54,844 nucleotides of DNA, taken from positions 1 to 54,844 of IMG/VR virus record IMGVR_UViG_3300032293_001351. The stretch is one strand, 5' to 3'. A model generated the notes under the pieces. That model saw nothing but the letters and a program-made list of their open reading frames with translations, searched no databases and was not told where the DNA came from. Origin of the DNA: a virus. Below, one piece after another: positions 1-54,844 of this stretch; positions within the stretch are counted from its first letter, which is position 1; every line of letters begins with the position of its first letter. The translations under genes were made by a program, and so were the position numbers.

Positions 1-123
1 GAGAATCTTATTAAGGGTGGGTTCCAATTGAACAACCGTCAAGCTAGGGCTATCAAGAATCCTATAGAGGACTTCAATATCAACCAAGGCCTATGGTCTT
101 TGGCTACCGCCTACTCAAACTAG
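1..123 (+). CDS. C-terminal fragment of an unrecognised protein
   Basis: Frame 1 is open from the window edge to a TAG at 121-123, giving 40 residues that end GLWSLATAYSN. The segment holds NNRQARAIKNP followed by a hydrophobic end, so it is the tail of a longer gene starting left of the window. I do not recognise the family. A strongly folded GC-rich stretch follows the stop directly. Confidence 0.6.
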   Translation, partial: ENLIKGGFQLNNRQARAIKNPIEDFNINQGLWSLATAYSN

Positions 124-130
124 TTGGTTA

Positions 131-171
131 GCAAGTCGGAGCTACTAGCATCACGCTAGTGCTCTGCTTGT
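131..171 (+). ncRNA. Long GC-rich hairpin downstream of the first stop codon
   Basis: Bases 131-149 (GCAAG-T-CGGAGC-T-ACTAGC) pair with 155-171 (GCTAGT-GCTCTG-CTTGT) around a 5-base loop ATCAC. This makes about 17 base pairs broken only by single bulged T residues at 136 and 143, including two G-U wobbles. There is no T-run after it, so it is not a standard rho-independent terminator. It could be an mRNA 3' stabiliser, an RNase III site or the first arm of a larger RNA covering roughly 124-250. Confidence 0.55.
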
Positions 172-225
172 GACCATTAGCACGGAGCTAGCACCACAGC
201 AATGACCTAATTATGGTAGATAGGA

Positions 226-245
226 GGGCCCTAGCCGGGGGCCCC
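226..245 (+). other. GGGCCC inverted repeat
   Basis: GGGCCC at 226-231 and again at 239-244 can pair around a loop of about 7 bases. It lies in the same GC-rich island (124-270) as the long hairpin. GC runs like this are rare elsewhere in the window; a similar GGGCCCC occurs near 1452. No T-run follows, so a terminator role is not supported. Confidence 0.4.
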
Positions 246-293
246 GCGTTGACCCACCATGCACACCGGGGAATTTTTGAAATTCTATAAGAA

Positions 294-302
294 TATAAAT
301 AC
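294..302 (+). promoter_or_regulatory. TATAAATAC, match to the T4 late -10 box
   Basis: TATAAATA followed by C sits 8 bases before the ATG at 311. This is the classical T4 late promoter word. It differs from the ATATTTAT motif seen before structural genes here, and A/T words are frequent by chance in this genome, so the call is tentative. Confidence 0.3.
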
Positions 303-310
303 GTAAATAA

Positions 311-721
311 ATGAAAGAGACAATAAAGAAAAAATTAGTAGACCACATGTTAGCAAATGGTAATGACTTTTCTTATACAGAAATGATCGAGTTCATTTTA
401 AAAACTAACTATGGAAAAGCATACCAATATGATCATACTAGTTCAGACCGTGGTTACTATGCCACCAATTTCTCTAAGAAGTGGAATGGATATATGGTAA
501 ATGGTAAAGGTCCTTGCGGTGTGTACAAAAACGAAAATGGAAGGTATAGTGCTACCTATTATAAAAAAGTAGATAAAATGACAGAAAAAAACATATATAA
601 AAAACTGTTTGACACAGTAGAAGAAGCAGGAAAATTAATCGCCAAATTCGGTAACATATCTATTCCAGCTACAGTTAAGAAGACTCCAAACGGAAAGTAT
701 ATTGTAACATTCAAAATTTAA
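311..721 (+). CDS. Small protein of unknown function (136 aa)
   Basis: Not recognised. The N-terminal third is helical (MKETIKKKLVDHMLANGNDF). The middle is rich in Tyr and Gly (SDRGYYATNFSKKW, GKGPCGVYKNENGRY) and the C-terminus reads as beta strands. The pattern could be a small winged-helix or nucleic-acid-binding fold, but there is no diagnostic motif. It is the first gene of a short run (311, 732, 926, 1137) of small genes with A/T-only leaders and no Shine-Dalgarno sequence. The run is probably early or accessory. Confidence 0.75.
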   Translation: MKETIKKKLVDHMLANGNDFSYTEMIEFILKTNYGKAYQYDHTSSDRGYYATNFSKKWNGYMVNGKGPCGVYKNENGRYSATYYKKVDKMTEKNIYKKLFDTVEEAGKLIAKFGNISIPATVKKTPNGKYIVTFKI

Positions 722-731
722 ATAAAGAAAC

Positions 732-923
732 ATGGATAAATTCAAACAACATTTCGAAGTATGGGAAAAGATCTTAATGGCTCTTGCCCTAATTGCATCA
801 GCATCAGTAATGACAGTTAATCTAAAGGAAGGTAATGATTATGCTTGGCAGGTTGTTGCTATCCTATGGATTGTTACCTCTTGGTTAAAAACAAACAAGA
901 TCAAAGAACTTGAAAATAAATAA
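732..923 (+). CDS. Small membrane protein with two TM segments (63 aa)
   Basis: Two hydrophobic stretches are visible, about residues 14-29 (ILMALALIASASVMTV) and 38-52 (AWQVVAILWIVTSWL). A short loop holding EGNDY separates them and charged ends flank them. This predicts a hairpin inner-membrane protein. The ATG lies 8 bases after the previous stop, so the two are probably co-transcribed. A holin or superinfection-exclusion role is possible, but nothing here is specific. Confidence 0.7.
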   Translation: MDKFKQHFEVWEKILMALALIASASVMTVNLKEGNDYAWQVVAILWIVTSWLKTNKIKELENK

Positions 924-925
924 AT

Positions 926-1084
926 ATGAATTTTAGTTTTAACAGCAATTACAATACAATTTATTTCATTCCTACCATATCCATTTGTTATGAATATGTA
1001 AATAATAAATTAGACTACATGTTCTTGGATATTTCCTTCTTGAAATGGTGTGTCACTTTTACCATCAAAAAAATGACATTTTAA
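926..1084 (+). CDS. Small ORF of 52 aa, unknown function
   Basis: The ATG is 2 bases after the stop of the membrane-protein gene, and the frame is open to TAA at 1082-1084. The product begins MNFSFNSNYNTIYFIPTIS and contains LDISFLKWCVTF. The pattern of an aromatic, strand-forming N-half followed by a W-rich 'FLKWC' is seen in short phage ORFs. Tight spacing and lack of any competing frame support it. Function unknown. Confidence 0.55.
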   Translation: MNFSFNSNYNTIYFIPTISICYEYVNNKLDYMFLDISFLKWCVTFTIKKMTF

Positions 1085-1136
1085 TTTGAATGTCCGGGAA
1101 AAATTTAAATTTACAAAAAAGAATAAATACAAAAAT

Positions 1137-1403
1137 ATGAAAAAGACAGAAGATTTGGAAGTAAGGAAATTCGAGGTTAACGAACTCACCAAAGAACCAG
1201 GAGGGTATTTCATTACCATAGAGAAAAAGGATGGTACCATATCCAGAGGCGTCAACGTCAAAAGTATCAAACATTACCTGGGTACTACCATACCAAACTC
1301 TTTCTTGGATGGAAATGAAGTTACTCGTGTTTATTTCACTGGTGGTGGAAACGATATGATCTATGAGAATGGGAAGTTCTTTAATAGCAAATGGATACTC
1401 TGA
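1137..1403 (+). CDS. Small protein of unknown function (88 aa)
   Basis: The start is chosen at the ATG of MKKTEDLEVRKFEV. An in-frame TTG at 1086 would add 17 lysine-rich residues that look like translated A-rich leader. The protein is mixed alpha/beta with Gly turns (KEPGGYFITIEKKDG, YFTGGGNDMIYENGKFF). No family is recognised. AATAAATAC lies just upstream. Confidence 0.65.
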   Translation: MKKTEDLEVRKFEVNELTKEPGGYFITIEKKDGTISRGVNVKSIKHYLGTTIPNSFLDGNEVTRVYFTGGGNDMIYENGKFFNSKWIL

Positions 1404-1501
1404 TAGAGTGGAAATGTCCAAAGTGATAAATTTGTAAATACTATATTTTAGGGCCCCTATGCGGAAACGGGAACTGCTTTATTTATTTATTAAGTAATTC
1501 A

Positions 1502-1509
1502 ATATTTAT
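1502..1509 (+). promoter_or_regulatory. ATATTTAT late-type motif before the 1529 gene
   Basis: Reads tcaATATTTATTAGtagc, 19 bases before the ATG. It is the first copy of the element discussed in the findings and marks the switch from small early-type genes to virion-type genes. Confidence 0.5.
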
Positions 1510-1528
1510 TAGTAGCAAAATTATTATA

Positions 1529-2659
1529 ATGAAAGATTTTAACATCGCAAAGTATTTAAGAGAAAACTACCTTGGTTCACATGCTATTCTTGGTAACTAC
1601 GTAGACCTCCATGCTTTAAAAGAAGAAGAGGAAACAAAGTTAGATACAGAAATTCCGTATGAAGGTCCAGAACGTAAGGTGGATGGCTTTGGTGATAAAT
1701 TTAAGCAGACTAATGCTGTAGAAGAGGTTGATGAACCTCCTTTTGGTATGCCTGATAAAAGTGAAGAAAATCCTTGGATGGATGAGGTAGATGGTACTGC
1801 TGCTTATAAATTTGGTAATTGGACTTGTTATTATGATTATCCTGGTGTTTTAGCTTGGTCTTATAAAGATGTACCTCTTAATAAATTAGCTGTATATGCC
1901 ACTCCTGATTGGGAAAGTGATGGAACTACTCCAATTCAAATAGACATTGATGAAGAGACTCAAGATAAAATGACTTTAAAGCAAAGTGAATTTGCAGATT
2001 TTAATGAGTACGCTACTGCTATGAAACCTTATCTTGATAGAATAGAAGATCTAGAATCTGATTTTGGTTCTTTGGCCCCTGTTGATGAAGGCATGAATGA
2101 TGATGATTCTGTAAATCCATTTCCTTCATTAATGCCAGATGAGCAAGGTAAGTTTGATCGCATGATGGGACTTATTGATACAAATATTGAACCACGTCTT
2201 GGCCAAATAAAATCTATTATTGATGGTTCTAGAGAACAAGGATATGCAGATAGAACAATATTTACTGTTCTTGCAAGACATCCACTTGTTAGAAATAGTA
2301 TAGAAGCTCTTGTTGATGATGGTTTTGAGTTTCAAGATATAGTTGACTTCTTTGCTACTGACTTTTCTCAAAATGAAGAAATTGCTGGATATGATGCTGG
2401 TGTTCAAATGGAAGGCTCAGAAGAATATACTGTTGATTTCGGTACTAATACAATGACTTATACATTAGATAGAGATAATAGTGTTCTTAGAGGATTAAAA
2501 CCTGGAATTGTTCCTGGTGCTGATCGTGAAGAAGATATCATACCTGTTACAATAAGCCCTGAAGGATATTTATCAACTTCTGATAGAAGAATTAAAGATA
2601 TATCTCCTAAATCTAATAAAAATCCTTTTTCTGATCCTAGTTACAGAAATATAGACTAA
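1529..2659 (+). CDS. Acidic putative virion-associated protein (376 aa)
   Basis: The N-terminus MKDFNIAKYLRENYLG resembles that of the 36078 gene product (MSFNLEKYLVENNLT). A similar leader peptide is proposed in the findings to mark head-packaged proteins. The rest is strongly acidic. It has a Glu-rich stretch at about 31-60, a Trp/Tyr-rich segment near 85-120 (FGNWTCYYDYPGVLAWSYKD) and a helical middle. No catalytic motif is seen. Preceded by an ATATTTAT motif and followed after 13 bases by another small gene, so it is probably a late bicistron. Function not assigned. Confidence 0.8.
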   Translation: MKDFNIAKYLRENYLGSHAILGNYVDLHALKEEEETKLDTEIPYEGPERKVDGFGDKFKQTNAVEEVDEPPFGMPDKSEENPWMDEVDGTAAYKFGNWTCYYDYPGVLAWSYKDVPLNKLAVYATPDWESDGTTPIQIDIDEETQDKMTLKQSEFADFNEYATAMKPYLDRIEDLESDFGSLAPVDEGMNDDDSVNPFPSLMPDEQGKFDRMMGLIDTNIEPRLGQIKSIIDGSREQGYADRTIFTVLARHPLVRNSIEALVDDGFEFQDIVDFFATDFSQNEEIAGYDAGVQMEGSEEYTVDFGTNTMTYTLDRDNSVLRGLKPGIVPGADREEDIIPVTISPEGYLSTSDRRIKDISPKSNKNPFSDPSYRNID

Positions 2660-2672
2660 TTAAAAAAATAAT

Positions 2673-2912
2673 ATGGCATTCAACTTTAAGCAATTTACAG
2701 CAAATAACCCTCTTCTAAAAGAAATTGATGCAGAAGAATTTGATTACATGGATAATGATCAATTAGATGCAGCAGGTCTTACAGGAGATAAGGTTGGCCC
2801 AGATGAAGGAGGAAGTTCTTTTCCTAGAGTTGAATTTGAACAAGCTGTTATCAAAGCTTTAAAAGCAAATATAGATAAAGATACCTTACATAAGATAATT
2901 GATTGGAATTAA
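2673..2912 (+). CDS. Small acidic protein with packaged-protein-like N-terminus (79 aa)
   Basis: Starts MAFNFKQFTANNPLLKEID, a weak match to the leader peptides of the 1529 and 36078 products. The leader is followed by an acidic linker (EEFDYMDNDQLD), a Gly-rich turn (GPDEGG) and a C-terminal helix. Second gene of the 1529 transcript; a strong terminator follows 21 bases after the stop. Unknown function. Confidence 0.75.
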   Translation: MAFNFKQFTANNPLLKEIDAEEFDYMDNDQLDAAGLTGDKVGPDEGGSSFPRVEFEQAVIKALKANIDKDTLHKIIDWN

Positions 2913-2933
2913 CCTTTGCAAGCCCATACATAT

Positions 2934-2962
2934 AGCCCTCGGCAAGTGCCAGGGCTTTTTTT
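2934..2962 (+). terminator. Rho-independent terminator between convergent genes
   Basis: AGCCCT (2934-2939) pairs with AGGGCT (2951-2956). Inside it, GGC (2941-2943) pairs with GCC (2948-2950) around an AAGT loop, and a run of seven T follows (2956-2962). It ends the 1529-2912 transcript. The T-run overlaps the stop codon of the minus-strand gene ending at 2961. Confidence 0.9.
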
Positions 2963-3416
2963 ATTCTACATCCTTTCTATAGAATCTACCTTGGATATTA
3001 TCGTTATATGAATCTATATGAAGAACTTTGTAATGCATTTGCCACCATACTTCATAATAAGTCAATTGTTTCTTAGAGTAACATAATTGTAAGATCTCTC
3101 TAGCAAACATATCGTCGCCTACTTCTTTTCTTTCTTGATTAAGAAGCTTATTACTTCCGTGATATGACAACCAATCAGACTCTTTAACTATCTTCCTCTT
3201 GCGTGGGACGCGCCCAGGTTTGTCCCATTCCGCGATCTCTTTCTTGGTTAATGCTTTATTGGTATTATTGAAAAGGACCTTTCTACCTATATAGAATTTG
3301 CCATTGACTAGATTGACAATCTTATATATAAAACCTACGGTATTAGGGGGAAAGTCTTCTATTGAATTAAACTCTCTAGTAACTCCTAGAGGATCGAAAT
3401 ATAACCATTTTTTCAT
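2961..3416 (-). CDS. GIY-YIG family endonuclease-like protein (151 aa)
   Basis: Residues 28-45 read GFIYKI-VNLVNGK-FYIGRK, the GIY...YIG core with the usual spacing. The conserved Arg follows YIG, then a basic segment (KPGRVPRKRKIVKES), WLSYHGSN and a downstream Glu-containing helix (DMFAREIL). The family cuts DNA with one metal ion; free-standing members in T4-like phages act as homing (Seg-type) nucleases or in DNA processing. It is the last gene of the long minus-strand operon, next to a terminator, a typical place for a mobile insertion. No separate DNA-binding repeat is visible, so the target cannot be guessed. Confidence 0.8.
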   Translation of the reverse strand: MKKWLYFDPLGVTREFNSIEDFPPNTVGFIYKIVNLVNGKFYIGRKVLFNNTNKALTKKEIAEWDKPGRVPRKRKIVKESDWLSYHGSNKLLNQERKEVGDDMFAREILQLCYSKKQLTYYEVWWQMHYKVLHIDSYNDNIQGRFYRKDVE

Positions 3417-3426
3417 ACTTTATTTT

Positions 3427-3726
3427 TTAACTATCCCACCTTATAATAAAAGTCATATCTGTATTAGGTGGTACTGGATATGGCCTTGATAATTTTCCTA
3501 CTACTAATAATTCGTCTTGATCATTATATAATCCTACAGTAGTTGTATAAGGATGAAAATCTGAACCTGTAACTGCATCAATGTAAGAACCTGTAGATCC
3601 TGCTACTGTTGCACTAGGATTTTGTGTGTAGTTAAAATCATTTTCTTTTACTCTACATCTAACTTCGTTTTGATATACAGTTGTTTCGGCTACTAAATTA
3701 AGAGTATATGCAGAATACGTTGGCAT
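3427..3726 (-). CDS. Small tail/baseplate-type structural protein (99 aa)
   Basis: This protein matches the C-terminal ~80 residues of the 344-aa product at 6311-7345. DFNYTQNPS corresponds to DYNYTTNPS, TTVGLYNDQDELLVVGKLSRP to TTVGLYNDNNELLAVAKMSKP, and both end in W. It is therefore a one-domain paralogue of that structural protein. An ATATTTAT motif lies 4 bases before its ATG, giving it its own late signal. Likely a baseplate or fibre-attachment component; exact role unknown. Confidence 0.8.
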   Translation of the reverse strand: MPTYSAYTLNLVAETTVYQNEVRCRVKENDFNYTQNPSATVAGSTGSYIDAVTGSDFHPYTTTVGLYNDQDELLVVGKLSRPYPVPPNTDMTFIIRWDS

Positions 3727-3730
3727 ACTT

Positions 3731-3738
3731 ATAAATAT
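3731..3738 (-). promoter_or_regulatory. ATATTTAT late-type motif before the 3726 gene
   Basis: On the minus strand reads caaATATTTATAAGt, with only 4 bases to the ATG. If it acts as a -10 element the message would be leaderless or nearly so. Confidence 0.5.
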
Positions 3739-3747
3739 TTGTTACTA

Positions 3748-4779
3748 CTATTCTTCAAATAAAGCTGATGCACAGTTTCTACAAATTGTTTCATAAGACT
3801 CTTGGACTTTTTGTTGGTGGTATTCTGTACCCCAAAAGTCTTTTAGTTCTTGTGTTTTAAAATCTCCAAACTGAACTTCCATATCATAATCATTACAACA
3901 TAAGAATACTTTGCCTGCAGCATTTACATGTATCCAACCTACTGGTCTACCTCCTACTTCTATACCATTACCACAACCAATAACTTTTTTAGTTTCATCT
4001 CCTCTTTGTAAATTTCTTTTAATTGCTTTTTTATTAGTCATTATATGATCTAACAATCCGGCTCTATCAATTAATGAAGGTACAGGAAATATTTGCATTT
4101 CAGGAAATAGTTGTTTCGCCTTTTCAACCTGAGATGCTAATTCTCCAGTATAGGGATCTAAGTCCATATCTTGAGGAAATTCTGGTCCTTTATCTAACCA
4201 GCCTCCTCTATTACTAAAAGAGTGGTGATTAGATCCATTTATTTGTATAGAAAAAGATTTATTTCTTACCATATCAGGTAACTTTTCTATTGCATAATTT
4301 ATATTTGAAATAAGTTTATCAAATTGTTTTATGTTAATGCCGCTTCTTTTACTCCAAGTTTCAGCATCAAATCCAGGAGTATTAAGACAAATACCATTAA
4401 CAACACCTTTATACTTTACAATTAGATCTACTTTTTCAGGAGTTAATGGAATACCATTTGATAAAACCATAAAACATAAACGATATTCTTGACATATTTT
4501 TAATAACTCTTCAAAATGAGGATATAAAAGAATTTCATTATAATGAGCAGTATAAAATCCTCCAAATGATTTAGCAACTAGACCGTCTTCTTTATTTCTT
4601 TCTTGTATAAGATTTTCTATTATTTTTCTTAATAGTTCAGGACTCATTACTTCTTTACCATGAGTAGGATTTCCTTTATACTTTACAGGACAAAACCAAC
4701 ATCTAGCATTACATACACCATAAGGATCTAATTGCATTTGGTGTATCTTAAATTTTTCAAACTGTTCTTTTACTATCAT
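3748..4779 (-). CDS. Radical SAM / SPASM-type enzyme (343 aa)
   Basis: The radical SAM cluster motif CNARCWFC puts Cys at 23, 27 and 30 (CxxxCxxC), which bind the [4Fe-4S] that cleaves S-adenosylmethionine. The C-terminal region has C269, GKVFLC (G-x4-C, C294/C295) and C333-x2-C336. That is the layout of a SPASM/twitch auxiliary-cluster domain, usual in enzymes that modify peptides, proteins or sugars. The start overlaps the upstream glycosyltransferase-like gene by 4 bases (ATGA), so the two are translationally coupled. It lies inside the tail operon, where such an enzyme is unexpected. Substrate unknown; a virion protein or a glycan are the obvious candidates. Confidence 0.88.
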   Translation of the reverse strand: MIVKEQFEKFKIHQMQLDPYGVCNARCWFCPVKYKGNPTHGKEVMSPELLRKIIENLIQERNKEDGLVAKSFGGFYTAHYNEILLYPHFEELLKICQEYRLCFMVLSNGIPLTPEKVDLIVKYKGVVNGICLNTPGFDAETWSKRSGINIKQFDKLISNINYAIEKLPDMVRNKSFSIQINGSNHHSFSNRGGWLDKGPEFPQDMDLDPYTGELASQVEKAKQLFPEMQIFPVPSLIDRAGLLDHIMTNKKAIKRNLQRGDETKKVIGCGNGIEVGGRPVGWIHVNAAGKVFLCCNDYDMEVQFGDFKTQELKDFWGTEYHQQKVQESYETICRNCASALFEE

Positions 4780-5732
4780 GCTAATGGAGATTTTTTTTCT
4801 ACTTCTTGTATTTCTTGATAGTATCTATAACTTGCTGTTCCTTCTTTTATTCTAAGATTCAAATTATATGGTACTGAATCGCGATAGTTTGCTTTATAAA
4901 ATTTTCCTCCACAAGAACAGGTTACTCCTGCGTTATGAAATATAGTAGCGTCATTAAATCTTTCTTCTCCATCTAATGCCCAACAAAAATCTAACTGCTT
5001 TATTATTTTAGTTTCATGACCTCTTAACCAACCATTCCAAAGAACTGCCCACATATCTGCACACCATATTTGAAGTTCATGGTAAGATTCGTTTTGTTGT
5101 TTCTTTAAATTATTTAATTCTGTAATTTGAAAATATAATTCTTCACAATCTTTTTCTACTTTTTCCCAAAATGTATAATCAATATTTTTAAGAATATATT
5201 GAGCACCACCTGAATTTGAATTCATTAATTTAGGAATAACTGGATCAATTCCAACTATTTCACACATTTTTAAATAAACATCTTCTCCTTTAGATTTTAT
5301 ATAAGTGTAATTTATATAGTTATTAGTATCACTTAAATACCAAATATCATCGGGTAAAAAATTTCTAAAATCTACTGGTTTAGTAAATATAATATCACAA
5401 TCATGATAAAATATTGCTTCTTTAGAAAGCTCAGGATACTCTTGAAAATGTTGTTTTAATATATTAGGTCTTATTGAAGAAACATATTTGATAGGCTCCT
5501 CTCTAGTATCTGGATAAAAAAAGAATCTAACATCTTTATAGTGATCTATTAATTTTTCCCATGCGTCTATAGATTCTTGACTACTAGTATTATCGTAAGG
5601 GTTACATGCAACTAAGATATCTATATCATCATAATCTATTCCACTTTTAATAAAGTTATTTATCATAACTTCTACTTGCCAAGCATAATATACTAGCCTA
5701 GGCTGAACACAAATGTAACGTAAATTTTTCAT
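4776..5732 (-). CDS. Glycosyltransferase-like protein, GT-A type (318 aa)
   Basis: Residues 108-119 read FYHDCDIIFTKP, a hydrophobic strand ending in Asp-Cys-Asp followed by a beta turn. This is the DxD metal/nucleotide-sugar motif of GT-A glycosyltransferases. A Gly/Asn-rich loop (MNSNSGGAQYIL) and a late His (ATIFHNAGV) fit the acceptor and metal sites. The family transfers a sugar from a nucleotide donor. It is coupled by a 4-base overlap to the radical SAM gene and sits between baseplate/tail genes. Possible acceptors are virion proteins, perhaps the Ser/Thr-rich tail fibre, or host glycans; this is inference. Confidence 0.72.
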   Translation of the reverse strand: MKNLRYICVQPRLVYYAWQVEVMINNFIKSGIDYDDIDILVACNPYDNTSSQESIDAWEKLIDHYKDVRFFFYPDTREEPIKYVSSIRPNILKQHFQEYPELSKEAIFYHDCDIIFTKPVDFRNFLPDDIWYLSDTNNYINYTYIKSKGEDVYLKMCEIVGIDPVIPKLMNSNSGGAQYILKNIDYTFWEKVEKDCEELYFQITELNNLKKQQNESYHELQIWCADMWAVLWNGWLRGHETKIIKQLDFCWALDGEERFNDATIFHNAGVTCSCGGKFYKANYRDSVPYNLNLRIKEGTASYRYYQEIQEVEKKSPLA

Positions 5733-5757
5733 AACAAATTTTATTTAAAAAAACTAT

Positions 5758-6288
5758 TTATTGTATAAGTGCATTTTCATAATCTTGATTAGTAATAATA
5801 ATTATTCCTTGAGCATATAGAATATTACCAACATGAACATCGTTATTATTTGAATCTATAATGTTACCATTTCCATCATCTATAATATTATAAGTAGTTC
5901 CTGATAATTTAAAACTTTTTCTACTTATATTTTCACCAAATATTGTTCTAGGTATTGCCATAATACTTATTTGATTTCCTGATCCTGATGGAAAATACCT
6001 GTAGTCATTATCAAAAGTACCTTCGGCTGCTGTTGATTGTAAATCATCATTCCAAGCACTAGCACTATTATTTAATGATCCTGTTAAATAAGAATTATAA
6101 TAAAGTTGTTTTGCTAATTTATAAACTAAAAAATCCTCTCCATTTAAATTAAAAGATCCATTGATTCCTCTATTTAATGTTATTCCATAACTTGTGGCAG
6201 AGGAACTTGCATAAGATGCAGAATATTTTAACTTAATTGGATAAGTAGAAATATCTGATCTATCAAGAGTATTTTTTGATAATCCCAT
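5758..6288 (-). CDS. Tail/baseplate-type structural protein (176 aa)
   Basis: Beta-rich and poor in Cys, with Ser/Tyr/Asn-rich N-terminal strands. The segment ISIMAIPRTIFGENISRKSFKL, followed by IIDDGNGNI and HVGNILYAQGIIIITN, is a pattern I associate with structural proteins of distant T4-like phages. A strand with an IPR-x-FG-x-I turn is followed by a DDG-GN turn. It is embedded in a run of late structural genes with short spacers. The exact location in the tail is not known. Confidence 0.75.
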   Translation of the reverse strand: MGLSKNTLDRSDISTYPIKLKYSASYASSSATSYGITLNRGINGSFNLNGEDFLVYKLAKQLYYNSYLTGSLNNSASAWNDDLQSTAAEGTFDNDYRYFPSGSGNQISIMAIPRTIFGENISRKSFKLSGTTYNIIDDGNGNIIDSNNNDVHVGNILYAQGIIIITNQDYENALIQ

Positions 6289-6310
6289 TATAAATTATTG
6301 TAGTAATTTA

Positions 6311-7345
6311 CTACCAGTCTAATTTAACTCTTATCAATGCTTCTTTAGTAAAGTCTTTTGTAAGAGGTTTAGACATTTTAGCTACAGCTAATAACTCATT
6401 ATTATCATTATATAATCCAACAGTTGTAGGATATGTTTGTGGACTATTAATAAAATTAGAATATATTAGATCACCAGATCCTGTTATAAATGAAGGGTTA
6501 GTAGTATAATTATAATCAGCATTTCTAAATCTTACAAATATATAATCTGAAGAAATGGTTTCTTGTGAATTAAGTTGGAAGTTAGAACCTGAGTTTATTA
6601 TTGTATAAATTAAATGATTATTAGCACTAGATGCTGCTAGTGTATTTGTGGTAGTATTAAATGAAGTTAAAATACCTCCTGCAGCAGTACCTAAAGATAA
6701 AGCTCTTGGATTTAAAAGTATTAATCCAATATCAGGTAAAAATAAACCATAACTTCCAGATACGGTATATCCTTGAGCAGCGCCTGCTAAAGTTGGACTA
6801 TTTCTTGCAGTTCCATTAGAACCTGATACGATATCATAAACTCTCCCTCCATCTACGTATGTTATAGTAGATACATCATTAGAATTATCTGTTAGTCTAA
6901 TAGGACCATTACCAGCATTAGCTAAAGTTAAATTAAATGTACCAGGAAATAAACTTTCTTTATATTTATTTCTATCTATTTGAATAGCTATTAAATCAGG
7001 AGAGTTTGTATTCAATCCACCAAAATTTACAGGGCTTTCTGCATCTCCATAAATTAAATTTCTAAATTGTCCAAATGTAATTCTAGTAGGACTTTTTCCA
7101 GGCACTAAAGAATTTATTGGTGCAGAACCAGATCCAGCATAATGACCATAAGCTACTGAAAATTGTACTGATGCTGATGGAGAACTAGTATTGCCATCAT
7201 ACACATCTATATAATAACTACCTGTAGTTGATGCAGCGGCAGTGTAAAAAGATGTTAATGTAGTTACATTATTACTCCAAGCAGGAGCTGTTACCGAATC
7301 AGCAGATACTACAAAATCTGTTGCATCTAATGTTGTAAATGACAT
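6311..7345 (-). CDS. Structural protein sharing its C-terminal domain with the 3726 gene (344 aa)
   Basis: Thr/Ser/Asn/Gly-rich, beta-strand-rich throughout, no Cys. Residues 1-90 look like an Ig-like repeat, 90-230 a Gly-rich middle, and the last ~80 residues are the domain also found alone in the 99-aa protein (TTVGLYNDNNELLAVAKMSKP). It probably forms a baseplate or short-fibre part to which the small paralogue is added. Spacers of 11 and 22 bases on either side suggest one message with its neighbours. Confidence 0.8.
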   Translation of the reverse strand: MSFTTLDATDFVVSADSVTAPAWSNNVTTLTSFYTAAASTTGSYYIDVYDGNTSSPSASVQFSVAYGHYAGSGSAPINSLVPGKSPTRITFGQFRNLIYGDAESPVNFGGLNTNSPDLIAIQIDRNKYKESLFPGTFNLTLANAGNGPIRLTDNSNDVSTITYVDGGRVYDIVSGSNGTARNSPTLAGAAQGYTVSGSYGLFLPDIGLILLNPRALSLGTAAGGILTSFNTTTNTLAASSANNHLIYTIINSGSNFQLNSQETISSDYIFVRFRNADYNYTTNPSFITGSGDLIYSNFINSPQTYPTTVGLYNDNNELLAVAKMSKPLTKDFTKEALIRVKLDW

Positions 7346-7356
7346 ATATTATTTTA

Positions 7357-8016
7357 TTATGAGTTTACTTTTATAATTGTTACAGGTATGCTAATTCTAG
7401 CTCCAGAGTCGCGTCCAACTACAACTAAAGTAGTATATAAAGATGTACTAGAACCAAATAAAGTATTAACAGTTGTTGCCGTTAAATTAATAGTAGTTCC
7501 AATAACTGTTTTACTTACATTAGTACCAATAGTGGTTGTAGAATTTAACGAAGTAGCTTCAGGAGTATTAATTCCAACACCATTGAAAGAACTCATTGTT
7601 CTAACATCACCTATAGTAGCCACATATCCTGATTGTTCAAATGTTGATGTAGCACCAAGATAATTTAATGTTTGCGGAGTAATAGCAAGAGAAGCTCCTT
7701 GTTTTATTGTAATTGCTGTATATCCAAGATCTAAAACTGGTATTTTAGCAGTTCCTCTAGGAAGTGTAATAAGTTTATACTTCATAATCTCCATGTCATT
7801 AGGATATGCTTGAATTATAGGCATAGCTTCAATAGCCTCACCATAAAATGCAGATCCTGATGGATGATTTGGATTATAAAGAGTGTAGTCTATTTCATCA
7901 TCAGCTAAGCTGAATTGAGTTATTCTGAATGATCCATCGTTTCTAGAAAGAAGTTCCCTTCCTTTTTTAGTAAGGATGGCATCTACTACTACTGATGTAC
8001 TACTTAAATATGACAT
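7357..8016 (-). CDS. Tail structural protein (219 aa)
   Basis: The N-terminus carries VVVDAILTKKGRELLSRND followed by ITQFSLADDEIDYTLY. This 'LTKKGRELL...LADDEIDY' start is shared by tail-associated proteins of environmental T4-like phages. The remainder is Thr/Ser-rich beta sequence ending in a basic strand. Own ATATTTAT motif 16 bases upstream. Function within the tail not assigned. Confidence 0.78.
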   Translation of the reverse strand: MSYLSSTSVVVDAILTKKGRELLSRNDGSFRITQFSLADDEIDYTLYNPNHPSGSAFYGEAIEAMPIIQAYPNDMEIMKYKLITLPRGTAKIPVLDLGYTAITIKQGASLAITPQTLNYLGATSTFEQSGYVATIGDVRTMSSFNGVGINTPEATSLNSTTTIGTNVSKTVIGTTINLTATTVNTLFGSSTSLYTTLVVVGRDSGARISIPVTIIKVNS

Positions 8017-8032
8017 ATAAATGGGCTTTTAA

Positions 8033-8040
8033 ATAAATAT
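8033..8040 (-). promoter_or_regulatory. ATATTTAT late-type motif before the 8016 gene
   Basis: Minus strand reads cacATATTTATTTaaaag, 16 bases before the ATG and directly upstream of the stop end of the 1413-aa gene. It would re-initiate transcription for the last part of the tail operon. Confidence 0.45.
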
Positions 8041-8043
8041 GTG

Positions 8044-11000
8044 TTATTGGAAAATTATTGTATTTGTATCTGGATCTATTAAATTCTGTTGCTTAAGAGC
8101 TTTTATAACATTTCCTGAGTTGTTTCTTACAGCAGGATCTATATATTGTGGAAAAAGAATTCCATTTTCAACTATAGTAGAATCCTTAGGATTATATCTA
8201 AGCATTACATTAGTTTCATCTGGTACGTGTTTCCAAACTATATATCTGCAAGCTCTCCATGGAGCATTTGTTAAAGTATCAACTGGTATAGTTGAACCTG
8301 TAATAAATAAAGCTAGGTTAGCAGGTCTATCTAATTCAACTAATAATCTAGAACCAGTTACTCCAGATCCTGTAACTGATGTGTTTTTTACTACATATTC
8401 AAATCTTTCATCCCATGCTAATCTAGATGCAGAATCATATAAAGATATTCTATCTCCCACATTTAATGTAAAAGGAAGAATAACGTCATCTAAAAGAGAT
8501 GAAGTCCAAGCAAGATCTGAGTTTGAATTAAATGTTAATCCATTTCTATCATAATAATAAGCTAATGTACTATTAAATACTAATTGATTAGATTCTGATA
8601 TAAAATATAAACAAGGAGAACCTGTAACTTGTGTTGTATAATATTCAAGAAAAGTAGAAGATCCTGGTGAAGGGGGAGTACCGCTTCCTGATCTACGTGC
8701 AGTAACAGTACTAACAAAAGGCTGAAGACAAGTTGAAATATACTCAAAAGTTGGAGGTAATCCTATGAAAGACCAGTCTCCAAAACAATTAGATGCCTGT
8801 GTTGTTGTAAATACTACCTCGGTAATACCAAAAGAACTTCCTGATTGGATAGCCGCATTAAAACTTCTAACCTCAGTTCCACAAATACCAGAAGTATTTA
8901 CTATAGTACTTACAGTGGCGGTAACATTATAAGGAACATTACCTCCGTTATACGAAACACGAAATGAACTTGAATAATTACTTGTACCATCTAGATCACC
9001 AGGTGTACATGGTTCAACTTCATCTTCATCAGTAAACCATTGAACTGTCCAATTAGTTTCATCAAGAACAGCGTCTCCAGGAACTGCTGGGGATGATACA
9101 TCGATTCTTTCTATAGCAGGAGTATCTAATGTATATCTTTGATTATTTGCTGAGGATCCACTTATATTATGTAATATTGGAAGATATCTAAATCCACCTT
9201 CAAATATTTCTAAAGTAGGATTATTTACTAATTGTTGAGAATACGGATTTTTTTCATCATATTCAAATAAAGAAACATCTGCGGTTTGCCCAGATTTAAA
9301 TACATTTTGTACGCTAAATATATTTTGATTTGTTTTAGTTAAATCTAAAACATTTTCATCATTATCAATTAGATACTTTATTTGTGCATTAGATCTACCA
9401 GGTAAATATATAGAAGCTCCATATATATCTAATAGATATGCATATTGATATTTTATTTTATCTATAGTTGCAGTTTTACCATAAGAAATATCTCCTGGTG
9501 TATAAACATTGTATAAAGCACTATTAATTATAGATCCAACATATCTAGGATATATAGATCTTTTTAGATTGTAGTTATAGTCTTGAACATAAGCATATGG
9601 ATCATTAGGATTAGTATAAGTAGCGTAATTATCTACTTGAGAATTATTTATCGATTGAGTAACTATTCCATAGTTAACAGGTATAGTTTGATCAGCATTA
9701 TAATCTAAATCCCAAAGTATTTGTGATCTTACAGATTGAGTAACGTTTTGATATAGCGCCCCTAATGAATAAGTGACAAATAAAGAACTGGAAGGAAGTT
9801 GAGATATTTCAAACTGAGGAAATTCTTGTCCATCAGTAACTATTATTATAGAACCACTAAGTTCTCCAGTATATTTTTCTATTCCATCAGAGCTTATAAA
9901 TTGTACAGAACCAGATGGAGTCATTATACTTCCTGTAAATGAAGTAGAACCTATAACGGCTCCTGCAGATGAACCTGATATAAATGCAGTATCTATAGAC
10001 TGAGAATAATCATTAAAACTTGCACTAGGTTCATGTCTAGCGTATTTATTCCTCTCTAACACGTGCGATTTAATTATGATACCAGTAGAGAGATTAGCTC
10101 TAGCAGGAACATAGTCTTTAATCATTTTAAAAAGAGAGTTATTATAAAACTTAACTAATCTTATATATTCCCAAATACTATTTTTTTGTGTATATGAACT
10201 AAAATATGTTTCATTAAAATTTACTAGTGGAGTATAAGATGCTGAATACTGATATCCTGGCGATCCAATTAATTGATCAATATTAAAGTATCCTTCAGAT
10301 GTAACTATATTTTTATTAATAGTATCTGCTGGAGAAAATCCAACTTCTATATTGGTAGTATTAATTCTATTAATATTTTGATAGTATTGTAAACTTGCTT
10401 CAGGATGTAGTAATGATGAAGATAGAGTTAAACTACCAGTTACGTTTCCTCCACTTCCTGTTACTATTGCAACTTTATATGTAGATGAATCTAAATCAAA
10501 TATGCCATCTACAGAATTAACAGGAGTTCCTCCAAATTCTCTAACTGTTAAAATATCATCAGGAATACCAAATGTACTTATAAGAGCTTTAACACCTCTT
10601 TCAGTACCTTTACTTTTAAGTAAGTAAGGTAAATTATGATATAGTCTTTTATATAGCTCTTGTTGAATATCTTTTGCAGCAAGTGTTTCTAAACTTGAAG
10701 TAACATATTTTCCTCCAATTGCAGTTATTTTTTCTGAACCCGTGGGAGGTAGTAATGATCCATCTGTATTTATTCCAAACAACGTATAATAGAGGTTGTC
10801 TGATACATTTGAATTTGTATATAACTGGATCCCAAGACCTCTCAGTGCGTCTCCAACAACGTCTAATGATATTCCTGTATCAGGGTTATTTGTAGCATTA
10901 TATCTATTAGAAAGATCTTTATAGTAGATCCATATATTATCAAAGTGTTGGCCAATCATATCCATAAAGGTAATGAAAGGTTGGTTATTTGAATCGTCTA

Positions 11001-12285
11001 ATAAATACTGAGGGATGGAATTATGTAGTAGATCTTTATTAGTGGAATCAAAATAAGATGCACTAAATAATAAAGATTGAGTTGTAGCAGTAGGAACTGT
11101 GTTTACAGATCCTAAAAAATTACTGACTTGAGAAGAAGTTACTGAATATAGTTGATAAGGTTGTGTAGAATTTAATTTAGGCCATGCCCAACTAGATGAA
11201 TTAAAATAAAGAAAATATTCGTATGTATCAAATTTTTCTATTATATTATCTATAGCCTGTTGCGTTGAATCTATAGAATTTGCAGAATATATTATATTTC
11301 CAGATCCTCCTGCTACTAAAGATTGACTATACTGCTGAGTTTTATATTGTTCTATTAATCCTACTTTATAAACAAAATTGTTTATTCTTTCAACTGCACT
11401 TGAAAAATGTATAAAATTTGAAAAATTAGTATAGTCTACATTTATAGATATCGATCTATCTTGATAATAACTTATTAATTTTTGATACGAAGAACTTACA
11501 GGACTAGCTAATAAATTATCGTAATTATAATATGGGGTAGTCTGTCCATTTTTATCATTTATTTGAACATTAAAATTAGGGCCTCTTAATCTATTTACTT
11601 GTTGTATATCCTGCGCTTCAACAGTAATAGAAACATTAAAACTAACAGATTCTGCTACTTTATCTATTATCCATAATTGAGATTTTAATGAAAATTCAAA
11701 AGGTAGTGGTTCGTATAATTTTATTATTAAATAAGCACCATCATCATCTTCGGTAAGCGCTACATTATTTGCGGCTATAATTTTATTTTCTCCAAAATTT
11801 AAATAAAATACAGGATAATAATTTTTAGTAGCAATATAAGATTGATAAGAAGTAAATCCACTTCTTATAGCATCATTACTTAGTGTTTGAGATGCTAATT
11901 TTAATTCTTTCCCTGAAGGAGAAATTTCTTTTATCCAATAATAATTACTAATTGAAGAATTAAATAATTTAGTATAAAAATTATATTTTATATTTAAATC
12001 TCCTCTAAAAAATCCTCTACTCTTTAAATCTTTTTCTGGATCTAAAGAAAGAGCTGAGTAAGTATTATTTTGAGGGTTATTTAATAAATACGGATAATAA
12101 TCAAATGCACTATAATCAGAAAATAATAGTAAGTTATTTTCATCATAAATAAAAAGTTCTAAATAATCATTAAAATTTCCAAAAGAAGTATTTATAAAAT
12201 TAGTTGTAACTAAAGATCTATCTTGTGAAGATAATTGACCTAAGTCGTTTCCTCTTCCTCTATATTCAATATTAACTAATTCCAT
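8044..12285 (-). CDS. Giant tail/baseplate structural protein (1413 aa)
   Basis: The largest complete gene in the window. It is beta-rich and dominated by Ser, Asn, Tyr, Thr and Ile. Segments include a start MELVNIEYRGRGNDLGQ and a region around 470-620 with KGTERGVKALISTFGIPDDIL, a phrase I associate with tail/baseplate proteins of marine T4-like phages. There are many GSS/TGS turns, and a Cys-containing late domain near 1110-1230 (EPCTPGDLDGTSNYSS, ISTCLQPF). Position after gp25, gp6 and two small genes is where T4 has gp7/gp8/gp10, so a baseplate wedge or proximal fibre role fits. It starts 1 base into the preceding stop, so it is coupled. Confidence 0.8.
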   Translation of the reverse strand: MELVNIEYRGRGNDLGQLSSQDRSLVTTNFINTSFGNFNDYLELFIYDENNLLLFSDYSAFDYYPYLLNNPQNNTYSALSLDPEKDLKSRGFFRGDLNIKYNFYTKLFNSSISNYYWIKEISPSGKELKLASQTLSNDAIRSGFTSYQSYIATKNYYPVFYLNFGENKIIAANNVALTEDDDGAYLIIKLYEPLPFEFSLKSQLWIIDKVAESVSFNVSITVEAQDIQQVNRLRGPNFNVQINDKNGQTTPYYNYDNLLASPVSSSYQKLISYYQDRSISINVDYTNFSNFIHFSSAVERINNFVYKVGLIEQYKTQQYSQSLVAGGSGNIIYSANSIDSTQQAIDNIIEKFDTYEYFLYFNSSSWAWPKLNSTQPYQLYSVTSSQVSNFLGSVNTVPTATTQSLLFSASYFDSTNKDLLHNSIPQYLLDDSNNQPFITFMDMIGQHFDNIWIYYKDLSNRYNATNNPDTGISLDVVGDALRGLGIQLYTNSNVSDNLYYTLFGINTDGSLLPPTGSEKITAIGGKYVTSSLETLAAKDIQQELYKRLYHNLPYLLKSKGTERGVKALISTFGIPDDILTVREFGGTPVNSVDGIFDLDSSTYKVAIVTGSGGNVTGSLTLSSSLLHPEASLQYYQNINRINTTNIEVGFSPADTINKNIVTSEGYFNIDQLIGSPGYQYSASYTPLVNFNETYFSSYTQKNSIWEYIRLVKFYNNSLFKMIKDYVPARANLSTGIIIKSHVLERNKYARHEPSASFNDYSQSIDTAFISGSSAGAVIGSTSFTGSIMTPSGSVQFISSDGIEKYTGELSGSIIIVTDGQEFPQFEISQLPSSSLFVTYSLGALYQNVTQSVRSQILWDLDYNADQTIPVNYGIVTQSINNSQVDNYATYTNPNDPYAYVQDYNYNLKRSIYPRYVGSIINSALYNVYTPGDISYGKTATIDKIKYQYAYLLDIYGASIYLPGRSNAQIKYLIDNDENVLDLTKTNQNIFSVQNVFKSGQTADVSLFEYDEKNPYSQQLVNNPTLEIFEGGFRYLPILHNISGSSANNQRYTLDTPAIERIDVSSPAVPGDAVLDETNWTVQWFTDEDEVEPCTPGDLDGTSNYSSSFRVSYNGGNVPYNVTATVSTIVNTSGICGTEVRSFNAAIQSGSSFGITEVVFTTTQASNCFGDWSFIGLPPTFEYISTCLQPFVSTVTARRSGSGTPPSPGSSTFLEYYTTQVTGSPCLYFISESNQLVFNSTLAYYYDRNGLTFNSNSDLAWTSSLLDDVILPFTLNVGDRISLYDSASRLAWDERFEYVVKNTSVTGSGVTGSRLLVELDRPANLALFITGSTIPVDTLTNAPWRACRYIVWKHVPDETNVMLRYNPKDSTIVENGILFPQYIDPAVRNNSGNVIKALKQQNLIDPDTNTIIFQ

Positions 12286-12623
12286 TATACTATAGTATTT
12301 ATATCATTTAATGATTGATTTATATCTAGTATTTGCTGTCTTAAAGAATTGATTTCTTCTATAAGAGCTTGTTTTTCAGCATCTAGTACAGAACCTCCTA
12401 TATACTGTTGACTTGTTTCAACTAAATATGTATGAGAATTTATAGATCCAGATACAGGAATATCAAAAAACAAATCATTATAATAAGTAAAAAATTCATC
12501 TACAGTTACAATACTTGAAGTTACAGGAATTTCTTGAGGTATAAGTTCTTCAAAATCCGTATCAATAGCTTTTGTATATGTATTTAAACCGTATATTTCT
12601 TTTGTTAATTCAATATTAGTCAT
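12285..12623 (-). CDS. Small structural protein with C-terminal coiled coil (112 aa)
   Basis: The N-terminal half is acidic beta sequence (DTDFEELIPQEIPVTSS). The C-terminal 30 residues form a heptad pattern (EKQALIEEINSLRQQILDI), a likely trimeric or dimeric coiled coil. It shares single-base stop/start junctions with both neighbours (12623 and 12285), so its stoichiometry is probably tied to theirs. No family recognised. A connector or chaperone for the 1413-aa protein is plausible. Confidence 0.72.
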   Translation of the reverse strand: MTNIELTKEIYGLNTYTKAIDTDFEELIPQEIPVTSSIVTVDEFFTYYNDLFFDIPVSGSINSHTYLVETSQQYIGGSVLDAEKQALIEEINSLRQQILDINQSLNDINTIV

Positions 12624-13729
12624 TATCTAGTAACTTTAAATATTAAGTTATTATCTATTTCATAAGATGTACCATCAGATAATATTGTTTTAATTAATAT
12701 TTTATAATATCTTTCTGGTTCTAGTCCATTCATATATAAGTTAAAATAACTATTTATTCCATCACAACTAACTTTTGTATACGAAGTGTCATAATCTATT
12801 AGTATATCATTTGTCTTTACATCTTGTAAAGCCCAATAAGATGTTTGCGGAAGGGCTTTATTAGTTGTATATAAAGAAGATGTTGTAAATGTTCTTACTG
12901 GATATTTATCTCTTACATTTATATTAAATCTATATTTTCCTGTTCCGTATTTGTAAGTGTCTAAATTATTTGATAATGTAATTACACTATCAGTACTATT
13001 AATTACAGAAAGACTTCCTGTGGAATATAAAGTATCATCCCATTTTATTTCTAATGTTGGAGGATAAATAGTGTGAGTATCAACTGAGAAAAAACTTAAT
13101 CCTATATAGCTTCCTGAATTTTGTTCAATTGCATTAGTGTGTTTAGCTATAAATCCATAATTTGATCTAGAACCACTAAACCAAGTATTAACTATAGAAC
13201 TAACATCTACATTTATATCTTTATTATCTGGATAATTGAATGATTGCGTAACTACTAAATTTGTCCATGATCCACCACCGGGAGTTAAATAATATGATCC
13301 GTTTCCCCATTGATTAGATGCTGTTGTAAATTGATTAGGACTATACCAACATGCCCCGTTTCTAGTTTCAGGGGAGTCTCCAAACTTTCCTGTTCCCATT
13401 TCCCAAGATTGAGAAACTTGTCTAAATTCTAAACTATATGTAGTATTTAAGTTCTCAGCAGTAGCTAAGAATAATCTTAGATTAGTTTTCCATGATCCTG
13501 TAGCAAATGATTTTAAAGTGGCTATATCTGAATCGGAAAAAGATATAATAGCTCTTCTTAAATTATCTTGAAGTAATGGTTCTGAAGGAACAGGATCTAC
13601 AAAATAATTAGAAGGATTATCTGAATTTTTAACTGATATTTCTAATATTTCATCAAGACCTGCATTAGCTGCAGGACTGCTTGAATATAAAGTAGTATCA
13701 GAAGAAGCAAATATTTTATATACGGCCAT
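12623..13729 (-). CDS. Virion protein with DNRLRE-type beta-sandwich (368 aa)
   Basis: Residues 1-230 fit the DNRLRE/carbohydrate-binding-like fold: ASSDTTLYSSSPAANAG at the start, RRAIISF (the R-x-hydrophobic strand) near 60, LRLFLATAEN, then VSSIVNTWFSGSRSNYGF and PPTLEIKW. Such domains occur in extracellular and fibre-associated proteins and often bind glycans. The C-terminal 140 residues look like an Ig-like second domain. It lies directly after gp6, so it may be a baseplate-attached, host-contacting protein. Confidence 0.75.
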   Translation of the reverse strand: MAVYKIFASSDTTLYSSSPAANAGLDEILEISVKNSDNPSNYFVDPVPSEPLLQDNLRRAIISFSDSDIATLKSFATGSWKTNLRLFLATAENLNTTYSLEFRQVSQSWEMGTGKFGDSPETRNGACWYSPNQFTTASNQWGNGSYYLTPGGGSWTNLVVTQSFNYPDNKDINVDVSSIVNTWFSGSRSNYGFIAKHTNAIEQNSGSYIGLSFFSVDTHTIYPPTLEIKWDDTLYSTGSLSVINSTDSVITLSNNLDTYKYGTGKYRFNINVRDKYPVRTFTTSSLYTTNKALPQTSYWALQDVKTNDILIDYDTSYTKVSCDGINSYFNLYMNGLEPERYYKILIKTILSDGTSYEIDNNLIFKVTR

Positions 13730-13741
13730 TTTTTATTTTTT

Positions 13742-15601
13742 TTACATTGTTACTACGCGACCTTGAATATCTGTATTAGGAAATTTTAATTCAAATATAG
13801 AAGGATCTAAAGATGGGTAAATTACGCCATTTAAACTTCCTGCTGAAATATCATAAGAATATTTTGAATATCCATCAGCTTCTCCAAACTTATTTACTAT
13901 TTTTATGTCTTTTACAGTTTGAACACCTTCAACAACATCTAATAAAGAGTATATATCTCCTAATATAATAGGTTGATTTATTTGCCAGTTATTTATATTA
14001 AAAAAGTTTTGTAGTGCCAATATACATCTAGCAATTACATCTTGACTTGTATAATTAGGCCTGATTATAATTTCAAAATCGCATCCTATATTAATTATAT
14101 ACGCAGGTTTAATATTAACAGCGTCAGTCATCATTCTATAATCAGATAGATACGTCTGTAAATTTTGAAGTAGTGCTGGTGAAGGATTTGCTAAATTATT
14201 ACTAGAATTAAGACCTAGTACATAAAGACTAACTAAAACTTGATCTTTTTGACCAATATCTCCTTGCATATAATTATTAAATGTAGCATCATCTTTAGTT
14301 ATATATGCTTTAGATACTTTACCATATCGAGAAGGCATGCTAAGTGTTCTAGCTAAATAATCTTCTTGAGTTACGGCTCTGTATTGAGTAGGAAACTCTG
14401 CTGCTATATTCATTCTAAGCTCATCTATAGAATCTCCATCTCCACCCCCAGAAGCAGGGTCTGGATTATTTACAATCAAAGTATTTTCAAATGAAGAGTT
14501 TCCTGATAATATGTAAGAAGATATTTGAGTTAATTGATTAGAAAGAACATTTGCTTTTGCTCCTCCACCTACTAGATATTGAAAAGTTATTGTGGTATTT
14601 TTTGGTGCTAATCCATAAGTTTGAGTTGTTACAAAATTAGTCGGATCAAATGAACTAGATAGTGTACTAAGACCTCCACCAGTTAAACCGACACTTACAT
14701 TATTAGGATTAGGCAAAACAGCAGTATCAGCAACAGAATTAATACCAGGCCCAAATTCTATTTCTAATGATCCATCCGATCTAAATCTAGATGTAAACCT
14801 TCTAGGTACAGATAGTTTCTGTATCATATAAGGAACTTGGTTTTGAAATTGATATAAAGATGGATAATTTGCTGCTGTGTTTTCCACAGGTCTTAATATA
14901 TAATCTTGTGCTAAATAAGGAACTTCATACCAAGTATTACCATCAGAATCTTTTGCTTCTAATATAGTAATTATTGAATTGTCATTTATAGTTACTGTTG
15001 AAAATCTTTGTGGCGCTGAAAAACTAAAATTTTGAGTTTTTACTAATCCTGATATAGCTTGTACAGTTTTTCTTAATAAATAAGAAGTAGGTACATTTGA
15101 ACCATTTAAAGTATAAACTTCAACTGTAGTAGGATCTAATGAAGATGAAGTATTAAAATTAACTTTTTGAGGAACATAAAATGTTACAGAATTATCCACA
15201 TTTGATTTAATTTGCATTCCTTGTTCTAAAGTAAATGCGTAGCTAAAATCTGGTGCAACATCACCTCCACCAATATTAACTGCGGGTATTTGTTGATATA
15301 CATCAAGGTTCACTATAGCAGCAGATGTTATTTTAGGTCTATAACCTAACATGTAGGATAAAGTATATAAATTATTTTTTTGTTTTGAATATTGTAAAAA
15401 AGTTTCTTGAATTTGATTATCTAAATAAAATGAAAGAACATCTCCAACATAAGAAGCCATGTCTATAAACATACTACCTGGGCTAGCCTGCGTAAAATCA
15501 TTATACACAGTAGGATAATATGCTCTTGCATATTCTATAAGATCTGACTTAAAAGTAGAAAAATCTTTATTTAGATATCTTATGTCAATATTTGTTGCCA
15601 T
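13742..15601 (-). CDS. gp6: Baseplate wedge protein, T4 gp6 / baseplate J family (619 aa)
   Basis: The start MATNIDIRYLNKDFSTFKSD leads into FTQASPGSMFIDMASYVGDVL and LYTLSYMLGYRPK, the hallmark N-terminal region of gp6-type wedge proteins. The middle holds the baseplate-J-like part (GGGDGDSIDELRMNIAAEFPTQYRAVTQEDY), and the C-terminus has an insertion domain plus the VVEGVQTVKDIKI strand. gp6 forms the ring around the hub and cross-links the wedges. Length is close to T4 gp6 (about 660). It directly follows gp25, as in T4-like operons. Confidence 0.95.
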   Translation of the reverse strand: MATNIDIRYLNKDFSTFKSDLIEYARAYYPTVYNDFTQASPGSMFIDMASYVGDVLSFYLDNQIQETFLQYSKQKNNLYTLSYMLGYRPKITSAAIVNLDVYQQIPAVNIGGGDVAPDFSYAFTLEQGMQIKSNVDNSVTFYVPQKVNFNTSSSLDPTTVEVYTLNGSNVPTSYLLRKTVQAISGLVKTQNFSFSAPQRFSTVTINDNSIITILEAKDSDGNTWYEVPYLAQDYILRPVENTAANYPSLYQFQNQVPYMIQKLSVPRRFTSRFRSDGSLEIEFGPGINSVADTAVLPNPNNVSVGLTGGGLSTLSSSFDPTNFVTTQTYGLAPKNTTITFQYLVGGGAKANVLSNQLTQISSYILSGNSSFENTLIVNNPDPASGGGDGDSIDELRMNIAAEFPTQYRAVTQEDYLARTLSMPSRYGKVSKAYITKDDATFNNYMQGDIGQKDQVLVSLYVLGLNSSNNLANPSPALLQNLQTYLSDYRMMTDAVNIKPAYIINIGCDFEIIIRPNYTSQDVIARCILALQNFFNINNWQINQPIILGDIYSLLDVVEGVQTVKDIKIVNKFGEADGYSKYSYDISAGSLNGVIYPSLDPSIFELKFPNTDIQGRVVTM

Positions 15602-15603
15602 TT

Positions 15604-16017
15604 TTACATGTTTTGAACAGTTAATATAACTGAATCATTTTCATTTGAAGTTAATAATCTGTAACTAAATTTTATATTTATAGAATTATAATCTGGACTA
15701 GGTATTACATTTAGAGTAACTATTTCTATTTGGGGAAATTGATTTTCCATTTGCGTTCTTATAGATTGCTCTATTTCTTCAAAACTTTGTGTGTCTATTT
15801 GTTCGAATAATCTAGCTCTGAGGCCAGCTCCAAAAGTCGGATTAAAAACCCTTTCACCAGGATCTGTTAATAAATAATTTATTATATTATATTTTAATTG
15901 ATCTTTTGTGGTATATACAGATGAAAATACATTATCAGCATCAAAAGGTATTTTTATTCCAATTGCAGTTGAAGATTTAAGGTCTAGTGGTGATATTTGT
16001 TTTAATCCGTAAGCCAT
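15604..16017 (-). CDS. gp25: Baseplate wedge protein, gp25 / GPW family (137 aa)
   Basis: Contains LKYNIINYLLTDPGERVFNPTFGAGLRARLFE, the conserved gp25 core with the LTxPGER-x5-FG motif, then a helix and two C-terminal strands. gp25 nucleates sheath assembly on the baseplate. Length matches the family (about 130). It is one base from the upstream gene and 2 bases from gp6. Confidence 0.96.
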   Translation of the reverse strand: MAYGLKQISPLDLKSSTAIGIKIPFDADNVFSSVYTTKDQLKYNIINYLLTDPGERVFNPTFGAGLRARLFEQIDTQSFEEIEQSIRTQMENQFPQIEIVTLNVIPSPDYNSINIKFSYRLLTSNENDSVILTVQNM

Positions 16018-16457
16018 TATATTTGTCCTTGTTCTTTAAGTTTTGCCATAAGACCTGTGAAGTCAGGGACTTCATTTATTTGTACAGCATCTATATTTGA
16101 ACTAGGTCTAGCAGTTCCTAACATGCCTTCTACACTACCTACTTTAACTTCCTTAGGTTGGAAGGCTAAACCAGGATGTACATTATCTGAAGTCATATTA
16201 AAGTCTTCATTTAACATACTTTGAGCGGTATCATTTAAAAACGCTGCCATTGGATTATTTCCTGTAAATTTAACAGGTCTAGTAGTCTGTGTGTTTAAAG
16301 TACCAGGTATTTTTGATTTTACCTGCTCCTGTAAGCTCTTTTTAGGATCTGCCAATGGAGTTTTTTTAACCTCACTTAAAAGTTTAGGAAGCTCTTCTTT
16401 AAGAACAGATCTAAGTTCTTCTCTTATTAGTTTTCTTAATTGGTCTATTTGTCCCAT
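16017..16457 (-). CDS. Baseplate-operon protein with N-terminal coiled coil (146 aa)
   Basis: The first ~35 residues are a charged heptad helix (IDQLRKLIREELRSVLKEE). The rest is a low-complexity, Pro-containing linker and a short C-terminal helix (FTGLMAKLKEQGQI). No family recognised. An own ATATTTAT motif lies 5 bases before the ATG, and the stop overlaps the gp25 start, so it leads the gp25-gp6 transcript. It may be a wedge or hub adaptor. Confidence 0.72.
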   Translation of the reverse strand: MGQIDQLRKLIREELRSVLKEELPKLLSEVKKTPLADPKKSLQEQVKSKIPGTLNTQTTRPVKFTGNNPMAAFLNDTAQSMLNEDFNMTSDNVHPGLAFQPKEVKVGSVEGMLGTARPSSNIDAVQINEVPDFTGLMAKLKEQGQI

Positions 16458-16462
16458 ATCTT

Positions 16463-16470
16463 ATAAATAT
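16463..16470 (-). promoter_or_regulatory. ATATTTAT late-type motif before the gp25-gp6 group
   Basis: Minus strand reads ataATATTTATAAGat then ATG, a 5-base gap. The following group is the 146-aa gene, gp25 and gp6. Confidence 0.5.
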
Positions 16471-16477
16471 TATTTTA

Positions 16478-18256
16478 TCAAGTTTGCTTAGTATTTGTAT
16501 TATTACTAGGATTTATAGAATTAGAATATTTGTTTGAAGGATCCGCATTTTTTAAATTTGAACTAAGATTTTGGTTTTGTTTAGCAAGGGCTTTTTGAAC
16601 CCTTTTCTTAAGAGCCTTACCACCTTGAAGATTGTCAACAAATGAAGAAATCCCCAATTCTTTATTTTCTTGAAAAATAGATCCTACCATTTCTAAATTT
16701 GCATTCAAATCACCTAAAGATACTTCATCTTCTTCAAGATACTTTGTAGATTCTAAAACTATGGCTAAATCATTAGGAGACAAAGAAGGAATATCGGATT
16801 TTATTAATCCTTTTGAATATAGTAAGAATTTAACTTCATTTATTATTATTAAATCTAAAGATGCAAAGGTTGGAGTAGATTGGACAACTATATATCCATT
16901 AATATCTCTTGCTATTCCATATCTTCTACTAATAGAAATTCCTTCATCTACAAGAGATTCTGATATTATTTCTATATTATATTCTCCTATATTTCTTAAT
17001 GCTCTTTCAGATCTACTATTATATTGATCTAGAAAATTTCTTAAAGGAGTTATAGAGCTTTGTAAAGAGCTTATAGTATCTTGAACTTCTTTTTTAATTT
17101 CGTCTTCTACATTTGAACAAGCATCTAAATTATTAAGTATTATATTTAATCTGTCTATTATAATTTGCATACCTGATACAAGAGACGTGGCAAAAATAGC
17201 AATTAAATTTAAAACAAAATTTATTTGTTGTAATCTTTTTACGAGCTTATCTATTCCTTTTGCGCCAACAACATCTTCATTTATATTAGATAAAAGTGTA
17301 GTTACACCAGATGTAGTATATACGTTTGGAATAGGAATTCCAAAAAGGAATTTTCTTAATATATAAAATACCTTTAAAAGTATTAAAAATAATCTTATAA
17401 ATGCTCTAGTACTATTTATATAAGAGACAATTTTTTGGGCGACTGAAGAAATATTTTTAGCTAATTTTAATAAATTTTTTAAAACAGGAATAATTTTTTC
17501 TACTGGTATTTCTCTATTTAATTTAGCTATTTCTTCTTGTATTTGGCCTCCTAGAAGAAAATCCGCGTTTGCTAATAGTGCAGCAGGAGTATTTAAAGCT
17601 TGAACTGTAGCACATATAGCCCTTGTTTTTTCTATTACAGATATAATTTTTTGAACTTCTTCAACAGGAATAGCACTAACATTTCCATATTTATCAAAAT
17701 AACTTAATTTATCTGTAATAAAATTAGAAACTATAGAAACTTCAGGAAAAGCTTCTCTTATCTCAGGATCATTTAAAGTATCTATTAATCCAGTAAAATT
17801 ATTTCTTATGCTTTGAATAAGATTATATAATCCTAATCTACTTTCTGGATTATTTACATCGCTATAGCTTGCAAAATATCCATCAATTATTTTTTGTATA
17901 TCAAAAGCTAATTTTTGTAATTGCCATTTTTTTCTAGCTATAGGATTAGAAGGTATTGGGTCTGCTGGATTAAAAGCTTTACCTCCAGGTATTTGATTTA
18001 TTAAATAATTAATTAAATTACAAAAGTCTACAGTAGAAATTCTTTCTAATATATAAATAATCCCTTTATCAAATGCTCTAGTAATTAAATTTCCTTGATC
18101 TTCATTAAGTGCATATTTTCCATAAATTATGCCATCTGTTTTACTTTGGGCATTTATTATAAATGTAGCAATTGCTGCAATAGCTTTTTCTAAACCTTTT
18201 GCAGATGTAGTATTTATATTTAATTTATCATTTACTAAATTTCTAGTAAGACTCAT
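16478..18256 (-). CDS. Large helical structural protein of the hub/baseplate region (592 aa)
   Basis: Almost entirely alpha-helical by composition (Leu/Ile/Asn/Lys). It has a long amphipathic middle (KLVKRLQQINFVLNLIAIFA, RLNIILNNLDACSNVEDEIK) and hydrophobic segments near 285-310 that resemble membrane helices (RLFLILLKVFYILRKFLFG). The C-terminal 60 residues are basic and Asn/Ser-rich. In the gene order between spike-like proteins and gp25 it occupies the place of hub or tape-measure-type proteins. The helical, partly hydrophobic character fits a tape-measure or ejected protein, but I cannot confirm homology. Confidence 0.72.
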   Translation of the reverse strand: MSLTRNLVNDKLNINTTSAKGLEKAIAAIATFIINAQSKTDGIIYGKYALNEDQGNLITRAFDKGIIYILERISTVDFCNLINYLINQIPGGKAFNPADPIPSNPIARKKWQLQKLAFDIQKIIDGYFASYSDVNNPESRLGLYNLIQSIRNNFTGLIDTLNDPEIREAFPEVSIVSNFITDKLSYFDKYGNVSAIPVEEVQKIISVIEKTRAICATVQALNTPAALLANADFLLGGQIQEEIAKLNREIPVEKIIPVLKNLLKLAKNISSVAQKIVSYINSTRAFIRLFLILLKVFYILRKFLFGIPIPNVYTTSGVTTLLSNINEDVVGAKGIDKLVKRLQQINFVLNLIAIFATSLVSGMQIIIDRLNIILNNLDACSNVEDEIKKEVQDTISSLQSSITPLRNFLDQYNSRSERALRNIGEYNIEIISESLVDEGISISRRYGIARDINGYIVVQSTPTFASLDLIIINEVKFLLYSKGLIKSDIPSLSPNDLAIVLESTKYLEEDEVSLGDLNANLEMVGSIFQENKELGISSFVDNLQGGKALKKRVQKALAKQNQNLSSNLKNADPSNKYSNSINPSNNTNTKQT

Positions 18257-18690
18257 TTTGTAAAAGTATTTTTAGATAAAAATGAATCATTTTTTATAAC
18301 ATTCAATAGTGTTTCACACGCTGTATTAAGTTTTTTACCTGCTGATGATATTGATTGCATACTAGTTCCTAATTCTGATTCTGAGCATTGAGCTAATAAA
18401 ACAGAAACGGATTGAAGTTGTTCTACAAAAATTTTTAATCTTTCATTGAAAAATTTTCCTAATACAAGAGGTTGTTTAGCATTTGGTCCTAAAGTAATTT
18501 TTTTACAATATAATAATATTTCTTTATTTGCATCTAAATTTATAGTTTTTACAGATGATAAACCAACTGCTTGTTTACCAAAAAGAAAAATTGCATCATT
18601 TTTAGAATGTAAAGTAACTCTGTCTGCTGATAAAATTATTTGCTCACCAGCAAAGGGAAATTGAGGATTATATGGAATACGTTCTGCCAT
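18253..18690 (-). CDS. Spike/hub-type protein with beta-prism-like repeats (145 aa)
   Basis: Residues 15-75 are short alternating strands (IILSADRVTLHSKNDAIFLFG, INLDANKEILLYCKKITLG). This rhythm is seen in the C-terminal beta-helix of T4 gp5 and related spike proteins. NAKQPLVLGKFFNERLKIF then leads into a helical C-terminus. It follows the OB/hub-like 307-aa gene and overlaps the next start by 4 bases. I read it as part of the central spike or hub; the exact counterpart is not clear. Confidence 0.7.
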   Translation of the reverse strand: MAERIPYNPQFPFAGEQIILSADRVTLHSKNDAIFLFGKQAVGLSSVKTINLDANKEILLYCKKITLGPNAKQPLVLGKFFNERLKIFVEQLQSVSVLLAQCSESELGTSMQSISSAGKKLNTACETLLNVIKNDSFLSKNTFTK

Positions 18691-18691
18691 T

Positions 18692-19615
18692 TTAAGTGGT
18701 TGAAGATTTTTGAGTCGCTATTTTATCTTGAGCATCAGCAGATGTAGCATCTGTAGAAATAGGCCTTGGAAATGTTTTTATAATAGGTCTAGCTATTACT
18801 TCCTGTTCTTTTTCTTTAAATGAATTTCTAGGAAAATTATTTATATCTTGTAAAGATATTTGTTGGGTAGAAGTTAAATATATACAGGCACCATCAGAAT
18901 TAATATCTTCAATTCCTGGGTCAAATTTAGAAAGTGATTTTGATGGGCCTAATTTATTTACTATTATAGTAATAGGGTCTCCTACACTACCTGTGGGCGA
19001 CCAGCTATTATATTCTTGCAATTCAGGTACTGTTGTACTTCCTAATCTTATTGTTTGACCAAATCTTCCTTGTAAGATAGTATCTCCTTCAAAAGGTTGT
19101 AAATTTAGAACATCTTGCTTTTCTAAAAAAGTATAACCAAAAGGTAAATCTGGTAATTCTATAGGATTACCTGCATATTCAGGTTGTTGAGAAAATTCTA
19201 ATAGAAAATTTTGATATTCTTGTAAGTTAGGAAAAGCACCATGATTAGGATGATTCCAAAGATTATAAGCTGGGAAATAAAAGAACTGTTGATTTGTTAT
19301 TTTATCATTAAGCCTTTCACTAGGACCAGTTATTATAAAAACAATTTCATTTACTAAAGGATATTGTTTTACAAAATTAAAAATAGGATAAGCAGGTTCT
19401 GAAATTTCTTCTGCTCTAGATGTATTAAAATTTGAATATAAAATTTGATATCTTATTTTTCCTATATCTGCTGGACTATTATAATCTTTATCAATTTCAC
19501 TAGTACCACCTTTATAAGGACCCATTACTACTTCTTTAACTCTTCCTATTTGGAAATATTGCCCACCAATAGATTCTGGTGGTGTAGGATTATTTTGAAA
19601 AAAATTAGTAGCCAT
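18692..19615 (-). CDS. Baseplate hub / gp5-like OB-fold protein (307 aa)
   Basis: The N-terminus has an OB-fold-like stretch (YFQIGRVKEVVMGPYKGG). The middle carries LQPFEGDTILQGRFGQTIRLGST, SPTGSVGDPITIIVNK and INSDGACIYLTSTQQISL. This combination is what I know from gp5-type hub proteins of marine T4-like phages, where 'EGD-x-I-x-GR-x-GQ-x-IR-GST' is conserved. No lysozyme domain is visible, unlike T4 gp5 itself. The C-terminal 50 residues are a Pro/Ser/Thr linker. It is coupled to the upstream gene by a one-base overlap. Confidence 0.75.
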   Translation of the reverse strand: MATNFFQNNPTPPESIGGQYFQIGRVKEVVMGPYKGGTSEIDKDYNSPADIGKIRYQILYSNFNTSRAEEISEPAYPIFNFVKQYPLVNEIVFIITGPSERLNDKITNQQFFYFPAYNLWNHPNHGAFPNLQEYQNFLLEFSQQPEYAGNPIELPDLPFGYTFLEKQDVLNLQPFEGDTILQGRFGQTIRLGSTTVPELQEYNSWSPTGSVGDPITIIVNKLGPSKSLSKFDPGIEDINSDGACIYLTSTQQISLQDINNFPRNSFKEKEQEVIARPIIKTFPRPISTDATSADAQDKIATQKSSTT

Positions 19616-19977
19616 TATGCGCTAGGTAGTTGTTTAGGATCCTTTATTTTAATAGTTGAAACCTCAGAAAATAATTGCTCAATATCCTTTTCTGTAAGAA
19701 CTCCTGAATCTTCCGAATCACCGGCTTTTTTACTTTCAGCAGCTTTTTGGAAAAGATTCAGCAATTTAAGAAGAACCTCGTCATTTTTTAAACTGGAGTC
19801 TATAAATCCTTTAAGTAAAGGAACAACTACAATAGCATCACCAGGAGTTTCAATCATATCGGCTAACCTCATGATCTCCTGTTTAATTGTAGAATCTTGA
19901 TTTTTTTGCTTATCGTATACCTCTTCTACAAGATTGGCAATAGTTTTACCTTTGAATATTTCCTTATCAAGTTCCAT
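19615..19977 (-). CDS. Small helical protein at the head of the tail operon (120 aa)
   Basis: Helical and acidic (VEEVYDKQKNQDSTIKQEIMRL, LKLLNLFQKAAESKK), with a hydrophobic centre (GDAIVVVPLLKGFI). No family recognised. It is the first gene after the late sigma gene, preceded 11 bases upstream by an ATATTTAT motif that overlaps the sigma stop. The late tail transcript probably begins here. A chaperone or small structural component is possible. Confidence 0.72.
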   Translation of the reverse strand: MELDKEIFKGKTIANLVEEVYDKQKNQDSTIKQEIMRLADMIETPGDAIVVVPLLKGFIDSSLKNDEVLLKLLNLFQKAAESKKAGDSEDSGVLTEKDIEQLFSEVSTIKIKDPKQLPSA

Positions 19978-19988
19978 GACTTTTTAGA

Positions 19989-19996
19989 ATAAATAT
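19989..19996 (-). promoter_or_regulatory. ATATTTAT late-type motif at the sigma/tail boundary
   Basis: Minus strand reads attaATATTTATTCtaaaaagtc, 11 bases before the ATG at 19977. It touches the stop codon of the gp55-like gene, so it splits the minus-strand operon into a regulatory half and a structural half. Confidence 0.55.
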
Positions 19997-20748
19997 TAAT
20001 AGTCATTGTTTTCAAGATACTGATTAAGGATAGTTTTGTAGATGTTTTTTAGCTTTTTAATTACCTTTGTAATGGTATTTGATTGAGTATCTGTCATCTC
20101 TTTAACATATATAAAGACGGCCTTTTTATTGAAAATATCTATGTTTTCCCTCTTTTTGAAGATTTCTAGAATAGCATCGGCAACCTTTAGTTCCTCTGTT
20201 TTGTCAAATAATTCTAATAAATTGTTATCTACATATTTGATAAAAAGCTCGACCACGTCTAGCTTATCTAGCTCTGGTTCTGGTTCTTTTACAAGGATGC
20301 TATTTAATAATGCATCATCATCATTCTGCTCTCCAATCTCAGCTTTTGCTACTAATTTCTTATAATTCTTTTGGTTATATATAATCAAATATCTTTTGGC
20401 AATCGTACCAAAATAAGAATAAGCCTTACCTTTAGATTGATCATAAAGGTCTAATTTTTGTAGAAGAAATGATATTACTTCATACTTAAGATCTTCTATA
20501 TTATCAACCTCTGTATAATAGAATTTGAATGTATGAATGATATTTTCCACTAATTTATAAAATCCGTAGTGGATATCTTGATTATAGATTCTATTTCTTT
20601 CTGCTTGGTTTTTAGCAGCCCTATACCTTAGAATTGCTTCTTCAGTTTCTATTGTAAAATAGTTATTTTTTGTTTTAGGCTTTCTTTTTCTAGGCTCTCC
20701 TTTTTTGGTTAATAAAACCTCCTCCTCATTTAGTAGTGTATCACTCAT
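19996..20748 (-). CDS. gp55: Late-transcription sigma factor, T4 gp55-like (250 aa)
   Basis: The N-terminus is basic (KKGEPRKRKPKTKNNYFTIE). Residues 35-125 contain EEAILRYRAAKNQAERNRIYNQDIHYGFYKLVENIIHTF, then LKYEVISFLLQKLDLYDQSKGKAYSYFGTIAKRYLI. This is the sigma-2-like region conserved in gp55 proteins; the KGKAYSYFGTIAKRYL phrase is diagnostic. gp55 replaces host sigma on RNA polymerase and, with the gp45 clamp, directs late transcription. The C-terminal part is helical and lacks a full region 4, as in gp55. It sits downstream of the middle-type promoter at 22.6 kb and just upstream of the first late-type motif. Confidence 0.88.
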   Translation of the reverse strand: MSDTLLNEEEVLLTKKGEPRKRKPKTKNNYFTIETEEAILRYRAAKNQAERNRIYNQDIHYGFYKLVENIIHTFKFYYTEVDNIEDLKYEVISFLLQKLDLYDQSKGKAYSYFGTIAKRYLIIYNQKNYKKLVAKAEIGEQNDDDALLNSILVKEPEPELDKLDVVELFIKYVDNNLLELFDKTEELKVADAILEIFKKRENIDIFNKKAVFIYVKEMTDTQSNTITKVIKKLKNIYKTILNQYLENNDY

Positions 20749-20749
20749 A

Positions 20750-21022
20750 TTATTCTTCTATGAATTCGTTAATTCTAGTTTGCATTTGTTTTACATTTTC
20801 CATAAGACTTAAAAACTCAGGATCAGATTGTACCCATAATTTAGAATCTATTTGATTTGCAGCAATATTAATCTCTTTCATACAATCTTTAATATTGTCA
20901 ATAAATAATTGCTGTGTAACAACCATTGATTCTAGTCTTCTATTTTTTTGAAATAGGTTCCAAATTACATATCCTATAATAGATACCACCCAAACTATTA
21001 GGGCTATAATTCCTGTTGTCAT
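20750..21022 (-). CDS. Membrane-anchored coiled-coil protein (90 aa)
   Basis: One TM segment at residues 4-23 (GIIALIVWVVSIIGYVIWNL) is followed by a basic boundary (FQKNRRLE) and a 60-residue amphipathic helix. This predicts a single-pass inner-membrane protein with a cytoplasmic coiled coil. One base separates its stop from the sigma start. Function unknown; a spanin or holin-like role is possible but not supported by a lysis cassette nearby. Confidence 0.7.
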   Translation of the reverse strand: MTTGIIALIVWVVSIIGYVIWNLFQKNRRLESMVVTQQLFIDNIKDCMKEINIAANQIDSKLWVQSDPEFLSLMENVKQMQTRINEFIEE

Positions 21023-21034
21023 AATATATTAATT

Positions 21035-21664
21035 TTAATTTGATTCAATTTTACTAGACATCAAATCTGCTTGATGTAGTATGTAAGCAATATTAGACCT
21101 TAATTCTGTATCTTTATTATAAGTAATATAATACTGCTTATTTGCTTCTTCATATAAACCATCATGGAGTCTGATTGCTAGAAACTCATTCTCTGAAACC
21201 TGTATACCATACTTTTGAAGAACAAATAGACTTCTTTCTGCAATTCTCATATGAGTTATAGCAGGATTATAATTAAACATAAGGCCTTGATTTTCTCTAT
21301 GCCATTGTGATTGGTTAGGAATATAAACTGGATCATTATTTGTTCCTAGTTTACCAAGATCATGATTAAGTGCTGAGAAAGCTAATTCTTCAGTTGTATA
21401 ATTTTTACTCTGGCCAAACTTATCCCAAACCTTTTCAAATACTAAAGCTGCTTCCGTAACCCTAATAACATGATCTAAATAACCACCAGCAAAAGCATTA
21501 TGGTGACTTATTTTTGTAGAGGCAGGAGAAGTAGCAAGAGTTTCTTCAATATCTTTATACATTTCCAGAAGTTTATTTTTCCTATTACCAGAAATATATT
21601 TATCAATTAAAGAATAAAACTTGGCTAGATTTTCAGCCATTTGCTCAGGACTTAATTTTTTCAT
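21035..21664 (-). CDS. HD-domain hydrolase (209 aa)
   Basis: Has the HD signature: H54/H55 in KISHHNAFAGGYLDH, then ALNHDLGKLGTN with HD at 101-102, and a later HDG and H-x-AD-like segment (LHQADLMS). HD proteins are metal-dependent phosphohydrolases acting on nucleotides or nucleic acids. Phage members often remove phosphates from dNMPs or signalling nucleotides. It lies among middle-type genes just upstream of sigma, fitting a metabolic role. Substrate not predictable from sequence. Confidence 0.85.
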   Translation of the reverse strand: MKKLSPEQMAENLAKFYSLIDKYISGNRKNKLLEMYKDIEETLATSPASTKISHHNAFAGGYLDHVIRVTEAALVFEKVWDKFGQSKNYTTEELAFSALNHDLGKLGTNNDPVYIPNQSQWHRENQGLMFNYNPAITHMRIAERSLFVLQKYGIQVSENEFLAIRLHDGLYEEANKQYYITYNKDTELRSNIAYILHQADLMSSKIESN

Positions 21665-21678
21665 AACTTATTTTTTAT

Positions 21679-21855
21679 TTAGAATTCATTTTCACTATTT
21701 ATCAAGACTTCTATTTCATCTATTTTAGATTTTATTCTATCTAAATGAAAACTTAATTCTTCTTGAGATCTAGCAGTAGATATTAAAGCTCTTTGAGAAT
21801 TTATTAAATTATTTAATTCAAATATTTTCCTTAATATTAATTGTTTGTATTTCAT
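21679..21855 (-). CDS. Small helical protein (58 aa)
   Basis: Reads MKYKQLILRKIFELNNLINS, then SAR-like helix and a Glu-rich end (KIDEIEVLINSENEF) before TAA. One continuous amphipathic helix pair. The start MKYKQL-ILRK and the helical hairpin recur in small genes of T4-like marine phages, next to HD or metabolic genes. The gene fills the gap between the glutaredoxin-like gene and the HD gene, with 9- and 14-base spacers. Confidence 0.65.
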   Translation of the reverse strand: MKYKQLILRKIFELNNLINSQRALISTARSQEELSFHLDRIKSKIDEIEVLINSENEF

Positions 21856-21864
21856 ATTATAAAT

Positions 21865-22185
21865 TTACAACTTTATTGTATACTCTATCAATTGATCTAT
21901 AGAGTGAAAGGCGGTACCTTTAATTTTATCATTAAATATAATTTTTTTACTTATATCTTCATATGTATTTGCTATATATATTATCTCTTCTATAAAATTA
22001 GTATTTATCATTTTTAATACTATAGGATAGTTAGAGCAGCCTATTAAATCTTCAATTGAATCACAAAGTTCCGTATCCGATTTGCAAACTTCATAATCAT
22101 AGTGAATATAGTTTTTACCTAATTCTTGCTTTAGTTTTTCACACTTACTACATCCTTCTAATACTAATAATTTAATCTTATTCAT
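21865..22185 (-). CDS. Glutaredoxin/thioredoxin-fold protein (106 aa)
   Basis: Starts with a strand and the redox motif: KLLVLEGCSKCEKLKQEL, giving C12-x-x-C15. A second strand follows, then SNYPIVLKM where the Pro matches the cis-Pro that faces the CxxC in this fold. T4-like phages often encode glutaredoxins that reduce ribonucleotide reductase. Here the C-terminal half differs from typical glutaredoxins (no GG motif). The start overlaps the end of the upstream small gene. Confidence 0.78.
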   Translation of the reverse strand: MNKIKLLVLEGCSKCEKLKQELGKNYIHYDYEVCKSDTELCDSIEDLIGCSNYPIVLKMINTNFIEEIIYIANTYEDISKKIIFNDKIKGTAFHSIDQLIEYTIKL

Positions 22186-22339
22186 AAAATTCTTTATCTA
22201 TTTTTTTCATTATTTGATACCACATAGTTTTTTCTTCATCTTTCATAGTATCAAATGTCATTGATAAGTAAATATATAATGCATTTAATTGCTCTTCTGT
22301 TATTTTATCTCCATCTATTTGAAAATCTTCTCCTTGCAT
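22178..22339 (-). CDS. Small acidic helical protein (53 aa)
   Basis: ATG at 22339 (MQGEDFQIDGDKITEEQLNA), open to TAA at 22178, overlapping the glutaredoxin-like start by 8 bases. It reads as two helices with an aromatic-rich centre (YIYLSMTFDTM, MWYQIMKKIDKEF). It is the first gene of the minus-strand operon downstream of the folded leader. Function unknown. Confidence 0.65.
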   Translation of the reverse strand: MQGEDFQIDGDKITEEQLNALYIYLSMTFDTMKDEEKTMWYQIMKKIDKEFYE

Positions 22340-22400
22340 AATAGCTAGTTTAAAGGTATTTAGCCTTTTTTTAGAGTGTGATTGACTTTGTTTTTCATTT

Positions 22401-22595
22401 GTAGCTTATATCTAAAATCCTTTAGCGGACTAAACCGTCGGATACTGCCGATATTATTTTAGGCTTTCACTACCAATTATTTTTGTATACCTGAAGCATA
22501 TATTGGTCTTTACTCCTGGTAGTCGTTGTGCTTACTCATTCTAAAACTCACTCATGGAATTTAACCAAGCTATGGCATAGAGCCTGAGTATACGA
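22401..22595 (-). ncRNA. Folded leader or small RNA in the divergent intergenic region
   Basis: The gene-free 350 bases between the divergent operons contain nested inverted repeats. CTAAAAT (22412-22418) pairs with ATTTTAG (22456-22462). It encloses TTTAG-CGGA-CTAAA (22421-22434) and TCGG-ATACTG-CCGA (22438-22451), a ready three-way junction. Next, ACTACCA (22469-22475) pairs with TGGTAGT (22517-22523), and ACTCA (22534) with TGAGT (22585). Local GC content is raised against the flanks. Strand is chosen because a promoter-like element at 22607-22630 points leftward into it. It may be a 5' leader controlling the sigma operon or a separate RNA. No known RNA family is recognised. Confidence 0.55.
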
Positions 22596-22606
22596 CATTA
22601 GTTTTA

Positions 22607-22630
22607 CTAATATACAACAAATATTTGAAA
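22607..22630 (-). promoter_or_regulatory. Middle-type promoter element of the minus-strand operon
   Basis: On the minus strand it contains ATTTGTTGTATATTAG. Over 24 bases it differs at one position from the element at 35766-35789, which is far too close for chance. It points toward the folded leader and the 22339-19996 genes, including sigma. A minus-strand ATATTTATT word also lies 17 bases further upstream (22647-22655), so a second, late start is possible. Confidence 0.7.
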
Positions 22631-22669
22631 CAGAAAAATTTTTTTTAATAAATATTTTTTTATGTCATT

Positions 22670-22686
22670 TTTTTGTCTTATATTTG
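22670..22686 (+). promoter_or_regulatory. Promoter-like element before the primase gene
   Basis: TTTTTGTCTTATATTTG ends 4 bases before the primase ATG. It aligns with the 22607 and 35766 elements as T-T/A-TTTG-T-n-n-TATATT-A/T-G. TATATTTG also matches the TAnnTTTG -7 box known from Bacteroidota promoters. Confidence 0.45.
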
Positions 22687-22690
22687 ATAA

Positions 22691-23620
22691 ATGGACAAAG
22701 AGTTACTCGTATTAGGATTATTAGAAACAGTTCTTGGTAAAGGAAAAGGATCTAAAACCACTATGGATTATGCATTCTACTGCCCAGTTTGTAAGCATCA
22801 TAATCCTAAGTTAATAGTGAATATTAAGTCTGGACAATACAATTGTTGGACTTGCCACCCTGCTACTAAAGGTAAAACACCAGTATCACTATTAAAAAAA
22901 GTAGACGCTCCTACTGAAAAGATTATCGAGATGAAAAATTATTTTCAAGGAGATAATACAAAGATTGATACTACAAAACCAAATAAAGTAACCTTACCAG
23001 AAGAATTTATTTCATTATCTAACCCAGATAAATCTCTTGAGTGCAGACATGCTCTAGCCTATTTAAAGAAAAGAAATATTTCTATTCAAGATATACAAAA
23101 GTATAATATTGGGTATTGTAAAACAGGGAGATACAGAAATAGAATTATAGTACCGTCTTATGATAAAGATGGCAACGTAAACTATTTTATTGCTAGATCA
23201 TTTGAACCTGATCCTTCTCGTAAGTACGATGCTCCTAGTTGTAATAAAACAGAACTTATAGGTCTAGAGTACTTTGTTAATTGGTCTATTCCTGTTATAT
23301 TGTGCGAAGGTATTTTTGATGCTATTGCAATTAAACGTAATGCTATTCCTTTATTTGGTAAAACTATTCCTCAGTCACTCATGATGAAATTAGTAGAATC
23401 TGAAGTAAAAACAGTATATTTGGCATTAGATAAAGATGCTCTTAAAGAAGCATTAGATTATTCACAAAATCTTCTTAATTTAGGTAAAGAAGTTTATTTA
23501 ATAGAATTAGAAGGTAAAGATCCTTCTGACCTTGGTTTTAATAATATGACCAAGTTATTACATACTGCGAAGCCATTGTCTTTCGGAGACCTGCTTCTCA
23601 AAAAAATACAACTAATATGA
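22691..23620 (+). CDS. gp61: DNA primase, T4 gp61-like (309 aa)
   Basis: Zinc-binding residues C31-x2-C34 (FYCPVCKHH) and C52-x2-C55 (CWTC) form an N-terminal zinc ribbon. Residues 150-155 and the TOPRIM core follow: VILCEGIFDAIAI with Glu206, and ALDKDA with Asp247/Asp249, which bind the catalytic metals. Primases make RNA primers for lagging-strand synthesis with the helicase. Length is close to T4 gp61 (about 340). First gene of the rightward operon, with a promoter-like TATATTTG 4 bases upstream, and overlaps the nuclease gene by 4 bases. Confidence 0.9.
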   Translation: MDKELLVLGLLETVLGKGKGSKTTMDYAFYCPVCKHHNPKLIVNIKSGQYNCWTCHPATKGKTPVSLLKKVDAPTEKIIEMKNYFQGDNTKIDTTKPNKVTLPEEFISLSNPDKSLECRHALAYLKKRNISIQDIQKYNIGYCKTGRYRNRIIVPSYDKDGNVNYFIARSFEPDPSRKYDAPSCNKTELIGLEYFVNWSIPVILCEGIFDAIAIKRNAIPLFGKTIPQSLMMKLVESEVKTVYLALDKDALKEALDYSQNLLNLGKEVYLIELEGKDPSDLGFNNMTKLLHTAKPLSFGDLLLKKIQLI

Positions 23621-24411
23621 TCGAACAAAACAAGAATGTCTATCGAGACAAGTTCTTAAAAAGAATCGTTGAAACAGATCCTGAACTTAGACAAATTACA
23701 TTACATGATTCTAGATATTATCAAAGGTCGCCTGGGGTTTTTTATCCGTCTGTTACCACAATTCTTGGTTACTTTCCGAAAGGTGCTTTTTTCGAAACTT
23801 GGATTAAAGACATGGGGCATAATGCTGATATTGTTATGCGTCGCGCTGGTGATGAGGGAACTCAAGTCCACAATGCCGTAGAAAAATTCTTGAGAGGAGA
23901 GGAAATTAGATGGATTGAACCAGATGGTAAAGTTAATTATCATACTCATGTATGGAAAATGATCTTAAGCTTTACAGACTTCTGGACAACCTATAAGCCA
24001 ACTCTTCTATTGTCAGAAGAATTCATGTTTAGTGACACCCACAAATACTCAGGAACATTAGATCTATTGGTAGATATTAAAGGAGAAAAGTGGTTATTAG
24101 ATATCAAAACATCAAACTCAGTTCATGAAAGCTACTACTTACAAATGTCAGCCTACACTAAAGCTTATGAAGAAAGATACCTCCAAAAAGTGGATCGTAA
24201 CGGTATCATATGGCTTAAATCTTCTAAAAGAGGGGCAGATAAGGCAGGCAAAAAAATGCAAGGTGCAGGTTGGGAAATAATTGAAGGAAAGAAGACAGTC
24301 GATGAATATTTCAATATGTTCTTGCATACCTATGAGACTTATAAGATTATGCATCCTGAGTCTGAGATTGAATTACTTACTCTACCTAATACCGTTAAAC
24401 TTACAGATTAA
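23617..24411 (+). CDS. PD-(D/E)XK nuclease, RecB/Cas4-type exonuclease-like (264 aa)
   Basis: The catalytic core reads SGTLDLLVDIKGEKWLLDIKT, with Asp149 and D162-x-K164, followed by YYLQMSAYTKAYEE (motif Q-x-x-x-Y, as in RecB-like nucleases). An upstream H85 in EGTQVHNAVEKFL completes the usual H-D-D-K set. Such nucleases process DNA ends in recombination-dependent replication. It is coupled by ATGA overlap to the primase, supporting a replication/recombination job. The stop codon overlaps the start of a late-type motif. Confidence 0.88.
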   Translation: MIEQNKNVYRDKFLKRIVETDPELRQITLHDSRYYQRSPGVFYPSVTTILGYFPKGAFFETWIKDMGHNADIVMRRAGDEGTQVHNAVEKFLRGEEIRWIEPDGKVNYHTHVWKMILSFTDFWTTYKPTLLLSEEFMFSDTHKYSGTLDLLVDIKGEKWLLDIKTSNSVHESYYLQMSAYTKAYEERYLQKVDRNGIIWLKSSKRGADKAGKKMQGAGWEIIEGKKTVDEYFNMFLHTYETYKIMHPESEIELLTLPNTVKLTD

Positions 24412-24418
24412 TATTTAT
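24411..24418 (+). promoter_or_regulatory. ATATTTAT late-type motif before the packaged-enzyme cluster
   Basis: Reads attaATATTTATTGGtagt then ATG, 7 bases on. It separates replication genes from the 24426-27042 enzyme group. Confidence 0.55.
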
Positions 24419-24425
24419 TGGTAGT

Positions 24426-25211
24426 ATGATCAAGCTACTAGATTTATTATTAGAAGTAAAAGATGGCAAAAAAGCTATTATAATGGCAGGCGGAGCTGGT
24501 GCCGGCAAATCCACTTTTGTTAAACAGATTAGACCTGACTTAAAAAAAGAAGACTGGATTGAATTGAATGCAGATAAGTATGTAGAAGACAAAGATAGTC
24601 CTATGTACAATAATTTAGCAGGAGCGTCTGTTCAGATTGATAAAAAAGATCTTCCTGAAACAATTCAATCTGGTAAAAATTTTTTATATGATACAACCGG
24701 TACTAATGTAGATAGGGTATCTAATATTAAAGATTCTGGATATAATATTATGATGGTGATGGTATATACTAATCCCATAGTTAGTTTCCTTCGTAACTTT
24801 TCTAGAGAAAGAAAGGTTCCTACTGTTGGAGTATTATCTAGTTGGAATAACGTATATAAGAATATCGATACATATAAAAAAATGTTTGGCGATAATTTTT
24901 ATTTAGTAGAAACAGGAGTATCTGATGAGGAAAAGAAAATGGTAGATGAATTTGAAAAAGCATACAAATCTAATAAACTAAAAGAGTTTTTTGAGCAACT
25001 TTTATCTTCTGGTCAATTTAAGTCTACATTTAAAAAAGATCCTACTAAACAAAAATCTCCTGAAGAAATAGCAAAATCGAAAGCACTTGTTGACAAACAG
25101 ATAGATATATTATCAAATCAGTTTGATACTATAGAAAAACAAGTAACAGAATTAAAAACTCAAGATATGTCAAGTGTTGTGTCTAAAGCAAAATCATTTA
25201 TTAAGTCATGA
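24426..25211 (+). CDS. P-loop kinase with capsid-targeting-like leader (261 aa)
   Basis: Residues 1-10 (MIKLLDLLLE) match the leader of the 29966, 31770 and 32084 products and end in L-x-E. A Walker A follows, GGAGAGKST at 22-30. LNADKY at about 49-54 and FLYDTTGT at 88-95 then match the layout of zeta-toxin/AAA_33 or polynucleotide-kinase-type small kinases. The C-terminal 70 residues are a Lys/Glu-rich coiled coil. Possible substrates are nucleic-acid ends, nucleotide sugars or small metabolites. Its stop overlaps the nucleotidyltransferase start by 4 bases. The combination of a leader peptide and an enzyme suggests delivery inside the virion. Confidence 0.85.
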   Translation: MIKLLDLLLEVKDGKKAIIMAGGAGAGKSTFVKQIRPDLKKEDWIELNADKYVEDKDSPMYNNLAGASVQIDKKDLPETIQSGKNFLYDTTGTNVDRVSNIKDSGYNIMMVMVYTNPIVSFLRNFSRERKVPTVGVLSSWNNVYKNIDTYKKMFGDNFYLVETGVSDEEKKMVDEFEKAYKSNKLKEFFEQLLSSGQFKSTFKKDPTKQKSPEEIAKSKALVDKQIDILSNQFDTIEKQVTELKTQDMSSVVSKAKSFIKS

Positions 25212-25798
25212 TTAACTTCGAACAACTAGGAAGACAGATAGTAGAGGATATTTTAAAAGAAGCATCTCCAGATGTAGGACCTTGTTTTTACCCTGGTAAA
25301 TTTAAACCTCCTCATAAAGGACATTTTGAAGCTGCAAAGTATTTAGCATCTCAAAATTATATTAATAAGGTATATGTTGTTATATCTAATGTTACTAAAT
25401 ACGGTATAACTCCACAAGACTCTCTTTATATTTGGCAAGAGTATCTTAAAGCAGAACCTAATCCTAAAATAGAGGTTTATATATCTAAAGAGTCTACACC
25501 TATAAAAGACATCTTTTCTTTTATGGCAGAGAATCCAGATATTGATCCAGTATACGTTGCATCAGGTGAAAAAGAACAAACAGAATTAGGATATTTTGAT
25601 TCTATACAAAAAAGATTTCCTAATAAAATAAGACCTGAAATTATACCGGCACAATTTGGTAGAATATCTGCAACTCAAATGAGAGCTACAATTAAAGATG
25701 GTAACTTTGAAGAGTTTGTTAAGTTTATTCCAGACTCAGCGTATAATAAAGGAGTTGCAAAAGATGTGTTTGGAAGATTATTGAAAATAATGAAATGA
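25208..25798 (+). CDS. HIGH-type nucleotidyltransferase (196 aa)
   Basis: YPGKFKPPHKGHFEAAKYL carries the H-x-G-H motif (36-39) of the cytidylyltransferase / NMN-adenylyltransferase superfamily, and ISATQMR (153-159) is the matching ISSTxxR motif. These enzymes join a nucleoside monophosphate to a phosphorylated small molecule. The first 19 residues (MINFEQLGRQIVEDILKEA) are an extra amphipathic helix ending near L-K-E, like the other leaders in this cluster. It is translationally coupled to the kinase before it and the fusion protein after it. The pathway could be NAD or nucleotide-sugar chemistry; not decidable here. Confidence 0.88.
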   Translation: MINFEQLGRQIVEDILKEASPDVGPCFYPGKFKPPHKGHFEAAKYLASQNYINKVYVVISNVTKYGITPQDSLYIWQEYLKAEPNPKIEVYISKESTPIKDIFSFMAENPDIDPVYVASGEKEQTELGYFDSIQKRFPNKIRPEIIPAQFGRISATQMRATIKDGNFEEFVKFIPDSAYNKGVAKDVFGRLLKIMK

Positions 25799-27042
25799 TA
25801 CCAGAACAAAGACAAGAGATAATAGAGGATTTTATACAGTTTGTAAAAAACAAACTTGATATAAGTAAACTTCCTACAATCAGGTTTTTAAATGACCGTG
25901 AATGGGCTACTGAAAAAAGAAGTTTTGGACAATATGATCCTAATCAAAGGCACTTAGATGTTTACATAGGCAATAGAAATCTAGCAGATATACTTAGAAC
26001 TTTATGCCATGAATTAGTTCATCATAGACAAAATGAGCTTGGTAAATTATATAATAATGCTGGAGAAACTGGTTCTAATATAGAGAATCAAGCTAATGCT
26101 TTAGCTGGTATAATGATGAGAGATTATGGTAAGACTAATGATCTTATTTATGAATCCCTTCTTCCTAGTCTTAAACAAATCTACGAAGTAGAACAAAAAG
26201 GCGGTATTCAAATCTATTGTGATATGGATGGAGTGTTATGTGATTTTGATGAAAGGTTTGAACATTTTTATGGAATTCCACCTAGAGAATATTATACCAC
26301 AAAAGGTTCTAAAGCATTTGAAGAGGCTGTAAATAAAGCTGGTGTTGACTTTTGGGCTAAGATGAATTGGATGCCTGGAGGCCAAGAATTATGGTCTATT
26401 ATAGGTAAATATAATCCTTACATTCTAACTAGTCCAAGCAAATTTGAGTTTGCTAAAGAAGGAAAAAAGATATGGATAGAAAATAATTTAAATCCTCAAC
26501 CTAGTAAAATATTATTTGCACAGACAGGAAATAAACATTCAGAAATGAAGACAGATCCTAAAAGATCCATCTTAATAGATGACTATTGGCCAAATTTAGC
26601 TCCATGGAAAGCAGAAGGTGGTATTGCAATAATGCACAAAGATATTAATAAAACAAAAGATATATTAAGTAAATTTAGAATAAATGAGGTTAGTTATTCT
26701 AAACCTAATTTTAATGTAGAATGGGAAGAAGCAATTCGATATCCAGAACTTAAAAAAATAGGTAAAGATAATTGGGAGAAGATATCTAAAAAAGGATACA
26801 TAACAAAATATTCTAAAATAAAAGATGCGCTTGGAAATGTAGACTTAAATTTTAATAGTCTAGAAAAAGAAAAAAAACAAAGATTCCAATCCGCCTTTAA
26901 AAAAGGAAAAATAGAAATGCCAATAGCAGTGAAATTTTCTGATTCTGATTATGATCTGTTAGCTGGTAATACAAGACTTTCTGGATTAGTTAATAATGGA
27001 GAAGATCCTAATATTTGGATTGTAGACATTTCTAACTTATAA
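25795..27042 (+). CDS. Three-domain fusion: metallopeptidase-like, HAD phosphatase, ParB-like (415 aa)
   Basis: Domain 1 (about 1-120) has CHELVHHRQNELG, the HExxH zinc site at 72-76. Domain 2 (about 135-300) is HAD-type: YCDMDGVLCDFD with nucleophile Asp143 and Asp145, then LTSPS near 211 and LIDDYWPN near 260-267, as in 5'-nucleotidase-like HAD enzymes. Domain 3 (about 305-415) ends with MPIAVKF...LLAGNTRLSGLVNNG, a ParB/sulfiredoxin-type nucleotide-binding motif. Between domains lie IYE (118-120, 129-131) and INE (296-298) sites that fit the prohead-protease rule. Starts with a helical segment (MIPEQRQEIIEDFIQFV). Third gene of the coupled enzyme trio. I know no characterised protein with this order. 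Confidence 0.85.
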   Translation: MIPEQRQEIIEDFIQFVKNKLDISKLPTIRFLNDREWATEKRSFGQYDPNQRHLDVYIGNRNLADILRTLCHELVHHRQNELGKLYNNAGETGSNIENQANALAGIMMRDYGKTNDLIYESLLPSLKQIYEVEQKGGIQIYCDMDGVLCDFDERFEHFYGIPPREYYTTKGSKAFEEAVNKAGVDFWAKMNWMPGGQELWSIIGKYNPYILTSPSKFEFAKEGKKIWIENNLNPQPSKILFAQTGNKHSEMKTDPKRSILIDDYWPNLAPWKAEGGIAIMHKDINKTKDILSKFRINEVSYSKPNFNVEWEEAIRYPELKKIGKDNWEKISKKGYITKYSKIKDALGNVDLNFNSLEKEKKQRFQSAFKKGKIEMPIAVKFSDSDYDLLAGNTRLSGLVNNGEDPNIWIVDISNL

Positions 27043-27057
27043 AATAAAAATACTGTT

Positions 27058-27636
27058 ATGTTACCAAAAGATTCTACTCTAAAGAAAGAGTTTAAAAAAA
27101 GCGACGTTCAAAGAATGAGAAATATTATCACTGGTAAAACTGGTGATAGAACACAAATTCTTGGAGGTTGGGAAAATAAAATAGAAGAACATAAAGAAGG
27201 TGATATTTGGGAAGAGGATGGAAAGAAGTGGACTATTAAAAATGGCATCAAACAATCTATTACCAAGCTAGATAAGTTTAAGCATCTTATATCTTTACCT
27301 CTTACTTGTCCTAGTTGTAAGAAGCCCATGAAAGCTGATGAACTAAATAAGAAGATGTACTCGCTACATAAAGTTTGTTTGAATTGTGTTGTTGATATGG
27401 AAGCTAAACTCAAAATAGAAGGTAAGTACGAGCAATATGAGAAGAATATTCTTAATATGAATAAAAATGCTAGCCTTGAAGAGTTTGAACAGGCTTTGGA
27501 TTCATGGCTTGAGGAAAAAGATACATTTGTAACTGAACAAGGGGATATTGAAAGTTGGCAAGGTGGAGACAAAAACAAGATATACAAGGAGCTAAAGGAA
27601 AAGATACAGGAGTTTAGGAAAACAGATATTTATTAG
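27058..27636 (+). CDS. Zinc-ribbon protein of unknown function (192 aa)
   Basis: Residues 1-75 contain GKTGDRTQILGGWENK and EGDIWEEDGKKWTIKNGIKQ, a small conserved beta domain found in distant T4-like phages. CPSC at about 94-97 and CLNC at about 117-120 form a four-Cys zinc ribbon, and the C-terminal 60 residues are helical. No catalytic residues. A nucleic-acid-binding or assembly role is possible. It closes the 24411 late transcript; a new late-type motif overlaps its end. Confidence 0.75.
   Translation: MLPKDSTLKKEFKKSDVQRMRNIITGKTGDRTQILGGWENKIEEHKEGDIWEEDGKKWTIKNGIKQSITKLDKFKHLISLPLTCPSCKKPMKADELNKKMYSLHKVCLNCVVDMEAKLKIEGKYEQYEKNILNMNKNASLEEFEQALDSWLEEKDTFVTEQGDIESWQGGDKNKIYKELKEKIQEFRKTDIY
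27626..27633 (+). promoter_or_regulatory. ATATTTAT late-type motif before the 27651 gene
   Basis: Reads cagATATTTATTAGtaaatc, inside the last codons of the zinc-ribbon gene and 17 bases before the next ATG. Confidence 0.5.
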
Positions 27637-27650
27637 TAAATCTATATAGT

Positions 27651-29129
27651 ATGCCATCAGCATCTAAACAACAACAGAAATTAATGGGTATAGTTCATGC
27701 CCTTCAAAAAGGAGATATGAAACCTTCACAAGCATCAGGAAAAGCAAAAGAAATGGCTAAATCAATGAAAAAAGGCGATGTAAAAGACTTCGCTGCAACT
27801 AAACATAAGGGCCTTCCTAAAAAGGTTAAGAAAGAAAATATGGGCGTTGCTTCTATGTATGTAGTACGTAAGCCTAATTCTGAAATGAATGAAGCTGATT
27901 TAGTATTAGAGTTTAATCCACTTGAAGGAATTCAGTCTTTAAATATAAACATGAATGATGTGCATTCTGTATATGCTAGTGCTGAAGATGCTCAAGAAAT
28001 TGCTGCAGAAGTATATAAAAAATGTATGGATGAAGCTTTTCAACTTGAAGAAAAGAAAGGTAAAGTTGGAGACAAGTTGAAAAAAACTATTGACCATCTT
28101 GAAAAGAAGCGTAAAGAACATGTTGATATGGCTAAAGAAGATCCTAAGAATGCTTCTAAGCATAAAGAACATATTGCTAAGATTGCTACACAAATTGATG
28201 ATCTTATGAGTAAGATGGAAAAGATTGAAAAGAGCAAAAAGAATGTTGAGAAAAAAGAAGATAAAGAAAATATTAAAGAAAATAAAAAAAGCACTTATAC
28301 TATAGGAGATAAAACTACTCCAAACGGTAAAGTTTATTTTATATATAATAACGATACTGGCACTCAATCTGGAAGTTACAAAACTAAAGAAGATGCACAA
28401 AAAGTATTAGATAAAAAGAAAAATAGTTTAGAAGAAAGTGTATTAGGCACTATAGCATTAGGAGCAACTCTAGGTATGGGAGTAAATTGGTTAAAGAATA
28501 AGAAAAAGCAAATAGCGGCTGCTGATCAAAGAGATCAGGAAGAAAAAGAGCAAGCTAAAAAAGATCAAGAAAGATTAAAAAAAGTAGAAGATGCAAAAGC
28601 TGTTTTAGAAGATCCCAATAATAAACAAGAGTTGCTTAAAATAAAAAATGATAACGAGATTAAAACTTGGATAAAGACCATAGATACAGAATACAATAAT
28701 TTATATAATAAGTGGGTAGACAGGGGAGGATATAGTACTCTTAATGATGAACCACCTCCTGTATGGGGAGACGGTTCTGATAATTTAATAAAAAATATAG
28801 AGAACAAAATAGTGTCACTTGTTGGAGCAGAAAAAGCTACAGAGTTACTAGGAGCTTTAAAAACATCAGGTAAAGGTTTAGATGCGGGACTAAAAAATGA
28901 AAAAAAACTAAAAGAATCTAGCTTAAATATAGGTGATAATTTAAAAGTTGGAGATAAATTTGTAAAAAAAGATAATCAAGTATTAACAATTAAAAAAATA
29001 GTAGGTGATCAGATTTACTTAGAATCTAATAAATTTGAAGGAAAATTATGGCAATGGCCTAAAGAAATATTTGATGCAGATGTTAAATCTGGTGAGCTTA
29101 GATGGCAACCTAAACAAAAACAAGACTAA
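27651..29129 (+). CDS. Multi-module virion-type protein with N-terminal DUF3008 (492 aa)
   Basis: Residues 1-58 (PSASKQQQKLMGIVHALQKG ... DFAATKHKGLPKKV) match the DUF3008 domain of phage and bacterial small proteins. A helical Lys/Glu-rich coiled coil follows at about 125-205, then a small beta module (STYTIGDKTTPNGKVYF), a short hydrophobic segment near 265-280 (SVLGTIALGATLGMGVNWL) and another coiled coil. The end is a beta module (LKVGDKFVKKDNQVLTIKK). Modules are separated by L-x-E[S/A] strings (LEESV, LKESS). This looks like several small domains strung together and possibly cut apart by the prohead protease. Stop and next start overlap as TAATG. Confidence 0.8.
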   Translation: MPSASKQQQKLMGIVHALQKGDMKPSQASGKAKEMAKSMKKGDVKDFAATKHKGLPKKVKKENMGVASMYVVRKPNSEMNEADLVLEFNPLEGIQSLNINMNDVHSVYASAEDAQEIAAEVYKKCMDEAFQLEEKKGKVGDKLKKTIDHLEKKRKEHVDMAKEDPKNASKHKEHIAKIATQIDDLMSKMEKIEKSKKNVEKKEDKENIKENKKSTYTIGDKTTPNGKVYFIYNNDTGTQSGSYKTKEDAQKVLDKKKNSLEESVLGTIALGATLGMGVNWLKNKKKQIAAADQRDQEEKEQAKKDQERLKKVEDAKAVLEDPNNKQELLKIKNDNEIKTWIKTIDTEYNNLYNKWVDRGGYSTLNDEPPPVWGDGSDNLIKNIENKIVSLVGAEKATELLGALKTSGKGLDAGLKNEKKLKESSLNIGDNLKVGDKFVKKDNQVLTIKKIVGDQIYLESNKFEGKLWQWPKEIFDADVKSGELRWQPKQKQD

Positions 29130-29500
29130 TGGAAGCCTTAGGTTTATTTCTTGGAACATTAATGCAGTCTAGAAATCAGGCTCATATATATCATTTACAA
29201 GTACAAGGTCCTGGATCTTTTGCAGCTCATAAAGCTTTGCAAGAATACTATGAGGATATAATACCTTTAATAGATGGGATTGCAGAAGGTATACAGGGTC
29301 GCTATGGTATTATAACAGGATATAAAATGCCTGAAGCTATTCGTGAAGATAATAGTCCTAAAATGTATTTTGAAGGACTTTCTAAGTTTGTAGAAATGAT
29401 CAGACAGGATATTCCTCAAGACTCTTATATTCAAAATGAAGTTGACACTGTTGTTGATCTTATAGAATCTACTAAGTATAAACTCAAATTCTTACAGTAA
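29129..29500 (+). CDS. Dps/ferritin-like protein, DUF5856-type (123 aa)
   Basis: Four-helix pattern with H22, H34, D49 and E53. The spacing H-x11-H-x14-D-x3-E equals that of the Dps ferroxidase centre (E. coli H51, H63, D78, E82, from memory). The local text HLQVQGPGSFAAHKAL and LIDGIAEGIQG also reads like Dps. The third Dps carboxylate (D67) is Gln here. Length 123 is shorter than Dps (about 165), lacking N-terminal DNA-binding and C-terminal parts. It may bind iron or only keep the fold. Coupled by TAATG overlaps to both neighbours, within the putative cargo cluster. Confidence 0.7.
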   Translation: MEALGLFLGTLMQSRNQAHIYHLQVQGPGSFAAHKALQEYYEDIIPLIDGIAEGIQGRYGIITGYKMPEAIREDNSPKMYFEGLSKFVEMIRQDIPQDSYIQNEVDTVVDLIESTKYKLKFLQ

Positions 29501-29964
29501 TGGATAAAGCTTTATTATCTCAAATAAAGAAAGGCATAGAAGTTGAGATGGAGCATACTGATGATCCTAAAATAGCTTTAAAAATAGCTTTAGATCATAT
29601 TAAAGAAGATCCTAAATACTACGATAAACTAATTAAAGCAGGGCTTGAAGAATTAAATGAGGGAGAATTTTGTCCTCAATGTTTAGCTCAATATATAAAA
29701 GATCATGCTAACTCTTTACAAGAAGCAGAGTACAAAGGTAGAAAAGTACAACTAGGAAAACCAATGGCCGGCGATGTTAAAAAGTTTAAGGTGTATGTTA
29801 AGAACGCTAAAGGAAATGTTGTTAAAGTAAATTTTGGCCAGAAAGGAGTAAAAATAAAAAAGGGTAATCCTAAAAGAAGAAAGAGTTTTAGAGCAAGACA
29901 TCACTGTGATACTAATCCAGGACCAAGATGGAAAGCTAGATACTGGTCATGTAGAAAGTGGTAA
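29500..29964 (+). CDS. DUF5661-like plus basic Cys domain, probable head cargo (154 aa)
   Basis: Residues 5-45 (IKKGIEVEMEHTDDPKIALK, then HIKEDPKYYDKL) match DUF5661. A middle linker has FCPQC and SLQEAEY (L-Q-E site). Residues 80-154 form a second conserved domain: GKPMAGDVKKFKVYVKNAKG, then KRRKSFRARHHCDTNPGP and a Cys-Trp end. It is very basic (many Lys/Arg), so it probably binds DNA. Modular build and neighbours suggest a packaged protein; no enzymatic motif seen. Confidence 0.8.
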   Translation: MDKALLSQIKKGIEVEMEHTDDPKIALKIALDHIKEDPKYYDKLIKAGLEELNEGEFCPQCLAQYIKDHANSLQEAEYKGRKVQLGKPMAGDVKKFKVYVKNAKGNVVKVNFGQKGVKIKKGNPKRRKSFRARHHCDTNPGPRWKARYWSCRKW

Positions 29965-29965
29965 T

Positions 29966-30469
29966 ATGATTAAACTATTAGATATATTATTAGAAATGTA
30001 TCCGCCATATAGATCTGATATGGTTAAAAAAGTAAGATACAAAGCTTCTGATACGTGGACCAATAACCCAGACTTAATAGAATTAGATCCCAAAAAAGGT
30101 ACTGGTAAAAAACCTAAAGGATCAGACCGCAGATTATATACAGATGAGAACCCTAAAGATACTGTTAGTGTAAAATTTAAAACAGTTCAAGATATAAAAG
30201 ACACGCTATCTAAGAGTGAGTTCAAATCTAAACCACATGCTAGACAGTCACAAATTATTAATCTAATACATCAGAGAGTTAGAGCAGCTTATAGTAAAGC
30301 TAAAGATCCTGAAGTAAAAGCTAGACTAAAACGTGGATTAGATTATATCGAATCTCGTAAAGAAGCATCAAAAGAAAAAACTAAACGTTTAAATAAAGTA
30401 AAAGAAACAGCAGATCCACAATCAGGAAAAGCAGCACCATATGGTTCTGGTTATGGAGAAGTAAAATAA
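29966..30469 (+). CDS. Basic protein with capsid-targeting-like leader (167 aa)
   Basis: The start is chosen at the ATG of MIKLLDILLEMYPPYRSD. An upstream in-frame start at 29906 would read through the previous gene's coding end and lose the leader. Residues 1-10 end in L-L-E and nearly repeat the kinase leader. The remainder is Lys-rich, with helices at about 85-140 (HARQSQIINLIHQRVRAAYS, ARLKRGLDYIESRKEA) and a Gly-rich tail. Likely DNA-binding cargo; family not recognised. Confidence 0.75.
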   Translation: MIKLLDILLEMYPPYRSDMVKKVRYKASDTWTNNPDLIELDPKKGTGKKPKGSDRRLYTDENPKDTVSVKFKTVQDIKDTLSKSEFKSKPHARQSQIINLIHQRVRAAYSKAKDPEVKARLKRGLDYIESRKEASKEKTKRLNKVKETADPQSGKAAPYGSGYGEVK

Positions 30470-30486
30470 AAATTTAAATAAGTTTC

Positions 30487-31188
30487 ATGTCATTTTTAAA
30501 TACTGCAATACCTGTTACAGAAGCATTTATTAGAGGAAATTTTTTAAGAAATCAAGAAGATTCATTTGATAAAAAGTTTCCATGTTATATTTTTGGAATG
30601 GCTTCAATTCCTTCTCAAGCTCCATTATTTCACTTTATTATGGAAGATGGAGGTTTATGGTGGAGAATGCCAATTCATGCATTTTGTTGGAAAGAAGATG
30701 CTATACAACAAGAATTAGATGAATTAGTTTTATGGGATTCTTTTACATATCATGTATCAGTAACATCTTTTCCTTTACTCAAAAACAAAACTTGCAAATT
30801 TATTTCGAGAAGAAGAATAAAGTATTCAGGAAGATATCTCTTTACTTTAGATTGGTCTAGTTCTGATGATATGAGTGATACAGATTTTGGATTGAGTGAA
30901 TTTCCATCTCAACATAAGTGTGGACATTTTATAGCCATGGATAATGGAAATTTTGCAATACAACCTAATAATCGATTAACAATTCATGATCCGTCTTTTA
31001 CAGTAAAAGAAGATGTTGTTATTAATAGAAAGTATAATACTACTTTATGGACTGCTGAAAGAAATTCAAGATGGGTAACCCCAGATACAGATATTATGAA
31101 TTATGATCATACTAATTTAGAGTCCGGGGAATCTAACTATGAAAGATCTAAAATGTATAATCAATTAGATAATGAAACTGATATTTGA
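30487..31188 (+). CDS. Protein of unknown function, aromatic-rich (233 aa)
   Basis: Trp/Phe/His-rich globular sequence (LFHFIMEDGGLWWRMPIHAF, LVLWDSFTYHVSVTSF, FTLDWSSSDD). It lacks the leader peptide and Lys-rich character of its neighbours. The C-terminal part has Asn/Asp-rich strands (RWVTPDTDIMNYDHTN). I have the impression it belongs to a family seen in other T4-like marine phages, but no function is known. Overlaps the following gene by 17 bases. Confidence 0.75.
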   Translation: MSFLNTAIPVTEAFIRGNFLRNQEDSFDKKFPCYIFGMASIPSQAPLFHFIMEDGGLWWRMPIHAFCWKEDAIQQELDELVLWDSFTYHVSVTSFPLLKNKTCKFISRRRIKYSGRYLFTLDWSSSDDMSDTDFGLSEFPSQHKCGHFIAMDNGNFAIQPNNRLTIHDPSFTVKEDVVINRKYNTTLWTAERNSRWVTPDTDIMNYDHTNLESGESNYERSKMYNQLDNETDI

Positions 31189-31708
31189 TCATTCTTCAAG
31201 TGTTTACAATGGTCAAAATCCCCTAATCTATTTAGAAGCTAAAAGAGATAGCGAATCAGCTAAATACATGTTTGAAAATGGATGGGTTGTTTATTATAAA
31301 GACAATCAGGAATACTGGTATCAAACTCAATCTTCAAGATTAAAGATACAAGAAATTTCTAGCAAAAGAAAAAACCAACTATCCAAAATAAAAATCTCTT
31401 CACATACAGAAAACAAACAAATAGAAACCCCATCAGATCTACAACTTTATAATCAAGGAAAATTTGAAGACTTTTTTTTTGATGATCTTTTTTGGGGTAG
31501 GATAATCTATGTAGAAGATCAAGTATTGTTCTCTGTCATGAATGAAATAAAAAGTAAAAAGTCATATGGAACTCTTTCATTTTACTACTTACTAAAAAAA
31601 CTTATAAATGACTATGAGTATTTGTATTTAGCTGATTATTTTGATATTTTCAATTATAAAAATAAGTTACAGGGTTTTGAATATTGGGATGGAAATACCT
31701 GGAAATAG
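31172..31708 (+). CDS. Protein of unknown function (178 aa)
   Basis: Starts MKLIFDHSSSVYNGQNP inside the end of the previous gene in another frame. Basic in the middle (SSKRKNQLSKIKIS), Tyr/Phe-rich at the end (YLYLADYFDIFNYKNKL, FEYWDGNTW). The 'YLY-x-ADYFDIFNYK' end faintly recalls acyltransferase (GNAT-like) folds, not enough to assign. Together with the 30487 gene it forms a pair unlike the surrounding cargo-type genes. Confidence 0.7.
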   Translation: MKLIFDHSSSVYNGQNPLIYLEAKRDSESAKYMFENGWVVYYKDNQEYWYQTQSSRLKIQEISSKRKNQLSKIKISSHTENKQIETPSDLQLYNQGKFEDFFFDDLFWGRIIYVEDQVLFSVMNEIKSKKSYGTLSFYYLLKKLINDYEYLYLADYFDIFNYKNKLQGFEYWDGNTWK

Positions 31709-31755
31709 TATAAATATGATAAGTGTAGTAAACTCCAACTTTAATTAATAGCCAG

Positions 31756-31763
31756 ATATTTAT
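31756..31763 (+). promoter_or_regulatory. ATATTTAT late-type motif before the 31770 gene
   Basis: Reads cagATATTTATATTcat then ATG, 6 bases on. It starts a run of five coupled cargo-type genes. Confidence 0.5.
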
Positions 31764-31769
31764 ATTCAT

Positions 31770-32087
31770 ATGACAAAGCTTCTAGACATTTTAAAGGAAA
31801 TTAAAGAGTCTTTCATAGATTTTGCAGAAACCAGAATGAAGGGTGCAGAGAAGATTGCAAATAATGCAAAAGAAAAAGGTGGACTTTCTATGCTTACTTA
31901 CAGCCACTTTATAGTAAAGCTTCCATATTATAAGAAAGCTAAACAAGGTGAGTTTAATATAGAAGAAGCTAAAAAAGAATATGATAAAACATATAAAAGT
32001 ATATCTTTGAATATGACTCAAACAGAGTTTCAAAGAGAGGTTGGTAGACTAGAAGTATTAGGTGAACTAATAATTAGAAATAAATGA
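31770..32087 (+). CDS. Small protein with capsid-targeting-like leader (105 aa)
   Basis: Leader MTKLLDILKEIKES ends in L-K-E at residue 10. The body is helical and basic (FAETRMKGAEKIANNAKEKG, EEAKKEYDKTYKSI) with a central LTYSHFIVKLPYYKKAK. No catalytic motif. Stop overlaps the next start by 4 bases (ATGA). Confidence 0.72.
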   Translation: MTKLLDILKEIKESFIDFAETRMKGAEKIANNAKEKGGLSMLTYSHFIVKLPYYKKAKQGEFNIEEAKKEYDKTYKSISLNMTQTEFQREVGRLEVLGELIIRNK

Positions 32088-32614
32088 TCAAGCTTAAAGA
32101 CATATTAAATGAAGTTATCTCAGAAATGGGAGTAATGACAATACAACCCATTCTAGATTTGTATGATCAAAATCCTGAATTAGTATCTAAAGTAGTATTC
32201 CCTTATCATAAACTAAGATCTAAAGAAGATGTACAAGAGGAACTTTTAGGGATGGAATATGAAGAGTTTGATTCAATAAGAAGAGAATTAGATTTAAATC
32301 CTTTAGAAGAAGCTTGTTGGAAAGGATATAGACAAAAAGGATTAAAAAAGAAAGGGAATAGAATGGTTCCTAATTGTGTTAGAATAAGTGAAACAAAAAA
32401 GAAAAATAAAGTTAATCCTGCATATCTTACTAAAGATGCAGCGGCAATGAAAAAAGAGATTGATAGAGTAAAGAAGTTAAAGTCTGATGATCCTTCAGCA
32501 TATGGTAAATGGGATGCTGATTATTCAGATAAGGCTAAAACTAAGAAGTATAAGACTAAGAAAAGTGCGGCAACTTCTGCTTACGAAAAAAGGTTTGGTA
32601 AAAAAGAAAAATAA
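32084..32614 (+). CDS. Modular basic protein with capsid-targeting-like leader (176 aa)
   Basis: Leader MIKLKDILNEVISE ends in L-N-E. A helical module follows (PILDLYDQNPELVSKVVFPY). Then comes L-E-E-A and a short Cys module (CWKGYRQKGLKKKGNRMVPN, then Cys), which I recall as a recurring element in environmental T4-like phages. I-S-E follows, and a Lys/Asp/Ala-rich end (YKTKKSAATSAYEKRFGKK). Three small modules are thus separated by L/I-x-E strings. Likely DNA-associated cargo. Confidence 0.75.
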   Translation: MIKLKDILNEVISEMGVMTIQPILDLYDQNPELVSKVVFPYHKLRSKEDVQEELLGMEYEEFDSIRRELDLNPLEEACWKGYRQKGLKKKGNRMVPNCVRISETKKKNKVNPAYLTKDAAAMKKEIDRVKKLKSDDPSAYGKWDADYSDKAKTKKYKTKKSAATSAYEKRFGKKEK

Positions 32615-32889
32615 TGAAACTAAAAGAACTATTACAACAGTTAGTTGAAGAAAAATTAAAGTTTCAGCATTCTAATGCACCAGATGCAAAAGGTAGATTT
32701 AAAGAGTTGCCAGCAGAAAAATTAGCTAATTGGTTGATTAAAACAAGAAAAAGTAATATGAGTAAGATAACAGGCTCATTAAACCAACAAGCTAATTTTA
32801 ATCGTAAAGATGATCCTGCTTATGCAAGGAAGATGGATAGAACTAGAGAGATAGTTAAAAAGAAACTAGATAAAAAGAAAAAGAAATGA
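32614..32889 (+). CDS. Small basic protein with leader-like N-terminus (91 aa)
   Basis: MKLKELLQQLVEEKLKF is a leader-like helix. The conserved core is LPAEKLANWLIKTRKSNMSK followed by TGSLNQQANFNRKDDPAY, a helix pair with an Asn/Gln-rich loop. The C-terminus is almost pure Lys/Arg. Probably binds DNA. Overlaps neighbours by 1 and 4 bases. Confidence 0.72.
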   Translation: MKLKELLQQLVEEKLKFQHSNAPDAKGRFKELPAEKLANWLIKTRKSNMSKITGSLNQQANFNRKDDPAYARKMDRTREIVKKKLDKKKKK

Positions 32890-33173
32890 TAAATAAATTA
32901 GATATATTAAAACAATTACTCATTCTTGAGTATGATGCTGAAGTAGAAAAAGCATTAGCAAATAAAGCTAAGGCTACTAAAATATCTAAATCGATACTCA
33001 AAAGTGTTTATGCCAAAGGTGTGGCAGCTTGGAAAACAGGACATCGTCCTGGAGTTGGTCAACATCAATGGGCAATGGGTAGGGTAAATTCATTTGTAAC
33101 AGGTAAAGGTGGAGCAAGAAAAGCAGATAAAAGTTTATGGAAAAAAGCAAGTAAATCTAAAAAGAAAAAATAA
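32886..33173 (+). CDS. DUF5824-like small protein with leader-like N-terminus (95 aa)
   Basis: Leader MINKLDILKQLLILE ends in I-L-E. Residues 34-75 (SILKSVYAKGVAAWKTGHRP, then QHQWAMGRVNSF) match DUF5824, a small domain found across several unrelated phage groups, function unknown. Lys-rich tail. The domain is widely shared, but the leader is specific to this cluster, as if the module had been recruited. Confidence 0.78.
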   Translation: MINKLDILKQLLILEYDAEVEKALANKAKATKISKSILKSVYAKGVAAWKTGHRPGVGQHQWAMGRVNSFVTGKGGARKADKSLWKKASKSKKKK

Positions 33174-33174
33174 A

Positions 33175-33858
33175 ATGACTAATATTTCATTCTTTAAGGC
33201 TCTTTTAATGAAAGAGTTGAACGAAAAAGATCTTCCTGGAAATCAAGAAAAGATAGCACAAGCAGCTGAACCTAAAGATAAAATTACTGGTGCAGACTTT
33301 GCTGCACTTCGTGCAAAAAAAGATGTAAAAAAAGAAGGTGAAGACCATGAAGTATCAATGGCTCAAAATAGCCTTAAATCAATTATAAGTTCAGCAAGTC
33401 AATTAATGAATATGTTAGGTCAAGATGAGAAAGATATCCCAGCTTGGATCCAAGATCATATTACTAATGCAGAGAACTTTATTAATCAAGCTTCTAAAAA
33501 TTATCACGAATATAACGAAGGTAATACTGGTGAGTATGATATGGATGAACTTCCAGATGGGACAGTTGAAAAGTCAGCAGGTGATGCAGAAGATTTAGAT
33601 ATGAAACTTCAATCTATGATGGAAGCCAAGTTTATTAGTTTTAAAGATTTTTCTAAAAATTTAGAATTGTATAAAAAAGAAAATATCACTAAATCTCAAC
33701 TTATTACTTCTTATAATAAGTTAAATGCAAAAGATCAAGATAAAGCTAAGGAACTTGCTAAAGGTTTAGATGTGTTACCTAGTCCAAAAAAGATTAACGA
33801 AACTTCTCTTAAATCTATGATGGAAAGTGTTGTAAAGCGTAAAAAAGCAAATAAATAA
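33175..33858 (+). CDS. Helical cargo-type protein (227 aa)
   Basis: The start is at the ATG two bases after the previous stop (MTNISFFKALLMKELNE, ending L-N-E). An earlier in-frame start would lie within the previous gene. Residues 60-115 (MAQNSLKSIISSASQLMNML, then IPAWIQDHITNAENFINQAS) form a helical module that recurs in T4-like marine phages. SMMEAKFIS and SLKSMMESVV near the end repeat a leader-like pattern. No enzyme motif. Confidence 0.75.
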   Translation: MTNISFFKALLMKELNEKDLPGNQEKIAQAAEPKDKITGADFAALRAKKDVKKEGEDHEVSMAQNSLKSIISSASQLMNMLGQDEKDIPAWIQDHITNAENFINQASKNYHEYNEGNTGEYDMDELPDGTVEKSAGDAEDLDMKLQSMMEAKFISFKDFSKNLELYKKENITKSQLITSYNKLNAKDQDKAKELAKGLDVLPSPKKINETSLKSMMESVVKRKKANK

Positions 33859-35750
33859 TGCCAGTGAGTAACCAAGACATATTAAAAACAATACTCTTAC
33901 AAGAGTTAGATAGGATGGAACCTGAACAATCAACGTTTGAGGATGATCCTATGCAGTTTATATTAAAAAAGTATGTAGGACTTAAGAATACTCTTGAGTA
34001 TCTTATGACTCCTTCATTTGAAGAATATATCACTGGTATATATGTAGTTGCTCCTAAGCCAACAACATTTAAAATTGTTTTACATAATGGACAATTCTTT
34101 TTCTTGCAGTTCATGGGTAAAGCTTATGAAGCAACTGTAGAAGGAAAGAAATACTATTTAATGTCTATTGGTGAAAAAGAAAGATGTATGGTTGCAATAT
34201 CAAGGCTTCTTAGGTTTGGCAATCCTTTAAAGACCAAGGGACCAGATGGTGCAGAGCAAGGTACTAGAGATTCAGAAGGACCTGCAGAAGAAGCAGGACC
34301 AACACCACCAGCAGAAACTAGTGCAGAAGAAGGCGGAGGAGAAGAGTTAACGGAGTCTAGGATATTAGAGGGCATTTTAAAAAAAAACCTAACCACCGAA
34401 TTAACTATAAGCCCTGATTATAAAACAAAATCAGGTTTTAATCCTTACTATACATTAAAGGATGATGTAAAAAATGATATTGCAAAAGCAGCTAAAGTAG
34501 ATCCTAGTAAAATAATTTTTAAAAGTACTAATGATCCTAAAGGCAAACCTGCTTTAAATAGAAAAGGAAACTATTCTTTTCAAGTCAGTATAGATCAAGA
34601 TGGAAATATAAAAGATACAAATTTTTATGTTAAAGCATCTAAATCTGAAGTTACTGGTCACTATGGAACAGAAAAAAGGAAAGACTCTACTGCATCTTCT
34701 GATGTTAATGAATTTTTAACCGTTTATTTTTTGATAAATAATTTTAAAGGTACACCTGAAGAATTTATAAAATTTGTTAAAGGTAAAAAAGGATCTACTG
34801 GAGTTAAAACTGGAGATGGTGAAGATGTGATGTATGATAGATTATACAAAATGTTGGAAAAAGATCAGAGTCCTGAAAGAGATATTGCAATAGGAATCAA
34901 TAATGCTAAAGCAGTTAAATCTGATATAGGAGGAAATACTAAGTCTATTTCTCAAGTTTATTGGACTCCTAGAACAAAACCTGAAGGAGTTGCAAGCAAA
35001 AATCCTTCAGATGTGTTAATTAAATTTAAAGATGGGAGCTTTCTAGGATACTCTAATAAAATAACTGGTAAAGGTCCTGATGTAACTCCTAAATTTAATA
35101 CAAGCCTATCTGCATTTTCTAGTAAAATTGGAGATAGTCAACAGGATCAAAATATAAAAGATATAGTTGACAATTCTTGGAAACAAGCTGCAAAAAAAGT
35201 AAAAGGACCTAATGCATCTAAAGCTATTAAGTCTTTTGACATTTCTAAAGAGAAACATTCTGAAACTACTAGTAGGGGCGCTTTTGCAAATCTTGCTAGA
35301 GAGTTTGATAAAGACGGATTAGACTTTTATACAGACGGTTTTTATTACCCTTTTAGAAATCAACTTATACAAAATTTAGGAGAATACTGGTCAGATCCTG
35401 TAAATTTAGCGTATTTATTAAAGACAATAGGATTTTATACTTATGGAGAAGTTGATCCTAATATAACAGATGCGCCTTATAAATTATTAATAGGCACTGT
35501 GGATGGATCTACAATAAAAGATATTACTTCTGATGAAGAATCAAAAATATTATTAACAAAGTCTACTCCTAAAAATATAAAAAATATAGAGTTTGTATAC
35601 CCTGGAAATGGTCAATCGTTCGCTATTAAATTTTATAGTTCTTTAATTAAATCAAATGTAAACATACCTTTGACTGTAAGAACTAGAGCCTCTGGTGGCT
35701 GGGCGGGAAAATCACTTTATATTAATACTCCAGGTTTAAAAATAGGATAA
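33858..35750 (+). CDS. Two-part virion-type protein with internal leader-like peptide (630 aa)
   Basis: Leader-like start MPVSNQDILKTILLQELDR. Domain 1 (about 20-125) is a compact alpha/beta unit (SFEEYITGIYVVAPKPTTFK). Residues 126-163 are an acidic Glu/Gly/Pro/Ala linker. Then LTESRILEGILKKNL (164-178) repeats the leader pattern inside the chain, with L-T-E and I-L-E sites. Domain 2 (about 182-630) is unrecognised; DVLIKFKDGSFLGYSNK (385-401) weakly resembles a PD-(D/E)XK strand pair, but an acidic residue is missing. The protein may be a fusion of two cargo proteins, cut at the linker during head maturation. Confidence 0.75.
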   Translation: MPVSNQDILKTILLQELDRMEPEQSTFEDDPMQFILKKYVGLKNTLEYLMTPSFEEYITGIYVVAPKPTTFKIVLHNGQFFFLQFMGKAYEATVEGKKYYLMSIGEKERCMVAISRLLRFGNPLKTKGPDGAEQGTRDSEGPAEEAGPTPPAETSAEEGGGEELTESRILEGILKKNLTTELTISPDYKTKSGFNPYYTLKDDVKNDIAKAAKVDPSKIIFKSTNDPKGKPALNRKGNYSFQVSIDQDGNIKDTNFYVKASKSEVTGHYGTEKRKDSTASSDVNEFLTVYFLINNFKGTPEEFIKFVKGKKGSTGVKTGDGEDVMYDRLYKMLEKDQSPERDIAIGINNAKAVKSDIGGNTKSISQVYWTPRTKPEGVASKNPSDVLIKFKDGSFLGYSNKITGKGPDVTPKFNTSLSAFSSKIGDSQQDQNIKDIVDNSWKQAAKKVKGPNASKAIKSFDISKEKHSETTSRGAFANLAREFDKDGLDFYTDGFYYPFRNQLIQNLGEYWSDPVNLAYLLKTIGFYTYGEVDPNITDAPYKLLIGTVDGSTIKDITSDEESKILLTKSTPKNIKNIEFVYPGNGQSFAIKFYSSLIKSNVNIPLTVRTRASGGWAGKSLYINTPGLKIG

Positions 35751-35765
35751 AAATAAATTTTTTTA

Positions 35766-35789
35766 TTTCAATTATTTGTTGTATATTAG
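35766..35789 (+). promoter_or_regulatory. Middle-type promoter element before the 35805 gene
   Basis: Contains ATTTGTTGTATATTAG preceded by TTTCAATT, matching 23 of 24 bases of the element at 22607-22630 on the other strand. It ends 15 bases before the ATG. It gives one small gene its own non-late promoter inside a late region. Confidence 0.7.
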
Positions 35790-35804
35790 CCATAAATTAA
35801 TCAC

Positions 35805-36050
35805 ATGGCAAAGAAAGATACAATCTATAGAACAATAAAGACTATAGAAGGAACAACAATCCACATTTACGAAGACGAAAAAGGTGCTACAAAACCCCAT
35901 TGCGCCACTGGCCCTGCTATTCTTTACTCTAAAGGACAGAATAAACAAGATGAATACTATTTGTTTGGAGTTAAATACGATTATGATAAATGGCTAGAAT
36001 TATCTAGACCTTTAAGGAAAGCCGCTACTAAAGAAGATTTTGTTGATTGA
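35805..36050 (+). CDS. Small protein of unknown function with middle-type promoter (81 aa)
   Basis: MAKKDTIYRTIKTIEGTTIH, then HCATGPAILYSKGQNKQDEY and LFGVKYDYDKWLELSRPL. The 'GPAxxY...G...yyLFGxxxdydkW' arrangement occurs in small phage proteins with MORN-like turns. No enzymatic motif. Its separate promoter class, lack of leader peptide and position between two late transcripts suggest a regulatory or takeover role expressed before the structural genes. Confidence 0.75.
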   Translation: MAKKDTIYRTIKTIEGTTIHIYEDEKGATKPHCATGPAILYSKGQNKQDEYYLFGVKYDYDKWLELSRPLRKAATKEDFVD

Positions 36051-36053
36051 TAA

Positions 36054-36061
36054 ATATTTAT
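36054..36061 (+). promoter_or_regulatory. ATATTTAT late-type motif before the 36078 gene
   Basis: Reads gataaATATTTATAAGtaaatg, 16 bases before the ATG. Late transcription toward terminase, portal and head genes probably starts or restarts here. Confidence 0.5.
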
Positions 36062-36077
36062 AAGTAAATGTACGACC

Positions 36078-36428
36078 ATGTCATTTAACTTAGAAAAGTA
36101 TTTAGTTGAAAACAATCTTACCATAATCTCTAGAATTAGAGAAGAGGAAGATATGGAGGTAGAACCTTCAAAAGATGATCTTAAACAATCTGAAAAAGAC
36201 TTTAGATCTATAGATAAAAAGAAGAAAGAGCTTGCAAATCTTCAACAACAAGTAAAAACAATCCTTGCTAAATATACAGAAAGAGGACCCGATGGTAATC
36301 TTAAACTTAAAGATGTAGCTGGATATAAGAACGCTGTTGGAAATATTCCTGATAGAATTAAGCTTCTCAAAGCCCAGATAGACAAAGTAGAAAATCCTAA
36401 ATTAGATTCAGATGAAGAAGACAATTAG
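36078..36428 (+). CDS. Coiled-coil protein with packaged-protein-like N-terminus (116 aa)
   Basis: MSFNLEKYLVENNLTIISRI resembles the start of the 376-aa product at 1529. The rest is a Lys/Glu coiled coil (FRSIDKKKKELANLQQQVKT) with a short Gly/Pro break and an acidic tail. The stop lies 14 bases inside the next gene. Perhaps a core or cargo protein. Confidence 0.72.
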   Translation: MSFNLEKYLVENNLTIISRIREEEDMEVEPSKDDLKQSEKDFRSIDKKKKELANLQQQVKTILAKYTERGPDGNLKLKDVAGYKNAVGNIPDRIKLLKAQIDKVENPKLDSDEEDN

Positions 36429-37101
36429 TATTATAGTAATATGCCTTTTAGCTTTAATAGCAGTATGGTATGTATTCATTTACAAAGCACCTAAATTTGA
36501 TACTAAGCCTTTTGAACAAAAGATTGATTCACTTGAAAATAGTATTGACTCTATACAAATAGAAAATATTCATTTAGAAGGTGCTATCAGCGTATTAGAA
36601 CAAGATAATGAATACTTGGTAGTTAAAGTAGTTAAATTAAATGAAAAAGTCTTAGATTTGAAAGGTGATCTTAAAGACGCTAAAAACGCTTTAAAATACA
36701 CTCCTACTCAAGTAGATAGTTTCTTTGTATCTAAGTATCCTAATGAATATATTTTAGTATCTCAAGATACAACACAACTTCCTTTAGAGGTAAGTAAAGC
36801 AGTTGTTGTTGATCTTCAAGAAGGAGAAACAAATGAGAAGTTAGTGGTAGCTCAAGATAGTATTATAGTTACTTTAGATCAATCTCTTAAAAATCGTGAA
36901 GAAGTTATTATTAAGTTAAGAGATAAAGAAGCTAACTATATCCAAATAGATAAAAATAAATCAAGCCAAATTGACAACTATAAAATACAAGTTGATGGTT
37001 TGAAAACAGAAGTAAAAAAAGCTGATCGCAAACTTAAATTTGGTAGATTCCAAAAAGTAGCATTAGGCGCTGCGATCATAGGTTTATTAATAATAAAGTA
37101 A
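36412..37101 (+). CDS. Membrane-anchored coiled-coil protein, possibly spanin-like (229 aa)
   Basis: N-terminal TM at about 5-24 (ISIIVICLLALIAVWYVFIY), then long coiled coils (about 32-95 and 140-205), and a second hydrophobic segment at the very end (VALGAAIIGLLIIK). A membrane anchor with periplasmic coiled coil fits Rz-type or unimolecular spanins, but there is no lipobox. The gene overlaps the previous one by 17 bases and directly abuts terminase. It could also be a packaging accessory. Confidence 0.72.
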   Translation: MKKTISIIVICLLALIAVWYVFIYKAPKFDTKPFEQKIDSLENSIDSIQIENIHLEGAISVLEQDNEYLVVKVVKLNEKVLDLKGDLKDAKNALKYTPTQVDSFFVSKYPNEYILVSQDTTQLPLEVSKAVVVDLQEGETNEKLVVAQDSIIVTLDQSLKNREEVIIKLRDKEANYIQIDKNKSSQIDNYKIQVDGLKTEVKKADRKLKFGRFQKVALGAAIIGLLIIK

Positions 37102-38696
37102 TGTCTGATAACCAGATATCGATAAAAGAAAAGATTAGAGAAGAGTTTGTCAAATGTGCGACAGATCCTGTATACTTCATGAAAAAGTACTATATGATCC
37201 AGCACCCACAAAGAGGTAGGCAGTTCTTTAGTCTTTATCCGTTTCAAGAAAAGGTTCTTAAACTGTTTCAGAAACATGACTATTCAATCATAAATAAGTC
37301 AAGACAGTTAGGTATATCTACCTTAGTATCTGCTTACTCATTATGGTTAATGCTCTTTAACAAAGATAAAAACGTTCTTGTTATTGCTACTAAGCAAGAC
37401 ACCGCCAAAAACATGGTAACTAAAGTAAGATTTGCTTACCAGAACTTACCAAGTTGGCTTAAGATAGGAACGGCTGAAGATAATAGACTTAGTCTAAAAT
37501 TAGTAAACGGTTCTCAAATAAAAGCAGTATCTGCCGCCGGTGATGCTGGTCGTTCTGAAGCTGTGTCTTTACTGGTTATAGATGAGGCTGCGTTTATTGA
37601 TCGTATTGAAGAAATATTTACTGCTGCTCAACAAACATTGGCAACAGGTGGTGGATGTATAGCTTTATCTACTCCTAATGGTGTGGGTAATTGGTTTCAT
37701 AAAACATATACGTCTGCTCAAGAAGAAAAGAATAGGTTTTTACCGATCTCTCTTCCTTGGACAGTTCATCCTGAACGTAATCAAGATTGGAGAGATGAGC
37801 AAGATACAATATTAGGTAAGCGTAATGCTGCTCAAGAGTGTGATTGCGACTTTGCCACATCAGGTAATACAGTTATAGAACCAGATGTACTAAATTGGTA
37901 TGAGCAAAATATGATCTCAGAACCAATAGAAAGGCGTGGATTAGATAAAGCATTGTGGTTATGGGAATATCCCGATCCAATGAAATATTATGCTCTGGTT
38001 GCTGACGTTGCACGTGGTGATGGTAAAGATTACTCTTCTTTTCACGTTATAGATATAGAATCTGTAACTCAAGTAGCAGAGTATAAGTCTCAAATAGATA
38101 CTAGAGATTACGCTAATATAATATTAAGTGTTGCATCTGAATATAATAATGCTCTAGTTGTAATTGAAAATGCTAATATAGGTTGGGATGTAATTCAAAC
38201 AATATTAGAAAGAGGTTATAACAATGTACATTATAGTTATAAGCAAGATCAAAACATGGACTTTACCAAGTATGTAGATAGATTTAATACTCAGACTGGT
38301 TTAGTTCCTGGCTTTAGTACAACAGAAAAAACTAGGCCTTTAGTTATAGAAAAGATGAGAGATTTTATAGAGACTAAATTAGCAAATATAAAGTCAATAA
38401 GACTTTTAGAAGAGTTAAGAGTCTTTATTTGGAAAAATGGTAAAGCACAAGCAATGCAAAGTTATAATGATGACTTAGTTATGTCTTTTGCTATCGCAAT
38501 GTATTTAAGAGAAACAAGTCTTAGATATAGAAAGACAGCAGAAAATTTAACTTATGCTGCATTAAATAGTTTTACTAGAACTCAAGATGATAGTATTAGT
38601 TATAATGCTAACAATCAATATAATCAAAACCCTTGGGCTATGAATATTAATACTCCTATGGGTGAAGAAACACAAGATTTAACTTGGTTAATTTAA
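37101..38696 (+). CDS. gp17: Terminase large subunit, T4 gp17-like (531 aa)
   Basis: ATPase domain: Walker A-like SRQLGIST (67-74), Walker B LLVIDEAAF (Asp161-Glu162) and a coupling motif ALSTPNG near 190. Nuclease domain: VADVARGDGKDYSSF near 300 supplies the first catalytic Asp, VVIENANIG the second acidic position near 355, and DDLVMSFAIA near 455 the third. It pumps DNA into the prohead and cuts it headful-wise. Length is slightly below T4 gp17 (610). It lies directly upstream of the portal, its docking partner; no small terminase is recognised in the window. Confidence 0.96.
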   Translation: MSDNQISIKEKIREEFVKCATDPVYFMKKYYMIQHPQRGRQFFSLYPFQEKVLKLFQKHDYSIINKSRQLGISTLVSAYSLWLMLFNKDKNVLVIATKQDTAKNMVTKVRFAYQNLPSWLKIGTAEDNRLSLKLVNGSQIKAVSAAGDAGRSEAVSLLVIDEAAFIDRIEEIFTAAQQTLATGGGCIALSTPNGVGNWFHKTYTSAQEEKNRFLPISLPWTVHPERNQDWRDEQDTILGKRNAAQECDCDFATSGNTVIEPDVLNWYEQNMISEPIERRGLDKALWLWEYPDPMKYYALVADVARGDGKDYSSFHVIDIESVTQVAEYKSQIDTRDYANIILSVASEYNNALVVIENANIGWDVIQTILERGYNNVHYSYKQDQNMDFTKYVDRFNTQTGLVPGFSTTEKTRPLVIEKMRDFIETKLANIKSIRLLEELRVFIWKNGKAQAMQSYNDDLVMSFAIAMYLRETSLRYRKTAENLTYAALNSFTRTQDDSISYNANNQYNQNPWAMNINTPMGEETQDLTWLI

Positions 38697-38700
38697 TAAT

Positions 38701-40611
38701 ATGGCAGAACAACAACCGCAAAAACAAAACAATTTATTCTCTACCTTAAGACGTCTGTTTTCTACAGATGTTATCATTCGTAATGAGGGTGGAGATATGC
38801 TTAAAGTAATTGACACAGATACTATACAAAGATCTGGTGTTATTCAAACCAACTCTTTAATTGATAGATTTAATAAGGTATATACTACATCAACAGCTTA
38901 TGGTGTAAACCTTAACTTAGCACAGAACTATCAATCAGCAAGGGTTCAAATATATGCAGACTATGACGCGATGGATACAGATGCTATTTGTTGTTCAGCA
39001 TTAGATATCGTAGCAGACGAATGTACACTTAAAAATGAACAAGGTGAAGTATTACAAATTAGATCTTCTGATGAAAACATTCAGAAACTCCTCTACAATT
39101 TATTTTATTCTGTACTTAATATTGAATTTAATCTTTGGTCTTGGGTTCGCAACATGGCTAAATACGGTGACTTCTACCTCAAATTAGAGATAGCAGAAAA
39201 CTATGGAGTTTATAATGTGATTCCTTTTTCAGCATATAATATTATTCGTGAAGAAGGATACAATCCAGAAAACCCGCAAGAGGTAAGATTTAAGTATGAT
39301 CCAAATGCAACTCTGGCTTCATCTACAGGATATAGTTCACAAAAAAACAATGATACAGGTATTTGGTTCGATAACTTTGAAATGGCGCACTTCAGATTAA
39401 CTGGAGATGTTAACTATCTTCCTTATGGTAGATCTTATTTAGAACCAGGTCGTAAGTTGTTTAAGCAGTATGTATTGATTGAAGATGCCATGTTGATTCA
39501 TCGTATTGTAAGAGCACCTGAAAGACGTATTTTCTATGTAAATGTAGGAGCTATACCTCCAGGTGAAGTAGATAATTACATGCAGAAGATGATTCAAAAG
39601 ATGAAAAAAACTCCTTTGATTGATCCAAATACAGGTAATTATAATCTTAAATACAATCAGCAAAACCTATTAGAAGACTTCTTTATCCCTGTAAGAGGTA
39701 ACGATACATCTACTAAAATAGATACCGCAAAAGGTCTTGATTATAATGGTATTGAAGACGTAGCTTATTTCCGTGAAAAGTTATTTGCAGCCCTTAAAAT
39801 ACCTAAAGCTTTCATGGGTTATGAAAAAGACTTAACTGGTAAAGCAACACTTGCTGCAGAAGATATTCGTTTTGCTAGAACTATTGAAAGATTACAAAGA
39901 ATTATCATTAGTGAATTAACTAAGATTGCATTAGTTCACTTATACGCACATGGATATACTAATGAGTCTGCCGCTAACTTTAGCCTTTCATTAACTAACC
40001 CATCTATTATTTACGATCAAGAAAGGATAGCACTCTTTAAAGAGAAGATTGATTTGGCTAAACAAGCAATGGAAGGATCATTATTACCTAGAGACTTTAT
40101 TTACGATAAGATATTCCACTTCTCTGAAGATCAATATGCTGAACTTGAAGATATGATTATTGAAGATAAGAAGAGGGAGTTTAGATATGCTCAGATCCAA
40201 GAAGAAGGCAATGATCCTGCAGAATCAGGACAGGCATACGGAACGCCTCACCAGATAGCTAGTCTATATGGAGGCAAAGAAGATTCTATGTTGAATGTAC
40301 CTTATGGTTATGATGAGAAAAAGCCTGGTCGTCCAAAAGCTGTAACTTCTATCATTGGTACTGATAATTCTAGATTTGGTCGTGATCCAATTGGTCAAGC
40401 TGCTTATAGTAAAAATGCAGAAAGAGGAGAGGATGATATGAAGCCAAATTATAAAGGAGGTAGCCCATTAGCATTGGAAGGAACAATGGCCGAATATTTA
40501 AAGAATAAAAGTACTTTGAATGCAATGACAAAAAAACACCAAAGAAAAGTTAATTTGTTTGAGCAACCAGATCTTTTAAGTGAAGACAATATAATTAATG
40601 GTTTAGATTAA
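38701..40611 (+). CDS. gp20: Portal protein, T4 gp20-like (636 aa)
   Basis: Contains the conserved phrases YADYDAMDTDAICCSALDIVADE, NMAKYGDFYLKLEI, PEGRxxF-like RAPERRIFYVNVGAIP, KGLDYNGIEDVAYFREKLFAALKIPKAFMGYE and ATLAAEDIRFARTIERLQR. It forms the dodecameric ring through which DNA enters and to which the neck attaches. The final ~100 residues are a basic, disordered extension (KKHQRKVNLFEQ). Follows terminase by 4 bases. Confidence 0.96.
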   Translation: MAEQQPQKQNNLFSTLRRLFSTDVIIRNEGGDMLKVIDTDTIQRSGVIQTNSLIDRFNKVYTTSTAYGVNLNLAQNYQSARVQIYADYDAMDTDAICCSALDIVADECTLKNEQGEVLQIRSSDENIQKLLYNLFYSVLNIEFNLWSWVRNMAKYGDFYLKLEIAENYGVYNVIPFSAYNIIREEGYNPENPQEVRFKYDPNATLASSTGYSSQKNNDTGIWFDNFEMAHFRLTGDVNYLPYGRSYLEPGRKLFKQYVLIEDAMLIHRIVRAPERRIFYVNVGAIPPGEVDNYMQKMIQKMKKTPLIDPNTGNYNLKYNQQNLLEDFFIPVRGNDTSTKIDTAKGLDYNGIEDVAYFREKLFAALKIPKAFMGYEKDLTGKATLAAEDIRFARTIERLQRIIISELTKIALVHLYAHGYTNESAANFSLSLTNPSIIYDQERIALFKEKIDLAKQAMEGSLLPRDFIYDKIFHFSEDQYAELEDMIIEDKKREFRYAQIQEEGNDPAESGQAYGTPHQIASLYGGKEDSMLNVPYGYDEKKPGRPKAVTSIIGTDNSRFGRDPIGQAAYSKNAERGEDDMKPNYKGGSPLALEGTMAEYLKNKSTLNAMTKKHQRKVNLFEQPDLLSEDNIINGLD

Positions 40612-40619
40612 ATATTTAG

Positions 40620-40627
40620 ATATTTAT
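40620..40627 (+). promoter_or_regulatory. ATATTTAT late-type motif before the head-core genes
   Basis: Reads tttagATATTTATTACtagc, 24 bases before the ATG at 40652. Confidence 0.5.
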
Positions 40628-40651
40628 TACTAGCGGACTCGTAAAAAAACT

Positions 40652-41503
40652 ATGGCAATAAAACATTCCAAATATCGCAATACTGGTATTTTATTTGAAC
40701 TACTAGTTAGACAGACCACTTCCGATCTTTTGAATAATCAAGATTCAAAGGCTGTTAAGATACTTAAAAAGTATTTTACAAATACAGAATTAGGTAAAGA
40801 ATATGGCCTTTATAGTGCCTTTTCAACCAGTCCTAAACTATCGGAAGGTAAAGCTGAAATTTTAGTTTCTACTCTTGTTGAGCAATATAATAAACTTGAC
40901 TATGAGAAAATAAACAAACTAAAATATAACTTGATAAAAGAAATTAAGCAGAACTACGATTTAGATAATTTCTTTAAGGCTAAAATAGATAACTACAAGC
41001 CTTATGCTTCAATTTATACTATTCTTGAGTCACAGAACTCAAAGATATCAGATACTAAACAGTTGATTATAAACAAAATTAATCTTCTTGAACACTTAAC
41101 AAAGCAAGATCTTTCTGATTCTAAGGCTCCTAAGTCTATAGTAGAAGATCTTATGAAGGAAGACAAAGAGATCAGACTTTTGGCTTATAAGCTAATGGTT
41201 GAGAAGTTTAATAACAAGTATCAAGACATGTCTGAAAAGCAGAAAAAAGTATTAAAAGAATATATTACCAACATTTCTGATACAAAAAATCTCAAAACAT
41301 ATTTAAATAGTCAGTTAGATGAAATTCAAAAAGAACTAACTGAATTAAAAGAGTCTTCAAAAGACCAGGTTGTTAAAATCAAATTAGAAGAAGTATTAAA
41401 ATTTGTAAGTCCTATTAAAGAAAATCAGTCTATTAAAGATGAGACTATAACAGGAATTTTACAATATTTTGATTTGATTGACGAGTTAAAAAACAACCAA
41501 TAA
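40652..41503 (+). CDS. Helical head-region protein (283 aa)
   Basis: Starts MAIKHSKYRNTGILFELLVR, a conserved start in T4-like marine phages. Otherwise helical, Lys/Leu-rich, with a C-terminal coiled coil (YLNSQLDEIQKELTELKESS). LSE and LKE strings fit the prohead protease rule. Placed between portal and core proteins, it may be an assembly core protein. Coupled to the next gene by a TAATG overlap. Confidence 0.78.
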   Translation: MAIKHSKYRNTGILFELLVRQTTSDLLNNQDSKAVKILKKYFTNTELGKEYGLYSAFSTSPKLSEGKAEILVSTLVEQYNKLDYEKINKLKYNLIKEIKQNYDLDNFFKAKIDNYKPYASIYTILESQNSKISDTKQLIINKINLLEHLTKQDLSDSKAPKSIVEDLMKEDKEIRLLAYKLMVEKFNNKYQDMSEKQKKVLKEYITNISDTKNLKTYLNSQLDEIQKELTELKESSKDQVVKIKLEEVLKFVSPIKENQSIKDETITGILQYFDLIDELKNNQ

Positions 41504-42369
41504 TGTCTAAGTTTAACAATCAATTTGCTACTCAAAAACTTCGCCAAGAAATGTCTGTGACTGGTACTGGAGCTACTTTTACTCCTGGAACTGGTGAACA
41601 AACTGCTCCTAGAGCAACTAAGAAAGTAGTTAAAAAGAAGTTAACCCCAGAAGAAAAAGACGTCGAACCTAAATTAGCAGCAGGTAAAGCTAAAGTATAT
41701 ATGAAAGATAAATGGGGTTGGAAAGACGCTCCATCTGTTCCTAATCGTCCATCAAAAGGTGGTTTTATCTACAAACAATTATTTGAAGAGCTAAATGACT
41801 TTGTTAAAGAGAATAAACTCAATATAAAGAATATTGGAGACTTTAATTATAATATGAGTATGCTAGGTTTAGCGGCTCAACAAATGAGAGATGAACAAAT
41901 GTTTAATACTCTCGCTAAATTAAGATCTCAAACAGACTTAATGTCTGCTATAGCTATTCTTGATGAGATAAAAATGAAGATAGAAAATGCACAAAATCTA
42001 GATAGAATAACTAAAAAAGATGCATTAAAAGCAATAGAGAATATCAGAAATGAATATGAACCTGAGGAACAAGACGGTGATGAAGATAGCTATGATTGGT
42101 TTACTAATAGTAATATAAATGAAAGTTATTCTAAGTTTAAAACTGAAACTAAAACCAGAGGCAAATCAGATCAATTCCATCAAGCAGTTCGTGAAGTAAG
42201 AAGGAAGGTACAGGAAATTAATAGACTATTTGAATACGTAAGCCGCCTAAAATCAGAGCTATCTGAAGGTGAAGGTGGTCTTAAATATAAAATGCATACA
42301 GAAAAAGCCCTTGCAAAAATCAAGGAAATGGTTTCAGAACTTAATCAAAACATAAAAAAGTTTAAGTAA
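41503..42369 (+). CDS. Head-region protein sharing an 11-residue motif with the capsid protein (288 aa)
   Basis: Residues 23-33 are GATFTPGTGEQ, identical to residues 74-84 of the major capsid protein. After a basic linker (KKVVKKKLTPEEK) comes GWKDAPSVPNRPSKGGFIYK, then a helical middle and a C-terminal coiled coil (REVRRKVQEINRLFEYVSRL). INE and LSE strings are present. A protein of the prohead core or inner shell that mimics the capsid N-arm is one reading. Coupled on both sides. Confidence 0.78.
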   Translation: MSKFNNQFATQKLRQEMSVTGTGATFTPGTGEQTAPRATKKVVKKKLTPEEKDVEPKLAAGKAKVYMKDKWGWKDAPSVPNRPSKGGFIYKQLFEELNDFVKENKLNIKNIGDFNYNMSMLGLAAQQMRDEQMFNTLAKLRSQTDLMSAIAILDEIKMKIENAQNLDRITKKDALKAIENIRNEYEPEEQDGDEDSYDWFTNSNINESYSKFKTETKTRGKSDQFHQAVREVRRKVQEINRLFEYVSRLKSELSEGEGGLKYKMHTEKALAKIKEMVSELNQNIKKFK

Positions 42370-42497
42370 TGGCAAAAGCAAAAGGTTCAGGTGGCGCAGC
42401 TAAAGTTACATTTGGTAAAAGAAGAAAAGGAAAAGCACAAAAATCATTTAACAAACACGACCGTTCTGAAAAGAATTATCGTGGACAGGGAAGATAA
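42369..42497 (+). CDS. Very basic 42-aa protein
   Basis: ATG overlaps the previous stop (TAATG). The product is MAKAKGSGGAAKVTFGKRRK, then AQKSFNKHDRSEKNYRGQGR and TAA. Nearly a third is Lys/Arg with no hydrophobic core, so it probably binds DNA. Similar tiny basic proteins sit at this place in distant T4-like phages. A late-type motif overlaps the stop codon. Confidence 0.75.
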   Translation: MAKAKGSGGAAKVTFGKRRKGKAQKSFNKHDRSEKNYRGQGR

Positions 42498-42505
42498 ATA
42501 TTTAT
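42498..42505 (+). promoter_or_regulatory. ATATTTAT late-type motif before the core/protease genes
   Basis: Reads gataaATATTTATTAGc then ATG, 4 bases on: the closest fit to the shared consensus together with one of the shortest leaders. Confidence 0.55.
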
Positions 42506-42509
42506 TAGC

Positions 42510-44009
42510 ATGAGAACAATTGAATTATATCGTAAGCATAAAGCCGGTGAAGTAAGTCGTGAGAAGTTTCTTTACGAAGTACGCCGTGATAAAAATCTTC
42601 CTTGGGTAACCAATGTTACTTCTTTTGATGATGCTGTAAGAATCCTTAAAAATAAGGGCGTAATTAGTGAAGCTGAGATCAGTGAAAATTATGAAGTACA
42701 TTATTCAGATGGAGTTAGGCAATCTAAAAAGTTTAAAGATATAAATCAAGCTATGTCTTTTGCTAAGTCGTTGGTAAGTACTAATGACAAATTACAACAC
42801 GTAGATATATTTAAAGCAGGACCTAATTTTAATTCAACAGCAGATACTGATGCAGTAGTTGCTTGGTGGGGAGACGGTTCTTTTATGGATAATAAGTCAA
42901 AAAATGATCCAAAATTAGCTGCTAAAAAAATGTCTTTAAGCGAAGAAACTGATCAAGAAAGAGATACACGCCGCAAAGAGGGTGATAAAGAGATGGATCA
43001 AACTTTGTTGACTTTTTTAAAGAATTTAAACGATAAATCTCCTACAGACCATATCGCTCAAAAGATTAAAGATCAAGAAGCAGAGATGATTAAAAAATAT
43101 GGTTCTTTAAATGAGGTTGATAATAATATTCCTACAGATCCTGCAGTCGATAGAGTAAATCCGTACTTCTTGAAAAGAGGAGTGCAGATGTTATTAGCTA
43201 AAGAAAAAGAACTTACTAATGATTCATATATTAAAGCTCTAAATAAAGCTGCATCAATGCTTGAAAAGAATCCTCATGCATTTGATGAAGAGATGTTTGC
43301 TAATGCAAAAGATGTAGAAAAGGCAGATGCTAAGCTTGAAACTGAAGAAGTTAAAAAAGCTAATCATAAGAATAAGGCTAACGAAATGAAGAAAGTAAAG
43401 GTTAAATCCTTAAAAGAGTCTGCTATCGAAGACCTTACTACGCATCTTAAAAAAAAAGATTTAGTTAACGAAGATAGCCACTGGAAACATCATGTGGGTT
43501 CAGAAGTGCATACTCCTGATGGTCAAGGTAAAGTAATTGAAATAGTTGGTGGTACATTTACTGTTGAAATGAAAGATGGTACCCAAAAAGATTATCAGAT
43601 TAATACTGTAGATCATTTTACTCAAAAGTCACAAGAACAAGAGCCTACTCAAGGAGCGCAATCAGAACCAACTGTAAAAGATATGTGGGCAAACTGGGAT
43701 AAGAATCAAGCAAAACCTTTTGGTGGCATGGTAGGAGATCCTGAACAATTTAAAAAGCCTTTAGATTTATCTAAAATCAAACAATACATGGAAATGTATA
43801 AGGATGATAAAAAGAAAATGAAAAAACTTAAAGAGGTTTTAAAAAAATTGAAAGAAGCTTATGTTATAAAAACAGTTGGATCAAATACTGTTGTCGGAGC
43901 TGGAAAAAATGATAGTATGGGTAAAAACCAAGCTAAAGGAATAGAACAAAATACTGGAGAGCCATTAAAAATTGTAAATTTAAAAACAGGCCAAGAACAA
44001 AATGTCTAA
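42510..44009 (+). CDS. Prohead core-type protein with several protease-like sites (499 aa)
   Basis: N-terminal domain MRTIELYRKHKAGEVSREKF ... LPWVTNVTSFDDAVRILKNK is a conserved phage module. It is followed by ISEAE, LSEET, LNEVD, LKESA and LKEAY, all L/I-x-E strings at module boundaries. Middle parts are helical; residues about 330-370 form a small SH3-like beta module (GSEVHTPDGQGKVIEIVGG). Gene order before gp21 fits gp67/gp68/IP-type core proteins. Overlaps the protease start by 8 bases. Confidence 0.78.
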   Translation: MRTIELYRKHKAGEVSREKFLYEVRRDKNLPWVTNVTSFDDAVRILKNKGVISEAEISENYEVHYSDGVRQSKKFKDINQAMSFAKSLVSTNDKLQHVDIFKAGPNFNSTADTDAVVAWWGDGSFMDNKSKNDPKLAAKKMSLSEETDQERDTRRKEGDKEMDQTLLTFLKNLNDKSPTDHIAQKIKDQEAEMIKKYGSLNEVDNNIPTDPAVDRVNPYFLKRGVQMLLAKEKELTNDSYIKALNKAASMLEKNPHAFDEEMFANAKDVEKADAKLETEEVKKANHKNKANEMKKVKVKSLKESAIEDLTTHLKKKDLVNEDSHWKHHVGSEVHTPDGQGKVIEIVGGTFTVEMKDGTQKDYQINTVDHFTQKSQEQEPTQGAQSEPTVKDMWANWDKNQAKPFGGMVGDPEQFKKPLDLSKIKQYMEMYKDDKKKMKKLKEVLKKLKEAYVIKTVGSNTVVGAGKNDSMGKNQAKGIEQNTGEPLKIVNLKTGQEQNV

Positions 44010-44631
44010 ACAACTCTTAATAGAATACAACGCTTTCCAACCACTTCCTCAATCATTGACTGAAGGTCGTCGTTTAGCTAATGGTAATATGGTAGTATCC
44101 GGACTTGTTCAGGCTACTGATAAACCTAACGCAAATAGAAGAATATATCCTTATCAAACTTTATTTGAGCAAGTACAAAAATATATTGCTGGACCAATTG
44201 CAGAGAATAGAGCTTTAGGAGAACTAGATCATCCAGAGTCTTCTATTATTAACCTTAAAAATGTTAGTCATAATATAATAAGACTTTTCTGGGAAGGTAA
44301 AGATTTATATGGAGATGTTGAAATTCTTCCTACACCTTCTGGAAATATATTAAAAGAATTGTTTAAGAATAATATTACTGTTGGTATTTCATCTAGGGCT
44401 ATGGGTTCTGTTACTCCAATTGGTGAAGGTCTTGTTCAAGTTGAAGATGATCTAGATCTTATTTGTTGGGACTTTGTATCTACACCATCAACTTATGGTG
44501 CATACATGAAACCTGTAGCAGGATTAAGAGAATCAGTAGATCATACAATAATTCAACGTAAAGAAAGTAAAGTGCATCAATTAATATCAGATATTATCTG
44601 CTCCCAATCAGGTATTTGCTGTATTAAATAA
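44002..44631 (+). CDS. gp21: Prohead core protease, T4 gp21-like (209 aa)
   Basis: Herpesvirus/phage prohead serine protease (S78-like) layout: GELDHPES with His77, GISSRAMGS with Ser130/Ser131, and an acidic DDLDLICWDFV strand. gp21 digests the scaffold after L/I-x-E and also cuts itself and gp23. The protein itself has LTE before GRRLANG (cut would follow Glu21) and LRE before SVDH near the C-terminus, matching self-processing. Located between core and scaffold genes as in T4. Confidence 0.94.
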   Translation: MSKQLLIEYNAFQPLPQSLTEGRRLANGNMVVSGLVQATDKPNANRRIYPYQTLFEQVQKYIAGPIAENRALGELDHPESSIINLKNVSHNIIRLFWEGKDLYGDVEILPTPSGNILKELFKNNITVGISSRAMGSVTPIGEGLVQVEDDLDLICWDFVSTPSTYGAYMKPVAGLRESVDHTIIQRKESKVHQLISDIICSQSGICCIK

Positions 44632-45113
44632 TGGATAACTCACTAGAAATATTAAGGTTAAAGAAGTTAGCAGGACTTTTATCAGAAAGTGAAGTACATG
44701 AATTAGGTTTAAAAGACCTTGGTATTGGTGCTGCAATGGCAGCTAGTTCTATATTTGGTAGTCCACAACAAACTAAAGCTCAAGAACCTCAACAAATAGT
44801 GCAACAAGCTAGTGATGATATTGATATTACAAGTTCTAAAGCTGCAAAACAAATTGAAAAACAAGGTTATAAACCTGCAGCTGGTGGATTGCCTATTGAT
44901 ATATCTATAGAAAGACTGCAAGATATAATAGGTAAAGGAATGAAAATAGTACAAGGTAAAGGTGTAGGAACTACTCAATCAGCAGCACAAATGGCTGCAA
45001 CTCAAAAAGCAAAATCAAAAGCATCAGGCCAAATAACACAGACTAATATAACTTTCTATAAAACTCTAGATAACGGAAATATTGAAGTTATAGTATTTTT
45101 AGGTAGTAAATAA
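44631..45113 (+). CDS. Small head-region protein with leader-like N-terminus (160 aa)
   Basis: MDNSLEILRLKKLAGLLSES ends in L-S-E at residue 19. The 'LKKLAGL' piece also closes the scaffold protein (QKLAGIK). An Ala/Gln-rich middle follows (AAMAASSIFGSPQQTKAQEP), then Ala/Lys/Ser-rich sequence and a C-terminal strand pair (ITFYKTLDNGNIEVIVFLG). No known family. Overlaps the protease stop by one base and ends before a hairpin. Confidence 0.72.
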   Translation: MDNSLEILRLKKLAGLLSESEVHELGLKDLGIGAAMAASSIFGSPQQTKAQEPQQIVQQASDDIDITSSKAAKQIEKQGYKPAAGGLPIDISIERLQDIIGKGMKIVQGKGVGTTQSAAQMAATQKAKSKASGQITQTNITFYKTLDNGNIEVIVFLGSK

Positions 45114-45121
45114 AAAATATT

Positions 45122-45153
45122 TCTAAGTTTATGTATTTTACTACAAACTTAGA
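45122..45153 (+). other. Hairpin in the scaffold leader region
   Basis: TCTAAGTTT (45122-45130) pairs perfectly with AAACTTAGA (45145-45153) around a 14-base loop. There is no T-run, and the late-type motif begins at its 3' edge. It may act as an attenuator or 3' end of the upstream message. A second small stem, GCCAT (45170-45174) with ATGGC (45183-45187), follows in the 96-base leader. Confidence 0.5.
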
Positions 45154-45160
45154 TATTTAT
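45153..45160 (+). promoter_or_regulatory. ATATTTAT late-type motif before scaffold and capsid genes
   Basis: Reads ttagATATTTATGGtata, 96 bases before the scaffold ATG. The leader is far longer than at other copies and contains a stem at 45170-45187. Confidence 0.45.
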
Positions 45161-45256
45161 GGTATATGCGCCATGATCTAATATGGCACTACTATAAAAA
45201 AATCCTTATATTGCTTTCATAATCTAATAAGCAATCCCCGACACAATCTTATAAAC

Positions 45257-46288
45257 ATGAGCAAATTGTATCAAGACGCTATCCTTGATGCTAAAGCCTT
45301 AAGAGCATCTGCTATGGCAAACGCCAAAGCTGCGCTTGAAGAAGCTTTCGAACCTAAGATTCAAGAGATGCTTCGTTTGAAGTTATCTGAAGAATTGGAT
45401 GAAGTAGAAGATCTTAAAGAAGATGAGGCTGAAGTAGAACAAGATATAGCAAACATGGAAGAAACCTATTCTGAAGATGGAATGGAAGAAAACCTTGACA
45501 TCAATGAGGCTGAGTTAGAAGAAATTCTTGCTCAACTCGAAGAACTTTCTAACGTTGATGAAGTTGGCCACGATAAACCAGAAATGGAAGAGGCTAAGCA
45601 CGATGAAATGAAAGAAGAAAATTTAAACGAAGCTGAAGAAGAAGAAGCTGAAGAAGAAGAGGAAGAAGTTGAAGGTGGAGAAGAAGTTGGTGACGAAACT
45701 AAAATTATCGACATCACTCTTGGTGACCTTAAACAAGTTCTTCAATCTGTAATGGCCGGATCACAAGATATGGGCATGGACGTTCCTTCTGACGAAGCAG
45801 ACGCTGATTCTGAAGCTGAAGCTGAAATTTCATTAGACGAAATTCTTGCTGAACTTGAAGCAGAAGGTATTGAAGAAGCTAAAGATTCTGAACCTGAGCT
45901 TGAAGAGAAAAAGGAAGAAAAAGACGAAAAGAAAGACAAAGTAGAAGAAGAGCTTGAAGAAGCTAATGCTACTATTGAAGAACTTCGTCAAAGCCTACAA
46001 GAGGTTAATCTTCTTAATGCAAAATATCTTTACATGAATAAGTTGTTCAAAGCTAAGACTTTGACTGAATCTCAAAAAGTAAAAGTAATTAATGCTCTTG
46101 ATCGCGCTACATCTGTAACTGAGGTTAAGAACACTTTTGAAACTTTGAAAGAATCTTTCGAATCTAAAAAGCAACTTAAAGAATCAATTGGTTTTGCTTC
46201 ACAAGCAGCTGGTATAGCTCCTAAACAACCTATTATCGAGCAAGATAATATGATGAGTAGATGGCAAAAACTTGCTGGAATCAAATAA
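45257..46288 (+). CDS. gp22: Prohead scaffold protein, gp22-like (343 aa)
   Basis: Helical N-terminus (YQDAILDAKALRASAMANAK), then a very acidic Glu-rich centre (AEEEEAEEEEEEVEGGEEVG) and a Lys/Glu coiled coil near 215-250. The conserved C-terminus has LRQSLQEVNLLNAKYLYMNK, SQKVKVINALDRATSVTEVK and the final SRWQKLAGIK, as in gp22-type scaffolds. INE, LNE, LTE and LKE strings occur throughout, as expected for a scaffold destroyed by the protease. It lies between protease and capsid genes. Confidence 0.9.
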   Translation: MSKLYQDAILDAKALRASAMANAKAALEEAFEPKIQEMLRLKLSEELDEVEDLKEDEAEVEQDIANMEETYSEDGMEENLDINEAELEEILAQLEELSNVDEVGHDKPEMEEAKHDEMKEENLNEAEEEEAEEEEEEVEGGEEVGDETKIIDITLGDLKQVLQSVMAGSQDMGMDVPSDEADADSEAEAEISLDEILAELEAEGIEEAKDSEPELEEKKEEKDEKKDKVEEELEEANATIEELRQSLQEVNLLNAKYLYMNKLFKAKTLTESQKVKVINALDRATSVTEVKNTFETLKESFESKKQLKESIGFASQAAGIAPKQPIIEQDNMMSRWQKLAGIK

Positions 46289-46311
46289 CAAAAAACAAAA
46301 TTAATAACAAA

Positions 46312-47955
46312 ATGGCAAATTTAGTACAATCTTTATTGACTGAATCCGCTAATACAGCTTTCTCTGATCAACATGGTGTTGCTCAGCGTCTTGCTAAAAA
46401 GTGGAGCAAGTCAGGCCTTCTCGAGGGCATGCAAGATTACGACGCTAACAACATGGCGGTAATCCTCGAAAACCAAGCTAAACAGCTTGTAGTTGAATCT
46501 TCTAATACTAACGGTGGTCTTAATTCTGGCGGTGCTACCTTTACTCCTGGTACTGGTGAGCAGTGGGCTGGTGTAGCTCTTCCATTAGTTCGTAAGATCT
46601 TTGGTCAAATCGCTGCTAAAGAATTCGTTTCTGTACAGCCTATGAATCTTCCTGCTGGTTTGGTATTCTATCTTGATTTCCAATACGGAAACACTAAGAA
46701 TCCTTTCACTGCTGGTGATTCTATTTATGGTACTCCAAGTGCAAACTTTGGTAACCTTGCTGAAGGTGCTCTTTATGGTGCTGGTCGCTTTGGTTATTCT
46801 TTGAACCAATTTTCAGCTTCTGGCGTAACTGCTACTGCAGCTACTGCATCTTATGCTGAGATTGAATTCAATGTTAACTTTTCTGCATCTGTTGCTGCTG
46901 GTCAAGTTAAAAAACTTACTGTTGCAACTTCTTCTTTAACTACTCCAAATCTTGATGGAGTACGTGCATTTATTGTTACTTCTGGATCAGTATCTGTTGC
47001 TGATAACTTGCAGCAGTTTACTAGACTTAATGGTGCTAACATTGATTTCTTTGTTACTGCATCTACAGCAGAAATTCCAACATTGAATGCTTTTGTTGTT
47101 TATTATAACAAAGCTACTGATTTCAACAGTCGTGGTGATTTTGAAGATAGAACTGGTAACCCATCTGTTCCAAACAGTTTGTCTGCAACTTCTATCGTTA
47201 TCCCTGAGATCAATGTTCAAATGAAGTCTCAAACAATCAGTGCTAAAACTCGTAAGTTGAAAGCACAATGGACTCCAGAATTTGCACAAGACTTGAATGC
47301 TTACCATTCTCTTGACGCTGAAGCTGAATTGACTGGTCTTCTTTCTGAGCATATCTCTCTTGAGATTGACTTGGAAGTATTGGATATGTTAATTCAAAAC
47401 GCTCCAACTATTGAGTACTGGTCAGCTAAAGTTGGTGAGCAAATCAACTCAACAAACACTGCTTTCACAAGCAATACTGCTGGTGTTTATTACACTCAAA
47501 TGAGCTGGTTCCAGACTTTGGGTATCAAACTTCAGAAAGTATCTAATATCATCCATCAGCGTACTTTACGTGGTGGTGCTAACTTCATGGTAGTTTCTCC
47601 TTCTGTAGCTACAATTCTTGAGTCTATCCCAGGATTTGCTGCTGATACTGATGGTGCAGCTGATACAATGAAGTATGCTTTTGGTGTACAAAAAATCGGT
47701 CAGTTGAACAGCCGTTACAAGGTTTATAAAAACCCTTACATGCTTGAGAACGTTATCTTGCTCGGTTTCCGTGGCAATCAGTTCCTTGAGTGTGGCGCTG
47801 TTTACTCTCCATATGTTCCATTGATCATGACTCCACTTGTGTACGATCCAAATACCTTCACTCCAAGAAAAGGTATTATGACTCGTTACGCAATGACTAT
47901 GGTACGTCCTGAATACTATGGCTTGGTAGTAGTAGCTGATCTTAACGTAGTGTAA
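46312..47955 (+). CDS. gp23: Major capsid protein, T4 gp23-like (547 aa)
   Basis: Start chosen at MANLVQSLLTESA, which gives a T4-like N-terminal arm. The in-frame ATG at 46261 lies inside the scaffold gene. Conserved gp23 text: VALPLVRKIFGQIAAKEFVSVQPMNLPAGLVFYLDF, KLKAQWTPEFAQDLNAYHSLDAEAELTGLLS and YKVYKNPYMLENVILLGFRG. A V-V-E site at residues 60-62 corresponds in position to the gp23 maturation cut (after residue 65 in T4). LTE and LLE lie earlier in the arm. It forms the capsid hexamers. A strong terminator follows. Confidence 0.97.
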   Translation: MANLVQSLLTESANTAFSDQHGVAQRLAKKWSKSGLLEGMQDYDANNMAVILENQAKQLVVESSNTNGGLNSGGATFTPGTGEQWAGVALPLVRKIFGQIAAKEFVSVQPMNLPAGLVFYLDFQYGNTKNPFTAGDSIYGTPSANFGNLAEGALYGAGRFGYSLNQFSASGVTATAATASYAEIEFNVNFSASVAAGQVKKLTVATSSLTTPNLDGVRAFIVTSGSVSVADNLQQFTRLNGANIDFFVTASTAEIPTLNAFVVYYNKATDFNSRGDFEDRTGNPSVPNSLSATSIVIPEINVQMKSQTISAKTRKLKAQWTPEFAQDLNAYHSLDAEAELTGLLSEHISLEIDLEVLDMLIQNAPTIEYWSAKVGEQINSTNTAFTSNTAGVYYTQMSWFQTLGIKLQKVSNIIHQRTLRGGANFMVVSPSVATILESIPGFAADTDGAADTMKYAFGVQKIGQLNSRYKVYKNPYMLENVILLGFRGNQFLECGAVYSPYVPLIMTPLVYDPNTFTPRKGIMTRYAMTMVRPEYYGLVVVADLNVV

Positions 47956-47981
47956 TTTAACTCTACTATAGATTATAAAAG

Positions 47982-48007
47982 CCCAACCCCGTAAGGTTGG
48001 GTTTTTT
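47982..48007 (+). terminator. Rho-independent terminator after the capsid gene
   Basis: CCCAACC (47982-47988) pairs with GGTTGGG (47995-48001), loop CCGTAA, followed by TTTTTT (48002-48007). It isolates the highly expressed capsid message from phoH and the neck genes. Confidence 0.95.
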
Positions 48008-48022
48008 ATTTACTATTGATCA

Positions 48023-48030
48023 ATATTTAT
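48023..48030 (+). promoter_or_regulatory. ATATTTAT late-type motif before phoH and neck genes
   Basis: Reads tcaATATTTATTTGaaagg, 17 bases before the ATG at 48048 and just past the terminator. Confidence 0.5.
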
Positions 48031-48047
48031 TTGAAAGGCGTTATAAT

Positions 48048-48713
48048 ATGGTTGACAAAAGTGCTAAGCGTAGACCCAAGAATGAGATTAGGTTTCAAGT
48101 ACAACTTAATGAAGAACAAAAAGAAGCCAAATTAGTTATACTAAATAACAAAATAACTGTTTTAAAAGGACAAGCAGGTTCAGGTAAATCTTTAGTTGCA
48201 GCACAAATAGCACTTGATTTATTGTTTCGTAAAGAAGTTGAGAAAGTTATTTTAACAAGACCTGCAGTTACATCAGGTGAAGATATTGGTTTTTTACCCG
48301 GTTCTAAAGATGATAAATTAGCTCCTTATACAGCGGCTATATATGATAACATGTACAGATTATACAATAAGGAAAAGATAGATAAAGAATTAGCAGAAGG
48401 TAATATTGAAGTAATACCTTTAGCTTTTATGAGAGGAAGGAATTTAACTAATTGTTGCGTAGTAGTAGATGAAGGTCAAAATATAACTCATAGACAAATG
48501 GAGTTATTATTAGGTAGAATTTGTCAAGGTAGTAAAATGATTATATGTGGAGATACTGCTCAGATAGATTTAAAAGATAAAAAAATAAGTGGTTTTAATT
48601 TCATATGCACTAATTTTAAAGAAGTGCCAGGTTTTGCAGTAGTCACTTTGAAAACAAATCATCGTGATCCAATAGTAGAACATATTCTTGAAATATATAA
48701 AGCACACGATTAA
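48048..48713 (+). CDS. phoH: PhoH-like ATPase (221 aa)
   Basis: Walker A GQAGSGKS at 41-48, ILTRPAVTSGEDIGFLPG near 68-85, Walker B VVVDEGQN (Asp141-Glu142), GDTAQIDL and TNHRDPIVEHIL: the full PhoH signature. The start is set at MVDKSAKRRP; an upstream in-frame ATG at 47997 lies inside the terminator stem. PhoH proteins are predicted RNA-associated ATPases, very common in marine phages; role in infection unknown. Shares a TAATG junction with the neck gene. Confidence 0.95.
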   Translation: MVDKSAKRRPKNEIRFQVQLNEEQKEAKLVILNNKITVLKGQAGSGKSLVAAQIALDLLFRKEVEKVILTRPAVTSGEDIGFLPGSKDDKLAPYTAAIYDNMYRLYNKEKIDKELAEGNIEVIPLAFMRGRNLTNCCVVVDEGQNITHRQMELLLGRICQGSKMIICGDTAQIDLKDKKISGFNFICTNFKEVPGFAVVTLKTNHRDPIVEHILEIYKAHD

Positions 48714-49888
48714 TGGCATCTACAGCAACAACAGTAATATATGATGGAACTCCTGGAGCAATTTCAGGTTCTACTCCATTTGGTTTCTATGATTCAGATC
48801 CTAATTTCCAATCAGACGGTCCTAAAGTAGCAAACTATTGTGCTCGTAAGTTAGGATATCCTATAATGGAAGTAGAATTACAAGATATAAATTTTTATGC
48901 TTGTTTTGAAGAAGCTGTTTCTGTTTATGCAGAAGAACTTTATCAATCTAAAATAAAAGATAATTATCTTTCTTTAGAAGGTGCATCTACAGGATCATCT
49001 TTAAATAATACTGTAGTTGTTCCTAATTTAAATTCTATAATTACTGTAGCAGGAAATTACGGCACTCCAATTCAAGTAGGAGGATATGTTGATCAATATA
49101 AAGCACCTTTATACTTAACATCTAGTCAACAAACATATGATTTACAAGCATGGGCGCTATCAGGAAGTTTAATATCAACTGGAGATAGAATCTCTATTAA
49201 TAGAATATATTACGAAGGACAACCTGCAATTAATCAATATTACGATCCTTATATTGGAGGTAGTATTAACTATCAAGGTGCAACTGAAAACTTTGGTTGG
49301 GCAAGTTATTCTCCTGGCTTAAACTTTGTTTTGTTTCCTATTTATTGGGATATATCTAGAATACAAGAGATTGAAATGTCAAATAATGTTAGACGATCAA
49401 TGTACTCTTTTTCTATAACAAATAATAAATTAACCATATTCCCTTGGCCTGATAAAGATGGTATTGTTGTATGGGTTGATTATGCAAAAGAAAGTGAATT
49501 AAAAAGAATATCAGGAAATAGTCCTTATGGCAGTGATCAAAGTTTAATTACTAATCCTGGTTTAGCTCCTTATTCAAATATAACATATAGACAAATCAAT
49601 CATCCGGGTAGACAATGGATCTATGAATATACTTTAGCTTTAGCTTCAGAGCTTCTTGGTTTAATTAGAGGTAAGTATTCACAAATACCTGCACCTGGTT
49701 CAGAAGTTACTTTGAATGCTGCTGACTTGATTAGTAAAGGTCGTGAACAACAAACTGCTCTTAGAGAAAGACTTAGAGGTGATTTTGAAGATATGAGTCG
49801 TAGAGCACAATTAGAGCGTAAACAATCTGAAAATCAATCAATATCGAGTACATTAAATGAGGTGCCGATGTTTATATACATAGGATAA
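48713..49888 (+). CDS. gp13: Neck protein, gp13-like (391 aa)
   Basis: N-terminal PFGFYDSDPNFQSDGPKVAN leads into ARKLGYPIMEVELQDINFYACFEEAVSVYAEELYQ, the conserved gp13-type region that caps the portal. The middle is beta-rich (RISINRIYYEGQP), and the C-terminus is a basic helix (GREQQTALRERLRGDFEDMS). Follows phoH and precedes the gp14-like gene, as expected for head completion genes. Confidence 0.85.
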   Translation: MASTATTVIYDGTPGAISGSTPFGFYDSDPNFQSDGPKVANYCARKLGYPIMEVELQDINFYACFEEAVSVYAEELYQSKIKDNYLSLEGASTGSSLNNTVVVPNLNSIITVAGNYGTPIQVGGYVDQYKAPLYLTSSQQTYDLQAWALSGSLISTGDRISINRIYYEGQPAINQYYDPYIGGSINYQGATENFGWASYSPGLNFVLFPIYWDISRIQEIEMSNNVRRSMYSFSITNNKLTIFPWPDKDGIVVWVDYAKESELKRISGNSPYGSDQSLITNPGLAPYSNITYRQINHPGRQWIYEYTLALASELLGLIRGKYSQIPAPGSEVTLNAADLISKGREQQTALRERLRGDFEDMSRRAQLERKQSENQSISSTLNEVPMFIYIG

Positions 49889-49889
49889 T

Positions 49890-50381
49890 ATGGCAATGTT
49901 TGGATCGACTAGGGACGTAGCTACATTTAAGATCTTTACAAAAGAGATCGTTGAAGATATAGTATCTCAACAAGTAGGCTATTATAAAATAAAGTTAAAT
50001 GACACTCCTGTAAATATGTATGGTGAAGCTTTAACTAAATATTTTATTGGCCCTGTTTTAATTCCATGTTTAATAGTAAGAGGAGATTTTAATACAGTAG
50101 GTACAGACTACGGTCCTGATACAGAAAGATCTGTTGATTTTAGATTTTTTAAAGACCATTTAATTGAAGCCAATATAGTTCCAGAAGTTGGTGATGTAGT
50201 TATGTATAATGAAATTTATTATGAAATAAGTAATAATAATGAAAACCAGTTAATATTAGGTAAAGATCCTGATTATTCTTATTCAACATCAGTTGAAGGA
50301 TTTGGTCAATCATATTCTATTATTTTAACTGGATACTATGTTAATCCTGACAAACTTGGTATAACTAAAGAAAGATTATAA
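49890..50381 (+). CDS. gp14: Neck protein, gp14-like (163 aa)
   Basis: Starts MAMFGSTRDVATFKIFTKEI, then VGYYKIKLNDTPVNMYGEAL and a beta domain ending SYSIILTGYYVNPDKLG. The start, the YYKI-x6-N-x-YGE phrase and the position after gp13 fit the gp14 neck family. It helps seal the head and join the tail. Shorter than T4 gp14 (256 aa). Confidence 0.78.
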   Translation: MAMFGSTRDVATFKIFTKEIVEDIVSQQVGYYKIKLNDTPVNMYGEALTKYFIGPVLIPCLIVRGDFNTVGTDYGPDTERSVDFRFFKDHLIEANIVPEVGDVVMYNEIYYEISNNNENQLILGKDPDYSYSTSVEGFGQSYSIILTGYYVNPDKLGITKERL

Positions 50382-51643
50382 TGGCGATACAAGTAGTTAG
50401 ACCTGAGAATAGAAAAGAATTTATGAGTAAACTCATTGGTCCTGCTTATGCACCAAATGAGGGTACTGTACAAAAACCTTTTTCTGAACCAACTAAATTA
50501 GGACAACCTGAAAATAACAGAGCTTATGAAATAAGTGAAAGAAAAGATGGTGATAAAGATTTTACTATTGGAATTAAAGATGTTGATGAGGCATTGATGT
50601 ATTATTTTAATAATCATCTTAAACTATCTGTAATTCAAAATAATTCTAAACTAACTGTTCCTGTAATTTATGGCACTCCTGAAAACTGGAAAAGTGTTCA
50701 AAGAGATGGTTATTATAGAGATCAATATGAAAAACTAATGGCTCCTCTTTTAATGTTTAAAAGAAGTTCTATAGCTCAAAATCGTGATCTAGGATATAAG
50801 TTAGATGGTAACCAAGTTTATAATGTTCAGTTATTTAAAAAAGCTTTTACTCAAAAAAATATTTATAGTAATTTTAATATACTAAATAGCAGATCTCCTG
50901 AAACAAAGTATGTAGTATCAGCCACTCCGGATTATATAACGGTAGAGTACCAATGTATTGTATGGACTTATTTTGTTGAGCAGATGGATAAGCTTATAGA
51001 ATCATTGAACTTCGCATCCAGAAGCTATTGGGGTGACCCTAATCGCTTTCTTTTCTACAGTTCAATTGAATCATTTGAAGATAGTATAACGTACGATATT
51101 GGTGATAACCGTGCGGTTAGAACAAACTTTAATATTACTTTAAATGGATATCTAATTCCTGATACTTTAAATAAAAAGTTAGCCACACCATCTAATGCTT
51201 ATGGAATTTCTAAAGTAATATTTGGACTAGAAACTTCTACAGGAACTGAAGAGTTTAGTGCTAGAGTTAAAAAAGGTAGGTCTGGAGGATCTAAATCTGT
51301 ACTATTAAATGATTCTGTGAATATAGTAAATAATATAACTAATAATACTGGAACTGATATAGCAGCAATAACTTATTTAAATACTAATAAAACAGTTACA
51401 GGAGCGTTTGTATCAGCGAATACAGTAACATTCCCTAATGGATTCTTAGATGCACCTACTGGACTTCCTGCAACTAGCGTAACTAATTTTACATTCTTTG
51501 TAAATGGTCAATATATAGAACCTACAAGTATAGTAAGCTTTACAAATAATACAACGTCTTCTACATTAATACTAAATACTACTGCTTTACAATATAATTT
51601 AGAAGCATCTGATGTTATTATAGGAGTAGGTAAATTTAACTAA
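50381..51643 (+). CDS. Virion structural protein next to the neck genes (420 aa)
   Basis: N-terminal MAIQVVRPENRKEFMSKLIG, an alpha/beta middle with YITVEYQCIVWTYFVEQMDK and SYWGDPNRFLFYSSIESFED, and a Thr/Asn-rich beta end. These phrases recur in structural proteins of environmental T4-like phages next to neck genes. It may be a head-tail connector or tail terminator, but no T4 gene is clearly matched. TAATG junction with the gp14-like gene. Confidence 0.78.
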   Translation: MAIQVVRPENRKEFMSKLIGPAYAPNEGTVQKPFSEPTKLGQPENNRAYEISERKDGDKDFTIGIKDVDEALMYYFNNHLKLSVIQNNSKLTVPVIYGTPENWKSVQRDGYYRDQYEKLMAPLLMFKRSSIAQNRDLGYKLDGNQVYNVQLFKKAFTQKNIYSNFNILNSRSPETKYVVSATPDYITVEYQCIVWTYFVEQMDKLIESLNFASRSYWGDPNRFLFYSSIESFEDSITYDIGDNRAVRTNFNITLNGYLIPDTLNKKLATPSNAYGISKVIFGLETSTGTEEFSARVKKGRSGGSKSVLLNDSVNIVNNITNNTGTDIAAITYLNTNKTVTGAFVSANTVTFPNGFLDAPTGLPATSVTNFTFFVNGQYIEPTSIVSFTNNTTSSTLILNTTALQYNLEASDVIIGVGKFN

Positions 51644-51644
51644 T

Positions 51645-51866
51645 ATGGCAAGGTTAAAATTTAAACAAATATTATCTAATCTTCAATATAATGAAGCTAA
51701 TTCACAACTAACTTTAAGTGGTAGTGGACAAAGTAATGACTTCGTTATATCAGGATCTGTCTATATAACTTCTACATCTCAAAAGACAGGTTCATTGACT
51801 ATACAAAATATTGATTCTTTTGGAGATTCTGGCAGCTTTGATACTATGGATTTAGGAGATTACTAA
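51645..51866 (+). CDS. Small structural protein upstream of the fibre gene (73 aa)
   Basis: MARLKFKQILSNLQYNEANS, then strand-rich Ser/Gly sequence (FVISGSVYITSTSQKTGSLT) that resembles the repeated beta units of the following fibre (FTGSVNITGSLTING). Perhaps a detached fibre segment or an attachment adaptor. Ends in an acidic tail. The late-type motif before the fibre gene starts at its last base. Confidence 0.72.
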   Translation: MARLKFKQILSNLQYNEANSQLTLSGSGQSNDFVISGSVYITSTSQKTGSLTIQNIDSFGDSGSFDTMDLGDY

Positions 51867-51873
51867 TATTTAT
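51866..51873 (+). promoter_or_regulatory. ATATTTAT late-type motif before the tail fibre gene
   Basis: Reads actaATATTTATACGtgagg, 53 bases before the ATG at 51927. Confidence 0.45.
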
Positions 51874-51926
51874 ACGTGAGGCTATATAGTCTTTCATAAA
51901 GTATATACTAAACCAACAAAGGACAG

Positions 51927-54844
51927 ATGTCAAACCAGTTTCTTAAACTTCGCAGATCCGCAGTACCTGGTAGAATTCCCGATACAGCGTCTTTACAATT
52001 TGGTGAGATAGCACTTAATACCTATGATGGTTTAGCATTTATTAAAAAATCTGGTTCTAATGGTGAACAAATAGTTACAATAGGTAATACATCTGGTTCA
52101 TTTACAGGATCTTTTTTTGGCACAGCAAGTTGGGCAGTAAATGCACTTACCGCATCTAATACTCCTAATGCATTTGTAACAGCTATACAAGTATTTCCAG
52201 ATACTATTCAATTAATTAAAGGTAATGGAGATACTGAAAACTACAATATTAATGATGTAGTACAGGCGCAAAATGCAACCTTAGCTTCAACAGCATCATC
52301 AGCAGACGATTTTATAGTAAGAGGTACATTAACAGCTCAAACTATTGTAGCTCAAGTTATAACATCGTCAATTCAATATGTAACAGGATCAACTATATTT
52401 GGCTCTGAGTTATCTAATACACACGAGTTTACAGGTTCAGTAAATATTACTGGATCATTAACTATAAACGGCTCTTCGTTTACTGCTGCTACTAGTGGAA
52501 CTAGTGGCACTGCAGGTTCATCAGGTAGTTCAGGTACTAGTGGTTCATCAGGATCATCTGGTACAAGTGGATCATCTGGCAGTTCTGGAAGTACTGGAAC
52601 ATCAGGATCTTCAGGTTCATCTGGCAGTTCTGGAGAATCAGGCACAAGTGGTAGCGCTGGTTCAAGTGGAACATCAGGCTCTAGCGGTAGTTCAGGCACG
52701 TCGGGTTCTACAGGAACATCTGGTAGTGCAGGAACTTCTGGTACGTCTGGATCTAGTGGCACAAGTGGAGAAAGTGGTACAAGCGGATCTAGCGGTACTT
52801 CTGGTTCATCAGGCTCTACAGGAACATCAGGATCTTCAGGTAGTGCAGGTACTAGTGGTAGCTCTGGTTCTTCAGGAAGTAGTGGCAGTTCTGGAACATC
52901 AGGAACAGGATTTAATACTATTAGCAATGCAGGTCAAGGCAGAATAATATTGTCTGATGGTACAACAAATGCAGCAACTGCATCGTCTAATTTAACTTAT
53001 ACAAATAATACTTTATCTATAACCGGCTCTCTTATTCAAGGATTAGAGGGGAATATAGCAACAGGAGAATATTCACATGCTGAAGGAAGTATTACTAAAG
53101 CAATAGGAGACTATTCACATGCCGAAGGAGATTTTACCCAAGCAAAAGGAAATTACTCACATGCTGAAGGTCAAGAAACAATAGCATCAGGATCTTATTC
53201 ACATGCCGAAGGATTACAAACAATAGCATTAGCTAACTATCAACACGTACAAGGCCAATATAACTCTGTATCATCTGTGCCTGCAGCTTTTATTGTAGGT
53301 AATGGAACTGACGATGGTAATAGAAGTAATCTTATATACGCTGCAGGAAATGAAGTGCAGATATCAGGATCTCTACAAGTATCAGGAGGTATTACAGGGA
53401 GTTTAAATGGTACTGCTAGTTGGGCTCAAAATTCCCTAACCGCATCTTCAGCTGATAATTTTACAGTAAGAGGCACTTTAACTGCACAAACAATTGTAGT
53501 TCAAACAATTACATCGTCTGTTGATTTTGTAACAGGATCTACTAGATTTGGATCGCAACTATCTAATACACATCAGTTTACTGGTAGTGTTTCTGTAACT
53601 GGTTCTTTAGCTGTTAAAGACCTTACACTAAATAACTTATCTCGTTTTGTAGTTATAGACGAAACTACAGGACAATTATATTATAATACAGCTGGGGCTT
53701 CTGGCTCATCAGGTACAAGCGGTACATCAGGTTCAAGTGGAACATCTGGTAGCTCAGGTACATCTGGCCAAAATGGTTCTTCTGGTACTTCTGGCACTAG
53801 CGGAACATCTGGATCTACGGGTACTAGTGGTAGCGCAGGATCTTCAGGTTCAACAGGTACTTCAGGATCTAGTGGTAGCACTGGAACTTCTGGCTCTAGT
53901 GGTACAGCAGGATCTTCTGGTTCATCAGGTAGTTCAGGGTCTACAGGAACTAGCGGATCTAGTGGATCTTCTGGAACATCTGGAAGCTCAGGCACTTCTG
54001 GAGTAAACGGAACTAGTGGATCTTCTGGAACATCTGGTTCTTCTGGATCTACAGGTACAAGTGGATCTGCAGGCACGTCTGGTTCTAGCGGAACTAGTGG
54101 TTCAAGTGGTAGTACTGGTACATCTGGTAGTGCAGGTACATCTGGATCATCGGGTTCGAGTGGTAGTTCTGGCACCTCAGGCACAGGATTCAATACTATT
54201 AATAATCCTGGAGCTAATAGAATAATATTATCTGATGGCACAACTAATGCTGCAACTGCCTCATCTAATTTATCTTTTTCTAATAACGTACTACAAGTAA
54301 CTGGTAGCATATCAAGTAACGGAACAATAACTGCTCAGACTCTTATTGTTCAAAATATTACTGCTTCTCAAGAATATATTACTGGTTCAACAATATTTGG
54401 AAGTTTACTAACTAATACGCATCAATTTACTGGTTCAGTAAACATTACTGGATCATTAACTATAAATGGAACTTCATTTACTACAGCTACTAGTGGTACA
54501 TCAGGTACTTCTGGATCTAGTGGAACTTCTGGCTCATCTGGAACCTCAGGAACTAGTGGATCTGCAGGTACTAGTGGTTCTACTGGAACATCTGGATCTA
54601 CAGGAACTAGTGGTTCATCTGGTGTAAGTGGAACTTCTGGAAGTTCAGGTAGTACTGGTACCTCTGGTTCTACAGGCACGAGTGGAAGTTCAGGCACTTC
54701 TGGTTCTAGCGGATCTAGTGGCTCTTCTGGTACTTCTGGTGCAAATGGATCTAGTGGTTCTAGTGGTTCTAGCGGAAGTGCAGGATCTTCTGGAACAAGT
54801 GGTGCTAATGGTTCATCAGGCAGTTCAGGTACTGCAGGTACATC
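51927..54844 (+). CDS. Giant collagen-like tail fibre protein, 3' end outside window (>972 aa)
   Basis: MSNQFLKLRRSAVPGRIPDT begins a T4-like fibre attachment region (LQFGEIALNTYDGLAFIKK). Then come three copies of a beta unit: TAQTIVAQVITSSIQYVTGS plus NTHEFTGSVNITGSLTING, and variants near residues 513-570 and 798-855. Each is followed by a Gly-x-y tract of GTSG/GSSG/GSAG units (about 190-327, 591-753, 855 to the edge). Between copies one and two lie five 14-residue repeats of the SYSHAEG type (from residue 381), as in YadA/hemagglutinin head domains. GTGFNTI plus RIILSDGTTNAATASSNL occurs twice. Likely trimeric and host-binding. No stop before the window end. Confidence 0.9.
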   Translation, partial: MSNQFLKLRRSAVPGRIPDTASLQFGEIALNTYDGLAFIKKSGSNGEQIVTIGNTSGSFTGSFFGTASWAVNALTASNTPNAFVTAIQVFPDTIQLIKGNGDTENYNINDVVQAQNATLASTASSADDFIVRGTLTAQTIVAQVITSSIQYVTGSTIFGSELSNTHEFTGSVNITGSLTINGSSFTAATSGTSGTAGSSGSSGTSGSSGSSGTSGSSGSSGSTGTSGSSGSSGSSGESGTSGSAGSSGTSGSSGSSGTSGSTGTSGSAGTSGTSGSSGTSGESGTSGSSGTSGSSGSTGTSGSSGSAGTSGSSGSSGSSGSSGTSGTGFNTISNAGQGRIILSDGTTNAATASSNLTYTNNTLSITGSLIQGLEGNIATGEYSHAEGSITKAIGDYSHAEGDFTQAKGNYSHAEGQETIASGSYSHAEGLQTIALANYQHVQGQYNSVSSVPAAFIVGNGTDDGNRSNLIYAAGNEVQISGSLQVSGGITGSLNGTASWAQNSLTASSADNFTVRGTLTAQTIVVQTITSSVDFVTGSTRFGSQLSNTHQFTGSVSVTGSLAVKDLTLNNLSRFVVIDETTGQLYYNTAGASGSSGTSGTSGSSGTSGSSGTSGQNGSSGTSGTSGTSGSTGTSGSAGSSGSTGTSGSSGSTGTSGSSGTAGSSGSSGSSGSTGTSGSSGSSGTSGSSGTSGVNGTSGSSGTSGSSGSTGTSGSAGTSGSSGTSGSSGSTGTSGSAGTSGSSGSSGSSGTSGTGFNTINNPGANRIILSDGTTNAATASSNLSFSNNVLQVTGSISSNGTITAQTLIVQNITASQEYITGSTIFGSLLTNTHQFTGSVNITGSLTINGTSFTTATSGTSGTSGSSGTSGSSGTSGTSGSAGTSGSTGTSGSTGTSGSSGVSGTSGSSGSTGTSGSTGTSGSSGTSGSSGSSGSSGTSGANGSSGSSGSSGSAGSSGTSGANGSSGSSGTAGT
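52491..52906 (+). repeat. First Gly-x-y (GTSG/GSSG) coding tract
   Basis: About 138 residues of triplets with Gly at every third position and Ser/Thr/Ala elsewhere, read in the fibre frame. Codons are highly mixed (agt, tca, tct, tcg, agc; ggt, gga, ggc), so DNA identity between units is low although the protein is regular. Confidence 0.9.
53067..53276 (+). repeat. Five 14-residue YSHAEG repeats
   Basis: EYSHAEG, DYSHAEG, NYSHAEG, SYSHAEG and the decayed NYQHVQG, each starting 14 residues after the last. This is the period of left-handed trimeric beta-roll head domains of adhesins. Confidence 0.9.
53697..54183 (+). repeat. Second Gly-x-y coding tract
   Basis: About 162 residues of Gly-Thr/Ser-x triplets with occasional Asn (GQNG, GVNG). 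It ends with the same TSGTGFNTI junction as the first tract. Confidence 0.9.
54490..54844 (+). repeat. Third Gly-x-y coding tract, cut by the window edge
   Basis: Begins after the third copy of the beta unit (INGTSFTTATSGTSG) and runs to the end of the window; the tract may continue. Confidence 0.9.

Follow-up and report, generated by a model that had tools for sequence, protein, structure and literature searches.

What do a glycosyltransferase and a radical SAM enzyme, encoded by two overlapping genes among the tail genes of a phage, modify? The pair lies in IMG/VR virus record IMGVR_UViG_3300032293_001351, of which the whole stretch analysed here (positions 1 to 54,844; 54,844 nucleotides) is called the window, and which derives from a T4-like phage whose capsid protein is 54% identical to that of Flavobacterium phage immuto. 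From comparison across phages, we favour, with moderate confidence, a reading in which the pair is a virion-glycosylation cassette, the glycosyltransferase (GT) priming threonine-rich tracts and its neighbour (rSAM) modifying the glycan. The features concerned are:

4776–5732, minus strand: phrog_4417 glycosyltransferase, GT-A fold, GT8/GT24-like, 318 aa (motifs, AF2 model, fold search)
5394–5402, minus strand: D-C-D (DxD) metal/nucleotide-sugar motif, GT residues 111–113 (both Asp invariant, 48 homologues)
3748–4779, minus strand: BtrN-like twitch/SPASM radical SAM enzyme, 343 aa (Pfam, profile, fold)
4690–4713, minus strand: radical SAM CxxxCxxC motif, C23, C27 and C30 (conservation)
3772–3975, minus strand: auxiliary-cluster region with invariant C269, C294, C333 and C336, C295 being invariant too (conservation)
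4776–4779, minus strand: ATGA stop/start overlap coupling GT and rSAM (sequence)
5758–6288, minus strand: c3, short fibre module, 176 aa, no Thr tract (comparison with relatives)
6311–7345, minus strand: c1, conserved tail/fibre gene of the clade (comparison with relatives)
7357–8016, minus strand: c5, conserved tail gene, clade anchor (comparison with relatives)
3427–3726, minus strand: small gene like the C-terminal domain of c1, closing the cassette in relatives
51927–54844, plus strand: collagen-like fibre carrying G-[ST]-[ST] repeats, cut off by the end of the window; a candidate acceptor for the present phage alone

The enzyme pair in a T4-like tail operon

The preliminary description had placed a GT and a radical SAM protein among structural genes, and this was borne out, as both reading frames were found on the minus strand with the ATGA overlap, within a T4-like tail operon whose neighbouring genes are tail and baseplate genes, such as a baseplate wedge/J homologue at 13742–15601. 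The tail genes flanking the pair have relatives in immuto and in Microcystis phage Mel-JY01, and no homologue of the pair itself was detected in either phage. Across the T4-like clade the genes run in the order c5, c1, the fibre gene c3, GT, X and a c1-like gene, where X varies. A SegE-like GIY-YIG endonuclease (2961–3416; cluster c6) is encoded directly downstream of the tail operon and occupies the same site in many relatives.

The GT protein belongs to phrog_4417 (2e-61), a family annotated as of unknown function, and matched no Pfam or NCBIfam family and no PDB chain by sequence, so that a fold search was used to place it instead. Its AF2 model (pLDDT 96, 48 homologues) adopts a GT-A fold that matches glycogenin (Z 15.1, rmsd 3.3, 218 aa), LgtC (Z 14.4) and Skp1-Gat1 (Z 14.3), and also UGGT. 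Glycogenin, LgtC, the Skp1 galactosyltransferase Gat1 and UGGT are retaining, metal-dependent GT-A enzymes using UDP-sugars. With D111 and D113 invariant and the model showing this fold, the earlier reading of the DCD protein as a GT-A glycosyltransferase is confirmed; a His-Asn-Ala-Gly sequence near the C-terminus is invariant as well. Because no named GT family was reached by a sequence profile, we assign the protein no further than to the GT-A fold and do not place it in GT8. The gene is under purifying selection in comparison with the nearest relative, L001 (dN/dS 0.11). One homologue, gp49 of Enterococcus phage phiFL2B (L142, 5001–5909), is mislabelled ‘major tail protein’; the true major tail protein of that phage is gp48, encoded just upstream (phrog_238, 8e-55).

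The second protein has both the CxxxCxxC motif and the core domain of the radical SAM superfamily, scoring above the curated Pfam cut-offs (Radical_SAM PF04055, 4.8e-11; SPASM, 1.1e-8), and its C23, C27 and C30, together with the auxiliary C269, C294, C333 and C336, are invariant among 42 homologues. The Pfam matches and invariant cysteines uphold the radical SAM part of its previous assignment as a SPASM-type protein, whereas ‘twitch-like’ is more exact than full SPASM, since only four auxiliary cysteines plus C295 are present. Four cysteines for one auxiliary cluster in a shortened SPASM domain fit the twitch of BtrN as PMC9012708 describes it. BtrN was also the top profile match (3e-11), with EpeE/YydG second (0.001); the auxiliary region aligned to BtrN too, C294, C333 and C336 falling inside the stretch aligned to the BtrN auxiliary region. 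In the fold comparison BtrN again came first (Z 18.3 over 227 aa), followed by SkfB (16.4), anSME (16.3), DesII (16.1) and SuiB (about 16). A named rSAM family was rejected for the window protein, as no NCBIfam equivalog reached its cut-off (the best, spiroSPASM, gave 39 bits against a required 250, and the others fell far below). The family comprises 59 loci in IMG/VR; tblastn found none in 50,697 phage records, and no relative that would point to a cellular origin emerged when 84,980 genomes were scanned twice, the short exact peptides used there leaving absence unproven. Like the GT, the rSAM is under purifying selection relative to L001 (dN/dS 0.09).

Threonine tracts and the acceptor

The gene directly upstream of GT contains a run of at least five Thr in 107 of 145 distinct loci, compared with 70 of 1549 other genes, and when at least 10 Thr in 20 residues were required, the upstream gene qualified in 92/145 loci and the downstream gene in 0/147; these loci were collected for their similarity to the GT and are related to one another, so that the counts are of distinct sequences and not of independent events. 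Conversely, among 58 IMG/VR loci chosen by an in-frame T8+ tract alone, eight contained a GT, which was the next gene after the tract in all eight, and the other 50 had no phrog_4417 neighbour within the available stretch. The GT is therefore strongly tied to the tract, but tracts by themselves are frequent and serve other purposes; the 50 tracts without such a neighbour count against the cassette reading.

GT and tract are associated within the T4-like clade (38/4/6/37, Fisher 2.5e-13) in a test that pools loci anchored on GT with loci anchored on c5. Taken by itself, the c5-anchored set comprises one GT-positive locus, which has a tract, and 41 GT-negative loci, 35 of them tract-free; the six ‘tracts’ in the GT-negative loci are mostly Thr-Pro-type repeats. 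A Thr8 pattern was present in 7 of 11 GT-positive records versus none of 11 records lacking a GT beside c5 (nine contigs, immuto and Mel-JY01).

In the annotated phages examined, the upstream genes mostly encode tail tube, capsid or small decoration proteins, and in those of Gram-positive hosts a major tail, major head or Ig/decoration protein. Several of these upstream proteins end in Thr runs (TTTTTT, TTTTTSTTTTTTSSTTTTTTT, VKPTTTT, VKPTTTTTT). Cultured phages with the pairing include Enterococcus phage phiFL and Lactobacillus phages iLp84 and Semele. The GT gene stands beside the gene of an exposed virion protein, as expected of a virion glycosylation system. In Arcanobacterium phage TPWB06 (L149), the major tail protein (3164–3757) ends TTTTTTTTTP just before the GT, and an overlapping ORF in another frame (3720–3926) continues with VKPTTTTTTT repeats, an arrangement suggestive of a programmed frameshift that would append a longer run of Thr.

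Decoration of a virion protein, as the preliminary description had proposed, is well supported by the position of the GT behind fibre, tail tube, capsid and decoration genes, by the poly-Thr link and by GT-rSAM fusions (see below), and we consider it highly probable that a virion protein is the acceptor. On this basis, the phrog_4417 enzyme would act in the cytosol as a metal-dependent GT-A enzyme that places the first sugar on Thr (or Ser) of a structural protein, and in most phages the acceptor would be the mucin-like poly-Thr tract of the protein encoded just upstream.

The window itself departs from this pattern, as its adjacent upstream gene has no Thr tract and no Thr7 run occurs anywhere within the window, and the missing usual acceptor counts against the cassette reading here. 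Relatives encode a c3 with the same N-terminal module followed by poly-Thr tracts and a variable C-terminus, whereas the c3 of the window consists of that module only and lacks both tract and adhesin, like its counterparts in L001, L061 and L253. These three loci and L290 carry short fibre variants with neither Thr tract nor C-terminal adhesin, and the GT still lies behind them. Purifying selection nevertheless acts on both genes, so that the two enzymes are presumably used.

The acceptor proposed beforehand, the Ser/Thr-rich collagen-like fibre, stands as a candidate within the window but not as the acceptor signal across phages, which is the upstream poly-Thr tract. Its gene (51927–54844) encodes three long collagen-like blocks composed almost solely of GSS/GTS/GST triplets, and its product is the sole very Ser/Thr-rich virion protein seen in the window. 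The expected co-occurrence of the pair with GTSG-type fibres failed when checked, as the distribution of such fibres does not follow that of the GT: G[ST][ST] repeats were absent from all 11 GT-positive T4-like relatives, whose homologous fibres lack them, and were present in three of five phages with rSAM and GT and in Mel-JY01, in which no GT homologue was found. The GTSG fibre was accordingly rejected as a general acceptor, G[ST][ST]x5 having been seen in 4 of 27 records, none of them a T4-like relative from IMG/VR, whether GT-positive or GT-negative. Since the homologous fibres of the GT-positive relatives lack the repeats, a GTSG acceptor is possible in this phage but is not a general rule.

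The exchangeable downstream gene and the substrate of the radical SAM enzyme

In 73 of 88 same-strand loci the GT gene and the one that follows it overlap, and in several other phages (L013 among the loci) GT and rSAM are fused into a single protein, with GT first (1–318) and rSAM second (326–665). Where the downstream gene is not an rSAM (62 loci), it encodes a GT2 (14) or GT6 (12) enzyme or, in further loci, a methyltransferase or a GT32, GT25, fringe-like or mannosyltransferase-like protein. Because other loci hold glycosyl- and methyltransferases at this position, the rSAM fills the slot of a glycan-elaborating enzyme, and we hold with good confidence that it works in the pathway of the GT. 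With the second enzyme swapped among close relatives and the first kept, the cassette looks like a generator of virion-surface diversity.

When the rSAM occurs with other partners, these are usually a PF11397 GlcNAc-transferase, GT2, GT32 or GDP-mannose 4,6-dehydratase, and some rSAM loci add heptose-type nucleotide-sugar genes. PF11397 is the family to which we take TcOGNT-2 of Trypanosoma cruzi to belong; a scan for further PF11397-type partners gave four loci. In L036, L038–L042 and L055, the rSAM accompanies a PF11397 GlcNAc-transferase of the Skp1/hydroxyproline type and several prolyl-hydroxylase-like 2OG-Fe(II) oxygenases, a set that resembles a hydroxylate-then-glycosylate pathway, and some of these loci also hold Thr-rich Fn3 tail proteins. 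In L002, L010 and L013–L019, the GT/rSAM cassette is followed by GT4, GT9-like, cytidylyltransferase and PfkB kinase genes (Pfam-checked in L002, where the GT4 carries a methyltransferase domain), which looks like a phage-encoded heptose-nucleotide pathway. A different setting is seen in L030, L031, L056 and L059, in which the rSAM neighbours a GT2 within a block that resembles DNA metabolism (helicase, primase, nucleotide kinase) rather than a tail operon, with no Thr tract, and no sugar gene adjoins the rSAM in L021 and L050; both sets count against the cassette reading.

In the mechanism that we propose, the next gene of the operon would encode a ‘finishing’ enzyme that can be exchanged: most relatives have a methyltransferase or a further glycosyltransferase there, and this phage has a BtrN-like twitch rSAM that would abstract hydrogen from the attached sugar or from its activated donor. 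Like BtrN, it may serve as a two-electron oxidase of a sugar-like alcohol, and it would most likely oxidise or deoxygenate the sugar, leaving an unusual keto- or deoxy-sugar on the tail. Glycan modification is likelier than the peptide modification first suggested by the SPASM label, because the closest enzyme, BtrN, acts on a cyclitol (a sugar alcohol) and the rSAM sits with sugar genes, and we judge a sugar the probable substrate.

Alternatively, the cassette may decorate the virion as above while the rSAM epimerises, crosslinks or oxidises Thr, Ser or Gly of the fibre before or after glycosylation. Most SPASM enzymes have peptide substrates, peptide maturases make up most of the NCBIfam matches, EpeE/YydG ranks second by sequence, and anSME, a relative of BtrN, oxidises Ser and Cys side chains; the peptide-acting SkfB, anSME and SuiB lie only about 2 Z below BtrN, near-ties that count against a sugar substrate. 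Nevertheless, the four auxiliary cysteines correspond to the twitch of BtrN and not to a full SPASM set, BtrN ranks first by both profile and fold, the operon slot elsewhere holds sugar and methyl transferases, and no small precursor peptide gene stands out beside the rSAM, leaving the peptide alternative rather unlikely.

Less probable still is that the pair changes a host surface polysaccharide, leading to superinfection exclusion or a change of serotype, a version of which (masking of the host surface) had been offered as the alternative to virion decoration. Some loci do contain GT4, GT9-like, hexapeptide and heptose/GDP-mannose genes typical of LPS, and pelagimyophages carry radical SAM cassettes and glycosyltransferases in a host-recognition island for which a change of host LPS was proposed (PMC7029224). 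However, neither protein of the pair has a membrane segment (maximal 19-aa hydropathy 1.07 and 0.96), the GT of Gram-positive phages lies directly behind tail, head or Ig genes, and a host-surface role does not predict the poly-Thr link. Modification of DNA, in which, as in T-even phages, the GT would glycosylate hydroxylated bases, with the rSAM modifying a base, is very improbable: the phage is T4-like and one rSAM subgroup lies with GT2 among replication-like genes, but the pair is located in a late tail operon, the GT family spans phages with unrelated replication and stands behind structural genes, and a Thr-tract link would not be expected.

Comparison with known systems

Virion glycosylation by phages is already known: according to Freeman et al. 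(2023), as cited in PMC12363180 and PMC12619734, phage-encoded glycosyltransferases decorate the capsid and tail tube proteins of mycobacteriophages Che8, Corndog and Myrna, with glycans at the C-termini. The present cassette resembles that system in the proteins it is predicted to glycosylate, and differs in its uniform GT family, phrog_4417, presumably distinct from the mycobacteriophage GTs, in the Thr-homopolymer tracts beside the GT gene and in second enzymes that are exchanged between phages, a radical SAM enzyme among them. In the open literature searched, with most subscription papers outside its scope, we came across neither the poly-Thr/phrog_4417 pairing nor any role of radical SAM enzymes in the glycosylation of virions, and nothing relevant on poly-Thr or threonine-rich phage glycosylation; within that literature, the pairing and the rSAM role appear new.

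The reading gives a testable function to phrog_4417, a family of ‘unknown function’ or mislabelled as a tail protein in cultured Enterococcus, Lactobacillus, Lactococcus and Staphylococcus phages, and predicts mucin-like O-glycans on the tails, heads or fibres of many phages. It would place a BtrN-like radical SAM enzyme in glycan biosynthesis on a virus particle, which, if true, would be the first radical SAM chemistry on virion glycans, and the resulting surface diversity could bear on adsorption, phage–phage competition and the recognition of phages.

The GT shares its whole-protein GT-A fold, the DxD motif and the invariant His-Asn-Ala-Gly near the C-terminus with the GT8/GT24 retaining enzymes, but has no detectable sequence similarity to any PDB chain. 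BtrN, the 2-deoxy-scyllo-inosamine dehydrogenase, shares with the rSAM the radical SAM core and the twitch, with four cysteines for one auxiliary cluster, while the rSAM is about 18% identical, longer (343 versus about 250 aa), carried by phages and either linked to a glycosyltransferase or fused with one.

Tentatively, we speculate that tailed phages of very different hosts may share a mucin-like system in which a GT primes poly-Thr on exposed virion proteins and a swappable enzyme, here an rSAM dehydrogenase acting on the protein-bound sugar, diversifies the glycan. This is reminiscent of mucin O-glycosylation in Trypanosoma cruzi, where the polypeptide alpha-GlcNAc-transferase TcOGNT-2 acts on KPPTTTTTTTTKPP, the known acceptor of this mucin-priming enzyme being poly-Thr punctuated by Lys and Pro (PMC3769586). 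The likeness, an analogy, lies in a Mn-dependent enzyme priming Thr runs flanked by Lys/Pro that other enzymes extend (PMC3769586), whereas the phage GT is GT8/GT24-like by fold, and it is in other phages that a PF11397 GlcNAc-transferase accompanies the rSAM.

Follow-up and report, generated by a model that had tools for sequence, protein, structure and literature searches.

A conserved structured leader RNA upstream of a sigma-like/baseplate operon in phages of probable Bacteroidetes hosts

What a folded RNA might be doing between two phage gene rows of opposite direction is the question raised by this locus. The window, i.e., the whole stretch of DNA analysed (54,844 nucleotides of an IMG/VR record), holds at 22401-22595 an interval bounded by the primase gene on the plus strand (22691) and a row of minus-strand genes beginning at 22339. 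The original prediction, made from the letters of the window, described this interval as an ORF-free folded RNA leading a sigma operon; it is indeed intergenic and free of ORFs, and it sits upstream of the operon of a sigma-like gene. Comparison of homologous loci has revealed a minus-strand leader of about 245 bases, which can be regarded with near certainty as a real structured RNA.

Homologues and fold of the leader RNA

With the primase as query, 63 related IMG/VR loci were retrieved, and in most of them the intergenic region is kept in blocks, down to about 67% identity. Three DNA-pattern scans and, later, a search with the sigma-like protein added more divergent members, after exclusion of chance matches of the loose patterns in unrelated DNA. 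An nhmmer profile located the element in 136 locus rows, from which 59 distinct sequences were analysed. The roughly 60 distinct homologues all come from IMG/VR phages, and the element is flanked in every case by the primase on one side and the sigma/baseplate operon on the other. From alignment A2, a covariance model was built that recovered the element in 40 of the 40 sources searched.

Covariation was evaluated in the manner of R-scape, by a G-test with APC whose null came from 60 alignments simulated along the maximum-likelihood tree. All 51,040 column pairs were tested, with E-values that are rough, the null consisting of these 60 alignments only. The top five pairs have E<0.05, are all complementary, and all fall within proposed helices: 22462:22412 in J1, 22595:22523 and 22594:22524 in P1, 22514:22495 in H, and 22573:22550 in P4. 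Pairs of P1 occupy ranks 2, 3, and 7, and this stem is 96% paired, with double changes in four of its five pairs. The inner pair of hairpin H holds rank 4 and appears as AU, GC, CG, or UA; the outer helix is invariant and 100% paired. Compensatory changes, whose absence from relatives was to count against the predicted RNA, are present.

Table 1. Features of the leader RNA and of the operon behind it, in window coordinates
Feature	Position	Strand	Description
Promoter-like -7 box	22607-22614	-	TATATTAG; kept in nearly all homologues, few bases 5' of P1
RNA 5' end	near 22600	-	probable
Structured leader RNA	~22600-22351	-	homology of ~60 distinct members and covariation
Domain 1	22522-22596	-	P1 (22592-22596/22522-22526) closes an irregular hairpin with P2, P3, P4
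T-loop hairpin	22555-22567	-	UGG-UNNNANN-CCA, apical in domain 1
Hairpin H	22488-22521	-	UACC/GGUA, A.A mismatch, GGNGC/GCNUC; loop carries PK1 5' strand
PK1	22506-22508/22384-22386	-	H-loop GAC with 3' strand GUC
P6	22470-22473/22401-22404	-	stem closing the junction domain (span 22401-22473)
Three-way junction	22412-22462	-	J1, hpA, hpB; covariation
J1	22456-22462/22412-22418	-	22462:22412 is the best-scoring pair overall
hpA	22448-22451/22438-22441	-	
hpB	22435-22437/22426-22428	-	
PK2	22419-22424/22351-22356	-	UAAAGG with 3' strand CCUUUA
Local hairpin	22346-22372	-	AAAGG...CCUUU; uses PK2 3' strand
Co-directional operon, ~19 kb	2961-22339	-	ORF list, families, synteny
First operon gene	22178-22339	-	53-aa acidic protein
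Sigma-70 region-2-like protein	19996-20748	-	borderline profile matches only

The predicted three-way junction closed by CTAAAAT/ATTTTAG corresponds to J1, in which seven of seven pairs show double changes both on alignment A2 (99% of cells paired) and on alignment A3 (95.5%). Over the whole junction domain, 93% of the cells are paired on A2, with 50 double-change cells versus 11 in shuffles; the alignment from the A2-built covariance model gives 149 versus 43, a count biased to the model by construction. P6 has double changes in four of four pairs but just 76% of its cells are paired, and it is missing or shifted in some clades. The RNA contains more than the four stems foreseen as a minimum and, beyond the interval first delimited, it runs about 50 bases further, to 22351. 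Two of the proposed pairings did not hold. Only 7 of 59 relatives have the full long-range helix ACTACCA/TGGTAGT; in all 59, UACC pairs instead with GGUA, 30 bases apart. The alternative CCAAT/ATTGG is present in 6 of 59, and the switch proposed from it is a coincidence of the window sequence.

The RNA lies on the minus strand. Read in this sense, the tabulated helices contain 187 G-U versus 31 A-C cells, and a plus-strand reading would turn these wobbles, two near-constant ones included, into mismatches. Taken alone, the sequence folds no more stably than its shuffles (z -0.33 for the plus and -0.66 for the minus strand), and the case for a structured RNA is therefore comparative.

Pseudoknots, T-loop, and known RNA families

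The strand, two pseudoknots, and a T-loop are features that the original prediction did not contain. PK1, of 3-4 bp, differs across lineages (GAC/GUC, GAU/AUC, AAC/GUU, GGU/GCC), and permutation of the partners gave an equally good result in 0 of 3000 trials. PK2 is also variable, with forms including UAGGG/CCCUA, UAGAG/CUCUA, CAGGG/CCCUG, and AAGGG/CCCUU; members' own partners form 5.1 bp on average, versus 3.4 when swapped, a value equalled by none of 3000 permutations. Its 3' strand is the final covarying strand of the RNA and stops at 22351, about 12 nt 5' of the AUG at 22339. For 50 of 56 members, the distance from PK2 to the AUG is 8-19 nt; the other six have 25-69 nt. In the T-loop, U22564 and A22560 are each kept in 59 of 59 sequences, and the three bases between them vary. 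The local hairpin excludes PK2, since the 3' strand of PK2 is common to both. Of 24 distinct members, 13 can form it with 5 bp or more (0 of 3000 permutations), and several clades lack it. The predicted switching thus loses its CCAAT/ATTGG basis; the RNA may switch between PK2 and this hairpin in roughly half of its distinct members.

An AUG-started mini-ORF (MLQVYK...) lies in hairpin H at 22465-22501 on the minus strand in many members, not in all. As a leader peptide it was rejected, since L020 and the L160/L165 group lack it, and conservation of the hairpin probably accounts for its presence.

Several known RNA classes were compared. For a group I intron, a P7 from GACTA/TAGTC was tried and discarded, as these pairs (GACUA/UAGUC-like) are not conserved. 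The covarying topology has no P4-P6 domain between H and PK1, and in all relatives the element is intergenic, from promoter-like box to first AUG, rather than inside a gene with joinable exons. ARAGORN detected no tmRNA or tRNA in the window. The original prediction had seen no convincing match to these three classes, and none is supported here.

Rfam 15 (4227 families) gave no gathering-score match for the window and 12 homologue loci, and permissive Rfam scans of three members returned weak matches far under the cut-off only. In GenBank phages and plasmids, blastn yielded only short low-complexity matches. Scanning 84,980 species genomes with a pattern gave two chance matches, judged to fall within coding sequence, with the rest of the element missing, and covariance model R1 under strict filters found none in 395 Bacteroidia-class genomes. 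No description of the leader was found in an open-access subset of the literature, although one may exist elsewhere. The RNA is a previously unlisted family.

Likenesses to known systems are partial. The L4 of the cobalamin riboswitch contains a T-loop, and a similar T-loop hairpin, GGUGUGAAUCC-like, is present in the divergent members L049 and L052; the rest of the aptamer is missing from the leader RNA, with no Rfam match. Pseudoknots at the ribosome-binding region are known from the S4 alpha-operon leader, SAM-II, and preQ1-II, which likewise place a 3' pseudoknot strand beside the start codon, but the present RNA is much larger and its hosts are apparently without Shine-Dalgarno signals. 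Orphan riboswitch and structured leader candidates from comparative genomics (e.g., PMC2864571, PMC7266159), some of them phage-borne, are also covarying 5' leaders with conserved unpaired bases, although the architecture found here matches no described one. The locus does present a conserved structured 5' leader in cis, as riboswitches do. A ligand-sensing riboswitch proper, responding to a small molecule, would be a special case of the cis-acting leader favoured below, and the leader position, T-loop, pseudoknots, and mutually exclusive 3' helices would suit it. With no metabolic gene linked, no Rfam match, and riboswitches being rare in phages, it is quite improbable.

Operon, hosts, and relatives without the RNA

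The box TATATTAG resembles the Bacteroidetes promoter consensus, TAnnTTTG, and could be the promoter for the leader RNA. A promoter motif scan of the window was uninformative, its pattern being incompatible with TTGTATATTAG. The operon behind the RNA would be transcribed as one unit. A homologue of its first ORF lies directly 3' of the RNA in nearly all loci reaching that far, and in nearly all of the far-reaching loci the gene map runs from the primase through the RNA, the small acidic ORF, and genes for a glutaredoxin-like protein, an HD phosphohydrolase, a 90-aa protein, and the sigma-like protein to the baseplate genes. The sigma-like protein, which we take to be gp55-like, matches Pfam region 2 at E 0.035, under the cut-off, and 3 of 11 homologues match a PHROG sigma family; the assignment is weak by profile, and the gene is a putative late-type sigma factor. 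It has hundreds of IMG/VR relatives, and its counterpart in Flavobacterium phage immuto is annotated as hypothetical.

Other genes of the window deserve mention. The plus-strand primase operon seems near-leaderless, with a TATATTTG box at 22678-22690 (plus strand), few bases before the ATG. The minus-strand ORF 2961-3416 matches a PHROG called NAD synthetase as well as homing endonuclease profiles. At 25208-27042 (plus strand), inspection by eye suggests a nucleotidyltransferase-like protein followed by an ORF with an HExxH-like motif and a nucleotidase-like second half; both adjoin a P-loop ATPase and look similar to the NadR/nucleotidase genes near the immuto primase.

The window genes lack Shine-Dalgarno signals and are A-rich at -11 to -13. 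In this they resemble genes of Flavobacterium johnsoniae, in which both structure close to the start codon and A at -3, -6, -12, and -13 modulate initiation (PMC6847099). The nearest cultured relative is immuto, with sigma and primase proteins 46% and 42% identical. Because of the promoter box, the missing Shine-Dalgarno signals, and this relative, the hosts are probably Bacteroidetes. Covariance model R1 gave nothing above noise in the stretches covered of immuto, near these genes, and of Microcystis phage Mel-JY01, also among the nearest cultured phages.

Some relatives with the same gene order have only 129-213 nt from primase to first ORF and no RNA, and tests of RNA-less contigs, up to 174 kb long, did not locate it at any other site. 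In a tree of primase, HD protein, and sigma-like protein, these phages occupy three places, needing three changes. As they share an identical gene order with their RNA-bearing relatives, the RNA is dispensable. It is inherited vertically, its distances tracking the protein tree (Pearson 0.86). The simplest reading combines this descent with repeated loss of the RNA, which probably took place; the tree has no outgroup, and gain is possible.

The RNA-less leaders (L223:1690-1820, L222:2480-2622, L243:2753-2913, and L277:2930-3097) are short and carry G-runs, AGGGGG, CAAGGGGA, and GGGGGGG, shortly before the first ORF. Common to the three RNA-less lineages, these runs are perhaps a substitute for the structured RNA. 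By eye, small hairpins containing GC also seem to lie close to the 5' end of these leaders. Such hairpins would agree with the idea that the RNA is a mere 5' stabiliser, a compact knotted end that shields the operon message from nucleases with no regulation, and so would a structure that begins within few bases of the probable transcript 5' end. A role of this kind is very unlikely, as it needs neither invariant loop bases nor a T-loop and two pseudoknots.

Each phage contig holds one copy of the RNA, including contigs of 162 kb and 183 kb. The leader very probably acts in cis, because it heads this one operon in every case, is present in a single copy, and turned up nowhere else in the RNA-less contigs tested. 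An excised leader working elsewhere, as a decoy, a scaffold, or a regulator of host or phage RNAs, would be in keeping with highly conserved unpaired stretches, e.g., around CUACC, AGGUAUA, AAUAUCGG, and CCGACGG. The element is never found away from the sigma/baseplate operon, PK2 extends to the start codon, and no terminator or separate mRNA promoter was seen, all of which make a trans-acting noncoding RNA a rather poor candidate.

Possible control of the operon

The most likely function, proposed tentatively, is that of a cis-acting leader in which PK2 gates translation of the operon. The family would be one of mRNA leaders in a clade of T4-like (baseplate/terminase) phages. A minus-strand transcript would start at the 5' foot of P1, and its fold would comprise an arm capped by the T-loop, a hairpin, and the three-way junction, all joined by the two pseudoknots. 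PK2 would then tether the junction to the bases just 5' of the first AUG. Either PK2 or the local hairpin that would replace it in about half of the members may bury the A-rich region upstream of the AUG and alter ribosome access to the first gene. This effect could spread through the tightly packed, overlapping genes, thereby setting the expression of the sigma-like/baseplate operon, and its trigger might be a ligand, a protein, or folding kinetics.

Gating of translation is favoured because the genes have no Shine-Dalgarno signal and are A-rich upstream of the start, where PK2 lies close to the AUG in most members. The lack of any terminator-like hairpin with a T-run on the minus strand at 21800-23000 was counted for it as well. 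Against it, the AUG of the six distant members is too far from PK2 for simple occlusion, the same CCYUW strand is paired in both alternative states, which gives no plain on/off logic, and the competing hairpin is missing in several clades. A fixed regulatory need is not demonstrated either, as the operon also stands behind short leaders in RNA-less relatives.

Control at the level of transcription was also considered. In processive antitermination, the leader would bind the emerging RNA polymerase and allow read-through of the 19-kb operon, as HK022 put and Bacillus EAR do. These RNAs likewise stand near the start of long operons, and the location is compatible; they are smaller, and no similarity to the leader was seen; Rfam 15, which may not include put, gave no match. 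The leader stands right at the head of a long operon that includes late-type genes, its fold is complex with many conserved unpaired bases, and its distance to the first AUG can vary, all of which agrees with this mechanism. It is nevertheless unlikely, because PK2 mostly lies close to the AUG, some relatives have the operon but not the RNA, and nothing ties the leader to the polymerase.

Whatever its mode of action, the existence of natural RNA-plus/RNA-minus pairs with identical gene order makes the function of this leader directly testable, and the conserved fold, with its two pseudoknots, lends itself well to structure determination. Few large structured regulatory RNAs are known to act on late expression in phages, particularly in those of Bacteroidetes-type hosts, which must control initiation by structure since they are without Shine-Dalgarno signals. 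There is a modest chance that the leader belongs to a new class of riboswitches or RNA-polymerase-binding RNAs; if so, the sensing of the infection state by the phage would directly gate its late sigma-factor/baseplate operon.

Follow-up and report, generated by a model that had tools for sequence, protein, structure and literature searches.

At least nine genes between positions 24,426 and 36,428 of the window (i.e., the whole 54,844-nt stretch analysed, a complete IMG/VR virus record that is a linear fragment) begin with a short amphipathic leader whose last residues are [L/I]-x-E. The bodies behind these leaders are unrelated and comprise a P-loop kinase, an NMNAT-like nucleotidyltransferase, a DUF5824 protein and proteins of unknown family. 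These leaders are very likely propeptides for capsid targeting, of the kind known from T4 internal proteins, and the block is probably a set of genes for head cargo that would be targeted and cut as in T4, in an expanded and diversified form. What is new here is that relatives of the virus use several leader classes, one of which repeats the C-terminal tail of the scaffold. The set of proteins carried in a head is hard to recognise by annotation, and the leaders offer a sequence rule to read which phage proteins travel there and reach the host at the very start of infection.

The window virus is T4-like. Terminase comparison places the Flavobacterium phages immuto (56% identity) closest to it among cultured phages, ahead of Microcystis phage Mel-JY01 (51%), and immuto and the window share the gene order primase, exonuclease, variable block, terminase, portal, protease, scaffold, capsid; a host in the Bacteroidota is therefore probable. 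Genes were taken to start at the earliest acceptable ATG; simple as it is, this rule recovered the obvious starts. The leader block adjoins the genes for a T4-type terminase and a T4-type portal (Portal_T4, 1.5e-71), and tail genes occupy the minus strand. The plus strand also encodes an S77 prohead protease of the T4 gp21 family (44002-44631; PF03420, 6.7e-24 at 44086-44514), a Gp23-type major capsid protein (46312-47955; Gp23, 5.3e-77) and, between them, a prohead scaffold that is gp22-like by position (45257-46288), which ends in SRWQKLAGIK and whose C-terminal tail is conserved among relatives. The window has these sequence features of T4-type targeting: S77 protease, Gp23 capsid protein, gp20-type portal, leaders and unrelated bodies. 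As the initial annotation noted, the capsid protein starts like the leader genes: its N-terminus is MANLVQSLL[TAN]E/S (here MANLVQSLLTE; a slash marks the end of the leader), with E11 in 10 of 10 matching orthologs and T, A or N at residue 10. The protease has QLLIE and SLTE sites of its own, which that annotation overlooked, and protease orthologs read SL[TNK]E, where x is T, N or K.

The first 10 residues of T4 IPIII are enough for packaging, with targeting assigned to positions 4 and 7 and processing to positions 8 and 10; T4 gp21 cleaves after L/I-x-E, and Asp at position 10 stops processing but permits targeting (PMC9026906). The cleaved part of IPIII is annotated as residues -10 to -1 in GenBank X04567. 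The most frequent leader in the window is a 10-mer with the IPIII spacing (hydrophobic residues at 4, 7 and 8, and Glu at 10), and the proposed comparison with the T4 capsid-targeting peptide (CTS) holds in that these positions match those mapped by mutation in IPIII (PMC9026906). We took a strict rule (M..phi..phi phi.E) from IPIII before looking at the window. When run on T4, this rule finds IPII, IPIII and the protein at 107323, as well as Alt at its second Met. The protein at 107323 is gp24, which is cleaved after residue 10.

Five of 62 window proteins match the strict rule, compared with 0.11 expected (P ~9e-8). The observation of similar leaders on unrelated proteins, enzymes among them, is confirmed. 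A strict match in a small minus-strand protein at 21865 was judged probably a chance occurrence and was not retained as a leader gene. A motif-free test, in which residues 2-21 of proteins from different families only were compared all-against-all without gaps, yielded 26 pairs scoring at least 25 in the window, versus 5 when residues 31-50 were used and 4-6 after shuffling. Four pairs scored at least 35, versus 0 internally and 0, 0 and 1 in three shuffles. The top-scoring pairs were leader genes. The strict rule matched 0/107 proteins of the crAss-like phage phi14:2, which is AT-rich and lacks an S77 protease, and its matches were not enriched in HTVC008M.

The N-termini quoted in the initial annotation (MIKLLDLLLE, MIKLLDILLE, MTKLLDILKE, MIKLKDILNE and those of the genes at 32886 and 33175) all sit at ATG starts, most of the genes having stop/start overlaps, and orthologs of most named leader genes retain [L/I/M]-x-E with a variable x. 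The block, here described along the plus strand, opens with a P-loop kinase resembling zeta toxin and polynucleotide kinase (24426-25211; leader MIKLLDLLLE/V; Pfam Zeta_toxin, 6.5e-11) and an NMNAT/NadD-like nucleotidyltransferase (25208-25798; leader MINFEQLGRQIVEDILKE/A; phrog_395/3041). Further along lie a protein of no assigned family (29966-30469; leader MIKLLDILLE/M, kept in 5/6 family members), a 105-aa protein (31770-32087; leader MTKLLDILKE/I; immuto ortholog MRLLELLREAKEAIEDFAKTR) and a protein with a C-terminal KGYxxxGxKKKxxxxVPNCV motif (32084-32614; phrog_9737/4359/727), whose leader, MIKLKDILNE/V, is present in relatives. A small basic protein follows (32614-32889; N-terminus quoted as MKLKELLQQLVEE, leader MKLKELLQQLVE); 13 of 14 N-termini of its orthologs carry L-[VFY]-E, and one ortholog reads MRLIDILTELAEERLKF. 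The DUF5824 protein (32886-33173; leader MINKLDILKQLLILE/Y; DUF5824 1.3e-15, phrog_3041 2.3e-11) corresponds to the C-terminal part of the phrog_3041 nucleotidyltransferase polyprotein. Next come a protein of no assigned family (33175-33858; leader MTNISFFKALLMKELNE), with ELNE, EIDE, ELEE, EMSE or ELDQ at the site in orthologs, and a 630-aa protein of the phrog_2496 region (33858-35750; leader MPVSNQDILKTILLQE), whose orthologs retain LL[QT]E.

Some genes within the block lack a leader. Looser forms of the leader had been proposed at four genes; those at 25208, 32614 and 33858 are conserved in orthologs, but the one at 25795 is not. Orthologs of the latter gene (25795-27042) read IIED, IIQD, IIEE, IINE or IVKD, so that the Glu is not conserved, and it was dropped from the list. 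Its product joins a weak metallopeptidase match to a 5'-nucleotidase domain (phrog_2643, 3e-26; phrog_87, 0.007), and the other named proteins have one domain or none. The DUF3008 protein (27651-29129; DUF3008, 1.2e-7), also without a leader, has four PHROGs in common with the S-SCSM1 virion protein SSCSM1_93 and is probably a virion protein by family. Because this relative of a virion protein lacks the leader, the list of leaders is not the whole cargo list.

The two enzymes at the start of the block show how tightly the leader is conserved. Among 45 unique N-termini of kinase orthologs, positions 4, 7 and 8 are fixed or nearly fixed as L/I and E10 is present in 45/45, while positions 5, 9 and 11-14 vary. 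A 28-sequence kinase alignment, with identities as low as 39%, has 36 invariant columns, among them E10 and the P-loop residues, including Walker-A K28. In the nucleotidyltransferase, E18 is invariant and residue 17 is free (K, R, N or Y), with [LI]xE in 25/25 distinct leader-bearing ortholog N-termini. This arrangement of a fixed L/I and a fixed E around a free residue is the pattern predicted by the protease rule. A distant nucleotidyltransferase clade has no leader, and its N-terminus opens at the catalytic domain (MIALYPGAFKPPHRGHF). In AlphaFold models of both enzymes the leader is a helix of low confidence (pLDDT near 50) that lies apart from the confident domains, and in the kinase model residues 5-12 fall below pLDDT 50. 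Foldseek relates the kinase model to zeta toxin and bacterial Pnkp (polynucleotide kinase), and fold comparison relates the nucleotidyltransferase to NadD/NMNAT. Few kinase homologs were found in named phages. The same leader was also sought on other proteins in related genomes, as had been suggested. In one relative (G014) it stands on other, non-orthologous genes far from the block (MIRLTDILNE, MICLTDILFE, MIKLLNILKE and MIKLKHLLNE), whose bodies include a DHH-like protein.

Similarly tagged enzymes have been detected in the virions of three distant T4-like cyanophages. The initial annotation knew of no described phage with such enzymes in the head; this was too strong, since mass spectrometry (MS) of S-CREM2 virions had already listed 52 proteins including a SAM hydrolase, an APH-like kinase, a cytidylyltransferase and a Cas9-like nuclease (PMC10665884 Table 3). 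The first three of these begin with MKDFDSFLEE, VKRFDAFLTE and MKNFSSFLTE, respectively, the nuclease has RFASFMAE at residue 19, and two further detected proteins begin with MKDLHSFLTE (gp13) and MQTFSMFFSE (gp136). Strict matches occur in 5/52 detected versus 1/167 undetected S-CREM2 proteins (p=0.003), and in 5/28 of the non-structural detected proteins (p=0.0002). The virion-detected NMNAT of S-SCSM1 begins with MKSFLQFLKE/A, and the cytidylyltransferase of S-SZBM1, the only enzyme detected in its virions, with MRFRQFIIE/A, which is one residue shorter. The nucleotidyltransferase at 25208 shares phrog_395/3041 with the virion nucleotidyltransferases of all three phages. With strict spacing, S-SZBM1 had 0 detected and 4 undetected matches and did not replicate the S-CREM2 test (pooled p=0.03 for the two phages); small tagged proteins were missed in this second, shallower cyanophage virion dataset. 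S-SCSM1 gene 30 (MKTFKQFMSE) lacks a virion-protein mark. The authors of the cyanophage studies were unable to exclude carry-over, but detection of 5/6 strictly tagged S-CREM2 genes argues against cytoplasmic contamination as the source of these hits. The leader rule offers a reason for the reported presence in cyanophage virions of NMNAT-like and kinase proteins, which those authors could not separate from contamination. The S-CREM2, S-SCSM1 and S-SZBM1 reports do not mention a targeting leader, and a search for literature linking capsid targeting with cyanophages found a T4 review alone. A search for a virion proteome of the immuto phages found none.

The initial reading of the leader as a T4-type targeting peptide stands with respect to the IPIII positions, the S77/Gp23 pair, the invariant E10 and the MS-detected cyanophage enzymes; its premise of a single shared leader does not, as relatives use at least three clear classes. 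In immuto and its relatives, unrelated proteins carry class B (FDLKKFLVENKLTxNS), class C (MKKSQLxxIIKEEL) and class D (RMQKLAGIITES) leaders. Class B occurs in the window on a 116-aa protein at the end of the block (36078-36428; MSFNLEKYLVE/NNLT), where it is retained in 41/41 family members and is of the same class as immuto FDLKKFLVENKLT, and on a 376-aa protein outside the block (1529-2659; MKDFNIAKYLRE/N), whose leader scores 39 (BLOSUM) against it; both had been overlooked. A 79-aa protein (2673-2912) has a degenerate class B leader (MAFNFKQFTANNPLLKE). A further gene missed earlier encodes a 160-aa protein between the protease and the scaffold (44631-45113) with a class D leader (RLKKLAGLLSE/S), a third class in the window, whose motif is shared with the scaffold tail. 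These window genes, too, are on the plus strand. DNA pattern scans of IMG/VR, whose counts are lower bounds, found class B at no fewer than 117 loci on at least 60 body families, placed 5-9 residues from the first Met in 114/134 of the matches listed, and class D at no fewer than 80 loci on at least 52 body families. One locus (L262) has four class B genes within 6.7 kb. Gp23 and S77 were both present in 11/12 of the long class B/D contigs tested, a raw count rather than an enrichment over random contigs.

The class D leader RMQKLAGIITE/S repeats the phage's own scaffold tail (RMQKLAGIIK-stop or RWQKLAGIK-stop), with a protease site appended. Leader and scaffold tail score 44 in immuto (shuffle maximum 35) and 32 in the window (shuffle maximum 34, P 0.01). 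Across 2,337 proteins, [WMFLY]x[KRE]LAG[ILV] occurs 22 times, split evenly between the first 30 residues (11) and the C-terminus (11) with 0 in the stretch between them, and the proteins with C-terminal matches are scaffolds except for one leader-bearing protein, G014 12487. Among 954 proteins from loci that were not fetched with the LAG motif, the motif marks 12 scaffold C-termini and one leader and has 0 internal occurrences. The likeness suggests that cargo may dock at the docking place of the scaffold tail. We regard as evenly balanced the broader proposal that an interchangeable leader set loads the heads and that class D cargo gains entry to the prohead through its likeness to the scaffold tail; if true, this mimicry would explain the binding partner of one leader class. 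An internal segment of immuto protein 200 looks like class C (50 versus a null maximum of 40), but the region is K/E-rich and the likeness is tentative; classes A and B gave no match to a head protein beyond shuffles.

We hypothesize that the leader, a short amphipathic helix added N-terminally to an otherwise complete protein, would dock that protein, while the prohead is being built, on its core or inner shell. Cleavage after [L/I]-x-E by the S77 protease would then remove the tag, and the body would remain in the filled head until its ejection together with the DNA. For the window phage, docking, cutting and injection are inferred, and the cargo may act in the host on NAD metabolism or on RNA or nucleotide phosphorylation. 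The window leaders likely belong to the T4-type targeting class: like the CTS of IPI-III and Alt, which is cut by gp21/S77, they are 10-residue N-terminal amphipathic leaders with hydrophobic residues at 4, 7 and 8, Glu at 10 and L/I-x-E, in a genome that has both S77 protease and Gp23 capsid. They differ from T4 in that each genome of the window group has several leader classes on many families, in that their sequences (MIKLLDILLE, FDLKKFLVENKLT, QKLAGIITE) are unlike T4 MKTYQEFIAE, and in that the cargo includes a kinase, an NMNAT-like enzyme and other bodies. S-CREM2, S-SCSM1 and S-SZBM1 carry phrog_395/3041 NMNAT/cytidylyltransferases in virions behind T4-like MKxFxxFLxE leaders, with another leader consensus and other hosts. 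In P1 DarB, the N-terminal 30 residues are enough for packaging of a heterologous protein (PMC9024508); however, P1 is believed to have no separate scaffold, and DarB is a single large cargo and not a family with a common leader. The polyvalent proteins (PMC5512222) and the ejection proteins of phiKZ and SPN3US resemble the proposed window cargo as head-packaged, injected multidomain enzymes with metallopeptidase, ART and similar domains, and phiKZ-type phages use E-directed cleavage, although with an S/A-x-E rule. In contrast to these fusions, most of the window activities reside on small proteins of their own, and each of these has a leader.

It is unlikely, though it is the strongest of the alternatives, that the leaders target cargo to the head and are not (always) removed, with the conserved Glu forming part of the docking surface. 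The targeted yet unprocessed T4 Asp10 variant shows that targeting and processing are separable; against this reading, x varies freely while [LI] and E are fixed, and the same pattern occurs in the phage's capsid protein and protease, which are expected substrates by homology. Still less probable is that the leaders are helices for assembly or partner docking that have nothing to do with the head (e.g., in a replication or host-takeover complex) and that the kinase, nucleotidyltransferase and nucleotidase are cytoplasmic auxiliary enzymes. The nucleotidyltransferase cluster does adjoin primase/helicase genes in HTVC008M and cyanophages, but tagged nucleotidyltransferases were detected by MS in virions of three cyanophages, the class D leader equals the scaffold tail, and the block lies next to terminase and portal.

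That a product of chance is mistaken here for capsid-targeting leaders of the T4 type, with AT-rich start regions favouring Met-Ile-Lys-Leu-type N-termini, we find barely credible. The strict match at 21865 does look like chance, and N-termini are often helical. However, the excess of strict matches over expectation is large, composition-preserving shuffles fail to reproduce the similar pairs, the AT-rich crAss-like control has no match, and four leader copies in the window differ at synonymous sites.

The C-terminal tail of the prohead scaffold protein (45257-46288), RWQKLAGIK, recurs in other proteins as their class D leader, for example at the N-terminus of the product of 44631-45113, and motifs of this type were found at protein termini only, never internally. 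The product of 25795-27042 joins a metallopeptidase-like part and a 5'-nucleotidase in one chain; the Flavobacterium phages immuto encode the nucleotidase separately, in a gene with its own leader (MKKVMGNLADLLLE).

By eye, some leader-bearing bodies in other sequences (L304; G014, 10659-11057; MEL, 60276-60926) resemble ADP-ribosyltransferases; Pfam gave no match for the two such bodies tested. A conserved tail-cluster protein encoded among the baseplate genes (16017-16457, minus strand) has an N-terminus, MGQIDQLRKLIREELRSVLKEELPKLL, similar to class C leaders (MKKSQLxxIIKEEL type). The tail region also holds a radical SAM/SPASM protein gene (3748-4779, minus strand; 4.7e-11) adjoined by a glycosyltransferase-like gene (4776-5732). 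At the end of the fragment, 51927-54842 encodes a very long protein with GTSGSSGTSG repeats, probably a fibre.

Follow-up and report, generated by a model that had tools for sequence, protein, structure and literature searches.

The prohead protease of phage T4, gp21, cuts after L/I-x-E. The T4 internal proteins described in PMC9026906 lose a leader, but they are not chains of modules. In the T4 capsid targeting sequence (CTS), residues 4 and 7 serve targeting and residues 8 and 10 processing, and core proteins of the gp22/gp67/gp68 type are each split into several fragments, which then exit the head (PMC9026906). For SPN3US and phiKZ, the portions of PMC10052503 drawn on here describe a gp21-like protease that cuts many head proteins after x-x-E, with multiple cuts per propeptide, and 13 of 14 mapped cuts take off N-terminal propeptides. 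Polyvalent proteins of phages and plasmids carry several enzyme modules on one polypeptide and are predicted to be injected and proteolytically separated (Iyer et al., 2017, PMC5512222). MuF polymorphic toxins of temperate phages (PMC5576092) and bacterial polymorphic toxins (PMC3482391) combine a constant N-terminal delivery part with a variable C-terminal effector, including nucleases.

The window, a stretch of 54,844 nucleotides of DNA from a T4-like phage, encodes an S77 prohead protease and, around it, head and modular proteins (Table 1). With good confidence, the L/I-x-E strings (LxE) in these proteins are cleavage sites of this protease, located in leaders and in module joints. All strings named in the preliminary description were found in the respective proteins, and the observation is confirmed. 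In the eight proteins listed there, [LI]xE[SAGV] occurs 29 times versus 8.8 in composition-matched shuffles (z 7.0), and in 28 head-cluster proteins 49 times versus 21.1 (z 6.5). No excess is seen in the tail module (11 versus 12.5 expected). The control motifs LxK, LxD, LE, LxxE, LxxxE, VxE and the reversed motif stay at |z|<1.3 in both head sets; in the tail set, the z of VxE is 2.4. Among orthologs, the key motif columns are kept at 85-100% while the flanks are only 16-45% identical.

Table 1. Features of the window. A slash marks a proposed cut; nucleotide positions of sites are given in brackets.
Feature	Position	Strand	Sites and parts	Evidence
Zeta-toxin/kinase-like protein	24426..25211	+	leader MIKLLDLLLE/V (24426-24455)	PF06414 E 6.5e-11
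415-aa fusion	25795..27042	+	HExxH module, 5'-deoxyribonucleotidase-like module, third module; joints IYE120/S (26152-26154), IYE131/V (26185-26187), INE298/V (26686-26688)	phrog_2643 E 3e-26
492-aa protein	27651..29129	+	constant DUF3008-containing part (1-~205), exchangeable modules; joints IKE210/N (28278-28280), LEE262/S (28434-28436), LKE422/S (28914-28916)	
154-aa protein	29500..29964	+	DUF5661-like part; LNE54/GEFCP (29659-29661), LQE75/AEYKG (29722-29724)	
167-aa protein	29966..30469	+	leader MIKLLDILLE/M (29966-29995)	
105-aa protein	31770..32087	+	leader MTKLLDILKE/I	immuto counterpart leader MRLLELLRE/A
176-aa protein	32084..32614	+	leader MIKLKDILNE/V; joint LEE76/ACWKGY (32309-32311); ISE103/T	
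95-aa protein	32886..33173	+	leader MINKLDILKQLLILE15/Y	
630-aa protein, constant carrier	33858..34355	+	ends at first joint LTE166/ (34353-34355)	
630-aa protein, joint peptide	34356..34370	+	SRILE171/, between carrier and C-module	
630-aa protein, interchangeable C-module	34371..35747	+	predicted PD-(D/E)XK-like nuclease (PSD...SNK)	AF2, structure comparison, motif
288-aa protein, T4 gp67/68 position	41503..42369	+	INE207/SY (42121-42123), LSE255/G	
499-aa protein, T4 gp68 position	42510..44009	+	ISE54/A, LSE145/E, LNE202/V, LKE303/S, LKE449/A	AF2: folded beads
Prohead core serine protease (S77, T4 gp21-like)	44002..44631	+	LTE21/GR (44062-44064), LRE177/SV (44530-44532)	PF03420 E 3e-22; phrog_207 E 9e-47
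160-aa protein	44631..45113	+	KLAG leader LEILRLKKLAGLLSE19/S (44685-44687)	
Scaffold, T4 gp22 position	45257..46288	+	E29, E271, E309, E299	E29, E271, E309 100% conserved, E299 94%
Major capsid protein	46315..47955	+	propeptide sites LTE10/SA (46342-46344), LLE37/G, ILE52/N, LVVE61/SS (ends 46497)	phrog_138 E 1e-69

As the preliminary description had proposed, LxE is enriched at module borders relative to controls. Borders were defined by homology, and ORFs truncated at contig ends were excluded. In the first test, 31 collapsed head/cargo borders gave 15.8 versus 6.2 expected (z 4.3), and 50 other borders 5.9 versus 5.4. With more loci and greedy clustering, LxE was found at 30 of 90 head/cargo borders versus 16.1 at random positions (z 4.0) and at 3 of 56 borders in other genes (4.1 expected). 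Single-link clustering of the new loci alone yielded no significant difference for the strict motif at borders (4.1 versus 3.7); this run had over-collapsed the data, one cluster taking in 245 of 672 borders, and greedy clustering was used instead. Around two thirds of the head/cargo borders lack a strict LxE in the 15 residues to either side. A mild excess at head borders (z about 2.3) was also seen for E[SAGVN] and [LI]xxE[SAGVN], so that Glu-rich linkers account for part of the signal. Together with the very Glu-rich scaffold, this would fit a chance origin, by which LxE is simply frequent in helical linkers rich in Glu and Leu and has no meaning. Such an origin is very improbable and already contradicted by the flat control motifs over whole head proteins, the lack of enrichment in tail and replication genes, the conservation of the motif columns in divergent flanks and the module swaps that occur at the motif.

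The 630-aa protein provides the clearest case. Its carrier consists of a CTS-like leader (ILLQE16/), a folded module and a Pro/Glu linker. This carrier is 100% identical over 150 aa in three other loci (L142, L144, L148), while the downstream modules are unrelated, and DNA identity drops at the SRILE joint. At least four unrelated C-terminal modules were found behind EELTE/SRILE/, and [SAVTY][RKTS]ILE is present at the joint in nearly all relatives regardless of the module that follows. The C-module of the window, the only one folded, gave an AF2 model with pLDDT 79.7. In VIA-align, this model resembles the restriction enzymes HinP1I (Z 8.4 and 7.3) and MspI (Z 7.0), followed by a next match at 4.4; Foldseek against PDB returned no significant match for it (E>=0.04). 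The pattern [ST]D..x..[SN]xK, which was picked post hoc, occurs once in each of 25 C-modules versus 2.5% in shuffles. In this motif, Ser would take the place of the Glu of the D...[E/Q/N/S]xK active site of PD-(D/E)XK enzymes. Pfam and PDB sequence searches with the C-modules gave no family name, and all PHROG matches were to families of unknown function; no new fold is claimed. For the carrier, no Pfam family at E<=1 and no MuF domain were found. One 81-aa gene family stands 3' of every C-module type in all loci with downstream sequence, and a search downstream of the C-modules for a co-varying immunity gene found none. The annotation of immuto, a complete isolate with a Flavobacterium host, includes the 7-deazaguanine pathway; DNA modification as self-protection was considered and rejected, since a search of seven relatives did not turn up QueC.

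Modules that stand as separate genes in one phage are found joined by LxE in another. For the modules of the 415-aa fusion, stand-alone counterparts exist in L123, L117, immuto and L122, the last with MIKLIDILQE/ISKK. In the 492-aa protein, the module SSLNIGDN... follows LKE422/, and in L193 it stands directly behind the IKE/ of the constant part; homologs in L134 and L136 have different modules behind [IL]KE/. LxE also precedes the modules of the 154-aa protein in L115, L118, L134, L143, L189 and immuto, and [LIV]xE the ACWKGY... module of the 176-aa protein in L207, L209, L211, L239 and L200; in many loci, the match to the 176-aa protein begins only at residue 74. In L103, LLTE/GGAAGHMAHPFD is the fused counterpart of the stand-alone MNLIKILLSE/GGTGGHMAHPFD. 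In L108, the 95-aa gene is fused behind the 176-aa homolog, and SINE/GD replaces stop codon and leader. Alternatively, fusions might lose only their N-terminal leader and work as uncut multidomain proteins. Fusion through stop-codon loss would leave embedded leaders behind, the internal LxE being their relics, and the joints SRILEAILKE/A and AIRQLLTE/GG do resemble embedded leaders. This alternative is improbable: L108 lacks a second leader and yet has a site at the mature start, and sites are kept as flanks diverge, which is unexpected for a relic.

Many LxE sites do not separate modules but end N-terminal leaders that resemble capsid-targeting sequences. A 10-residue leader, M-x-K-L-x-x-[IL]-L-x-E/, is common to unrelated proteins. 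As an exact 10-mer, it was found in 44 proteins versus 2.2 expected, in 26 groups of unrelated bodies, and its geometry is that of the T4 CTS with hydrophobic residues at 4, 7 and 8 and Glu at 10. A second type, RMQKLAG[IL]-[IL]xE/, contains a KLAG motif that also forms the scaffold C-terminus. In immuto, 24 of 33 head-segment proteins have an N-terminal [LI]xE versus 8.0 expected; the head segment is the only enriched segment, and in three further contigs N-terminal [LI]xE also peaks at the head segment. These leader sites, absent from the earlier list of strings, make up the stronger half of the signal.

In the head genes proper, the two protease sites are likely self-cleavage sites; both read [LIVM]xE in 58 of 58 orthologs with flanks 40-45% identical. 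In the capsid protein, E10 is 97% and E52 98% conserved. The V-V-E string of the capsid arm is present, although at V59-V60-E61 and not at residues 60-62: counted from the M at 46315, the earlier numbering was off by one, while the codon end given as 46497 is right. The string occupies the place of the maturation site of T4 gp23, which reads LTE/AEIGG there, and as VVE it is outside [LI]xE and counts against the reading of the strings as protease sites. The scaffold contains 20 LxE and a candidate detachable C-terminal tag, IIE328/QDNMMSRWQKLAGIK. In the first locus set, 61 proteins have a KLAG[IL] C-terminus, and among 50 unique scaffold C-termini, 36 show [LIV]xE 6-22 residues upstream of it. 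The E207 motif of the 288-aa protein is kept in 96% of 52 orthologs (flank identity 32%). In the 499-aa protein, E54 (98% conserved), E145, E202 (95%), E303 (85%) and E449 coincide with low-confidence links of the AF2 model or are no more than 2 residues away from one. Some LxE are located in well-folded helices and are probably not cut.

Portal and protease genes flank the 283-, 288- and 499-aa genes, an arrangement like that of T4 67 and 68. Since the 288-aa protein, the 499-aa protein and the scaffold occupy the positions of T4 gp67/gp68/gp22, which gp21 fragments, they are, by analogy, more likely shredded prohead-core proteins than cargo polyproteins. From this, and from the number of LxE in the scaffold, one could argue that internal LxE mainly serve to shred core proteins, that leaders alone concern cargo and that fusions release no functional modules. 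This is unlikely, if less so than uncut fusions: the modules of the 630-, 492-, 415-, 176- and 154-aa proteins occur alone elsewhere, often leader-tagged, they comprise folded enzyme-like domains, and the sites are at module starts. The polyprotein reading of the preliminary description, taken to extend the gp21 processing known from T4, is partly to largely supported: the strings mark borders, adjoin the S77 protease gene, persist in divergent flanks and are points of fusion and swap.

A mechanism that would unite these observations starts with an N-terminal leader (MxKLxxILxE/ or RMQKLAG[IL]xxE/), which would bring the protein into the prohead core and be removed there, as in T4 internal proteins. 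The modular proteins probably enter the virus head as cargo. One precursor would be loaded and afterwards cut into separate mature proteins; the freed modules (nuclease-like, nucleotidase, kinase-like and others) would enter the cell with the DNA. Cutting at LxE, its timing after loading and module injection are inferred. Cargo modules would be swapped and fused among phages as blocks between LxE sites. For the 630-aa protein, slightly less than even confidence is given to interchangeable nuclease effectors that a leader-tagged carrier takes into the head, the protease frees and the phage injects with its genome, the effector being changed by recombination at the LxE joint without an immunity gene. 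The reading of LxE as head-protease sites would give a sequence rule that predicts, for uncultured T4-like phages, an abundant group, the anonymous proteins that travel in the head and are injected, together with their mature ends. What injected proteins do, a long-standing question, becomes testable with candidates such as the nuclease-like modules, and the swaps seen in nature point to leaders and joints as portable sequences with which foreign proteins could be loaded into phage heads. T4 internal proteins, polyvalent proteins and polymorphic toxins would be tied by one mechanism: fuse, load once, cut by the head protease.

With T4, the locus shares the S77 protease, LxE sites, the 10-residue leader with equal key positions, the gene order 20-67-68-21-22-23 (gene 20 corresponding to the portal) and an LxE near the protease N-terminus. 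Unlike T4, it has leaders on dozens of proteins, a second type of leader whose motif recurs at the C-terminus of the scaffold, and joints inside proteins where exchangeable modules meet. Such joints are not noted in the portions of PMC10052503 on SPN3US and phiKZ drawn on here. As in polyvalent proteins, one polypeptide carries several enzyme-like modules that would be injected and separated by proteolysis. In polyvalent proteins, the processing peptidase is an embedded metallopeptidase domain, whereas here the cuts would fall to the protease of the head itself. One fusion, the 415-aa protein, has an HExxH-containing module (CHELVHH, without a Pfam match); none was seen in the 630-, 492-, 176- and 154-aa proteins. 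With polymorphic toxins, the locus has in common a constant N-terminus followed by unrelated C-terminal modules. In contrast to MuF and other polymorphic toxins, it does so without a MuF domain or a co-varying small downstream immunity gene, and a putative prohead-protease site marks the module border.

The window, a 54,844-base virus record, derives from a T4-like phage. Its head genes follow the order terminase, portal, 283-aa, 288-aa, 499-aa, S77 protease (T4 gp21-like), 160-aa, scaffold and major capsid, which corresponds to T4 17/20/67/68/21/22/23. Among the isolates of the phage collection, Flavobacterium phage immuto comes closest (capsid identity 55%). The terminase of the relative locus L128 (1628-4336) carries an intein-like insertion (CFSANTRIFTS...VTEHGIVHNC) that is absent from the window terminase.

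The preliminary description had placed L/I-x-E strings at module boundaries and proposed polyprotein-like processing by the prohead protease. Every string it named is present in the window proteins. In the head-cluster proteins, [LI]xE[SAGV] occurs 49 times versus 21.1 expected (2.3-fold), and in the tail module at expectation. For the controls LxK, LxD, LE, LxxE, LxxxE, VxE and reversed [LI]xE[SAGV], absolute z values in the head set are below 1 throughout. In immuto, whose genome is complete, 24 of the 33 head-segment proteins have an N-terminal [LI]xE with Glu between positions 6 and 24 (8.0 expected); the four remaining segments stay at the expected level. The corresponding peaks of three other contigs (G001, G003, G004) fall at or near their head segments; G003 has further peaks outside.

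Borders were defined by homology as points where a module ends or starts in one protein and not in its relative. LxE[SAGVN] lies at most 15 residues from 15.8 of 31 collapsed head/cargo borders versus 6.2 for positions drawn at random within the proteins concerned, which bears out the proposed placement; at 50 borders outside head/cargo, the values are 5.9 and 5.4. Across all loci, with greedy clustering, strict LxE is found at 30 of 90 head/cargo borders versus 16.1 (z 4.0), looser [LI]xE at 54 versus 30.3 (z 5.6) and strict LxE in other genes at 3 of 56 versus 4.1. E[SAGVN] and LxxE[SAGVN] are also slightly elevated at head/cargo borders (z 2.3), and the strict-motif excess is not significant with the new loci only, where a single cluster contributes 245 of 672 borders.

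The same modules occur fused and separate (a slash denotes the putative cut point). In relative L108, the window's 176-aa and 95-aa genes are joined, with SINE/GD occupying the mature start where the window has a stop codon and a second leader. A fusion in L103 contains ...AIRQLLTE/GGAAGHMAHPFD; the same domain stands alone in L092 as MNLIKILLSE/GGTGGHMAHPFD. Similarly, ...LLVE/GGNVFQ lies within an L116 fusion, and the stand-alone immuto gene begins M-GGNVFS. Six architectures have [LIV]xE in front of the ACWKGY... module, in two of them as N-terminal leader. In the 492-aa protein of the window, the SSLNIGDN... module is placed after LKE422/. In L193, it comes right behind the constant part of the 492-aa homolog, after IKE/, and in L134 and L136 different modules take this place.

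The 630-aa protein consists of a constant carrier, the joint EELTE166/SRILE171/ and a C-module. Carrier residues 1-150 are 100% identical among the window, L142, L144 and L148; between the post-joint parts of these three loci and the window C-module, BLAST detects no similarity. Compared as profiles, the three larger C-module families do not match one another; the best stretches are either the joint itself (SRILE.ILK) or too short to convince. DNA identity drops from 80-100% to ~55% across nucleotides 480-600, with the joint at 498-513. Assembly chimeras are an unlikely source of these swaps, because the pattern recurs in dozens of contigs drawn from many metagenomes and the downstream genes are identical in kind wherever enough sequence exists. 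The immuto carrier closes at a stop codon, followed by a separate 353-aa gene. Among the loci compared downstream, no immunity-like gene co-changing with the C-module was found. Carrier-less homologs of the window C-module occur in several other contigs (L252-L265), some beginning MKSFSQF.

The C-modules are candidate nucleases, and a nuclease function is likely. The window C-module model (pLDDT 79.7) matches HinP1I (Z 8.4, 7.3) and MspI (Z 7.0) and nothing else above Z 5, in a comparison where Z below ~8 may arise by chance. A PDB search by Foldseek alone gave no significant hit. The pattern [ST]D..x(5-12)[SN]xK, picked after viewing the modules, occurs once per C-module in 25 of 25 across unrelated families (shuffles 2.5%).

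The exact leader pattern M..[hydrophobic]..[hydrophobic][LI].E starts 44 of 2,204 proteins (2.2 expected), which form 26 groups with unrelated bodies; the majority fit MIKLxx[IL]LxE. This 10-residue geometry is identical to that of the T4 IPIII leader, in which targeting depends on residues 4 and 7 and processing on residues 8 and 10 (PMC9026906). A second type, e.g. MKKQILSEQFRRMQKLAGIITE/S, is N-terminal in 17 groups. Its RMQKLAGI core forms the scaffold C-terminus in 61 proteins and is nearly missing from protein interiors. Of 50 distinct scaffold C-termini, 36 carry [LIV]xE immediately ahead of this tag, and the leaders have LxE beside it; the tag thus seems removable at either end. We infer that cargo imitates the scaffold tail so as to enter the prohead core. 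Immuto (MW353175; L084) proteins at 1803, 24569 and 25061 bear cargo leaders despite their distance from the head segment and are candidate internal head proteins.

Leaders and selected genes in the window
Feature	Position	Remark
First-type leader	24426, 29966, 31770, 32084	
Longer variant of first-type leader	32886	
KLAG-type leader	44631	
Starvation-inducible-regulator family gene (phrog_858)	29129-29500	cargo region; no obvious leader; product perhaps Dps-like
Ferredoxin-annotated family gene (phrog_3704)	30487-31188	cargo region; no obvious leader
288-aa protein	41503-42369	shares GATFTPGTGEQ with capsid protein
Capsid protein	46315-47955	shared stretch just past propeptide; ~40 residues aligned in relatives (L029 vs L108)

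The 499-aa protein is modeled as a chain of small domains (pLDDT 62.6, pTM 0.24) with low-confidence links at 55-58, 122-147, 198-205, 292-303 and 451-489. E54, E145, E202, E303 and E449 are located inside these links or at most 2 residues away; E54, E202 and E303 are conserved in 85-98% of orthologs (flank identity 16-44%). Cleavage breaks the core proteins of T4 into fragments (PMC9026906). Based on this and on the T4 67/68 position of the 499-aa protein, the 499-aa, 288-aa and scaffold proteins would in our reading be core proteins that undergo dismantling. In the protease, LTE21/ and LRE177/ are [LIVM]xE in 58 of 58 orthologs (flank identity 40-45%), a conservation that fits self-processing at both ends. 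For T4 gp21, C-terminal processing is known and N-terminal processing has been suggested (PMC9026906).

T4 leaders and LxE processing are already known. Prohead-protease joints as exchange points for cargo modules appear to be the novel element, as no such description was found in the literature searched, which included few subscription papers. In polyvalent proteins, an embedded peptidase has been proposed to separate phage multidomain effectors (PMC5512222). MuF toxins are phage head toxins that combine a constant with a variable part; as a rule, a small open reading frame lies downstream as putative immunity gene (PMC5576092).

Follow-up and report, generated by a model that had tools for sequence, protein, structure and literature searches.

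Gene organization at the locus

The window (the whole stretch of DNA analyzed, a 54.8 kb virus record) belongs to a T4-like phage. The gene studied here is a 123-aa ORF on the + strand (translation checked); genes for terminase, portal, head maturation protease and major head protein are located downstream of it on the same strand, and baseplate genes are found on the - strand. Based on terminase and capsid proteins, the nearest cultured relatives were Flavobacterium phage immuto and Microcystis phage Mel-JY01. In 80 related loci, the ORF was found to be part of a conserved block of genes on the same strand, which precedes terminase and portal. The gene and its neighbors are as follows:

25795..27042, + strand, neighbor with a 5'-deoxyribonucleotidase-like domain and other sequence (PHROG 2643); on the same strand in 70 of 80 related loci
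27058..27636, + strand, neighbor of unknown function; 75 of 80 loci
27651..29129, + strand, upstream neighbor with a DUF3008 N-terminus (PF11450) and a stop codon that runs into the start of the Dps-like gene; 76 of 80 loci
29129..29500, + strand, putative Dps-like miniferritin ORF, DUF5856/PHROG 858 (profile, PDB sequence match, conservation and predicted fold)
29500..29964, + strand, downstream neighbor, DUF5661 (PF18905), whose start overlaps the stop of the Dps-like gene; 78 of 80 loci

The sequence TAATG occurs at both junctions, giving a one-base overlap with each neighbor, and the Dps-like ORF is therefore probably translated within an operon. It is a real gene. For three relatives of more than 80% nucleotide identity, the dN/dS ratio was 0.02–0.06; values for more divergent pairs went up to 0.11, and 2 of the 7 pairs had saturated dS. 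The encoded protein is acidic (pI 4.9, net charge -6) and has His only at positions 19, 22 and 34, with none after residue 34. Parts of the block are also kept in immuto, and no Dps-like gene was detected in the 25 kb examined around the homologous block of that phage, suggesting that the gene is accessory and dispensable in some relatives.

Several other ORFs in the window were inspected. Beside the block, a cytidyltransferase/NMN adenylyltransferase-like ORF (25208-25798) precedes the deoxyribonucleotidase-like ORF (25795-27042), and a single NadR-type gene of immuto (907 aa) matches both of them, which suggests gene splitting or fusion. The ORF at 30487-31188, which has a counterpart in immuto, matched PHROG 3704 'ferredoxin' at 170 bits; it contains no obvious iron-sulfur cysteine motif, and this name looks doubtful. 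A 106-aa ORF at 21865-22185 has an early CxxC (CSKC) and appeared glutaredoxin-like by eye. Finally, long proline/valine/glutamate repeat frames on the - strand at the end of the window (52373-54697) are probably antisense frames of a repetitive gene on the + strand.

A phage protein family with several names

The Dps-like ORF matched DUF5856 (PF19174) at 62.0 bits, above the Pfam gathering cut-off of 34.6, and PHROG 858 at 69.9 bits. Its score with the Pfam Ferritin model (PF00210) was 19.7 bits, below the cut-off of 24.5; this model was matched by 4 of 69 relatives at E≤0.01 and by none in 13 related viral records, and it misses DUF5856 itself. Relatives were collected from IMG/VR scans and annotated phages, and the DUF5856 cut-off was also exceeded by the copies in T2, LIMEstone1, a Jiaodavirus, Munch and Mel-JY01. 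Members that already carry names include rI.-1 of T2 and of RB49, Vi01_092c, LIMEstone1 ORF78 and the Munch 'ferritin-like protein'. A profile built without Straboviridae and Ackermannviridae members recovered T2 rI.-1, RB49 rI.-1 and the Vi01, Dickeya JA15 and Munch proteins with E-values from 1e-23 to 3e-15 (scaled to a search of 1,000 sequences). This cross-recovery, together with the DUF5856 scores, indicates one phage family under several unconnected names. Besides T-even phages, hundreds of others carry it, and its labels include 'unknown function' (Pfam), 'starvation-inducible transcriptional regulator' (PHROGs) and lysis-inhibition accessory (T4 rI.-1). A peptide scan of bacterial and archaeal genomes detected no relative.

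Other DUF5856 members differ from the window copy in gene neighborhood, and most have a shorter loop between helices A and B than the one in the window, which contains GPG. The Straboviridae copies (L085:2950-3336 in T2 and L082:2941-3339 in RB49) have an N-terminal extension, MKFSDF..., that is absent from the window copy and could be a head-targeting segment.

Classical Dps genes are known in Lactobacillus, Streptomyces and Bacteroides phages (PMC8008677). The Lactobacillus and Streptomyces phage proteins match bacterial Dps directly by tblastn, whereas DUF5856 forms a separate and more divergent branch, which is missed by direct Dps searches.

Residues of the putative ferroxidase site

A phmmer search against PDB gave convincing E-values for Dps-type proteins only, with HP-NAP (1ji4) ranking first (E=3.4e-4), and a profile of 31 relatives matched S. 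aureus Dps (2d5k, E=4.9e-5) and B. subtilis MrgA (E 7e-5). It had been proposed from the sequence that the protein keeps the Dps ferroxidase spacing. The residue numbers H22, H34, D49 and E53 were confirmed in the translation, and in the 1ji4 alignment the arrangement H22-x11-H34-x14-D49-x3-E53 equals that of HP-NAP H25/H37/D52/E56. These HP-NAP residues are perfectly conserved across Dps proteins, in which the center is built from two His of one subunit and Asp/Glu of the other (PMC4192664). In the same study, His22 and Tyr44 are located near the HP-NAP center, and a His22-Asp52 salt bridge is present in the apo form. Residues of interest in the Dps-like ORF are listed below, with counts referring to 92 non-redundant homologs and E. 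coli equivalents being those expected from the model:

29183..29185, + strand, His19 codon, second shell; HP-NAP His22; 90/92
29192..29194, + strand, His22 codon; HP-NAP His25, E. coli Dps His51; 92/92
29228..29230, + strand, His34 codon; HP-NAP His37, E. coli Dps His63; 92/92
29240..29242, + strand, Gln38 codon; aligned with the third carboxylate of Dps, HP-NAP Glu41 and E. coli Asp67; residue varies among family members
29249..29251, + strand, Tyr41 codon; HP-NAP Tyr44 beside the center; Tyr in 90/92, Phe in 2
29273..29275, + strand, Asp49 codon; HP-NAP Asp52, E. coli Dps Asp78; 92/92
29285..29287, + strand, Glu53 codon; HP-NAP Glu56, E. coli Dps Glu82; 92/92

For the conservation analysis, 278 loci were collapsed at 90% identity to the 92 sequences, some of which are near 25% identical. 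Four of 120 columns were invariant, and these were exactly H22, H34, D49 and E53; every aligned copy of other DUF5856 members has the four residues, as in the window. The conservation in homologs by which the original prediction was to be checked was thus found. We considered whether the choice of search peptide could have produced this invariance. This was rejected, as all four residues were present in 62 of 62 homologs containing a search peptide that avoids them.

Of 8941 unrelated open frames with at least 60 codons, 10 contained the exact pattern. This background, considered together with the 62-bit DUF5856 and 69.9-bit PHROG 858 scores, argues that the Dps-like pattern is not due to chance. 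The spacing, however, holds for the Dps-like ORF itself and is not a constant of the family, since H-x11-H varies among relatives. In 55 of 81 rows of a close alignment, the three loop residues GPG are missing, which gives H22-x8-H31 and led us to reject a fixed Dps spacing as a family trait; with the A-B loop three residues shorter in most relatives, the constraint appears to be on the site residues and not on the spacing. A regular-expression count of the exact pattern (277 of 280) is an inflated figure because H19 supplies the H-x11-H spacing in short-loop members.

The Gln proposed at the position of the third Dps carboxylate was verified as Q38. Q predominates at this position in the family, and other branches have G, N, D or E (D/E in T2, RB49 and Munch; G in Ackermannviridae). 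The position of HP-NAP Trp26 is occupied by Leu.

Comparison with Dps and ferritins

An AlphaFold2 monomer prediction from 69 sequences yielded a four-helix bundle (pLDDT 94.8, pTM 0.87) with helices at 2-24, 30-59, 77-94 and 99-121. The short BC helix of Dps is absent from this model, in which residues 60-76 are predicted without a helix at a pLDDT of about 90. Using VIA-align, all 123 residues were superposed on M. smegmatis Dps2 (Z 13.2, rmsd 2.7 Å) and 122 residues on E. coli Dps 30-166 (Z 12.6, rmsd 2.6 Å), and nearly all of the top 50 superposition matches were Dps. The model of the LIMEstone1 homolog (pLDDT 92.0) was superposed over 117 residues with Z 14.4 and rmsd 2.1 Å. A Z near 13 by itself is not specific among helical bundles, and Foldseek matches of the Dps-like model to PDB were weak (best E-value 0.027); the Dps case therefore rests on the fold and the sequence site together. 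The equal loop length suggests that there is no gap from helix A to mid-helix B; in that case, H22/H34/D49/E53 would fall on E. coli H51/H63/D78/E82. A profile comparison with the single E. coli Dps sequence gave a probability of 11.9 and the right register for H34, D49 and E53.

The protein thus has in common with Dps (HP-NAP 1ji4, MrgA 2chp, E. coli 1dps and M. smegmatis Dps2 2z90) a four-helix bundle superposable over its full length, the same H-x11-H-x14-D-x3-E center with His on helices A and B and Asp/Glu on helix B, and the second-shell His and Tyr. It differs in size (123 aa, compared with about 145–170 aa for Dps), in the Gln and Leu that replace the third carboxylate and Trp, in the predicted absence of the BC helix and in the absence of the basic tail through which some Dps bind DNA. 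Ferritin and bacterioferritin have the same superfamily fold; however, they hold iron within one subunit via ExxH, and a center of this type was rejected for the Dps-like ORF, which has no ExxH and only three His. With the four residues present in 92 of 92 sequences and superposition on Dps over the whole length, the description of the product as a short ferritin-like protein, with a Dps-type site, was borne out.

Homologs in virions and the head cargo question

Homologs of the Dps-like protein have been detected in virion proteomes of other phages. LIMEstone1 ORF78, an 'unknown structural protein' of 13.15 kDa, was identified by 3 peptides at 28% coverage (PMC3296691). The LIMEstone1 homolog has a computed mass of 13,148.7 Da, its locus order beside primase and F-LimV is kept, and its sequence is identical to the JA15 copy; this agreement in mass, locus order and sequence indicates that ORF78 is the homolog. 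Sajous1 gp217 was represented by 10 spectra in CsCl-purified virions and had a Phyre2 ferritin match (PMC10892097). We found it to be a 117-aa homolog at the homologous locus, identical to the Vi01 homolog. In purified virions of Klebsiella phages ValerieMcCarty03/04, 26/27 spectra were reported for an entry assigned here by its PHROG 858 name alone (PMC13119998). All these detections are from phages other than that of the window and have modest counts, and carry-over is possible.

The neighborhood was also searched for signs of head targeting. T4 head proteins are cleaved after LxE-type motifs. Among the 18 ORFs in the block 24426-36428, 11 have a hydrophobic start ending in [LIV]xE, compared with 3 of 21 tail-side ORFs (p = 0.003) and with a background of 5% of internal segments; these starts resemble T4 capsid-targeting/prohead-protease cleavage sites, and immuto has similar N-terminal starts. 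Such starts were seen, for example, in the + strand ORFs at 24426, 29966, 31770, 32084, 32614, 32886, 33175, 33858 and 36078, and the major capsid protein (46309-47955) has a start of the same type: MMANLVQSLLTE. Unlike these probable cargo neighbors, the Dps-like ORF has no LxE-type N-terminus by sequence check. The proposal that it is encoded among probable head cargo is thus upheld by the conserved block, the LxE neighbors and the virion homologs and is weakened by its own N-terminus, and head cargo status of the protein is plausible.

In BFVD, three viral proteins named 'Prohead protease' (333–763 aa; ranks 23, 34 and 40) contain a region with the Dps-like fold. If these prove to be protease-Dps fusions, they would point independently to Dps domains in proheads.

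Proposed function and alternative explanations

Taken together, these analyses make it reasonably probable that the Dps-like ORF encodes a compact inter-subunit, Dps-type miniferritin ferroxidase, acting in virions or late in infection. By analogy with the Dps family, its subunits would pair and bind iron at the interface through H22/H34 from one partner and D49/E53 from its neighbor, and Fe(II) would be oxidized, in Dps typically by peroxide, and then stored in a small shell. As suggested by the virion homologs, the protein may be a late product of the head/packaging operon, and at least some of it may be carried out of the cell in the particle. Fe(II) and peroxide would then be removed in the vicinity of phage DNA, either within the particle or soon after entry, and DNA would be protected by chemistry and not by coating. 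The earlier suggestion that the protein could shield incoming DNA does not hold in the sense of contact, given the charge of the protein and the lack of a basic tail. Coating of DNA through such a tail was rejected since helix A begins at residue 2 and the net charge is -6, and direct DNA coating is, from these sequence features, unlikely. The fullest form of the proposal is offered tentatively. In it, DUF5856, with T-even rI.-1 among its members, would be a phage-specific miniferritin that virions contain and introduce along with the genome, and this head-resident or injected ferroxidase would guard phage DNA against Fenton chemistry inside the particle or during entry.

A somewhat doubtful alternative is that the ferroxidase is active only in the infected cell, where it would curb iron and peroxide late in infection, and that its detection in virions reflects carry-over. 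Dps proteins work in the cytoplasm, the authors of the Sajous1 proteome cautioned about debris at low counts (PMC10892097), the LxE-type N-terminus is absent, and the T2 and RB49 copies are located beside rI and tk, outside head operons. On the other hand, three separate virion preparations contain homologs, the ValerieMcCarty count is above the cut-off of 15 spectra used by its authors (PMC13119998), and the block that contains the gene in the window lineage is conserved and immediately precedes terminase.

It is unlikely that the protein is a structural offshoot in which the Dps fold was kept and ferroxidase activity was lost. This would be consistent with the unconserved third carboxylate and Trp, the missing BC helix, the short loops and the 'structural' label of the LIMEstone1 and JA15 copies. 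However, if the protein served purely as a scaffold, one would not expect the invariant positions in 92 sequences to be precisely the four metal ligands.

We consider quite improbable a role in lysis timing and not in iron metabolism, i.e., the lysis-inhibition accessory function proposed for T4 rI.-1. Over-expression of T4 rI.-1 caused a slight lysis delay under lysis inhibition (PMC6832632), and the T2 and RB49 copies directly adjoin rI, but the members in the window, Ackermannviridae and P19250A have no rI neighbor, RaK2 has a copy while T holin and RI are missing (PMC3622015), and lysis timing does not explain why exactly the iron site is invariant. The Ferrojan horse mechanism, in which virion-tail iron aids adsorption via iron-uptake receptors, was proposed for Sajous1 gp217 from its Phyre2 ferritin match and virion detection, but it is hardly credible here, as tonB, feoB and double-mutant Salmonella were still susceptible with titers mostly near wild type (PMC10892097) and the window gene is located on the head/packaging side of the + strand, apart from the tail genes, which are encoded on the - strand.

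Implications for DUF5856 and rI.-1

A link to Dps or ferritin was already hinted at by the PHROGs and Munch annotations, and a virion ferritin in Vi01-like phages has been suggested once (PMC10892097). No mention of DUF5856 was found in the literature searched, and a coherent account of the family seems to have been missing so far. What appears to be new is the joined account, i.e., one phage family that includes rI.-1, has the Dps iron ligands as its only invariant residues and occurs in virions, with the BC helix and third carboxylate absent. Scattered labels are thereby joined into one testable statement: a minimal Dps with an invariant iron site and relatives in virions. If the miniferritin reading is right, it would provide a biochemical function for rI.-1 and a very small natural Dps, and a phage-borne defense against iron and peroxide would be directly testable in laboratory T4. 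Some phages may thus carry their own iron-detoxifying protein.
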